A stretch of DNA of 32,726 nucleotides, from NCBI GenBank assembly GCA_029865985.1, contig JARXAF010000194.1, positions 1-32,726 of the forward strand, given 5' to 3'. Position numbers and translations under genes: made by a program. Below the pieces are notes generated by a model, which did not search any database, was not told the DNA's origin, and was given only the letters and a program-made list of their open reading frames with translations. The stretch is from Verrucomicrobiota bacterium. GTDB lineage: Bacteria > Verrucomicrobiota > Verrucomicrobiia > Limisphaerales > UBA9464. Positions 1 through 32,726 of this stretch are shown here, piece by piece (position 1 is the stretch's first letter; every line of letters starts with the position of its first letter).

Positions 1-273
1 CTGGAGGCGTTGGCGGAGGCACGAGAATGGCAGGCAAGACAACAGTTCCGGGATGATCATGGAGCGGATTCATTTTCCCATGGATTCGCCCAGCCAACGA
101 AAAATCTTTCAGAACTTCGAAGAACGGTGGCCACAAAGTGATTCGGAACGCGGGTCGGTACCCCATGCTTGCCCCGGCCGGTTCGAACCCCGTGTTCGGG
201 TGACTCTGGCCATGGCATCTCCTGAATGGGCGGTCCCTTGACTTCGCTGCACGGCGGTCGTTCTCTCCAGATC
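1..273. other. No gene recognised at left edge
   Basis: I see no convincing coding sequence, RNA gene or repeat here. The open frames crossing this stretch on both strands have no recognisable protein motifs. It may include the promoter of the RbsD/FucU-like gene that follows, but no clear -35/-10 pair is visible. Confidence 0.4.
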
Positions 274-663
274 ATGCTCCGCAGCGGTATCCTCAATCCC
301 CACCTGCTGTCCCTCTTGGCCCGGGTGCGGCACACCAACCGCCTGGTCATCGCCGACTCCATGTTCCCGGCCTGGCCCGGCATCGAGACGGTGGACTTGG
401 CGCTGGTCTACGGCATCCCGACGGTGCCGCAAGTGGTGGCGGCCATCGTGGCAAATTGGAAGGCTGGCCCCGTCTGGATGGCCTCGGAGTTCCACGACCA
501 CAATGATGCCGCCGTGCGCACCGAGTTCCTGTCGGCCTTCGGTGACACTCCCGTGATTTGGGAGCCCCACCTCGCCCTCAAAGCCCGCGTGCCCGGTGCA
601 GTCGGCCTGATCCGCACGGGTGAACAGCGCATCTACACCAACGTAGTCCTCGAGTCCGCCTAG
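274..663 (+). CDS. RbsD/FucU-family sugar mutarotase-like protein
   Basis: A 129-residue protein of the RbsD/FucU family, small cytosolic enzymes that interconvert ring or anomeric forms of sugars such as ribose or fucose. The start MLRSGILNPHLLSLLARVRHT, then LVIADSMFPAWPG, follows the family pattern (GILNPELL..., HTD.LVIADAGLP). The C-terminal VGLIRTGEQRIYTNVVL also fits, since this family ends with an IRTGE..PYANVIL-type strand. I chose the ATG at 274 because family members begin just before this motif; the frame stays open to an ATG at 226 but the extra 16 residues look non-coding. No sugar transporter or kinase lies next to it, so the sugar is unknown. No Shine-Dalgarno is visible. Confidence 0.8.
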   Translation: MLRSGILNPHLLSLLARVRHTNRLVIADSMFPAWPGIETVDLALVYGIPTVPQVVAAIVANWKAGPVWMASEFHDHNDAAVRTEFLSAFGDTPVIWEPHLALKARVPGAVGLIRTGEQRIYTNVVLESA

Positions 664-829
664 GCCCGATTGCGGCAACAGGGCGCCTCCGTCTTGATGC
701 CACTCTGCCGGGCCTCACGAGAAACACCGCATCGGAGCCGTAACTCATGGAGCCGTAGGAAATTGGGAACCTCTGCACCAGGGCTGGAGGGGACCACAGC
801 GGGCTCACTCAGTGGCCCATCAGGTCTTG

Positions 830-1567
830 CTACTTCTGCGGGTCAAGCGGGGTGACGAACACATCCGGGAAGCCCCAATTCCAAAACGGGAAGTTGCCGA
901 TGCTATCCGCCGTGTAGGTACCGGTCATGGCTTTCGCCGGATCCTGGGTAGGACGGTCACCGGAGGACTTGAACTGGGCCACATGGCCGTCAAGAAAGCC
1001 AAAGTTGACCTTGGAGCGGGAGACGTGGCGGGGCTGCCAATCCAGGTTGTCCCAGTCCACAACCAGTTCGGCCGGACGCATCTGACTCAAGCCCACCCGG
1101 CTGCCGATGATCTGCCCGAGCTCATTGGTCTGATAGAAGCGGGAACTGTCATTGAACTTGTAGTCTGTCACCCAAGAGCTGCCATCGGCGTTGGTGATGG
1201 TACAAGCCCGTTTGAGCGGCATCACCGGCTCGTAAGTCCATTCCGAGAGACTGTAAGGCCCCTTTGGAGACATTCCCTTCGCGGCCGGACACTTGAAGAC
1301 TCCTCGGCTGCGCCCCACATAGTTGCTAAGGGCGGTCCATTGCCGGTATTGAGTCGCGAACGTGAACCAAGGATAGCTGTCTTGGTTGTCCCCCGCATAC
1401 AAGGTCAGCGCCAACCCCATCTGCCGCTCATTGGAGGCGCATTGGACAGTGTAAGCCCGATCCATCGCCTTGCTCACGGCCGGAATCATCAACGCTGCCA
1501 ATACCCCAATGACCGCGACTACGACCAGGAGTTCAATCAGGGTGAATGCTGATCGCGTTCGATTCAT
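830..1567 (-). CDS. Type II secretion pseudopilin-like protein (prepilin N-terminal cleavage/methylation domain, C-terminal FLDGHV motif)
   Basis: A 245-residue protein with a prepilin leader. A short basic N-terminus (MNRTRSA) is followed by FTLIELLVVVAVIGVLAALMIP, the signature cut and methylated by prepilin peptidase before Phe, with Glu at position 5 of the mature helix. The C-terminal region holds VNFGFLDGHVAQF, the DGHV motif of the H-X9-DG/DUF1559-like pseudopilins that are present in many copies in Planctomycetes and Verrucomicrobia. The protein is expected at the cell envelope; individual functions in this family are unknown. The start at 1567 is supported by one of the few clear Shine-Dalgarno sequences in the window (AGAGGA at 1576-1581, 8 nt upstream). 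An in-frame ATG at 1591 is less likely. It is monocistronic. Confidence 0.88.
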   Translation of the reverse strand: MNRTRSAFTLIELLVVVAVIGVLAALMIPAVSKAMDRAYTVQCASNERQMGLALTLYAGDNQDSYPWFTFATQYRQWTALSNYVGRSRGVFKCPAAKGMSPKGPYSLSEWTYEPVMPLKRACTITNADGSSWVTDYKFNDSSRFYQTNELGQIIGSRVGLSQMRPAELVVDWDNLDWQPRHVSRSKVNFGFLDGHVAQFKSSGDRPTQDPAKAMTGTYTADSIGNFPFWNWGFPDVFVTPLDPQK

Positions 1568-1575
1568 CAACCGTT

Positions 1576-1581
1576 TCCTCT
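1576..1581 (-). promoter_or_regulatory. Shine-Dalgarno of the pseudopilin gene
   Basis: AGAGGA on the minus strand, 8 nt before the ATG at 1567. It decides between the ATGs at 1567 and 1591, and stands out because most starts in this window have no such sequence. Confidence 0.6.
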
Positions 1582-1824
1582 CTTGAACCATTCAAATCAT
1601 GTCCGGTAATCCGTGACTCCGGCTCTTTCGCAACGGAATCCCTACGATTCGTTGTCATGATTTGATATTGGGTATGCGTTGTAGTCGCTAAACCATATCA
1701 AAAAAGCAAACAATAGATGCGTGGAGTGCCCGGATACCGAAATGCCTCCAACTGAATGGATTCGGACCGGCGGACGGGCCATTGCCACTGATCCAACCTT
1801 CCGAATGCGTGGTTCCGACGGGGC

Positions 1825-2955
1825 CTAGGCCGCTTTCACACCCATTTCGCGCAAGGTCTCAGCGATGGCGTTCACCACGGCGCGCATGTCCTTCTCGAAG
1901 AGGCGGCCGATGTTGCCGATGCGGAAGGTGTCGGCTTGGCTGATCTTGCCCGGATACAGCAGGAAGCCCTTTTCGGCCACGAGCCGGTAGAACTCGGTCC
2001 AGACGAAGGCCGAATCCTTCGGGTACACGAAACTCGTGATGATGTGGCTTTGCACAGCCGCCGGAAGGTACGACTTCAGGCCAATGCCTTGCATGGCCGC
2101 GATGAGGGCGGCGTTGTTGGCCTGATATCGCGCGGCACGGGCGGCGATGCCGCCTTCGAGTTCCAGTTCCTTCAGCGCCTGCGCGAAGGCCAGAATACTG
2201 TGGGTGGGCGGCGTGTAGCGGAATTGGCCGTTCTTCTCGAAGCCCTTCAACTGGTCGAGCAGGTTCAGGCTCAGGCTGCGCGCCCAACCCTCGGTGGCCA
2301 AGAGCACCGCACGGCGGCAGAGCACGAAGCTGAAGCCCGGCACGCTCTCCACACACTTGTTGGCCGACGAAATAATGAAGTCGATGCCCGAGGCCTCCAG
2401 GTCGATGGGGTAACCGCCGAAGCTGCTCATGGCATCGACGATGTACACCTTGCCATGGCGCTTGGCCACCGGACCCAACGCCTCGATGGGGTTGAGAACG
2501 CCTGTGGTCGTCTCGCAGTGGACCGCCGCCACATGGGTGATGGCCGGATCAGAGGCCAGGAGGGCGTCGAGGGCCTCCGGAGTCGGCGGGGTGTCTTCGG
2601 CCGTGCGGAGCACCGTGTGGGCGATCCGGGCGTGCTGGAGCATGAGAATCATGCGCTCGCCGTAGGCGCCGTTGGACAGCACGGCCACCTTGCCCTGGGG
2701 CGGAATGGCGCTCTGGAACACCGCCTCAACACCGAAGGTGCCGCTGCCCTGCATCAGAATGGCTTCCCAGCCGGTCTCTCGGGAAACACCGCCGAGTCCA
2801 AGAATGGCCTGACGCACCTCGGCCACCAGCGTGTTGAACTCCCAGTGCCAGGAACCGGCGTCATGAAGCATGGCCTGCTTGACCGCGAGCGAGGTGGTCA
2901 GCGGTCCGGGGGTGAACAGCAGGGCGTCTTGGGAAGTGGGCAATTTCGGCGTCAT
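1825..2955 (-). CDS. phnW: 2-aminoethylphosphonate--pyruvate transaminase
   Basis: A 376-residue class V, PLP-dependent aminotransferase. PhnW transfers the amino group of 2-aminoethylphosphonate to pyruvate, giving phosphonoacetaldehyde and alanine in the cytoplasm. Family signatures seen: LLFTPGPLTTS (residues 13-22), QGSGTFGVEA (69-78), VHCETTTGVLNPIEA (145-159), VDAMSSFGGYPID (173-185, with the PLP-contacting Asp174) and SSANKCVESVPGF (196-208) with the Schiff-base Lys200. Length matches the family (about 370). The start at 2955 is used because homology begins there; the frame extends to 3132 but that part is not protein-like. No phosphonoacetaldehyde hydrolase (phnX) or dehydrogenase is in the window, so the rest of the phosphonate route must lie elsewhere. 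A related class V transaminase of different specificity is possible but less likely. Confidence 0.87.
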   Translation of the reverse strand: MTPKLPTSQDALLFTPGPLTTSLAVKQAMLHDAGSWHWEFNTLVAEVRQAILGLGGVSRETGWEAILMQGSGTFGVEAVFQSAIPPQGKVAVLSNGAYGERMILMLQHARIAHTVLRTAEDTPPTPEALDALLASDPAITHVAAVHCETTTGVLNPIEALGPVAKRHGKVYIVDAMSSFGGYPIDLEASGIDFIISSANKCVESVPGFSFVLCRRAVLLATEGWARSLSLNLLDQLKGFEKNGQFRYTPPTHSILAFAQALKELELEGGIAARAARYQANNAALIAAMQGIGLKSYLPAAVQSHIITSFVYPKDSAFVWTEFYRLVAEKGFLLYPGKISQADTFRIGNIGRLFEKDMRAVVNAIAETLREMGVKAA

Positions 2956-3228
2956 GGTGGTCTCGAATGGTGCCCCGGGGAATTTCCCGCGGCGGGCGAA
3001 ACCTTCCACCAAAAGGGGGGCATCAATCAATTCCCACGCGATCCGGCCTCGCGCTGAACGACGCTCACCGATTCGGCGACGGGGCCCAAGAATTGCGAGG
3101 GGCCTCGATACCGCCGCCTGACCAGTGCTCAATGTGAGTCCTCGATTGAAAGCCGACGGCGAGGTTCCTAGCCTCTGTCCACGGAGATTCCCAGAGCCAG
3201 ATACGATCCCTCGATCCCCACCTCACCC

Positions 3229-4413
3229 ATGAACCCCGCCCAACCCCGTCGCGCCTTCCTCGCCACCGTCGCCGCCGCTGCCGCCGCCACAGCGGCACTG
3301 CCGTGGACCGGTTGCAAACCCTCCGAGAGCGGCGCCGCCGGAGCGGCAGGAGCCGACACCATCAAGGTGGGTGAATTCTGCTCGCTCACGGGCACGGAGG
3401 CCACCTTTGGAGTGTCGTCGCACGAAGGCACCGCTCTGGCCATTGAGGAGATCAACAAAGCTGGCGGCGTGCTCGGCAAGCAATTGCAATTGCTGCACGA
3501 AGACAACCGATCCACGGCCGGCGAGTCGGTGACCATCGTCAAGAAATTCATCAGTCGCGACAAGGTGGTGGCGGTGCTGGGCGAGGTGGCTTCGGGCCGA
3601 TCGCTCGAGGCCGGGCCTGTCTGCCAGGCGGCCGGCATTCCCATGATCTCGCCGTCGTCCACCAATCCCAAAGTCACCGAGGTCGGAGACTGCGTCTTCC
3701 GGGTGTGCTTCACCGATCCGTTCCAGGGCCGCCTCATCGCGGAGTTCGCGCGCAAGTCGCTCAAGCTCTCGCGGGTGGCGGTGTTCTCGGACGTGTCTTC
3801 GGCTTACGGCGACGGATTGCGCCAATACTTCAGCGACGCCTTCACGGCAGCCGGCGGCCAAATCGTGGTGCAGCAGAAGTACTCCTCGAAGGACAAGGAT
3901 TTCAAAGCCCAGCTCACGGCCATCAAAGCGGCCAATCCGGAGGGCATTTGTGTTCCGGGCTACTACAACGAGGTCGGGCTCATCGTGAAGCAGGCACGCG
4001 AGTTGGGCATCACCGTGCCGATGTTCGGCGGTGACGGATGGGAAGCCCCGGAGCTCATCCAAATCGCCGGCGGCGAGGCGCTCAAGAACACCTACTACTC
4101 CACCCACTTCTCACCCATCCAGGACACCCCGGAAGCCAAGCTGTTCGTGGCCGCTTACAAGGCGCGCTATCAAGGCAAGACACCCGACGCGATGGCGGCC
4201 CTCGGATACGATTCGGCCAAGGTGCTGGCCGACGCGATCCGCCGGGCCGGCTCGGCCGAACCGGCCAAGATCAAGGCGGCCTTGGTCACCACCGACTTGG
4301 TCGCTGCCAGCGGCCGCACCCGCATGGATGCCCAGCGCAACGCGCCGAAGGCAGCGGTGATCATCACGGTCGAGGACGGGAAGTTCAAATTCCTGCAGAC
4401 CGTTGAACCTTGA
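3229..4413 (+). CDS. ABC transporter substrate-binding lipoprotein, branched-chain amino acid type (LivJ/K-like)
   Basis: A 394-residue type I periplasmic binding protein (Peripla_BP_6). The N-terminus has a twin-arginine-like PRRAFLATVA followed by an alanine-rich hydrophobic stretch and LPWTGC, a plausible lipobox with Cys at about residue 29. The mature protein opens with the family strand IKVGEFCSLTGTEATFG and contains AIEEINKAGGVLGKQLQLL and MISPSSTNPKVTE, as in LivK-type receptors. C-terminal features such as YDSAKVLADAIRRAG are also typical. It would deliver an amino acid, amide or similar small ligand to an ABC permease, but no LivHMGF genes are nearby. It is divergent from phnW with 273 bp between them and convergent with the response-regulator gene. 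The ligand is unknown. Confidence 0.88.
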   Translation: MNPAQPRRAFLATVAAAAAATAALPWTGCKPSESGAAGAAGADTIKVGEFCSLTGTEATFGVSSHEGTALAIEEINKAGGVLGKQLQLLHEDNRSTAGESVTIVKKFISRDKVVAVLGEVASGRSLEAGPVCQAAGIPMISPSSTNPKVTEVGDCVFRVCFTDPFQGRLIAEFARKSLKLSRVAVFSDVSSAYGDGLRQYFSDAFTAAGGQIVVQQKYSSKDKDFKAQLTAIKAANPEGICVPGYYNEVGLIVKQARELGITVPMFGGDGWEAPELIQIAGGEALKNTYYSTHFSPIQDTPEAKLFVAAYKARYQGKTPDAMAALGYDSAKVLADAIRRAGSAEPAKIKAALVTTDLVAASGRTRMDAQRNAPKAAVIITVEDGKFKFLQTVEP

Positions 4414-4444
4414 TCGCCGGTTCGAGACTTCCCCGGGTGGAGAT

Positions 4445-4469
4445 CCAAGGTGTCACTGCACCACCTTGG
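4445..4469. repeat. Inverted repeat between convergent genes
   Basis: CCAAGGTG at 4445-4452 and CACCTTGG at 4462-4469 form a perfect 8-bp stem with a 9-nt loop, overlapping the stop codon of the response regulator at the convergent junction. There is no T-run on either side, so it may be a weak bidirectional terminator or chance. Confidence 0.35.
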
Positions 4470-5895
4470 GTCCCAGCCGATAGCGAAGGTAGTCGCGGGA
4501 CACGCCTAGTCGCCGGGCAGCAGCCGAAACGTTGCCGCCGGACTGTTCCAAGGCCGCTCGGATGATGTGCAAAATGGCTTCCTCCAGGTCGAAGCCCTGC
4601 TCCGGGAATTGAAAGTCGGGGTTCCACCAGGAATCCACGCCCGCGTGAGCCCCGCCAAAACCGGGGGCCGTCGCCGTCGCTATCGCTGGATCCCCCGCAG
4701 ACCCTCCGCCAGCCCCCAGGAGCGAATCGAAGTTCAGCGCCTCGCCATCTTCGAACACCAAGGCTCGCTCCAATTCGTGGGCCAGTTCACGGACATTGCC
4801 CGGCCAGCCATAGCCCAGGAGACGCCGGCGTCCCGTCTCGGAAATGGACCGGACCGGCAGACGATGGCGCAACGCGATGCCCTCCATGAGGGAGGCCGCC
4901 AACGGGAAGAGATCGGCTCCCCGATCTCGCAACGGCGAAATCGACAGACGGAAGAGATCCAGTCGATGGAGAAGGTCGGAACGGAAGCTTCTCTGGGCGA
5001 CGAGTTGGCGAAGGCCTTGATTGGTGGCCGCTATGACACGGACATCCACGGCGATATTCTTCGAACCGCCCACCCGACGAATGCGGTGGTCTTCCAAAAC
5101 CGTCAACAACTTGGCCTGGATGGGGAGCGAGAGGCTGCTGAGCTCATCGAGAAACAGCGTGCCGCCATGGGCTGCCTCGAAAAGTCCGATGCGAGTGCTG
5201 CGGGCATCGGTGAAGGCCCCCTTCTCGTGGCCGAAGAGTTCCGACTCGGCCAAGTGCTCCGGGATTGCCGAGCAATTGATCTCCACCCACGGCCCCTCAG
5301 CCCGAGGACCTTCGCGGTGGATCCGCCGGGCCAGTGAGGTCTTGCCCGTGCCCGTCTCACCCTCGATGAGCACCGGCGGCAACTGAGTCTCCATCCGGCG
5401 ATCGGCGGCGAGGATGCGTTCAATTTGTGTCTTGAGGCCCGAGAGCGCGGCCCCGAAAAAAAAGCCCGAGCTGTCGGTGCGTTGCTGCTCGGCCACGCGT
5501 CGGCCTGCCTGAGTGGATCGGGCTCGGCGGAGGGTCAGCGCCAAAGCCTCAGGCTCGAACGGCTTGGTGAGATAATCGAGGGCGCCCAACCGGATGGCCT
5601 CGACGGCCCCGGAAATCCCGCCCTCGGCGGTCATGATGACCACGCCCGTGTGAGCCGGAACGGACTTGTCGCGAAGGAGGTCCGGCCCCAGACCGTCGGG
5701 CAAGTTCACATCCATCAGGGCGAAGTCGAAATTCGACGAGCCCAGCGCTTTGCGAGCGCCGGCCACCGAGTCGACCGCGGTCACTTCGGCGCCCCACCGT
5801 TCCAAGCTGGCCACCAGATGGCGTCGCCAAAGTGGCTCATCCTCGAGCACCAGCACTGAAAGACCCGTGAGCACCTCGGAAGTCATGGTGCTCAT
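4453..5895 (-). CDS. NtrC-family sigma-54-dependent response regulator
   Basis: A 480-residue bacterial enhancer-binding protein. It has a receiver domain at residues 11-125 with acidic pocket LEDE, phospho-acceptor Asp62 (LMDVNLPDG) and Lys111 (YLTKPF). The AAA+ domain at about 145-385 has Walker A GETGTGKT (179-186), the sigma-54 contact loop as GAFTDA (226-231) instead of GAFTGA, Walker B GTLFLDE (245-251) and GYGWPGNVREL (361-371). A Gly/Ala-rich linker leads to a C-terminal Fis-type helix-turn-helix at about 454-474 (GGNVSAAARRLGVSRDYLRYRL). It would activate RpoN promoters after phosphorylation. No histidine kinase is in the window. The gene lies 68 bp downstream of the DUF2165-like gene, with a hairpin between. 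Two ATGs are possible (5895, 5886) and a TTG at 5898. A sigma-54-like site lies upstream of the TonB receptor gene at 12582-12596. Confidence 0.92.
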   Translation of the reverse strand: MSTMTSEVLTGLSVLVLEDEPLWRRHLVASLERWGAEVTAVDSVAGARKALGSSNFDFALMDVNLPDGLGPDLLRDKSVPAHTGVVIMTAEGGISGAVEAIRLGALDYLTKPFEPEALALTLRRARSTQAGRRVAEQQRTDSSGFFFGAALSGLKTQIERILAADRRMETQLPPVLIEGETGTGKTSLARRIHREGPRAEGPWVEINCSAIPEHLAESELFGHEKGAFTDARSTRIGLFEAAHGGTLFLDELSSLSLPIQAKLLTVLEDHRIRRVGGSKNIAVDVRVIAATNQGLRQLVAQRSFRSDLLHRLDLFRLSISPLRDRGADLFPLAASLMEGIALRHRLPVRSISETGRRRLLGYGWPGNVRELAHELERALVFEDGEALNFDSLLGAGGGSAGDPAIATATAPGFGGAHAGVDSWWNPDFQFPEQGFDLEEAILHIIRAALEQSGGNVSAAARRLGVSRDYLRYRLGPKVVQ

Positions 5896-5929
5896 CAAAG
5901 CCCCAAGCCGCCACCAAGCCCAAGCTTGA

Positions 5930-5954
5930 AGCGACCCGTTTTTTCAGGGTCGCT
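5930..5954 (-). terminator. Hairpin after the DUF2165-like gene (possible terminator)
   Basis: AGCGACCC (5930-5937) and GGGTCGCT (5947-5954) form a perfect 8-bp stem with a 9-nt loop, 9 nt after the TAA of the membrane-protein gene and ahead of the response-regulator gene. There is no T-run after the stem on the minus strand, so termination would be partial at best. It may stabilise the upstream mRNA or reduce read-through into the regulator. Confidence 0.4.
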
Positions 5955-5963
5955 CCAAAAACT

Positions 5964-6488
5964 TTATTCGGCCGAACCGTCGCGACCCGAAGACGGAACC
6001 GGATCGGTGTCCGGGGTCTTCAGGATGAGCAGCACCAGGCCAACGCACGTGAACATGCGCGTGGCGGCTGTCTGGCCGTTCCACACCTGGGATTGCCACA
6101 TCAAGAACCATTCGGCACCCACCATGAGAAAGGCCGTGAACCACAACACCAGATTGGCCGTGAGGGCGCCCACGGCCAGCGACTTGGCCGCATTGAAAGC
6201 GGCAGCAGATTGTCCACGCGCCCGCCACAAGACCAGCGCACCGGCCGCAATGCCCAAGCCCGAGAGCGCCTCCCAGGCGATGATCGTCCAGTAGAAGGCG
6301 TGGTGCAGGGCGGGCGTGCTGATGGCCCGCCACTTCAACTGGTTGCCCGGAAAGGTGGTATCCATCGAGAGCACATGCTGCACGAAGTCGAAATTGGATC
6401 CGTAGTCGGTGATGTTGTTGAAGGCGATCAGCGCCATGAACAGGGCGACCGCGGCCAGCAAGGTGATCTTGGAGAAACGTTCAATCAT
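5964..6488 (-). CDS. DUF2165-like small integral membrane protein
   Basis: A 174-residue protein with four hydrophobic segments, roughly residues 7-23, 62-86, 98-121 and 137-153. The sequence (IERFSKITLLAAVALFMAL, NNITDYGSNFDFVQHVLSMD, TFPGNQLKWRAI, LHHAFYWTIIAWEA) matches what I know of the DUF2165 family of predicted inner-membrane proteins, whose function is unknown. Its ATG overlaps the stop of the preceding binding-protein gene by four bases (ATGA at 6485-6488), so the two are probably translationally coupled. That points to a role with the transport system, but it does not resemble an ABC permease. The frame is open further upstream (to 6608) only as a shadow of the neighbour. Confidence 0.8.
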   Translation of the reverse strand: MIERFSKITLLAAVALFMALIAFNNITDYGSNFDFVQHVLSMDTTFPGNQLKWRAISTPALHHAFYWTIIAWEALSGLGIAAGALVLWRARGQSAAAFNAAKSLAVGALTANLVLWFTAFLMVGAEWFLMWQSQVWNGQTAATRMFTCVGLVLLILKTPDTDPVPSSGRDGSAE

Positions 6489-7501
6489 GGTCGGGTGGCT
6501 GTGGGGGTGTTGGTGGCGTTGCAGAACTCGCCGGTCCAGGCCGTCGCCGGATCGAATTTTCCGCGCAGGACGCCGAGTTTCTGGAGTGTCTCGAACTGAA
6601 ATTTCCACCGAGCCTCCGACAGGCGGCCAGCCGCCTCGCCCTTGGCTGGATCGCCGTTCAGGAAAGACCCCTGCTTCAACGCCTGATGGCTGAAGTTCAT
6701 CTTGGCCGGAGTGAGCTCGGGATTACGCCTGCGGATCTCGGCGTGCACCTCGGTGGGATCCTCCATGTAGCCTTTCCAGCCGCGCACACTCGCTGTTACG
6801 AAAGCCCGGACCCGATCGGGATGTTCGGTCGCGAATTCACGCCGCGTGAAGAAAACCCGGTACGGATCGAAACCGCTGCCACTGATGAGCAGCACGCGGG
6901 CCTTCACACCCGCCTCGGCCGCAAAGAAGGGTTCACTGGTGACGAAGCACATCTGGATGTAATCCGGATCCCGCAGGAAGGATCCGATGCTGAAATTGTG
7001 GGCGCGCTCACGGGTGGTCTTCAGGCCATAGCGCTGGATCAAATACGGAAACCATGCGGTGCCGGGGGTCACGGCCACGGTGCGCCCTTCCAGATCGGCG
7101 AAAGTCTTCACCGGCGAGGATTCGTGCACCATGATCGCCTGTGGATCGTGCTGCAGCGTGGCCGCAACGGCGATGATTGGGATGCCCCGATCATTGGCCA
7201 GGAGCACATCATCAGTGCTGCCCATGCCGAACTCGGCCGCCTTGGTGGCGATGCGTTGGATCGGAAACGCATTGGGTCCTCCGGGCAAAATCTCCACATC
7301 GAGCCCAGCCTCTCGATAGTAGCCCTTGATCAGCGCGAAGTAGAAGCCTCCGTGTTCGGGTTGGGGATACCAGTCGGTGATGAGTCGCACGGGTGCGCGA
7401 TCGGCCGCCATGGAAACCAGAGCGACCCACAAGAGACTCCAACGAGCGACGATGGCGATCGGGCCAGGCATGGATTTCATTCGGAAATTTTGGGAAGTCA
7501 T
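6485..7501 (-). CDS. NMT1/THI5-like ABC transporter substrate-binding protein (copy 1)
   Basis: A 338-residue secreted binding protein. A signal peptide covers roughly residues 1-32 (hydrophobic ARWSLLWVALVSMAADRAP, no lipobox Cys). The mature part begins VRLITDWYPQPEHGGFYFA, then GYYREAGLDVEILPGGPN, the opening of the NMT1/THI5/SsuA family that binds hydroxymethylpyrimidine, formylaminopyrimidine, riboflavin or sulfonates. HDPQAIMV..SSPVKTFADLEGRTV and SGFDPYRVF are shared almost word for word with the lipoprotein at 8893-10002, so the two are paralogues. Its ATG overlaps the amidohydrolase stop (ATGA 7498-7501) and its stop overlaps the DUF2165-like start. No permease or ATPase is encoded on this strand; the ABC core at 17654-19242 is the likely partner. 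Confidence 0.87.
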   Translation of the reverse strand: MTSQNFRMKSMPGPIAIVARWSLLWVALVSMAADRAPVRLITDWYPQPEHGGFYFALIKGYYREAGLDVEILPGGPNAFPIQRIATKAAEFGMGSTDDVLLANDRGIPIIAVAATLQHDPQAIMVHESSPVKTFADLEGRTVAVTPGTAWFPYLIQRYGLKTTRERAHNFSIGSFLRDPDYIQMCFVTSEPFFAAEAGVKARVLLISGSGFDPYRVFFTRREFATEHPDRVRAFVTASVRGWKGYMEDPTEVHAEIRRRNPELTPAKMNFSHQALKQGSFLNGDPAKGEAAGRLSEARWKFQFETLQKLGVLRGKFDPATAWTGEFCNATNTPTATRP

Positions 7502-8868
7502 TTGACCACGCCGTCGTGGTAGCGGCGGGCCACTTTGCGGTGCTTGGCCAAGAGTTTCGGCAAATCCACGCCTACCAATTGTCCCTCACGAACGCGCACC
7601 TGCCCGTGGACCAGCAACGTGTCCACCTGACGCGCATGGCAGAGCACCAGTCCATGCACTGGATTGTGGGCGCCATTGCTGAAGAGGTCTTCCAGCGGAA
7701 AGACTGCCACATCGGCGCATTTGCCTGGTTCCAGCGATCCCAGATCAGCGAGCCGTCCGAGATTCCGGGCGCCATCGAGCGTGGCCATTTCCAGGGATGC
7801 TTCCGGCGTCATCGCTTCAGCCCCGTGGACGACCCGCGTGAGGAGCAACGCCAACCGGGCTTCGTTGAGCAAGTGACCCGAATCGTTGGAAGCCGATCCA
7901 TCGACCCCCAGACTGACCGGGCTGCCACCCCGACGGAGGTCGTTGACCCGGCAGACACCCGATCCCAATCGCATGTTGGAGCAGGGGCAGTGGGCCACGC
8001 CGGTGCGGGTCTTGGTCAAGCGGGCAACCTCGCGATCGTTGAAGTGGATACCGTGGGCCAGCCAGACGTCCTCGCCTTCCCATTCGTGTCGGGCCATGTA
8101 CGCAAAGGGGCGGGAGCCGAGTACCTTCACCGCGTCTTGGTTCTCGGGAATGGTCTCGCCGCAATGGGTGTGCAGACGGGCGCCGAGGGAACGACCCAGC
8201 CGGGCCGATTGTCGGTAATGTTCGCCGGAGCACCCAAACACCGTGCACGGGGCAAAGGCCACCTGCGACATCGCTCCGATCCCCCGCTGGTGGAACCGGT
8301 CGTGCAGACGCTGGCAATCGGCCAGGATCACATCGAGGTCCTGGCAGGCCCACTCGGGCATGATGTCACTGGGCAAATTCACCGAGCCCCGGCAACCGAC
8401 GTAGCGGATACCCATGGCCGCCGCCGCATTGAATCCCGCATCGAGCATCCCGGCGCTACCATCGCGGGGAAACAAGTAGTGGTGGTCACTGGTCAGGGTA
8501 CAACCGCTGAGCATCAACTCGGCACAGGCCACTTGGGTGGCCACATACAAGTCGTCAGGATTGAAATGACGCCACAACGGCATGTGCCCGGCCAGCCACG
8601 GCAAGAGCGGCAAACTGGCGATGGGCTCAAAGGCCCGCGCCAAGTTCTGGAACATGTGGTGGTGGGTGTTGATGAGCCCCGGCAATGCGATGCCGCCTCG
8701 GGCATCCACCACCGTGGCCTTGGCCACCCGCGGCGCTGGGCCGGTCCCCACGGAGCGAATCACGCCATCCTCGGCCAGCAACCACGCGTTCCGGAGGACA
8801 CGACGATCCGGATCCATGGTGACCAGATGACCGATGTTCTTGAGGAGGGTTCGGGAAACTGGGTTCAT
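7498..8868 (-). CDS. Amidohydrolase, 8-oxoguanine deaminase / hydroxydechloroatrazine ethylaminohydrolase-like
   Basis: A 456-residue cytosolic metal-dependent amidohydrolase. Metal and catalytic motifs seen: LINTHHHMFQN (His69-71), SDHHYLFP (128-134), HTHCGE (233-238), AHGIHF (His272) and GVDGSASND (321-329, Asp323). The combination HHHMFQ, CTLTSDHHYLFP, GVAHCPCSNMRL and VDGSASND is characteristic of 8-oxoguanine deaminases (8-oxoguanine to urate plus ammonia) and of the related triazine hydrolase AtzB, as opposed to guanine deaminase or SAH deaminase. Full length. It sits 24 bp after the lipoprotein gene and overlaps the next gene by 4 bp, so it is co-transcribed with two binding proteins. 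The exact substrate is not determined by these motifs; a deaminating or dechlorinating step on a purine, pterin or triazine ring is what the family does. Confidence 0.85.
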   Translation of the reverse strand: MNPVSRTLLKNIGHLVTMDPDRRVLRNAWLLAEDGVIRSVGTGPAPRVAKATVVDARGGIALPGLINTHHHMFQNLARAFEPIASLPLLPWLAGHMPLWRHFNPDDLYVATQVACAELMLSGCTLTSDHHYLFPRDGSAGMLDAGFNAAAAMGIRYVGCRGSVNLPSDIMPEWACQDLDVILADCQRLHDRFHQRGIGAMSQVAFAPCTVFGCSGEHYRQSARLGRSLGARLHTHCGETIPENQDAVKVLGSRPFAYMARHEWEGEDVWLAHGIHFNDREVARLTKTRTGVAHCPCSNMRLGSGVCRVNDLRRGGSPVSLGVDGSASNDSGHLLNEARLALLLTRVVHGAEAMTPEASLEMATLDGARNLGRLADLGSLEPGKCADVAVFPLEDLFSNGAHNPVHGLVLCHARQVDTLLVHGQVRVREGQLVGVDLPKLLAKHRKVARRYHDGVVK

Positions 8869-8892
8869 GGCTGTCGATTCAACGTCGGGGGG

Positions 8893-10002
8893 CTACGGTT
8901 TTGGGGACGGCGCGGGAGAATTCGTCCAAAACGGTGGCGGCAAGGACGGGTCTAGACCCAAGGCCTGAGGCGTGAAAGCTGTGGAAACCACCGACTCCAG
9001 CGGCGGCACCGCTGGAATCACTCCGAGATCCTTCAAGATAAGTCCCAGCGAGCGCCAACGCTCCAAATCCACTGCCCCCATGGCTTCTGCACGGGTGGGA
9101 TCACCCTCCACCAGACGGAGTTGGCGCAATGTCACGTAGCTGAAGCGCATGCCACCGTCTTCCATGGTCGGTGAGATCGAACGAAGGAAATCATGGATCG
9201 GCTGGGGATTGCGGTAGTACTCCTGCCAACCGCGATAGGCGCCGCGACTGAACCGGGCCACCAGCTCCGGATGTTTCTCAACGAGTTGACGGTTGGCGAT
9301 GATCACGCGGTACGGATCGAACCCCGACTCGCTGATTTGGAGCACCCGGGATCGAACCCCTTCCTTCAGTGCGTAGTACGGCTCACTGGTCGGATAGGCC
9401 TGCGTGATCCAGTCGGGATCCTTGACGAAATTGGCCACATTGCCGGTCACCGGCCGAACGCGTATCCGGCTCAAGGCGTGCTTCTTCTGCAAGTACTGCA
9501 GCCAGGTCGCCCCGATTTGCATGGCGATGTCCCGATTCTCCAAATCGGCGAAGGTCTTCACCGGGGAGTCTTCGCGAACCATGATGCCCTGCGGATCGTG
9601 CTGGAAGTAGGCGTTGACGGCGACAATGGGCAAACCCCGTTCCACAGCCACAAAAACAGAATCGCCGCGAACAATACCCAAACCGAACGGATCCAGCGCC
9701 ACCCGCTTCTCGATCTCAGAATTCGGCCCCCCAACCAGCACGTTGACTGTCACCCCCTCTGCCTTCCACAAACCCAGACGATCTGCGGCGTAATAGCCTC
9801 CGTGCTCGGGTTCGGGGATCCAGTCGTGGATGAAGTTGAGGGCCGGCCCGTTGGTGGTGCCCGGAGCGGTCTCCTTGGCGGATGAAACGGAATCCGAAGG
9901 CGAACAACCCGTCGCGGCTAGAATGAGAAATCCGGCAACGACCCGGAGACAAAGCCTATGTAAAAACGCCGACTCATTGGAGGAATCATGCATGGTTTTC
10001 AT
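8893..10002 (-). CDS. NMT1/THI5-like ABC transporter substrate-binding lipoprotein (copy 2)
   Basis: A 369-residue binding protein with a lipoprotein signal (VVAGFLILAATGC, lipobox Cys near residue 33). The mature domain opens LNFIHDWIPEPEHGGYYAA..GLWKAEGVTVNVLVGGPN and shares QHDPQGIMV, SPVKTFADLE, TSEPY and SGFDPYRV with the binding protein at 6485-7501. A proline-rich tail ends the protein. The ATG at 10002 is chosen because the signal peptide starts there; an in-frame ATG at 9993 is possible and a longer frame to 10059 would run into a terminator hairpin. It is the first gene of a four-gene operon and lies 68 bp after the TonB receptor, from which it is separated by that terminator. Its own promoter is not obvious. 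Confidence 0.86.
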   Translation of the reverse strand: MKTMHDSSNESAFLHRLCLRVVAGFLILAATGCSPSDSVSSAKETAPGTTNGPALNFIHDWIPEPEHGGYYAADRLGLWKAEGVTVNVLVGGPNSEIEKRVALDPFGLGIVRGDSVFVAVERGLPIVAVNAYFQHDPQGIMVREDSPVKTFADLENRDIAMQIGATWLQYLQKKHALSRIRVRPVTGNVANFVKDPDWITQAYPTSEPYYALKEGVRSRVLQISESGFDPYRVIIANRQLVEKHPELVARFSRGAYRGWQEYYRNPQPIHDFLRSISPTMEDGGMRFSYVTLRQLRLVEGDPTRAEAMGAVDLERWRSLGLILKDLGVIPAVPPLESVVSTAFTPQALGLDPSLPPPFWTNSPAPSPKP

Positions 10003-10014
10003 GGGTTCGAATTG

Positions 10015-10050
10015 AAAAAGACCCCCGGCCGCACACACCACAGCCGGGGG
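10015..10050 (-). terminator. Rho-independent terminator after the TonB receptor gene
   Basis: On the minus strand, a perfect 8-bp GC stem (arms at 10043-10050 and 10022-10029, 13-nt loop) is followed by TCTTTTT (10021-10015). It begins 20 nt after the receptor stop codon and separates the receptor transcript from the binding-protein operon. Confidence 0.75.
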
Positions 10051-10070
10051 CCCGCGCACTCAGGAAATGA

Positions 10071-12509
10071 TCAGAACCGGAAACGGACCTGACCACTGAT
10101 CCGGAACGGTTGTTCCGGATAAATCACGTCATTGCCGGCGAAACTCGGATCAATGGAGGTCCAGTTCCGTTGGTCGGTAATGTTGAAGAAGTTGATTTGC
10201 ACGTCCCACTTCGGCTGGCGGTAGAACACGAACGCGTTGATCACGTACTGCATAGGGATGCGAAGCGATCCCTCTTGGTTCTGCCACTGTTCACCGGTGA
10301 CTTGCGGGCCGAAGCTGGCGCCAAAGCCGTTGTCCAACTGATAGGTGACGTAAGAGTTGAACATCACCTGAGGCACACTGGCCGCCCGAGTTTTGCCGAA
10401 GGCGCGCGCCGGGGTGGTAGGTCCTTGTGTGTTGTAGTTCGGAGCGCCGCCACCGGTGCCGGAGACGCCGTCGACCAGGAATCCGACGGGGTAACCGTCA
10501 CGATAGTTGTAGGTCTGCTGGTATCCGAAGTCGTCCTGCTCCGCGTTCTGGTAGGTGAAGTTGGCGCTGGCGTTGAAGTTCCGGTTGGGCTGGTAGAAGG
10601 ACTCCAGCTCCACTCCCTTGGTCTCGATACCAATCGGATTGCCGACCAACTGCGGGGCCAAGCGGGTTTGCTGGAAGAGCGACCCGCTCACAAACACCTT
10701 GTTCTCAAAGAGACTAGCCTTCGACCCCACCTCGATGAGCTCGCTCTCGGTGGACAAGGATTTCTTGAGCGAGCCCTCCGTGTTGCCCGTGCCATTCACA
10801 CCACCGAAATTGGCGCTGCCCTGAATGGCGTTGATCACATTGTAAGTGGCATAGCTGGTAAGAACCGGCGTCCACTTGTAAATGCCGCTCAAAAACACGG
10901 AGGTATTGAAGACGTCCGTGGAGACATTGTAGTTCGAACCCGCAGCCTTGCCGACGTACTCCGGACTCTTGGCCTGCGCCCCGATGAGATCGCCACGGCC
11001 ACCAGCGATGATGGAGAACTTGTCGTGCAGCTTCATGTCCCACTGAGTGAAGAAGCCGCTCTGAGCGATCTCGGAATTCTGATCGCCCGCTCCAAACCCG
11101 TTGGAGCCGTAGCCCGGAGCACCCGGCACCATGAGTGAACTTCCGCCGTAGGTAGTCACCAGCGGGGTGGGAGGCAACCGGAACGTTGAAGGCGGCTGGG
11201 TGACGTCATACAGGAAAAACGGTTCGACGCCGAAATCCTGATAGGAAACGAGCGACTGGTAGCGCAAGTCCACGCCGCTGATGGTCTTGATGGGCAGCTC
11301 GTAATTGGCGATAGCCGGCGTGATTTCGTAGTGGAGCTCCGAACGGTTGTTGGCCATCCAGTTTTCCGGCACCCATTCGGTGTAGCCATAACCCGAGGCC
11401 TTGCGGGACTCCATGGTCTCGCCGTAGGTCCGATTGACGATCTTTCCGAAATCGTTGATCTGGTAGTTGGCGATGAGCTGCGAAGAGAACTTCTGGCCAG
11501 CCGCGCTATCAAAGGGCGCGTTGATCGTCTGCCACGGATAAACCTTCACCCGCGTGGCCAGGTTGGTGTTGAGCAGCGCGAAGTTGGCGTTCTGACCGAA
11601 TTTGCCAACGGACGTGAGCGGATCGCCGAAGCGGTTGTTGGGAAGCACCGGACCGGCGATGTACACCCAATCATCAATCAGCTCCTGGGTGACACGGTTG
11701 ATGCCGATGACCTCGTTGAAGCGGGAGGTGTAGAACTGAGAATTCCAATCAATGGTCAGCTTCTCATTGGCCTTCCAAGTCAAGGCGGTGAAGATGTCCT
11801 GCGTGTTGTCGGTGACGTTTCGGTAGTAGCCGTCGGCCTCGCGTCCGAGGTAGCTCACCCGGAAAGCCAACTTGTCGTTGATGGGTCCTCCGAAATCGAT
11901 GCCCCACTCCGGATTGAAGTAGCTTTGACCACCGGGAACGTAGGTTCCCCAGCGGCTCAGAACTTCTCCGTGGAATCCGTCGAAGTACGGCAGCTTGGAG
12001 ACGAAGTTCACGTAGCCGCCCGGACCTTGTCCTTGTGGGCCATAGACCGCGGAACCGGGTCCCTTGACGATGTCCATGGCCTCCACGCCGTTGAAGCTGG
12101 CGAGCATGGAGTTGCGGCTGTAAATCGTCCGCTGACCGTTTTGGTAAATTTCCGAAAGGTCACCGCGGATGACCGGCACATTGGCCAAACCGTAACGGGA
12201 CGGGGTGTAAACGCCCGGAGAGTACTGATTGAAATCCGTGGCGCGGGAAATCGCACGGGCTTCCATCTGGGCCTTGGTCACCAGAGACACCGAGCGGGGC
12301 GTCTCCAGAATGCTGCGGTCGTCACCCATGACCGACTCCACCGGGCGAGCCGTCGGTAGAACCGTGTCTTGGAGGGACAAACCTTCGACGACGACCTTGT
12401 CCAGGACGTTCGTGGAACCTGCACTCTGGGCCAAGGCCGAGGCTCCACTGGCCAAAGCCAAAGTGGCAATCGATCCAATGCGGATCGGCAACCATAGGGA
12501 GGTTTTCAT
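10071..12509 (-). CDS. TonB-dependent outer membrane receptor
   Basis: An 812-residue outer-membrane receptor. A signal peptide of about 27 residues ends ASALAQ. A TonB-box-like DKVVVEG follows near residue 37. The plug domain at about 60-175 contains ETPRSVSLVTKAQM, VPVIRGD, MDIVKGPGSAVYGPQG and GGYVNFVSKLP. The remaining ~630 residues are aromatic-rich alternating strands of a 22-strand barrel, ending in the outer-membrane sorting signal VRFRF. The plug resembles the siderophore-receptor subfamily (FhuE/FecA-like), but such receptors also import vitamins and other scarce ligands. Here it lies beside three NMT1-like binding proteins and a catabolic operon, so a heterocyclic ligand is as likely as an iron chelate. 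It is transcribed alone, probably from a sigma-54-like promoter at 12582-12596, and ends at a clear terminator. Confidence 0.93.
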   Translation of the reverse strand: MKTSLWLPIRIGSIATLALASGASALAQSAGSTNVLDKVVVEGLSLQDTVLPTARPVESVMGDDRSILETPRSVSLVTKAQMEARAISRATDFNQYSPGVYTPSRYGLANVPVIRGDLSEIYQNGQRTIYSRNSMLASFNGVEAMDIVKGPGSAVYGPQGQGPGGYVNFVSKLPYFDGFHGEVLSRWGTYVPGGQSYFNPEWGIDFGGPINDKLAFRVSYLGREADGYYRNVTDNTQDIFTALTWKANEKLTIDWNSQFYTSRFNEVIGINRVTQELIDDWVYIAGPVLPNNRFGDPLTSVGKFGQNANFALLNTNLATRVKVYPWQTINAPFDSAAGQKFSSQLIANYQINDFGKIVNRTYGETMESRKASGYGYTEWVPENWMANNRSELHYEITPAIANYELPIKTISGVDLRYQSLVSYQDFGVEPFFLYDVTQPPSTFRLPPTPLVTTYGGSSLMVPGAPGYGSNGFGAGDQNSEIAQSGFFTQWDMKLHDKFSIIAGGRGDLIGAQAKSPEYVGKAAGSNYNVSTDVFNTSVFLSGIYKWTPVLTSYATYNVINAIQGSANFGGVNGTGNTEGSLKKSLSTESELIEVGSKASLFENKVFVSGSLFQQTRLAPQLVGNPIGIETKGVELESFYQPNRNFNASANFTYQNAEQDDFGYQQTYNYRDGYPVGFLVDGVSGTGGGAPNYNTQGPTTPARAFGKTRAASVPQVMFNSYVTYQLDNGFGASFGPQVTGEQWQNQEGSLRIPMQYVINAFVFYRQPKWDVQINFFNITDQRNWTSIDPSFAGNDVIYPEQPFRISGQVRFRF

Positions 12510-12581
12510 TGAGGGATGGGTACGGAGGATGAGTTGGGTTGTTTGAGTGCAACGGGGGTCAGTCGCTGTGAGAGCCTCTCC

Positions 12582-12596
12582 GCATACCTCATGCCA
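12582..12596 (-). promoter_or_regulatory. Candidate sigma-54 (RpoN) promoter for the TonB receptor gene
   Basis: The minus strand reads cTGGCATGAGGTATGC. Against the consensus YTGGCACG-N4-TTGC this keeps TGGCA and TGC with the obligatory GG-N10-GC spacing; mismatches are C to T in the -24 box and one T to A in the -12 box. A start site about 12 nt downstream would give a leader of about 60 nt before the ATG at 12509. An NtrC-type activator is encoded at 4453-5895. Confidence 0.5.
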
Positions 12597-12737
12597 GCTT
12601 CCAAATGGGTACCCACTGCCCGATCACTTTGACTGCACGATGGATCCCGCCGAGCCAACCGGCCGGACATCTCTTTGCATCGAATCCTTTGGATAAACAG
12701 GGGTTTGCACGGCATCGGCACCGGTGCATTTCATCTG

Positions 12738-12773
12738 TTGATGAAGCGCTTCAATGGTTGATCTAGCGTTTCA
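12738..12773. promoter_or_regulatory. Tandem operator/enhancer-like repeats
   Basis: TTGATGAAGCGCTTCA (12738-12753) and TTGATCTAGCGTTTCA (12758-12773) match at 13 of 16 positions and are offset by exactly 20 bp, two helical turns. The first contains the perfect 12-bp palindrome TGAAGCGCTTCA. The sites lie about 145-180 bp upstream of the sigma-54-like element, where NtrC-type activators bind, and about 210-240 bp before the deaminase ATG. The CG-centred palindrome also resembles LacI/GalR operators, so either regulator class is possible. Confidence 0.55.
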
Positions 12774-12979
12774 TGAATCGATTTCAGCCTGCTCTGATTG
12801 GGACAAACAACCCGGGTTTCTCGGGAGGTGTTTTAATTTATCCACCGTGGGCAGAGACAAGACGGAAACGCGGTGCCCGACGGCGTCCAAATCGCAGACA
12901 CGTTCTTCCTATCCGGTTGTTTTCGCTCAATTGCCGCGGTCCATGGGGAGTGGAACACCGTGTGCTTGAAAAAAGCGCG

Positions 12980-13528
12980 ATGGCCCCAAACCACCGAATC
13001 TCCCGCGATCAGGATCTGGAGCAAATGCAGTCTCTGGTCGATTTCACCCGCGCCCGTCTCGGCACGGAGGCCCAATCGCCCTTCGGGTCTTCTGTGGTCG
13101 AAACTGAAACCGGCCGCTTGGTCCTGCGTCGGCTCAATGCTGTGCGCAAAGAAAATGATCCTTCGAGCCACGCCGAGGTTCGAACCATGCGAGCCGCCTG
13201 CAAACGGCTCAAGAAACCCAGCCTCGCCGGGCATACCTTGTACACGACCTGCGAGCCCTGCCCCATGTGCATGGCCATGGCATTGTGGTCGGGCGTGGAT
13301 CGAGTGGTGTTTGGAGCGACCATCGCCGATGCATCCAAGCACTGCGCCCAAATCTACGTCTCCGCCAAGCAGCTCCAACAACGCTCTGACATGGATTGCC
13401 GGGTCGAGGGACCGGTGGCGCGGGCCAGTTGCGTCGCGCTCTTCGAAGATCCCCGGATGGTTGAGGCTATGTCCTTGTGGCGCAAATCGCGTCGGATGAC
13501 ATCCAAGCAAAAGCCATCGAAACGCTGA
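12980..13528 (+). CDS. Nucleoside/guanine deaminase of the CDA fold (TadA/GuaD-like)
   Basis: A 182-residue zinc-dependent deaminase of the cytidine-deaminase superfamily. The active site is SHAEVRTM (His64, catalytic Glu66) and TTCEPCPMCMAMALWSG (zinc Cys94 and Cys97). SPFGSSVVETETGRLV before the HAE motif and RVVFGATIADA after the PCxxC motif are usual for this group. Likely reaction: hydrolytic removal of an exocyclic amino group from a free purine, pterin or pyrimidine base. tRNA adenosine deaminase is less likely given the catabolic operon and the long C-terminal tail. The ATG at 12980 is taken as start because the 69 upstream in-frame residues look like non-coding sequence. First gene of an eight-gene operon, 82 bp before the FAD oxidoreductase. 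Confidence 0.82.
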   Translation: MAPNHRISRDQDLEQMQSLVDFTRARLGTEAQSPFGSSVVETETGRLVLRRLNAVRKENDPSSHAEVRTMRAACKRLKKPSLAGHTLYTTCEPCPMCMAMALWSGVDRVVFGATIADASKHCAQIYVSAKQLQQRSDMDCRVEGPVARASCVALFEDPRMVEAMSLWRKSRRMTSKQKPSKR

Positions 13529-13610
13529 ACGATCACCGTCCTTCCATTGCGAAACGATCCGAAGCCATCCGAAGCAAACCCTCTCACTGCATCACTTCCC
13601 AAACGCTTGC

Positions 13611-15044
13611 ATGACCACTGCCGACTTCAACGCCCTGGCCGAACTCCTTCCTCCCGAGCGCATCGTCACCGCTGCCGAACGACTCGAAGCCTTGAGCCGC
13701 GACTTCTACTGGTACTCGCCCGTCCTCAAGCGGGATCTGTCCGACAAGCTGGCCGAAGTCGTGGTGCAACCCACCTCGCGGGCTGAAGTGGTGGCTATTG
13801 TCAGCTTCGCCTACCAACGGCGGATTCCCCTGACCTTGCGCGGAGCCGGTACCGGCAACTATGGCCAATGCATCCCGACGCACGGAGGCATGGTCATGGA
13901 CCTGGCCGCACTCGATACAATCCATTCCATCAGTCCCGACGGCATCGTGACGTGTGATCCGGCGGCTCGACTGGGGGCCATCGAGCGGGTCGCGCGGCAG
14001 TCCGGCTGGGAATTGCGCTGCTACCCCAGCACCTACGTGAAGGCCAGCGTGGCCGGTTTCTGCGCGGGAGGCTCTGGCGGCATTGGCAGCATTCAGTGGG
14101 GAGCGCTGCGGGAGAATGGCACAGTGCACTCGCTCACGGTTTTGTCGCTGGAGGCGCAACCGCGCGAAATACGTCTGAGCGGTCCAGATATCTTTCAAGT
14201 GCTGCATGCCTGGGGCACCAACGGCATCATCATCGAGGTGGAGCTGCGTTTGGCTCCGAAAACCGACTGGGGACAACTGGCCGTGGCCTTCGACGACTTC
14301 GCCGAGGCTTTCGACTTCGCCGAGGCCATCTCCCGGAATGACTCCTTCCAAAAGCGCCTCGCCACGGTCTTCGAATGGCCCATCACCGCTTCGTTCACGC
14401 CGTTGCAGAAGTGGATTCCGACCGGGAAGGCGCTGTGTTTTTTTGAGATCGCCGACCCTCAGCTGCAACGCTTGTCCGATGCAGCGCGGAACGCCGGCGG
14501 ATCCCCCTGCTTCATCGCACCATTTTCCGAACCCCGGCGCGGAGCTCAATTGAGCGACTACACCTGGAACCACACCACTCTCTGGGCACTCAAACAGGAC
14601 CCGTCGCTCACCTACCTCCAGTGCGGGTTCTCGGCCACCGAAGCACGGAGCCAGTTCCGTGCCTTGAAGTCGCGCTATGGGAACGACTTTCTCCTCCACA
14701 TCGAGTTCGTGCGATCGGGTGGTGTCATCACGCCAGGAGCCATTCCGGTCGTTCGCTACACCGATGACCAACGCCTTCAGGGAATGATCGATTTCTGTGG
14801 CACCATCGGTGTCTCGGTGGCCAACCCGCATGTGAATTTCCTCGAGGCCTCCGGGCGCTGGCGGCCCGACGATGCCAAACGCAAGGCCAAGGAACTGTAC
14901 GACCCGCGTGGACTCCTCAATCCGGGTAAAATGCGCGACTTCAAGCCGGAGGCATCCAGCGACACCACGCCAGCCAACCCCACTCCGACTGGGACACCTC
15001 AAGAAAGTCTCACGACGGCCCGGGTTCAACCCGTTTCCGCCTGA
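13611..15044 (+). CDS. FAD-binding (PCMH-type) oxidoreductase
   Basis: A 477-residue flavoenzyme of the GlcD/VAO-like superfamily. The PCMH FAD-binding domain occupies about residues 48-225. EVVVQPTSRAEVVAIVSFAYQ leads to RIPLTLRGAGTGNYGQ (71-86), the pyrophosphate-binding segment, then MVMDLAALDTI and CDPAARLGAIE. The second half ends with NPHVNFLEASG and YDPRGLLNPGKMRDF, the usual C-terminal FAD-contacting motif of this family. A Thr/Pro-rich tail follows. The sequence does not show the substrate; the family oxidises alcohols, hydroxy acids, lactams or ring carbons. Its position between a deaminase and a creatininase-family hydrolase suggests ring oxidation before ring opening. Confidence 0.87.
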   Translation: MTTADFNALAELLPPERIVTAAERLEALSRDFYWYSPVLKRDLSDKLAEVVVQPTSRAEVVAIVSFAYQRRIPLTLRGAGTGNYGQCIPTHGGMVMDLAALDTIHSISPDGIVTCDPAARLGAIERVARQSGWELRCYPSTYVKASVAGFCAGGSGGIGSIQWGALRENGTVHSLTVLSLEAQPREIRLSGPDIFQVLHAWGTNGIIIEVELRLAPKTDWGQLAVAFDDFAEAFDFAEAISRNDSFQKRLATVFEWPITASFTPLQKWIPTGKALCFFEIADPQLQRLSDAARNAGGSPCFIAPFSEPRRGAQLSDYTWNHTTLWALKQDPSLTYLQCGFSATEARSQFRALKSRYGNDFLLHIEFVRSGGVITPGAIPVVRYTDDQRLQGMIDFCGTIGVSVANPHVNFLEASGRWRPDDAKRKAKELYDPRGLLNPGKMRDFKPEASSDTTPANPTPTGTPQESLTTARVQPVSA

Positions 15045-15065
15045 AACCTTCCTACCAACCCCCCT

Positions 15066-15854
15066 TTGAAAACTTGGATCCCACCGGAACGTTTCCTGCC
15101 CTACCTCACCTGGAAACAGGTCGACGCATTGCCGCGTGACCGGACCTTGCTGGTGCTGCCCACCGCGGCCATCGAGCAACATGGGCATCACCTACCGCTG
15201 GCCACTGACACGCTCATCAACAACCTCCTGCTCGGGCACGCTCTCCAGAAGCTCCCCAAGGACCTTCCCGTCTTTGCTTTGGCTCCGGTGCATTACGGCA
15301 AGAGCAACGAGCATGTCGGCTACCCCGGGACACTCAGCCTGCACCGGGACACCTTCATCGCCGTGCTCCGGGACCTCGGGCGCAGCATCAAAGCCGCCGG
15401 TTTCCAGAAACTGGTGTTCTTCAACAGCCACGGCGGCAATCACTCGCTCATTGATGTCATGGCCCGAGACCTGCGAGACGAACTGGGGCTCCGCACCTTC
15501 TGCCTGTACGGAGGCGGGCCGGCCGAGGGAGTAAATCCTCAGGAGGCGGCCTATGGCTTCCACGCTGGCGAAGTGGAAACCGCTCTGCTGCTGGCCGGAA
15601 CCCCGGAGTTGGTCCACACCGACCAGTATACGACGAACTACATCGCCCGCGTCGGTGATCCGGGACTCCTGAAGCCGGAGTTTACCAGCGCCACCTTCTC
15701 GTGGTTGACCCGCGACATCGCACCCAGCGGCGTGATGGGTGATCCCTCACCCGCCACCGCCGATAATGGTTGGCGCTGGTGTGAAGCCATGAGCGACCGG
15801 ATCGCCAAAGCACTCATCGAAATGCACGATTTCCGGGAGATCCTGGAGCGCTGA
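15066..15854 (+). CDS. Creatininase-family amidohydrolase
   Basis: A 262-residue cytosolic metal-dependent hydrolase of the creatininase fold (creatinine amidohydrolase, FAPy deformylase ArfB, MftE). Metal ligands and family motifs: AIEQHGHHLPLATD (35-48, with Glu37, His39 and Asp48), KSNEHVGYPGTLSL (79-92), FFNSHGGNHSLID (118-130) and FHAGEVETALLL (165-176). Length matches the family. The start appears to be TTG at 15066, 21 bp after the previous gene; no in-frame ATG or GTG fits before the conserved region. The family hydrolyses cyclic amides or formamides, which fits ring opening or deformylation of a heterocycle. Specificity is not decidable here. Confidence 0.88.
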   Translation: MKTWIPPERFLPYLTWKQVDALPRDRTLLVLPTAAIEQHGHHLPLATDTLINNLLLGHALQKLPKDLPVFALAPVHYGKSNEHVGYPGTLSLHRDTFIAVLRDLGRSIKAAGFQKLVFFNSHGGNHSLIDVMARDLRDELGLRTFCLYGGGPAEGVNPQEAAYGFHAGEVETALLLAGTPELVHTDQYTTNYIARVGDPGLLKPEFTSATFSWLTRDIAPSGVMGDPSPATADNGWRWCEAMSDRIAKALIEMHDFREILER

Positions 15855-15863
15855 GGAGCCACC

Positions 15864-17657
15864 GTGGCGAAACGCTCCCCAACATCCAGCACGCGCGCAC
15901 GACAGCAACCTGTCGGAGAACGCGTCGCGGTGGGGTCTGGGGTGACGGTCGAGCGGGGGGTGCGTTTCCGACTACCTGACGGCACCGTTCTCATTTCCGA
16001 CCACTACTACCCGCCCGAGCCGGGTCCGACCCCGACGCTGCTGATGCGTCAACCCTACGGTCGATGCGTGGCCAGCACGGTAGTCTATGCCCAGCCTGCG
16101 TGGTTTGCTGCTCAGGGCTACAACGTGGTCATCCAAGATGTACGCGGCCGCGGAGAGAGCACCGGTTCCTTTTATCCGTTCCGTCATGAAGGTCGAGACG
16201 GGGCTGCCACGATCCATTGGCTGGCCGGTCGCTCGGAGTGCAACGGTCGGATTGGCATGTACGGATTCAGCTACCAGGGCCTGACTCAACTTTTGGCAGC
16301 GGCCGAACAGCCGGCGGCCCTGCGCTGCATCGCTCCAGCTCAAACGGCGGGCGATTTGTTCTCTGGATGGTTCTATCATCAGGGTGCCTACCGATTGGCT
16401 TCCAGCGTTGGCTGGGCGCTGCAAATGCTCCGAGGGGACGCCCGCAAGCGACGACTCCGCTCGGCCAGTGGCCAACTGGAAGAGGCGGCGACTCGACTCC
16501 CGGCACTCATGGCCAGTGGGCCTTACTCTCGCATCGCCTGTCTCACAGCCCGCGGTCTCCCGACGTACCACCGCGATTGGACGATGCATCGTCAGGCCGG
16601 GCCCTGGTGGTCCCGACACGATGTCAGCACGCGGATGGATCGGATCCAAATTCCGGCTCTGCACATGTGGGGTTGGTTCGATACCTATCTCGATGGCAGT
16701 GAACAGCTCTACCAGCGCCTTCTGCGAGAATCGAAGGCTCCCCAATATCTGGTGGCGGGCCCATGGAACCACATTCCGTGGAGCCGGTACTCGGGCGAAG
16801 TCGACCATGGGCCAGACGCAGTCTTGGATACCGATCGCCTCCTGCTGCGTTGGTTCAACCACTGGCTGAAAGACTCCGGCGAGTTTGACAGCGAGCCACG
16901 CGTGCGTTCCTTCGCGCTGGGTGAGAACCGCTGGCATCCACTGACCGCATGGCCGCGGCCATCCCATCCAACCCGACAGGCCGAGCCAAACCCATCGGTC
17001 CAAAACTGGTTCCTTGATTCGGACGGGCGAGCCAATGCCATTCAGGGTGACGGGCGACTTTCGCTGACCGCACCCACTGGGTCCCGTCCGCGCGACGGAT
17101 TCGTCCACGAACCAGAGGCACCCGTCGCCGCTCCGGGGCCGGGTGCGGCTCCGGGCGCTTATCTCCAGAACCGCCAGGACTCCATGAACAACGTCCTAGT
17201 CTACACGAGTCCTGTGCTCACCGAGCCGCTGCGTATCGCAGGACGACCCCGTGTTTGCTTGCACGCCACCAGCCGAACCGCCTCAGCAGACTTGGTGGCG
17301 AAGCTCGTCCGAGTGCTGGCCGATGGGCGCTCGTACAATGTGTGCCTCGGCATTGCCCGCAGTTCCTGGCTCTTCGGTTCTCAAGGGTTGATTCCGGATC
17401 GGGTGCAGTGCTGGGAATTCGATCTCGAGCCCTCCCATTGCGTCTTTGCCACGGGCGAACGCCTGCGACTCATCGTCACGGGCAGCGCCTTCCCGCTCTA
17501 CGATCGCAACCCCGGTTCGGATGTCTCACCAGAAGCCGCCAGTTCTTGGGACTGGCAGCAGAACCAACAGCAAATCGTCCACGACCTGAATCATCCCTCC
17601 TGCCTCCAGCTGCCGCTGGAGCCCCGCACCGTCCACAACGAAGTCGGCACAACATGA
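15864..17657 (+). CDS. CocE/NonD-family alpha/beta hydrolase (X-Pro dipeptidyl-peptidase-like)
   Basis: A 597-residue serine hydrolase. An N-terminal alpha/beta domain opens VRFRLPDGTVLISDHYYP and has VVIQDVRGRGESTGSFYPF (88-106), the nucleophile elbow GFSYQG (Ser136), a probable acid Asp273 (WGWFDTYLDGS) and a probable His303 (AGPWNHIPWS). The C-terminal jelly-roll (PepX_C) spans about 340-590, ending in ERLRLIVTGSAFPLYDRNPG. No signal peptide, so cytosolic. Members cleave esters and amides such as cocaine or acyl-dipeptides. Start is GTG at 15864, preceded by GAGGAG a few bases upstream, one of the few good Shine-Dalgarno sequences in the window. It lies 9 bp after the creatininase gene and overlaps the ABC ATPase by 4 bp. 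Confidence 0.88.
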   Translation: MAKRSPTSSTRARQQPVGERVAVGSGVTVERGVRFRLPDGTVLISDHYYPPEPGPTPTLLMRQPYGRCVASTVVYAQPAWFAAQGYNVVIQDVRGRGESTGSFYPFRHEGRDGAATIHWLAGRSECNGRIGMYGFSYQGLTQLLAAAEQPAALRCIAPAQTAGDLFSGWFYHQGAYRLASSVGWALQMLRGDARKRRLRSASGQLEEAATRLPALMASGPYSRIACLTARGLPTYHRDWTMHRQAGPWWSRHDVSTRMDRIQIPALHMWGWFDTYLDGSEQLYQRLLRESKAPQYLVAGPWNHIPWSRYSGEVDHGPDAVLDTDRLLLRWFNHWLKDSGEFDSEPRVRSFALGENRWHPLTAWPRPSHPTRQAEPNPSVQNWFLDSDGRANAIQGDGRLSLTAPTGSRPRDGFVHEPEAPVAAPGPGAAPGAYLQNRQDSMNNVLVYTSPVLTEPLRIAGRPRVCLHATSRTASADLVAKLVRVLADGRSYNVCLGIARSSWLFGSQGLIPDRVQCWEFDLEPSHCVFATGERLRLIVTGSAFPLYDRNPGSDVSPEAASSWDWQQNQQQIVHDLNHPSCLQLPLEPRTVHNEVGTT

Positions 17658-18454
17658 CACCGACAGCCACCTCACAGCCGCCCTTCATCACCCTCGAAGG
17701 GGTCACCAAGCGATGGTCCAATGGGGCGACGGTCCTGGATGGCATCACGCTTCGGGCCGACCGGGGGGAGTTCATTTCACTCATCGGCCCCAGCGGGTGT
17801 GGCAAGTCCACGCTCTTGCGACTGCTGGCGGGTTTGTCTCCTGTGAGCTCCGGTTCCGTGAAGCTCGACGGGATGCAGCCGGAATCGGCCCGTGAGATCA
17901 TGTCGTTCATTTTCCAGGATGCCACGCTGCTGCCGTGGCGCACCGTTCGATCCAATGTGGAACTCGGCCTCGAACTGGAGGGCAAGACCACCGAATCACA
18001 GCGCCGAGCGACGTCCACGGCGCTGCTGCAACTCGTTGGTCTTTCCGATGTGGCAGACCTCCATCCACGGCAGCTGAGCGGCGGCATGCGCATGCGCGTG
18101 TCTATTGCTCGGGCATTGGCGACACAGCCGAAGATTTTACTGATGGATGAACCCTTCGGCGCACTGGACGAAATGACCCGGGATTTCCTCAACGAAGAAG
18201 TGCTGCGCCTGCGGGAGAACGATCGGTTCACCACCTTCTTTGTGACCCACAGCGTGGCCGAAGCGGTCTTTCTCTCGAATCGCATCCTCGTGCTGCGGGC
18301 CAAGCCAGGCCAGATCGCGGCCGAGATTCCAGTTCCCTTCCCATTTCCGAGAACCGCTGAACTGCGCAGTGCCCCGGAGTTCCTTCGCCTGGTCGGCGAG
18401 GTGAGTGCTGCACTGCGGGCGGTCCAAAACCCTGCAAGCCACGGACATCCATGA
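17654..18454 (+). CDS. ABC transporter ATP-binding protein (nitrate/sulfonate/pyrimidine type)
   Basis: A 266-residue ABC ATPase of the SsuB/TauB/ThiZ group. Walker A GPSGCGKST (45-53), Q-loop FIFQDATLLPWRTV (86-99), signature LSGGM (141-145), Walker B ILLMDEP (161-167), D-loop FGALDEMTR, and H-loop FFVTHSVAEAVFLS. The phrase LLPWRTV and the short C-terminus are typical of the group that works with NMT1/SsuA binding proteins. The ATG overlaps the CocE stop (ATGA 17654-17657) and the stop overlaps the permease start, so expression is coupled. It should energise the permease next to it for the binding protein at 19264-20214 and possibly for the two on the opposite strand. Confidence 0.93.
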   Translation: MTPTATSQPPFITLEGVTKRWSNGATVLDGITLRADRGEFISLIGPSGCGKSTLLRLLAGLSPVSSGSVKLDGMQPESAREIMSFIFQDATLLPWRTVRSNVELGLELEGKTTESQRRATSTALLQLVGLSDVADLHPRQLSGGMRMRVSIARALATQPKILLMDEPFGALDEMTRDFLNEEVLRLRENDRFTTFFVTHSVAEAVFLSNRILVLRAKPGQIAAEIPVPFPFPRTAELRSAPEFLRLVGEVSAALRAVQNPASHGHP

Positions 18455-19242
18455 AGAGGCTCCTGATCCAGGCCGCGTGGCCATTGGCGGTGTTGGTCGC
18501 AGTGATCACCGCCTGGGATCTTTGCTGTCGGGGGTTTGCCATCCCCGCCTACGTGCTGCCGCCGCCCTCGGCGGTCCTACGGGTGATCTTGGAGCGCCAC
18601 CAGACCCTTTGGAATGCGTTTCGCATCACGGCGATCGAGGCCGGTGGTGGCTACCTCCTCAGCATCATCGGTGGCGTGGTCATTGCCCTCTTCTTTGCCC
18701 AGAGCCCACTGGTCCGCCGATCGTTCTACCCCTACACCATCTTGCTCCAGACAGTTCCAATCGTCGCGATCGCGCCATTGATCCTGATGTGGTTCGGATC
18801 GGGCCTGCGCAGCGTCATGCTGGTGGCCTTTGTGATTTGTCTGTTTCCCATCATCGCCAACACCACCCAGGGACTCATCAGCGTGCCCCGGAACTTGATC
18901 GACCTCTTTGTCATGTCCAACGCATCGCGGTCTCGGCAGCTGTTGAAATTGCGTTTGCCCCATGCACTCCCGCACCTCTTTGTCGGCCTACGCATTTCGG
19001 CGGGCATATCGGTGATCGGTGCGGTGACGGGCGAACTCTTCGCCAGTTCCAACGCCGTCGGCGAAGGTGGGCTGGGGTATTCCATCACTTATGCCAACAG
19101 CCAGCTTCAGACCGATTACCTGTTCGCTCTGGTGCTGACCGCCAGTCTGTTGGGTTTCCTCTTCTTCTTCACCGTGACAGCTCTGGAATGGCTCTGCCTG
19201 CGAAAGTGGCATGAGTCCGCCATGAAGACCGACGCCGACTGA
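18451..19242 (+). CDS. ABC transporter permease (SsuC/ThiX-like)
   Basis: A 263-residue inner-membrane permease of the BPD_transp_1 family with about six hydrophobic segments: residues 7-26, 67-84, 90-110, 120-138, 180-200 and 228-250. The periplasm-proximal YVLPPPSAVL after the first helix and the cytoplasmic coupling loop around LKLRLPHALPHLFVGLRIS (the EAA-like motif) are family hallmarks. GEGGLGYSITYANSQLQTDYLFA near the end is typical of nitrate/sulfonate/pyrimidine permeases. It forms a homodimeric channel with the upstream ATPase. It overlaps that gene by 4 bp and is 21 bp before the binding-protein gene. Confidence 0.93.
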   Translation: MKRLLIQAAWPLAVLVAVITAWDLCCRGFAIPAYVLPPPSAVLRVILERHQTLWNAFRITAIEAGGGYLLSIIGGVVIALFFAQSPLVRRSFYPYTILLQTVPIVAIAPLILMWFGSGLRSVMLVAFVICLFPIIANTTQGLISVPRNLIDLFVMSNASRSRQLLKLRLPHALPHLFVGLRISAGISVIGAVTGELFASSNAVGEGGLGYSITYANSQLQTDYLFALVLTASLLGFLFFFTVTALEWLCLRKWHESAMKTDAD

Positions 19243-19263
19243 CCGCACACTCTGCATCCACCC

Positions 19264-20214
19264 ATGAAAACCTACCGAATGATTCTCTGCCTTCTGGCTC
19301 TCGCACTACGAGTCTCTGCGGCCGAGGCGGTTCCTGTGACCTTCCAGCTCGACTGGAAACCCACGGCCCAGTTTGCCGGCCTCCTCATGGCCCGCGAACG
19401 AGGTTGGTACCGGGAGGCCGGCATTGATCTCACATTGAGGGGCATTCCCCCGGATGAAGGGGTGGTGAGCAATGTCGTTCATCACCCGCACTGGATTGGA
19501 AGCATCGAGAGCGGGGTGTTGCTCAAGGAACGCTCCTCGGGGCGTCCGGTCAAGGCCATCGGCACCATGCTGCAAGGGACGCCCATTGGCTTGATCAGCC
19601 TCAAATCCGCCGGCATCCACCAGTTGAAGGACCTCATCGGAAAACGCATCGGCGTCCATGCCGACGGAAATGAAGCGGTGAAATATGTCCTGCACCACGC
19701 CGGCATCGGTGCTGGGCGCATCGAAGTCGAAGTGGTGGGCTACGACCTGACGCCGCTGCTCAATGGGCGATATGCCGCCGTCCAAGGTTACTCCATTGAT
19801 GAAGGGGTCGCGTTGCGGCAAGCCGGTCACGACATCGATATCCTCCATCTCCACGACATTGGCTACGCCGCCTATGGTCAGGTGTATTTCACCAGTGAAT
19901 CCTTCCTCAAATCGGATGCTCCGCTGCTGCGCCGCTTTCTGGAGGTTTCTCGTCGTGGCTGGGCTACAGCGATCCAGGACCCGGATGCCATCGCCACAAT
20001 GGTCACGGCCACTGTCCCAGGGACCGATCGTCGTCATGAACGAGGCACGGTTGAAGCGCTCATTCCCATGCTTACCCGTGAAGGCGGCCCAGGTAGCATG
20101 GGGCGGATGAAACGTCAGACTTGGAAACAGGCCGTTTCCGATTTCAATCGACTACCCTCCACCACCTCACGTGTGAAAGTCTCCGATATCGCGACCTTCG
20201 ATTTGCAGCCATGA
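19264..20214 (+). CDS. NMT1/THI5-like ABC transporter substrate-binding protein (copy 3, cognate to the permease)
   Basis: A 316-residue secreted binding protein with a signal peptide ending near LALRVSAAEA. The mature start VTFQLDWKPTAQFAGLLMARERGWYREAGIDLTL is the classical NMT1/THI5 (ThiY/RibY-like) opening, where LDWxPxxxFAG contacts pyrimidine-like ligands in characterised members. HQLKDLIGKRIGVHADG and YDLTPLLNGRYAAVQGY fit the family. It is clearly more distant from the two minus-strand copies than they are from each other. Its place directly after the permease makes it the cognate receptor. The stop overlaps the flavodoxin-like gene by 4 bp. Confidence 0.9.
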   Translation: MKTYRMILCLLALALRVSAAEAVPVTFQLDWKPTAQFAGLLMARERGWYREAGIDLTLRGIPPDEGVVSNVVHHPHWIGSIESGVLLKERSSGRPVKAIGTMLQGTPIGLISLKSAGIHQLKDLIGKRIGVHADGNEAVKYVLHHAGIGAGRIEVEVVGYDLTPLLNGRYAAVQGYSIDEGVALRQAGHDIDILHLHDIGYAAYGQVYFTSESFLKSDAPLLRRFLEVSRRGWATAIQDPDAIATMVTATVPGTDRRHERGTVEALIPMLTREGGPGSMGRMKRQTWKQAVSDFNRLPSTTSRVKVSDIATFDLQP

Positions 20215-21008
20215 CCGTTCGGGTCCTGCATTTCTCGCCGGGCACGGCAACGGATCGCCATGACAGTCATCGGGCCGCTTTGGGGTTCGTCCATTACCTC
20301 CAAACGGTCGATCCAAAACCCTTCCCCGAGGTGATTTGCGAATTGGTTTGGGCTCTTCCGTCGATCGATCAAACTTCAAAGGTCCATGAACTATTGAGAG
20401 GGGCCGACGTCGTAGTGGTCGCCACTCCGGTGTACGGTCAGGGTTCTCCGTGGTTCCTGCGGAAATTCTTTGAGCAAACGCGGGGTCTGGAGCTGTGGGG
20501 AACTCTGGGCACCGCCTTCGCCACATCCGGCGGACAGCATACCGGCGGAGAAATGGCACTGCTGGACACCTTCCGTTCGCTCCAAGGCTGCGGAGCTTGC
20601 ACCTTCACCTTTGCCCAAAAGTTGACCGTGATCGGGATGCAACAGCGTCCTCGACCCGACGGTGAATTCGACCTGATCGACGCTTGGTTTCTGCGCCAAT
20701 TGGCCCGGACCTGTCTGGTGCAAAGGGTGGCACAGCGGGATCGATCGGAGGGCGCCATCTGGGCCCAACGGCTGGGTGTTCAATCGGCTTACTACCTCGA
20801 CTTTCCGGACGCCGCACGTCTCGAAGACGAGGTGGGCGATGTGTGCCATTGGATGAATGAACCCTTGATCGATCCAGTATCCGCTTACGAGCGATGGTCG
20901 CAGCGATTGGGTTTTTCGGCACGCCCTCCTGAAGCACGCTCTCTTCCGTTTGCTGGACTCTTCCCGGAGCCCGGGGTTCAACGGCCGGTGGCGAAATGGG
21001 ACTCATAG
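20211..21008 (+). CDS. Flavodoxin-fold NAD(P)H-dependent oxidoreductase-like protein
   Basis: A 265-residue protein. The N-terminal half has a flavodoxin-like pattern: strand VRVLHFSPG (phosphate-binding loop region), then GADVVVVATPVYGQGSPWFLRKFFEQT (64-90), as in FMN reductases and WrbA-like proteins, and LGTAFATSGGQHTGGEMALL. The C-terminal ~100 residues are not recognised. It may supply reduced flavin or act on a quinone or nitro group. The ATG at 20211 overlaps the stop of the preceding binding protein (ATGA), so I reject the longer frame from 20121. It is the last gene of the operon and its 3' end overlaps the convergent lytic transglycosylase by 31 bp. Confidence 0.75.
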   Translation: MTVRVLHFSPGTATDRHDSHRAALGFVHYLQTVDPKPFPEVICELVWALPSIDQTSKVHELLRGADVVVVATPVYGQGSPWFLRKFFEQTRGLELWGTLGTAFATSGGQHTGGEMALLDTFRSLQGCGACTFTFAQKLTVIGMQQRPRPDGEFDLIDAWFLRQLARTCLVQRVAQRDRSEGAIWAQRLGVQSAYYLDFPDAARLEDEVGDVCHWMNEPLIDPVSAYERWSQRLGFSARPPEARSLPFAGLFPEPGVQRPVAKWDS

Positions 21009-21541
21009 CGCCGCCGGCGCTGAAGGATTTGCTCCACGTATTGACGGGTACCCGGGAAGGTCATGGCGGCCATGAACTGCACACTATTGGTGCGTGCCTG
21101 TGGGGCGTTGGTGGCACTCATCCAACGCAAGACATTGCGACGTCCGGCATTGTAATCAGCCAACGCATAGGCCAAGGGATTGTCGGTGGCCGAGTAGCGT
21201 TGAAGCACCTTGGACAAATAGTACGAGCCGGCGTGCAAATTGGTGGAGGGATCGAGGATTTGTTCGTGAGAATATCGGGTCAGCTTGAGGGCATCAGCCC
21301 ATTCCTGCGCAGCCACGGCGGTGACTTGCATGAGGCCGATTTCACCGGCTCGGCCGCGAACCGTTGGATCAAAGCGGCTTTCCTTCCAAACCACCGCTTT
21401 CACCAGCGACGGCGGCAGGCGGTAGCGTTGGGCAGCCAATTGGATTTGAGCGTCGAAACGGTTCTCATATCGCGAAATCCAGAACCAGACGATGCCCACA
21501 CCGCCGATCAGCAACAACAGGATGACACTCCAACGTTTCAA
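20978..21541 (-). CDS. Lytic transglycosylase (SLT domain), membrane-anchored
   Basis: A 187-residue protein with an N-terminal membrane anchor (residues 5-22) and a Slt70-type lysozyme-like domain at about 30-165. The catalytic Glu54 is in VVWKESRFDP, followed by GRAGEIGLMQVT, TNLHAGSYYLSKVL and ALADYNAG, the standard motifs of the family. It cleaves peptidoglycan to 1,6-anhydro products in the periplasm. The start seems to be TTG at 21541 (residue 1 before KRWSVILLL); no Shine-Dalgarno is visible. It is monocistronic and convergent with the catabolic operon, whose last gene it overlaps by 31 bp. Confidence 0.88.
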   Translation of the reverse strand: MKRWSVILLLLIGGVGIVWFWISRYENRFDAQIQLAAQRYRLPPSLVKAVVWKESRFDPTVRGRAGEIGLMQVTAVAAQEWADALKLTRYSHEQILDPSTNLHAGSYYLSKVLQRYSATDNPLAYALADYNAGRRNVLRWMSATNAPQARTNSVQFMAAMTFPGTRQYVEQILQRRRRYESHFATGR

Positions 21542-21776
21542 AGTTCGACCCGGGCGATGGTAAGGATTTCAAGCGGATCGGAAAGCAGTGGTTCAGACGA
21601 CAACGACCCCGGGTTGGTCCGCTTGCGATGACGTCCTCACCTTCCCAGGCACAAGTCATCCAACCCACGTTCCGGTTCAGGCGGCCTCTGGGGACCCGGT
21701 CTTTCGAGACGGATCGTCACAAGACTCCTGTGCTTCAACGGTTGATCATTCCCATTCCAGGGCGAGAATCCGGGGA

Positions 21777-22427
21777 ATGAAGGAAGCGTACATCGCCGCC
21801 AAGGAGCGTTGGGCACGGAAGATGGCCGGTACGGGCAAGCCCGAAATCCGCTCCCAGGACCGTCTGCCGCCCGGGCAGCGTCAGGTGCATAATTTTCCAG
21901 TTCTGGATTTGGGTGTGAAACCCGAAATACCCCTGGACCGCTGGCAGCTCAAGATTGGTGGCCATGTCGAAAACCCGGTAACTCTGGACTGGAAGGCGTT
22001 TTTGGCGCTGCCGCAATTCACGGATACGAGTGACTTCCACTGCGTGACCACTTGGAGCCAATTTGATATGCTCTGGCAAGGTGTCGCCTTCTTCACGCTG
22101 GCCGATTTGGTCCGCCCCAGAGCCAGCGTCACCCACGTCTTTTTCAAGAGTTACGACGGGTACTCCACCAACAACCCCATCGACGCCTGCATGGACGACG
22201 ATGTGCTCATCGCTCACCACTGGAATGGTCAACCGTTGGCCGTAGAACATGGTGGACCCGCCCGGGTCATCCTGCCCAAACGTTACGCTTGGAAAGGAGC
22301 CAAGTGGATTCGGGAAATCACCTTCATGGATCAGGATATTTTGGGATTTTGGGAGCTTCGCGGTTACTCCAACACCGCCGATCCTTGGACGGATGACCGC
22401 TTCTCCGGGGGCAATCCGACTGAGTAG
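21777..22427 (+). CDS. Sulfite-oxidase-like molybdopterin oxidoreductase (YuiH-type)
   Basis: A 216-residue molybdenum cofactor-binding protein of the oxidoreductase_molyb family. Motifs: VHNFPVLDLGVKPEIPLDRWQLKIGG (37-62), the Mo-ligand Cys89 in TDTSDFHCVTTWS, LDLVRP-like segment, YDGYSTNNPIDACMDDDVLIAHHWNG, GGPARVILPKRYAWKGAKWIREI and GFWELRGYSN. It lacks the Tat signal, heme and dimerisation domains of true sulfite oxidases and MsrP, and has the short stand-alone architecture of YuiH-like proteins, probably cytosolic; the substrate is unknown. The ATG at 21777 follows GGGGA; the frame runs back to 21588 but that stretch is not protein-like. It is divergent from the lytic transglycosylase. 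Confidence 0.88.
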   Translation: MKEAYIAAKERWARKMAGTGKPEIRSQDRLPPGQRQVHNFPVLDLGVKPEIPLDRWQLKIGGHVENPVTLDWKAFLALPQFTDTSDFHCVTTWSQFDMLWQGVAFFTLADLVRPRASVTHVFFKSYDGYSTNNPIDACMDDDVLIAHHWNGQPLAVEHGGPARVILPKRYAWKGAKWIREITFMDQDILGFWELRGYSNTADPWTDDRFSGGNPTE

Positions 22428-22523
22428 GCCGGAGGATTACCGAATTCGGAATGACTAAGGTGTTTTCCTGCCAGTTTCTATTTGCGCTGAATGTGACAAT
22501 TCCGTTACAGAAGAAAGACATTT

Positions 22524-22727
22524 ATGAAACGGATCTCCGAATCCTTGGATAAACTCGCCCTCAACTGCCTCCTTTTTGGACTGATCTGCCTGTTGGCGGG
22601 TTTTGCCACCGTGGGTGGTGGCGTCTGGTTCGGTGGAGCCAGCTATGCAACCTTGGGGTTGGCGTTGGTGGGCGGAGGATCGCTCACTGCGTTCCTCTCC
22701 GCCTGCTGGGTGCATCGGGATTTCTGA
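22524..22727 (+). CDS. Small two-helix membrane protein, hypothetical
   Basis: A 67-residue open frame, MKRISESLDKLALNCLLFG followed by two hydrophobic, glycine-rich segments (about 12-34 and 40-60) and a short polar end (WVHRDF). I do not recognise a family. Two well-placed membrane helices and a charged first helix favour a real gene over chance. It lies 96 bp after the molybdoenzyme gene, in the same direction, and ends about 135 bp before a bidirectional terminator. There is a weak purine-rich AGAAGAAAG before the ATG. Confidence 0.5.
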   Translation: MKRISESLDKLALNCLLFGLICLLAGFATVGGGVWFGGASYATLGLALVGGGSLTAFLSACWVHRDF

Positions 22728-22863
22728 TCTCTCATAACTCGGCCGCTCTCTGGGGCGATATTTCCCGGGCAACTGGCACAGAATGACCTTTTATCGTCAA
22801 CGTCCCCGGGTGTTTTGACGGGAGGTTAATGCATCGGTTCCCACCCGAAGATCACGGATAACA

Positions 22864-22893
22864 AAAAACGCCGCCTGGAGAGGCGGCGTTTTT
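22864..22893. terminator. Bidirectional rho-independent terminator after rplK
   Basis: Arms AAAAACGCCGCCT (22864-22876) and AGGCGGCGTTTTT (22881-22893) form a perfect 13-bp hairpin with a GGAG loop, with A and T tracts on the two sides. It ends the secE-nusG-rplK transcript (minus) 48 bp after the rplK stop and would also stop plus-strand transcription from the small membrane-protein gene. Confidence 0.9.
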
Positions 22894-22941
22894 GTTGAAA
22901 ATAAGAAATCGGCTTGGGAATCGTCGACAGTGGGACGACGA

Positions 22942-23367
22942 TCAGCCGACGATTTCGATGCCCATGTTGCGGGCTGTGCCAGCGACCGTGCGGAAAGCCG
23001 CCTCTTCGCTGTTGCAGTTCATGTCGGAACCCTTGGCCTTGATGATCTCGAGGACCTGCTTGCGGGTGACCTTGCCGACCTTTTCCTTGTTGGGGACCTT
23101 GGATCCCGAGGCGATACCGGCCGCCTTCTTGAGCAGCACGGAAGCCGGAGGGGACTTCAGGATGAAGGTGAAGGACTTATCCTGGTAAACAGTGATGACC
23201 ACAGGGATCACCAGACCAGCGCGATCCTTGGTGGCCGCGTTGAACTCCTTACAGAAGCCCATGATGTTGATACCCTGCGAACCCAATGCAGGACCCACCG
23301 GGGGGGCCGGGTTGGCCTGACCACCAGGGATTTGCAGCTTAACGATGCCTGTAACTTTCTTTGCCAT
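22942..23367 (-). CDS. rplK: 50S ribosomal protein L11
   Basis: A 141-residue full-length L11. It opens [36 protein letters not shown], with the proline-rich loop that contacts release and elongation factors. The C-terminal rRNA-binding domain has [17 protein letters not shown] and [26 protein letters not shown]. It binds the 23S GTPase centre. It is 48 bp after nusG on the same strand. Unusually, no rplA follows; a strong terminator does. Confidence 0.98.
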
Positions 23368-23415
23368 GTTCTATCCAGTTTGTTTGCGGCGGTGTACGAC
23401 GTCGCTTGAGAGGCA

Positions 23416-23964
23416 TCACGACTTCTCGACCTGCCAGTATTCGAGTTCGACGGGCGTTTTGCGCCCGAAGATGTCCACGGTCACCTTGAGCTTGCCCTTT
23501 TCGGGCTCCAGCTCTTCGATGACACCGGTGAAGTTGAGGAACGGTCCGTCGTTGATCTTGACGGTCTCACCGACGTCGAAGCTCACCTTCGGCCGCTCAG
23601 TGTCCTCACTATCCGAAATCTGCGCCTTGATGGTGGCGATCTCATCATCGGTGACGTTCATGGGGCGTTCGCCGCCCACGAAACCGATCACACCCTGAAT
23701 GTCCTTGATGAAGTACCAGGGCTTTTCCATCGGACGCTTGCCGTCATCGAGCAGCGCCATGTCAATGTAGACGTACCCGGGATGCAGCTTGCGGTTGGTG
23801 ACGGTCTTCTTGCCGCCACGCACTTCGACCACCTTCTCCATTGGGAGAAGCACTTCACGGATATACTCTTCCATCTCGTCGGTCTTGATCCGGCGGTTGA
23901 TGGTGTCCCGGACCTTCTGCTCCTGACCGGCGAGGGTGTGCAAAACGAACCATTGGGTGTTCAT
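23416..23964 (-). CDS. nusG: Transcription termination/antitermination protein NusG
   Basis: A 182-residue NusG. The NGN domain spans residues 3-115 (QWFVLHTLAGQEQKVRDTI, LHPGYVYIDMAL, WYFIKDIQGVIGFVGG) and the KOW domain about 128-180 (FDVGETVKINDGPFLNFTGVIEEL, KLKVTVDIFGRKTPVELEYWQVEK). It binds RNA polymerase at the clamp helices and links it to Rho or the ribosome. It sits between secE (49 bp upstream) and rplK. No extra insert domain is seen. Confidence 0.97.
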   Translation of the reverse strand: MNTQWFVLHTLAGQEQKVRDTINRRIKTDEMEEYIREVLLPMEKVVEVRGGKKTVTNRKLHPGYVYIDMALLDDGKRPMEKPWYFIKDIQGVIGFVGGERPMNVTDDEIATIKAQISDSEDTERPKVSFDVGETVKINDGPFLNFTGVIEELEPEKGKLKVTVDIFGRKTPVELEYWQVEKS

Positions 23965-24013
23965 GGGCAGAGTGCGGGACGGGAAAAATGTTGGGAACGT
24001 GGGAATGACGACC

Positions 24014-24280
24014 TCAAGAAGCCTGGATGAGCCACTTGACGAAGCTCAGTACCAACCAATCGGAGGCCATCGTGAAGACCCCAAGCATACCGATAACGAC
24101 GAAAATCAGCACCGTGGACTGGATCAACTCCTCTCGAGTCGGCCAGTTGCACTTCTTGAGCTCCTGCTGGGTGGCGGCCACATAGGTGGTCAAGCGCGCC
24201 AGATGCCCCTGCTTCCAAGCGAAGGCGAAGATCGCGGCAATTGCGGCGAACCAGATCAGGAACGGAAGATATTCTTTCAC
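24014..24280 (-). CDS. secE: Preprotein translocase subunit SecE
   Basis: An 88-residue SecE. A hydrophobic N-terminal segment (about 5-22) is followed by the amphipathic motif ATQQELKKCNWPTREELIQST (36-56), the SecE signature, and the essential transmembrane helix (about 57-80). It is part of SecYEG in the inner membrane. The start is GTG at 24280, only 20 bp from the mature 3' end of tRNA-Ser, with no Shine-Dalgarno in the AT-rich spacer. It is followed by nusG. Confidence 0.95.
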   Translation of the reverse strand: MKEYLPFLIWFAAIAAIFAFAWKQGHLARLTTYVAATQQELKKCNWPTREELIQSTVLIFVVIGMLGVFTMASDWLVLSFVKWLIQAS

Positions 24281-24300
24281 GATAGTATATAACTATATAA

Positions 24301-24390
24301 TGGCGGAGGGGGAGGGATTCGAACCCCCGGTGAGCGTCAGCCCACAGCGGTTTTCAAGACCGCCGCATTAGACCACTCTGCCACCCCTCC
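24301..24390 (-). tRNA. tRNA-Ser(UGA)
   Basis: A 90-nt class II tRNA. The acceptor 5' GGAGGGG pairs with CCCCTCC, then discriminator G and an encoded CCA (24303-24301). The anticodon loop CTTGAAA gives anticodon UGA. The long variable arm (about TGTGGGCTGACGCTCACCG region) and the T-loop GGTTCGAATCC are present. It lies 7 bp after tRNA-Trp and 20 bp before secE, an unusual insertion in this block. Confidence 0.96.
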
Positions 24391-24397
24391 GGGAGGC

Positions 24398-24473
24398 TGG
24401 CAGGGCGTGAAGGACTTGAACCTTCAACCAACGGTTTTGGAGACCGCTACTCTACCAATTGAGCTAACGCCCT
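24398..24473 (-). tRNA. tRNA-Trp(CCA)
   Basis: A 76-nt tRNA. The acceptor AGGGCGT pairs with ACGCCCT, followed by G and an encoded CCA (24400-24398). D-loop TAGCTCAATTGGTAGAG, anticodon loop CTCCAAA (anticodon CCA) and T-loop GGTTCAAGTCC are all present. It stands between tuf and secE, as in many bacteria. Confidence 0.97.
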
Positions 24474-24502
24474 GTTCACTGACGCCGACAACTAAGACAC
24501 AG

Positions 24503-24552
24503 AAAAAAGTGGGAGGGAAGGAATCAATCGCTAGGATTTATCCTTCCCTCCC
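24503..24552 (-). terminator. Rho-independent terminator after tuf
   Basis: On the minus strand GGGAGGGAAGGA (24552-24541) pairs perfectly with TCCTTCCCTCCC (24522-24511) around an 18-nt loop, followed by ACTTTTTT (24510-24503). It starts about 10 nt after the tuf stop, so tuf and the tRNA-Trp/Ser-secE-nusG-rplK unit can be separate transcripts. Confidence 0.88.
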
Positions 24553-24562
24553 TCTCGAAAAC

Positions 24563-25750
24563 TTAAGCCACCACTTCGGCGACGCGGCCTGCACCGATGG
24601 TGCGACCACCTTCGCGGATGGCGAAGCGGAGACCCTTCTCCATGGCGACCGGGGCGAACAGCTCGACCTCGACCGACACGTTGTCACCCGGCATGACCAT
24701 CTCAACACCTTCAGGCAACGTGATCGAACCAGTCACGTCGGAGGTACGGAAGTAGAACTGCGGGCGGTACTTGGTGAAGAACGGGGTATGGCGACCACCC
24801 TCGTCCTTGGTGAGGACGTAAACCTCGGCCTTGAACTTGGTGTGGGCCTTGATAGAGCCCGGCTTGGCGAGAACCATGCCGCGCTCGACGTCTTCCTTCT
24901 TGGTGCCGCGGAGCAGCACGCCGACATTGTCGCCGGCTTGGGCGCTGTCCAGCAACTTGCGGAACATTTCGATGTCGGTCGCCGTGGTCTTACGGGTGTC
25001 CTTCAGACCGACGATCTCGACTTCGGACATCTTGTTGATGACACCGCGCTCCACACGACCGGTCACGACAGTGCCGCGACCTTCAATGTTGAACACGTCT
25101 TCGATGCACATGAGGAACGGCTTGTCCTGCTCACGAACGGGTTCCGGGATGAAGGTATCCAGGGCGTTGAGCAAGTTGGCGATGGCCGCTTCGCCCTCCG
25201 GCGTACCGGCGATGGCCGCGGTGGCCGAACCACGAACGATCGGGGTCTTGTCACCAGGGAAGCCGTACTTGTTGAGCAGGTCGACGATTTCCATCTCGAT
25301 GAGCTCGAGGAGGTCGGCATCGGCGAGGTCAACCTTGTTCAGGAACACCACGATGCTCGGAACACCCACCTGGCGGGCCAAGAGGATGTGCTCGCGGGTC
25401 TGGGGCATCGGACCGTCAGCAGCGCTGACGACCAGAATCGCACCGTCCATCTGGGCGGCGCCGGTGATCATGTTCTTCACGTAGTCAGCGTGGCCGGGGC
25501 AGTCCACGTGAGCGTAGTGACGGTTCGGGCTCTCGTATTCGACGTGCGACACGGCGATGGTCACGGTCTTGGTATCATCACGGACGGTACCGCCCTTGGT
25601 GATGTCCTTGTACTCGATCATGGGGGCGAGGCCCTTGCGATTCTGCACAGCGACGATTGCAGCGGTGAGGGTGGACTTGCCGTGGTCGACGTGACCGATG
25701 GTACCCACGTTCATGTGGGGCTTCGTCCGGTTGAAGGTTTCTTTAGCCAT
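24563..25750 (-). CDS. tuf: Elongation factor Tu
   Basis: A 395-residue EF-Tu. It begins [25 protein letters not shown] with G1 [10 protein letters not shown]3 DCPGHADY, G4 NKVD and G5 SA(T)A, then domains 2 and 3 ending [22 protein letters not shown]. It carries aminoacyl-tRNA to the ribosome with GTP. The start at 25750 is set by the conserved N-terminus; the frame extends to 25912 through a tRNA gene and is not coding there. It is 62 bp after tRNA-Thr and is followed by a strong terminator. No Shine-Dalgarno is visible even for this highly expressed gene. Confidence 0.99.
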
Positions 25751-25812
25751 GTGTCGTATCGTTTTCTGTTCTTCGTTTCTGAAAATCTTAAAGCGTCGGA
25801 ACCGACTCCGAA

Positions 25813-25888
25813 TGGAGCCCGCGATCGGGTTTGAACCGATGACCTCGTCCTTACCAAGGACGTGCTCTGCCAACTGAGCTACGCGGGC
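25813..25888 (-). tRNA. tRNA-Thr(GGU)
   Basis: A 76-nt tRNA. The acceptor GCCCGCG pairs with CGCGGGC, followed by T and an encoded CCA (25815-25813). D-loop TAGCTCAGTTGGCAGAG, anticodon loop CTTGGTA (anticodon GGU) and T-loop GGTTCAAACCC are present. It is located just upstream of tuf, the classical thrT-tuf arrangement. Confidence 0.97.
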
Positions 25889-26057
25889 ACTGTTCGGTTG
25901 CGGCCACTCCACCCATTGACTGGTGATCCACCTTTGAAAGGTTCATCCATCAGTCTACCGGCTGGTCGCCATCTTTCGACGGCAAAAAGTCCGATCTCCA
26001 GTCCTTCACAGACCAGAAACCGAACACGGTGCATGCAACGCTTCGATTGAGCTGGAA

Positions 26058-26086
26058 TTGATAGAAACGCCGAGGGAAGGTGTCAA
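26058..26086 (-). promoter_or_regulatory. Candidate sigma-70 promoter of the tRNA-Thr-tuf unit
   Basis: On the minus strand a perfect -35 TTGACA (26086-26081), a 17-bp spacer and a -10-like TATCAA (26063-26058). A start near 26050 gives about 160 nt before tRNA-Thr. The surrounding 290-bp gap between the adenylate-kinase-like gene and tRNA-Thr shows no gene. Confidence 0.5.
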
Positions 26087-26178
26087 CTGCGTTCTCAAAA
26101 AATCCACGGGTCCGCGGATGATTCCACGGCGATATCGTCCTGACACTCCATCTCAGGACCTTCCTCACTCCAGAACCT

Positions 26179-26802
26179 CTAGGAACTGAAGACGGTGCTG
26201 CCATCGCTCACCGCGGGTTTAGGAATCTGGACGATGACCTTGAGGATGTCGGCCAAGACCAGAATGGGCTCCTGGGTCGAATCGATCTGATGGATCAAAG
26301 TGTCCGGATAGCATTCCAACACCGCCCGGGTCTCGCGCTTGTAGGTTTCGAGACGGTTGCGGATGGTCTCGACATTGGCGTCGTCGAGACGGTTTTCCTT
26401 CAGGGCTCGACGCTGCAACCGCACGATGAGCTTGTCCATCGCCGGGCAAAAGAGATTGAAAATCGCCTTCACGTCGATCAGGTCGCGCATGATCTCGGCC
26501 TGCCGCGGATTGCGCGGGATGCCATCGAGCAACAACGTATCGGCCTCGGGATTAAAGCGGCCCGTGCCCGCCAGCCCGTCCACCGATTGCTTCCACAGCT
26601 GAATAGTGGGTTCGTCCGGTACGAGTCGGCCCGTCGAGGCGTACTCCACGAACACCTTCCCCAGCGGGGAATCCACCCGCAGGTTGCGGAAGGCATCGCC
26701 ACAGGAGAAATGCACGAAGTTCGGTATCTGACCGAGGATTTTACCCTGGGTACCCTTGCCGGCACCGGGTGCGCCAAAGAGGAGGATGGCCCGATATTTC
26801 AT
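26179..26802 (-). CDS. adk: Adenylate kinase-like nucleoside monophosphate kinase
   Basis: A 207-residue P-loop kinase. P-loop GAPGAGKGTQ (10-19), the NMP-binding segment HFSCGDAFRNL with SPLGKVFVEYASTGRLVPDE, core motif LLLDGIPRNPRQ and RRALKENRLDDANVETIRNRLETYKRET, the short-lid form of adenylate kinases. It departs from textbook Adk at two places: SCGDAFR instead of STGDMLR, and DGIPR instead of DGFPR. It would interconvert AMP/ATP and ADP in the cytosol, but UMP/CMP specificity cannot be excluded. The gene is 17 bp after the hypothetical membrane-protein gene and probably in its operon. It is not in a ribosomal-protein operon with secY here. Confidence 0.85.
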   Translation of the reverse strand: MKYRAILLFGAPGAGKGTQGKILGQIPNFVHFSCGDAFRNLRVDSPLGKVFVEYASTGRLVPDEPTIQLWKQSVDGLAGTGRFNPEADTLLLDGIPRNPRQAEIMRDLIDVKAIFNLFCPAMDKLIVRLQRRALKENRLDDANVETIRNRLETYKRETRAVLECYPDTLIHQIDSTQEPILVLADILKVIVQIPKPAVSDGSTVFSS

Positions 26803-26819
26803 CGCGGTGATGGGCGACT

Positions 26820-27761
26820 TCAGGCGTTTTTGTCGCGGAGCGTGATCTCGAGCACCTGGACAAATTCCAGGGTGTTCTCGGTACCATCCGAGGCCTTCAA
26901 GGCCAAATCGGCGGCGCTGATGCGCGTGATCCGGGTGGCCACGGTCACACCGGCGGCCGTCGTGATCTCCAGCACGAGATCCTTGTCGGCCTCGGAGGCA
27001 ACGACCTTGAAGAACGAGGGAAATTGCGTCTCAAAGAACCGGCGGTTGAAAGTGGATTCGCCCCGACGGAACGTCTTGGGCAATCCTTCATTGGAACCCG
27101 CCTGACTGCGGGCCGCCGTGGTGGTCGATCCCGGTGTGGCGGCCGCGGAAGCCGTGGCAACGGGCTGCGAAGGCACATTCAGGGACTGGGCCGCAACGGC
27201 CTCGTCGGTCGCGCTGACCACCACCTCTTCCTCACGTCGTGGAAGTGCCAAGAAAATGGTGGGTCCGATCACGGGCAGCACCGCCGAGACGCCGCAAACC
27301 AGCGGCACCGCGCGCCAACGGAAGCGGGCGATTTCGTAGGCGGCATAGAGATTGGCCAGATAGAGTGCCCCGAGGAGCATCAAGCCATTGGGGGAAGTCA
27401 GGGCCGCGTAAATACCCTTGCCAGCGATCTCGGCCGGCGGTCGCGCGACGCGATCAGGCTGGCGCACGTCGATCTTGCGGGCCTCGGCGCGGGCGATTTC
27501 CTCGGCCGGCGGCTCCAGGAGCGGTTCGACAAAACGTCCGGCGCGCGGATGACGGGCCAGGGATTTGAGCGTGGCTTCGTCGAGCTTGGCCCAGTCGACA
27601 CGGGGCGAAAACACACCGGATTGAAGGCGGACAATGAGCCCATCAGCGTCGGCAGCGGACACTTCGCCCACATACACATCGCCGGTGATGGTACGGAATT
27701 CCCCACCGACAACCCGCGATACCAGGCAAAACAGCAACGTCCACCAACGAAGAAGGCGCAT
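26820..27761 (-). CDS. Hypothetical secreted/membrane protein
   Basis: A 313-residue protein I do not recognise as a named family. Visible parts: a signal peptide at 1-20 (MRLLRWWTLLFCLVSRVVGG), a small beta-rich stretch at 21-57 (FRTITGDVYVGEVSAADADGLIVRLQSG, reminiscent of SHD1-like short repeats), transmembrane segments at about 120-140 and 147-165, an Ala/Ser/Thr-rich linker at about 185-220, and a folded C-terminal domain (FRRGESTFNRRFFETQFPSFFKVVASEADKDLVLEITT) to the end. The start at 27761 is chosen because the signal peptide begins there. It lies between hflX and the adenylate-kinase-like gene, all on the minus strand. Confidence 0.75.
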   Translation of the reverse strand: MRLLRWWTLLFCLVSRVVGGEFRTITGDVYVGEVSAADADGLIVRLQSGVFSPRVDWAKLDEATLKSLARHPRAGRFVEPLLEPPAEEIARAEARKIDVRQPDRVARPPAEIAGKGIYAALTSPNGLMLLGALYLANLYAAYEIARFRWRAVPLVCGVSAVLPVIGPTIFLALPRREEEVVVSATDEAVAAQSLNVPSQPVATASAAATPGSTTTAARSQAGSNEGLPKTFRRGESTFNRRFFETQFPSFFKVVASEADKDLVLEITTAAGVTVATRITRISAADLALKASDGTENTLEFVQVLEITLRDKNA

Positions 27762-27876
27762 GATCCCGGTAGGGTGGCAAACCGATTGGGCGGGTAAACC
27801 AAATTTCTTGGGCAGCGGCAAGAACCAGTCCGCCCAGCGAGCCCACCCACAGCGCCATCGGAGTCCCGGATGAGGG

Positions 27877-29172
27877 CTAATCTCCGTTGTTCGACGGCAC
27901 CAGATACGCTTCGAACTCATGCCGGAGATACGGTGGGAGCCGGACGCGGAAGCGGGCCTGATCGCCAGAATAGTCTTGTTCGACAACCTGGGCCACCGAG
28001 TGGAGACGGCTCATGGCCTTCTGCTCGTGGTGGGGAATCTGGATCTCCACAAACTCCCGGATGGGTTTGAGCATGGCCCCCAATTCCGCAAAGAGGATTT
28101 CGAATCCCTCCTTTTTCCGGGCCGAGACGGCGACCGCCTTGGGGAATTGCTGACAGTACATCGCCGCCAATTCGGCAGCCCCGGCTTTGTCGATCTTGTT
28201 GAAGACCATCAGCGTGGGTTTCTCTTGGGCGCCGATCTCGGACAACACCGCATTGACCGCCTCCATTTGCTGCGGAGCGTTGGGATGGCTGGTATCGACC
28301 ACGTGGATGAGCAAGTCGGCCTCGACCACCTCTTCGAGGGTCGCCTTGAAGGCTTCCACCAGACCATGTGGCAGCTTGCGGATGAATCCCACCGTGTCGC
28401 TCAACAGCACGTTCTGGTTGGAGGGCAGGCGCAGCCGACGGGTGGTGGGATCCAGCGTGGCGAAGAGCATGTCCTCGGCGAGCACCTCGGCCCCGGTGAG
28501 GGTATTGAGCAAGGTCGATTTGCCGGCATTGGTGTAGCCCACGATGGACGCCAGCGGCCACTGGTGGCGCTGACGGCCTTCGCGCTGCGTGGAGCGCTGA
28601 CGGCGCACCGTGGTCAATTCATGACGGATCTTCTCGATGCGCTCCTGGGTCTTGCGGCGGTCGGCCTCGAGCTGGGATTCGCCTTCGCCACCAATGGAAC
28701 CGGTGGAGCCCCGCTGTCGTGAAAGGTGGGTCCAGTAGCGCGTGAGCCTCGGCATCAGGTACTGCAATTGGGCCAACTCAACCTGCAGCTTGCCTTCCCG
28801 GGTTCGCGCCCGCTGGGCGAAGATGTCGAGGATGAGCGCTGTGCGGTCGATGACCTTTGCGCTGAAAATCTCCTCCAGATTGCGGGCCTGGGCCCCGGAG
28901 AGTTCCTCGTCGAAGAGCACGGTGTCCGCATTGGCCTCCTTGGCGGCCTTGGCGAATTCCTCGGCCTTGCCCGCGCCAATGAACGTGCCCGAGTGCGGTG
29001 CCTCCAACCGTTGGATTCCCTGTCCCACCACCGCGACCCCGGCCGTGGTGGCCAGCTCGGCCAGCTCATCGAGGGAGTCGGCGACATCCCAAGCGGAATG
29101 GCTCTTGAGTTCGACGCCGACCAGGAAGGCGCGTTCGGATTTCTTGTCCGCGGTTTCGATGAGGGCTTTCAC
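27877..29172 (-). CDS. hflX: GTPase HflX
   Basis: A 431-residue (GTG start at 29172) ribosome-associated GTPase. The N-terminal HflX domain has GTFIGAGKAEEFA and VLFDEELSGAQARNLEEIF, and the middle helical part has RTALILDIFAQRARTREGKLQVELAQLQYLMPRL and GGEGESQLE. The G domain has G1 VGYTNAGKST, G3 LSDTVGFIRKLP, G4 FNKID and SARKKEG. HflX splits stalled or hibernating ribosomes under stress. A TTG at 29205 would add 11 residues; neither start has a good Shine-Dalgarno. It is divergent from glgA, and 115 bp separate it from the following hypothetical gene. Confidence 0.95.
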   Translation of the reverse strand: MKALIETADKKSERAFLVGVELKSHSAWDVADSLDELAELATTAGVAVVGQGIQRLEAPHSGTFIGAGKAEEFAKAAKEANADTVLFDEELSGAQARNLEEIFSAKVIDRTALILDIFAQRARTREGKLQVELAQLQYLMPRLTRYWTHLSRQRGSTGSIGGEGESQLEADRRKTQERIEKIRHELTTVRRQRSTQREGRQRHQWPLASIVGYTNAGKSTLLNTLTGAEVLAEDMLFATLDPTTRRLRLPSNQNVLLSDTVGFIRKLPHGLVEAFKATLEEVVEADLLIHVVDTSHPNAPQQMEAVNAVLSEIGAQEKPTLMVFNKIDKAGAAELAAMYCQQFPKAVAVSARKKEGFEILFAELGAMLKPIREFVEIQIPHHEQKAMSRLHSVAQVVEQDYSGDQARFRVRLPPYLRHEFEAYLVPSNNGD

Positions 29173-29235
29173 AGGGGATGACTCACGGTGGAGGAACCTT
29201 AGCAACGGACCGGGTTTCCGGCCACTCCCGGGATG

Positions 29236-29279
29236 AAGGACCTGTCTTCAGGGTCCTTAACCCGAAAGACTTCGGTCTT
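29236..29279 (+). promoter_or_regulatory. Two small stem-loops upstream of glgA
   Basis: AAGGACC (29236-29242) pairs with GGTCCTT (29252-29258), and AAGAC-TTCG-GTCTT (29266-29279) forms a UUCG-capped hairpin. Both lie 35-78 bp before the glgA start in the hflX-glgA divergent region. They could structure the glgA leader RNA or be operator sites; no T-run follows, so they are not terminators. Confidence 0.35.
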
Positions 29280-29313
29280 GTTCGCCCCACGGGGTGCGCC
29301 AAAGACTCTGTGC

Positions 29314-30768
29314 ATGCACGTGCTGCTGGCGACCAGTGAGCTGAACCCCTATTCGAAGACCGGGGGTTTGGCCGACATGGTATCGGCCCTGTCCCGAGCC
29401 TTGGCGGGTTCGAATTTGCAAGTTTCGGTGATCACCCCGCTTTACCGCGGAATGGCTCAAACCCATCCGGCCATCGAAGCGATGTCCTGGCGTCTGGCCA
29501 TCCCCTTGGGAGACGGTCTGGTGGAGGGGCGATTCCATTGCCAGAAACTCTCACCCAACCTCACGTTCTGGTTTGTGGAGCAGGCGGGTTTCTTTGACCG
29601 GCCCGGAATCTACAACGAGGCCAACCGGGATTATGCAGACAATGCGGCCCGTTTCATTTTTCTAAGTCGGGCGGCCTTGATCTTGGCGCGCCATCTGCCG
29701 AACCCGCCGACCGTCCTGCACTGCCACGATTGGCAAACGGGGTTGATTCCCATCCTGGCCCGGCACGCTCAATGGCATTCCGGCTGGGCCCAGCCCCCTC
29801 AAACCGTCTTCACCATCCACAATTTGGCATTCCAGGGATCGTTCCCGGCGGCGAGTTGGGGGCTGACGGGTCTTCCCAGCGACTGGCTTCACTTGGAAAG
29901 CGCCCTGCATTTCGAACGGGTGAATTTCTTGAAGGCCGGTCTCACCCAGGCCCAGGCCATCACCACGGTGAGCCCCAACTATGCGCGGGAAATCCTCACC
30001 CCCGAATACGGCTGCGGTCTCGATGGTTTGCTACTCAAGCGCTACAACGACCTGAGCGGCATCCTCAACGGGGTGGATTACGAGGAGTGGAACAGCGCCT
30101 CCGACCCGGCCCTTCCGTCAGGTTTCTCGGCTCAGGACCTTTCCGGCAAAGCGATGTGCAAGGCCGCGTTACAGCGGGAATTGGGTCTACCGGAGGATCC
30201 GGAAGTCCCACTTTTCGCCAACATCTCCCGACTCACCGACCAGAAGGGCTCAGCATTGATCCTTCAAACCATTCGGGCGCTGATCGATGCCGGTGAATCC
30301 TTCCAATTCGCTCTCTTGGGCAGTGGTGAACGGGCACTGGAAAATGCCTTCGCCGATTTGGCCAAACGATTCCCGAATCAGGTGGCTGCACGAATTGGTT
30401 TTGATCCCGCCTTGTCGCACCGCATCGAAGCCGGTGCCGATTTCTATTTGATGCCGTCGCGCTTTGAGCCGTGCGGTCTCAATCAATTGTACTCGCTGCG
30501 CTACGGAGCCATTCCCATCGTTCGAGCCACCGGAGGCCTTCAGGATTCGGTGATCGATCCCCGCGACAACGCCGCACAAGCCACCGGCATCAAATTCACT
30601 ACTTATTCCGCAGCGGCGCTGCAAAAAGCCGTCCTCAAGGCGCTGGCACTCTGGAAGGAACCCGCGTGGCTACAGCACATCCGGCACAATGGCATGACGG
30701 CCGATTTTTCTTGGGAAAAACAAGCGGCCGAATACGTGTCACTCTACGAGTCGGTCTGCCGGGAGTAA
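29314..30768 (+). CDS. glgA: Glycogen (starch) synthase, GT5
   Basis: A 484-residue ADP-glucose-dependent glucosyltransferase (GT5). The start MHVLLATSELNPYSKTGGLADM has the ADP-glucose-binding KTGGLA (15-20). Further motifs are DNAARFIFLSRAAL, LHCHDWQTGLIP, FTIHNLAFQG, TTVSPNYAREI, LNGVDYEEWN and the C-terminal FEPCGLNQLYSLRYGAIPIVRATGGLQDSV with the nucleotide-sugar site. It elongates alpha-1,4-glucan in the cytosol. The frame opens at 29233, but homology starts at 29314. There are no other glycogen genes in the window. It is convergent with the CofG-CofH fusion. Confidence 0.95.
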   Translation: MHVLLATSELNPYSKTGGLADMVSALSRALAGSNLQVSVITPLYRGMAQTHPAIEAMSWRLAIPLGDGLVEGRFHCQKLSPNLTFWFVEQAGFFDRPGIYNEANRDYADNAARFIFLSRAALILARHLPNPPTVLHCHDWQTGLIPILARHAQWHSGWAQPPQTVFTIHNLAFQGSFPAASWGLTGLPSDWLHLESALHFERVNFLKAGLTQAQAITTVSPNYAREILTPEYGCGLDGLLLKRYNDLSGILNGVDYEEWNSASDPALPSGFSAQDLSGKAMCKAALQRELGLPEDPEVPLFANISRLTDQKGSALILQTIRALIDAGESFQFALLGSGERALENAFADLAKRFPNQVAARIGFDPALSHRIEAGADFYLMPSRFEPCGLNQLYSLRYGAIPIVRATGGLQDSVIDPRDNAAQATGIKFTTYSAAALQKAVLKALALWKEPAWLQHIRHNGMTADFSWEKQAAEYVSLYESVCRE

Positions 30769-30779
30769 GCGAGACCGGT

Positions 30780-30804
30780 TCGGCTTTTTCTGTCACCAAG
30801 CCGA
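30780..30804. terminator. Weak hairpin between convergent glgA and CofGH genes
   Basis: TCGGCTT (30780-30786) and AAGCCGA (30798-30804) form a 7-bp stem in the 39-bp gap between the two stop codons. The loop starts with TTT, and there is no proper T-run beyond the stem. It might act weakly in both directions. Confidence 0.3.
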
Positions 30805-30807
30805 CTA

Positions 30808-32726
30808 TCAGGCCGGCACACCGTACAAGGTCGTGCGCTGGCGTGGGATCCGTCCGACCGATCGGATGGCCGCTTCGATTTCAACCCGGGTGAGGCATTC
30901 TCCAAAACGCCCGCCGCTCTCACGGGTAATGCTTTCTTCGTACAACGTGCCGCCGAAATCATTGCAGCCCGAGCGGAGCATGGCCGCCGCGCGCTCGGGT
31001 CCGAGCTTCACCCAACTGGTCTGGAGGTTGGGAATTTCCTCACCGAAGAACAATCGGGCGAGGGGATACAATTGCTCCACTCGGCCAGTCCCGGCCTCCG
31101 CCAATGCTTCCGGGCTCACGCCGGCCTCCCGCGCCAGTTCACCGCCCAAGCGATTGCGATACGGCACGAAGGCCAAGGGCACAAACTCCGTGAACCCACC
31201 GGTGCGCCGCTGGAGGGAGCGGATGCGGTCGAGGTGCCGGATCAGGTCTTCCCACGTTTCCCGGTGGCCGAAGAGCACGGTGGCGGTCGAGCGAAGTCCG
31301 GTCTGGTGGGCCGCTTCGATAATTGCCTCCCACTCGGCGGCCCGGAGCTTGTCGGGCGAGAGCTGGTCGCGCATTGCGTCATCGAGGATTTCCGCGGCCG
31401 TTCCCGGAACGGATCCTAGGCCGGCATCGCGCAGGCGGCTGAGCACCGTGCGGGGATCCAGACCGCTCTTGCGGCACAGCGAGTGGATCTCCATGGGCGA
31501 ATAGGCGTGGAGATGAACGCCCGGCATGGCGCGCTTCAGGGCGCGGAGCAGCTCTTCATAGTACTCCAGTCCAAGGTCCGGATGGATGCCGCCTTGCAGG
31601 CACACCTCGGTGACCCAGGGCGTTTGCAGCACGCGCTCGACCACGGCCCCGACAGTCCGGGTGTAGGCCTCGGGATGGCCCGGTGGGCGGTAGAACCCAC
31701 AGAAGGAACAGTTTGTGGTGCAGACGTTGGTGAAGTTGGCATTGCGGTTGACCACATACGTCACGACCTCGCCATGGAGGCGCCGGTTCAATGCGTCGGC
31801 CGCCTCACGGATTTCTTCGCGCGCCGCGCCATCGGCCTGGGCCAACTGCAAGGTTTCGTTCACCGACAACGCCTCGCCGCGCAGGGCCTTGGTGAGCGGT
31901 TCAGCGGGTCCATGGGGGCGGTGCGTTTCGGGCATGGGGTGAATGGGGCCGACCGGACTGAGCCGAGTCCGACCGTCCCGGGCTTGGAGGACTGCGGCAA
32001 CTCGAGCGGAAATCCAGCCCTTGTCGACATACGCATCATACACCGGCCACCGGTGGCGCAGTTCGGCTCCCTGACGCTGACAGGCCTGGGCGTACCGTTC
32101 GGGAGGGGCCCAGGGGTTGAGGGGATTGACCCAATCGCCGTCGGTGCTGATGCCGCCCAGGTCGTCGGTCCACGGCAGCAAGGCCTCCCAATGCGGATTG
32201 ATGTTGGGCGGGATCTGGATGGCCACCCCGGGGGCTATGCGCCGCCAATGCTCGATGAGCTCCAGATACTCTTCCAGCGCCGGAGCTTCGGGCACGGAGC
32301 TGAGCCGCGATCCTTCGTTGGGGATGAAGTTCTGGAGAATGATTTCCTGCAAGTGCCCGTGGCGCGCGTGGATTTCAGCCAGGGCATCGAGTGAGCGCAG
32401 CCGGGACTCCCGCGATTCACCGAGTCCGATGAGAATGCCACTGGTGTACGGCACGCGGGCGCGGCCGGCGGCCTCCAATGTCTGCAGGCGACCCTTGGCG
32501 GATTTCTGTGGGGCGATGGTCCGGTTGAAGGTGTCGTCGATGTTTTCGAGCATGAGGCCCATGGAGGCATTCACGTCGGCCAACCGCTCGAAGTCTTGCG
32601 ACGACATGGCGCCGATGTTGGTGTGGGGCAGGAAGCCGGCCTCCAGGGCGCGCTCGCAGGCCCAGCGAACGTGGGCGACAAAATCGTCGAAGCCCCGCGC
32701 CTTCAACTCGGTCCGCAAATGCGGCA
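30808..32726 (-). CDS. fbiC: CofG-CofH fusion, 7,8-didemethyl-8-hydroxy-5-deazariboflavin (FO) synthase, 5' end outside window
   Basis: About 639 residues of a bifunctional radical-SAM protein. FbiC-type fusions join CofG and CofH to make FO from tyrosine and the riboflavin intermediate; FO is the deazaflavin of F420 and of some photolyases. The first ~235 residues are the C-terminal part of CofG (PHTNIGAMSSQDFERLADVNASMGLMLENI, ILIGLGESRESRLRSL, GHLQEIILQNFIPNEG). The CofH part has its CxxxCxxC cluster motif at Cys333/337/340 counted from the codon at 32718 (NFTNVCTTNCSFCGFYR), then VCLQGGIHPDLGLEYYEELL and a C-terminal NDFGGTLYEESITRESGG. The reading frame stays open through the edge, so the CofG cluster motif lies beyond it. 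The TTG at 32718 is not a plausible start. No other F420 genes are visible. Confidence 0.9.
   Translation of the reverse strand, partial: PHLRTELKARGFDDFVAHVRWACERALEAGFLPHTNIGAMSSQDFERLADVNASMGLMLENIDDTFNRTIAPQKSAKGRLQTLEAAGRARVPYTSGILIGLGESRESRLRSLDALAEIHARHGHLQEIILQNFIPNEGSRLSSVPEAPALEEYLELIEHWRRIAPGVAIQIPPNINPHWEALLPWTDDLGGISTDGDWVNPLNPWAPPERYAQACQRQGAELRHRWPVYDAYVDKGWISARVAAVLQARDGRTRLSPVGPIHPMPETHRPHGPAEPLTKALRGEALSVNETLQLAQADGAAREEIREAADALNRRLHGEVVTYVVNRNANFTNVCTTNCSFCGFYRPPGHPEAYTRTVGAVVERVLQTPWVTEVCLQGGIHPDLGLEYYEELLRALKRAMPGVHLHAYSPMEIHSLCRKSGLDPRTVLSRLRDAGLGSVPGTAAEILDDAMRDQLSPDKLRAAEWEAIIEAAHQTGLRSTATVLFGHRETWEDLIRHLDRIRSLQRRTGGFTEFVPLAFVPYRNRLGGELAREAGVSPEALAEAGTGRVEQLYPLARLFFGEEIPNLQTSWVKLGPERAAAMLRSGCNDFGGTLYEESITRESGGRFGECLTRVEIEAAIRSVGRIPRQRTTLYGVPA

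Follow-up and report, generated by a model that had tools for sequence, protein, structure and literature searches.

A candidate pterin catabolic island with a cytidine-deaminase-fold deaminase in a Verrucomicrobiota bacterium

Analysis of a 32,726-nt stretch of Verrucomicrobiota DNA (the window, taken at its whole length) revealed an island of ~15 kb (5964-21008) whose 13 genes, split into two divergent arms, form one co-inherited unit that on balance is probably a catabolic system for pterin, i.e., folate-derived pteridine. Its core consists of an enzyme of the 6V42 type, a creatininase-family hydrolase, an NMT1 ABC transporter and a deaminase, a combination that is widespread as a cassette. 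In our reading, the island is a variant system for pterin/folate catabolism in which the deaminase is replaced and TonB uptake is added.

Layout and co-inheritance of the island

The genes named in an earlier note on this DNA were all present as placed (Table 1), as were the two arms and the 4-bp overlaps, which we counted at five junctions: DUF2165/SBP1, SBP1/amidohydrolase, CocE/ATPase, ATPase/permease and SBP3/FMNred. The divergent region between the arms gave no sigma-70-like promoter hit, and positions 12400-13100 no Rfam match at E<=1. Position 21008 is the right-hand end of the island; the gene that follows, on the minus strand at 20978-21541, carries an SLT transglycosylase domain. All three NMT1 (PF09084) matches in the genome, which is 92% complete by the tool's estimate, lie inside the island.

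Table 1. Features of the island, with positions in the window
Feature	Position	Strand	Basis or remark
DUF2165 small membrane protein	5964-6488	-	PF09933 E 4e-58
SBP1, NMT1/THI5-like binding protein	6485-7501	-	PF09084 E 3e-39
Amidohydrolase (AHase)	7498-8868	-	Relative of 8-oxoguanine deaminase and of the 2PAJ clade; a clade of its own in the tree
SBP2, NMT1-like binding protein	8893-10002	-	PF09084 E 5e-31; start set at 10002, ORF extendable to 10059
TonB-dependent outer-membrane receptor	10071-12509	-	Plug PF07715 E 2e-10
Intergenic region between arms	12510-12979		470 bp, divergent
CDA-fold deaminase (CDA)	12980-13528	+	HAE...PCPMC; PF00383 E 5e-18
PCMH/VAO-type FAD oxidoreductase (FAD_binding_4)	13611-15044	+	Relative of flavin oxygenase 6V42
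Creatininase-family hydrolase (Creat)	15066-15854	+	PF02633 E 7e-65
CocE/NonD-type alpha/beta hydrolase	15864-17657	+	TIGR00976 360 bits, over cut-off 66.3
ABC ATPase	17654-18454	+	PF00005 E 3e-32
ABC permease	18451-19242	+	PF00528 E 5e-27
SBP3, NMT1-like binding protein	19264-20214	+	PF09084 E 8e-41
FMN_red/flavodoxin-fold protein (FMNred)	20211-21008	+	PF03358 E 1e-6

Of 59 related genomes, 19 carry the FAD oxidoreductase gene and exactly those 19 carry the creatininase-family gene; AHase is present in 18 of these and in one other, leaving the FAD enzyme and AHase each alone in one genome; their co-occurrence holds also where the two are unlinked, with the proviso that the Fisher tests count kindred genomes as independent and thus overstate significance. 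The arms are adjacent and divergent in 15 of the 19 genomes with the FAD oxidoreductase (this one included), and the arrangement is therefore not due to chance; an amidase gene lies between the arms in five of the 15. The independent scatter among relatives that the earlier note had set as evidence against a single pathway was not seen, and its proposal of a single system that takes up and degrades an N-heterocycle is supported, the genes being inherited together. Its description of the system as complete was too strong, since formamidase (FmdA family), DUF3891 and amidase, which lie inside the cassette in relatives, are elsewhere in this genome, the window showed no RidA, and PreA does not exceed its cut-off in this genome, so that a reductive pyrimidine pathway of its own was rejected. 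The acetamidase/formamidase-family gene FmdA and the DUF3891 gene track the island across genomes but are present also in three genomes without the FAD enzyme, whereas the amidase was rejected as a strict member because it occurs in seven such genomes too. Genes of the reductive uracil pathway lie beside the cassette at loci L062 and L065, and a few kb off in genome G035.

Accessory genes vary among relatives. DUF2165, which accompanies the cassette in some Acidobacteria and at one Opitutaceae locus as well, adjoins it at L031-L034, L036-L038, L041-L044, L048, L138, L062, L064, L068 and L110, with no copy found at L035. The CocE gene, whose product matches cocaine esterase structures, is present at 16 of 80 loci. 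FMNred was not found at L031, L033, L039 and L040, nor was a match seen at L051, L052 and L054, which carry reductases of their own.

The 6V42-type enzyme and the deaminase slot

Among PDB sequences, 6V42 is the sole match to the FAD oxidoreductase at E<=1e-50 (E 5e-97), and in the fold search it ranks first at 39% identity, a level at which a change of substrate is possible, with rank 2 at 19%. The folate role of 6V42 comes solely from its PDB title, "flavin oxygenase ... involved in folate catabolism", no paper on 6V42 having been found in the literature. The tree places the island enzyme and 6V42 in one family, with 6V42 nested among Rhizobiales, and 6V42 is 75.7% and 74.8% identical to Mesorhizobium proteins at L127 and L122, respectively. 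Both Mesorhizobium loci harbor a homologous ABC transporter, the creatininase family, RidA, two flavin reductases and an amidohydrolase, taken here as a pterin deaminase, which at L122 exceeds the PRK07583 cut-off (403). When 46 such cassettes are considered, a creatininase-family gene is present in 42 and an NMT1 ABC transporter in 45, as both are in the island, while RidA lies within 6 kb in 18.

Two unrelated deaminases are mutually exclusive in the cassettes examined. Counting the cassette amidohydrolase as present whenever tblastn gave a match (E<=1e-6) no more than 6 kb away, we found this enzyme in 27 of the 46 cassettes, the CDA-fold deaminase in 13, both in none and neither in six; the 13 CDA-type cassettes belong to Verrucomicrobiota and Acidobacteriota. 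By sequence the CDA enzyme is closest to guanine/guanosine deaminases (top PDB sequence 1wkq, a guanine deaminase, E 1e-15) and by fold to guanosine deaminase/TadA, the Foldseek search of its model mixing guanosine, guanine and tRNA adenosine deaminases. It scores 47.7 against the NCBIfam TadA model (cut-off 150) and is thus not assigned as a tRNA adenosine deaminase. We propose that the CDA-fold enzyme may be a pterin 2-amino deaminase.

Rhizobium, Leisingera and a Comamonadaceae bacterium have cassette amidohydrolases that make up a single family at 34-39% identity, those of Leisingera (335) and Comamonadaceae (298) scoring under the PRK07583 cut-off of 403; the Paenibacillaceae enzymes are distant (27-32% identity), the best model for one being PRK07572, under its cut-off. 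At L110 the cassette amidohydrolase adjoins PCMH, amidase and DUF2165, and a search with it across the 59 genomes, run without a positive control, gave no match at E<=1e-20. We infer that the cassette amidohydrolase is Arad3529-like, Arad3529 being a pterin deaminase of the amidohydrolase superfamily. According to PMC9513972, a Variovorax pterin deaminase is 36-37% identical to Arad3529 and has an 'endoribonuclease' gene downstream, to which the RidA found behind the amidohydrolase at L128 and L129 is a parallel; the five Variovorax loci of our set gave no RidA match.

Candidate substrates

Owing to the 6V42 relationship and the deaminase slot, pterin is the best supported of the substrates listed in the earlier note (oxidised purine, pterin, flavin/lumichrome and thiamine pyrimidine). 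No FMN riboswitch was found in the window at gathering score; tRNAs apart, the window and 19 further loci yielded at that score just two glycine aptamers (L070) and one Acido-Lenti-1 RNA (L066). Sulfonate or nitrate import was rejected, the NMT1 proteins scoring far under the SsuA and taurine cut-offs. The TonB receptor matches the TonB-siderophor model at E 6e-25, under its cut-off, and Creat likewise falls short of the NCBIfam equivalog cut-offs for MftE (126.8 vs 172) and creatininase (78.9 vs 235).

The closest structure for SBP1 and SBP3 is 4nmy, followed for these two proteins by the thiamine-pyrimidine binders 3ix1 (ThiY; E 3e-13 and 4e-14, respectively) and THI5. Together with the thiM-thiD-thiE genes that lie ahead of the cassette at L070 and L072, both from related Paenibacillus, and the acetamidase/formamidase-family gene that tracks the island, these matches would suit uptake and breakdown or salvage of a thiamine pyrimidine (HMP or formylaminopyrimidine), with NMT1 proteins binding the pyrimidine, a deaminase acting at C4, hydroxymethyl oxidation by the FAD enzyme and removal of acetamide from C2 by the FmdA-family enzyme. 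We consider this distinctly unlikely: the thi genes occur at only two loci out of 80, those of the two Paenibacillus, whose thi proteins are 84-92% identical, no TPP riboswitch reached gathering score in the window, at L070 or in the 18 further loci scanned, the sole close structure of the FAD enzyme is by title a folate-catabolism enzyme, and both island deaminase families are kin to enzymes of fused 2-amino-4-oxo rings. Scavenging of oxidised purines (8-oxoguanine, guanine), in which AHase as 8-oxoguanine deaminase and CDA as guanine deaminase feed a urate-type oxidation, agrees with the sequence of CDA, nearest guanine deaminase, and with AHase, which scores 499.2 bits against the 8-oxoguanine deaminase model PRK08203, belongs to the same family as the 8-oxoguanine deaminases 3hpa and 7ww2 and the 2PAJ amidohydrolase and aligns with them over nearly its full length (43%, 40% and 35% identity, respectively). 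That score, however, is under the model's cut-off of 532, and AHase forms its own clade; moreover, the seven acidobacterial cassettes lack it, bar a 29% TRZ/ATZ-type match at L066, and urate/allantoin genes were not recognised among the 13 island proteins, making the purine reading decidedly improbable. Nor does AHase group with 2PAJ, which we take to be isoxanthopterin deaminase, the two falling in separate clades (each 100/100). In favour of the pterin reading, 2PAJ-clade amidohydrolases lie within or adjoining the cassettes of L118 and L135.

The arms might instead be two neighbouring systems sharing the ABC importer: on the right (CDA to FMNred) a pterin/folate cassette, and on the left (TonB-SBP2-AHase-SBP1-DUF2165) a separate scavenger of another ring. 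Consistent with such a division, the arms lie on separate contigs in genome G019 (the right arm is missing from the 7.4 kb before TonB on contig C74, and the contig that bears it, C2, lacks an AHase match), SBP1-AHase pairs stand alone at L143 and L144, and the TonB-SBP2-AHase part is absent from acidobacterial cassettes in the available stretches. Conversely, the left arm has neither permease nor ATPase, the FAD enzyme and AHase are co-inherited as described above, and left-arm SBP1 (short stem) groups in the tree with SBP2 (long stem) and the acidobacterial cassette binding proteins (support 84/82), SBP3 lying apart on a long branch. Two systems therefore appear unlikely.

Proposed pathway and comparison with known systems

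For a pterin catabolic system, we infer the substrate, the order of the steps and every reaction as follows. Import would proceed through the TonB receptor and the NMT1-type ABC importer with its several binding proteins. The guanine-deaminase-like CDA-fold enzyme would remove the 2-amino group from the 2-amino-4-oxo pyrimidine half of pterin, the role taken in Proteobacteria to be that of the Arad3529-like cassette amidohydrolase, and AHase may deaminate an oxidised relative (isoxanthopterin-like or 8-oxoguanine-like) in the same way. Oxidation of the pyrazine half would fall to the 6V42-type flavin oxygenase, with FMNred as a possible flavin reductase, the creatininase-family enzyme would hydrolyse the resulting oxidised cyclic amide, and CocE (acyl amide/ester cleavage), the unlinked amidase and formamidase would remove acyl and one-carbon fragments. 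Carboxypeptidase G was not recognised in the island. A fuller scheme, to which we give tentative and less than even credence, is cross-membrane pteridine mineralisation in Verrucomicrobiota and Acidobacteriota, starting with an undescribed cytidine-deaminase-fold pterin deaminase, with the ring broken by the 6V42-type flavin oxygenase and the creatininase-family hydrolase, formamide released and cleaved by the unlinked, co-inherited formamidase and, in some relatives (L062, L065, G035), the leftover pyrimidine passed to the reductive uracil pathway.

Among papers found on 6V42/6V43, on this set of genes, on thiamine catabolism and on the degradation of folate and pterin, PMC9513972 alone seemed to bear directly on the island, and the pathway it shows stops at deaminopteroic acid. 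With parts of bacterial folate degradation thus published and the core a widespread cassette, the earlier note's statement that no pathway of this kind is described went too far. The island and its acidobacterial counterpart provide a conserved set of genes that may serve later steps (flavin oxygenase, creatininase family, CocE, amidase, formamidase, DUF3891 and DUF2165) and a testable claim, namely that a guanine-deaminase-like CDA enzyme takes the place of the pterin deaminase type already known. If true, this would suggest that some uncultured Verrucomicrobia would live on pterins.

Compared with known systems, the ThiXYZ importer (ThiY, 3ix1) likewise pairs a single ATPase and a single permease with binding proteins of the NMT1/THI5 type; however, the similarity is weak, and the island proteins include no thiamine gene. 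Arad3529 is a member of the amidohydrolase superfamily, whereas the island deaminase has the cytidine-deaminase fold. Pterin-ring deamination, the step of Arad3529 and of the Variovorax sp. F1 PDA in PMC9513972, is also the one proposed for the island. The proteobacterial 6V42 cassette (Mesorhizobium, Rhizobium, Variovorax and others) shares with the island a homologous FAD enzyme, creatininase family, ATPase, permease and SBP1-type protein, many such cassettes also having a deaminase and a flavin-reductase-type gene. In contrast to them, the island fills the slot of the amidohydrolase with the CDA-fold deaminase, shows no RidA, and has in addition the TonB receptor, two further binding proteins, the 8-oxoguanine-deaminase-like amidohydrolase, DUF2165 and CocE.

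Architecture and flanks of the island

All 13 genes named in the earlier note were found in the island, and its description of two arms with 4-bp overlaps held: the arms are divergent and separated by a 470-bp gap, and a 4-bp overlap occurs at five junctions. The three NMT1 matches detected in the genome all lie in the island. The left flank is an NtrC-like regulator gene, the product of which could control the minus arm; no such regulator was seen beside the island in the other-genus loci examined. The right flank is a gene with an SLT transglycosylase domain. For the radical SAM protein at the window's end, the long N-terminal part gave no Pfam match at E<=1e-5.

Revised gene starts and side observations (window coordinates unless a locus is named)
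Feature	Position	Strand	Remark
DUF2165	6488	minus	likely start, differs from longest ORF
CDA-fold deaminase (CDA)	12980	plus	likely start, differs from longest ORF
ATPase	17654	plus	likely start, differs from longest ORF
FMNred	20211	plus	likely start, differs from longest ORF
PhnW (2-aminoethylphosphonate-pyruvate transaminase)	1825-2955		above NCBIfam cut-off
Peripla_BP_6 binding protein	3229-4413		adjoins PhnW gene, divergent
NtrC-like sigma-54 response regulator	4453-5895		adjoins DUF2165; position kept in same-genus L032, L033, L034, L048
Molybdopterin oxidoreductase (PF00174)	21777-22427		scores below MsrP and sulfite dehydrogenase cut-offs; kept right of island in L032-L034, L056, L057, L141
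EF-Tu-like gene with three tRNA genes	24304-25888	minus	tRNA genes lie around the EF-Tu-like gene
Radical SAM protein	30808-32718		636 aa; CofH/MqnC C-terminal region
Second SBP1-AHase pair, L143	7.3-10k		genus g2, apart from island; 50-60% identity to island's own
Second SBP1-AHase pair, L144	6.4-9k		as for L143
thiM-thiD-thiE, L070	5482-7925		directly upstream of cassette; same in L072 (two related Paenibacillus)

Co-inheritance in related genomes

Co-occurrence in relatives, by which the earlier note proposed to judge a single pathway, was borne out in a survey of 59 genomes, the window's own included. The FAD enzyme was found in 19 and the creatininase-family gene in the same 19 (both E<=1e-30); the amidohydrolase AHase (E<=1e-60) also occurs in 19, of which 18 are common to the FAD-enzyme set (Fisher's test, 5e-13, kinship among the genomes being ignored), and SBP1 matches (E<=0.001) in 22. 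The FAD-enzyme and AHase sets differ in two genomes: in G002, which is 74% complete, a contig begins with an SBP1 fragment, and in G015 a 5-kb contig ends in a fragment. The arms are adjoining and divergent in 15 of the 19 FAD-enzyme genomes; both are kept, though on separate contigs, in G019, G026 and G032, and contig ends interrupt the island in G012. Within the window's genus the FAD enzyme is present in 11 of 19 genomes, a spread resembling that of an accessory trait.

An AtzE-like amidase gene adjoins CDA in related genera (L035-L038, L061, L136-L138), sitting between the two divergent arms in L035-L038 and L138, and a DUF3891 gene lies 3' of the permease in L035, L037, L038, L061, L136-L138 and L142. 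DUF2165 is followed by RidA and a formamidase-family gene in L042-L044 and has RidA alone next to it in L138, whose sequence begins at that point. In the window's genome the formamidase-family gene FmdA and DUF3891 are adjacent on contig C22, and the amidase is on C199. FmdA and DUF3891 share the same 21 of 59 genomes, namely 18 of the 19 with the FAD enzyme plus G010, G015 and G018 (Fisher's test against the FAD enzyme, 4e-11, related genomes being counted as independent); the amidase occurs in 25, comprising 18 of those 19 and seven others.

Cassette core and the deaminase slot

Scanning genome contigs with the FAD-enzyme alignment yielded at least 80 loci, and the best 80 were painted with reference proteins, neighbours being counted within 6 kb. 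ATPase and permease matches lay within this distance in 46 of these best 80; among these cassettes an NMT1 protein was present in 45, a creatininase-family gene in 42, a flavin-reductase-type gene in 24, RidA in 18 and CocE in 14. Another 24 loci, several on short contigs, had no reference neighbour within 6 kb, and are labelled cyanobacterial except L089 (Opitutaceae). Seven acidobacterial loci (L062-L068) show CDA-PCMH-Creat-CocE-ATPase-Perm in the window's order, with an SBP1-type protein on the opposite strand and DUF3891 downstream in all seven, amidase in six, FmdA in four, RidA and DUF2165 in three each, and reductive pyrimidine genes in two.

In the deaminase slot, 27 of the 46 cassettes have the cassette amidohydrolase (distant Paenibacillaceae members at 27-32% identity among them), 13 have the CDA enzyme, none has both and six have neither. 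A midpoint-rooted tree of the FAD enzyme with 31 rows places the CDA carriers (window, L057, L058, L061, L062, L065) in one group with 95/93 support, sister to two Opitutaceae and then to amidohydrolase-carrying Paenibacillaceae. Because one of these Opitutaceae and the Paenibacillaceae carry the cassette amidohydrolase, the tree is most simply read as a single replacement of the amidohydrolase by the CDA enzyme. In L110, one of the two Opitutaceae, the amidohydrolase (44% to that of Rhizobium) lies beside amidase and DUF2165; as a query it had no match in the 59 genomes, a set lacking a positive control. The nearest folds to the CDA model (mean pLDDT 85.8) are guanosine deaminase, TadA and the NE0047 guanine deaminase, and guanine deaminase is also nearest by sequence. 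Since pterin and guanine have the 2-amino-4-oxo pyrimidine ring in common, a substrate shift from guanine to pterin is plausible.

Folate or pterin as the proposed substrate

The best fold match of the FAD-enzyme AlphaFold model (mean pLDDT 88.7) is 6V42, at 39% identity (next match, 19%), which is also the sole sequence match at E<=1e-50 and is titled 'Crystal structure of the flavin oxygenase with cofactor bound involved in folate catabolism'. 6V42 shares 75.7% and 74.8% identity with the FAD enzymes of Mesorhizobium loci L127 and L122; besides the FAD enzyme, these loci encode a creatininase-family enzyme, RidA, an NMT1 protein, an ATPase and a permease, an amidohydrolase and two flavin reductases. 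Against the pterin reading of the island, the identity to 6V42 is only 39%, FMNred was not found in L031, L033, L039 and L040 and had no match in L051, L052 and L054, and no carboxypeptidase G was recognised among the island genes. SBP1 and SBP3, both queried, match 4nmy first, then ThiY and THI5, and thiamine genes adjoin the cassette in L070 and L072, also counting against that reading; a scan of L070 found no TPP riboswitch. The binding-protein tree puts SBP1 and SBP2 with the acidobacterial cassette proteins in a single group (84/82) of unresolved internal order, where SBP2 has a long stem and SBP1 and the acidobacterial proteins short ones; SBP3 is distant. In a tree containing three long outgroup branches, AHase has a clade to itself, next to 3HPA/7WW2 and a 2PAJ clade. 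2PAJ, which we take to be isoxanthopterin deaminase, has clade members in L118, L135 and the Pantoea locus L055; 3HPA is presumably 8-oxoguanine deaminase.

On a pterin or folate substrate, the compound would first be imported; CDA would remove the 2-amino group, and AHase would do likewise on an oxidised relative. The pyrazine ring would be oxidised in a flavin-dependent step and opened by the creatininase-family enzyme, CocE and the amidase would cleave the acyl part, and FmdA would hydrolyse formamide. A pyrimidine intermediate would suit the reductive pyrimidine genes that adjoin the cassette in L062 and L065 and lie ~3.6 kb from the FMNred gene in G035; in the window's genome no PreA scored over the cut-off.

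A JACS 2013 paper reportedly points to a pterin degradation pathway yet to be described. Rhizobium, Leisingera and a Comamonadaceae bacterium have cassette amidohydrolases of one family (34-39% identity). The PRK07583 ('cytosine deaminase') cut-off is passed by the L110, L122 and L051 enzymes and missed by those of L052 and L054. RidA comes after the amidohydrolase in L128 and L129, and had no match in the five Variovorax loci of the set when the best 80 loci were painted. According to PMC9513972, a Variovorax pterin deaminase is 36-37% identical to the pterin deaminase Arad3529 and has a conserved endoribonuclease gene downstream. We infer that the cassette amidohydrolases belong to the Arad3529 family, and we regard the island, with its putative substrate, as a variant of a folate/pterin catabolic cassette that is known but has been described only in part.
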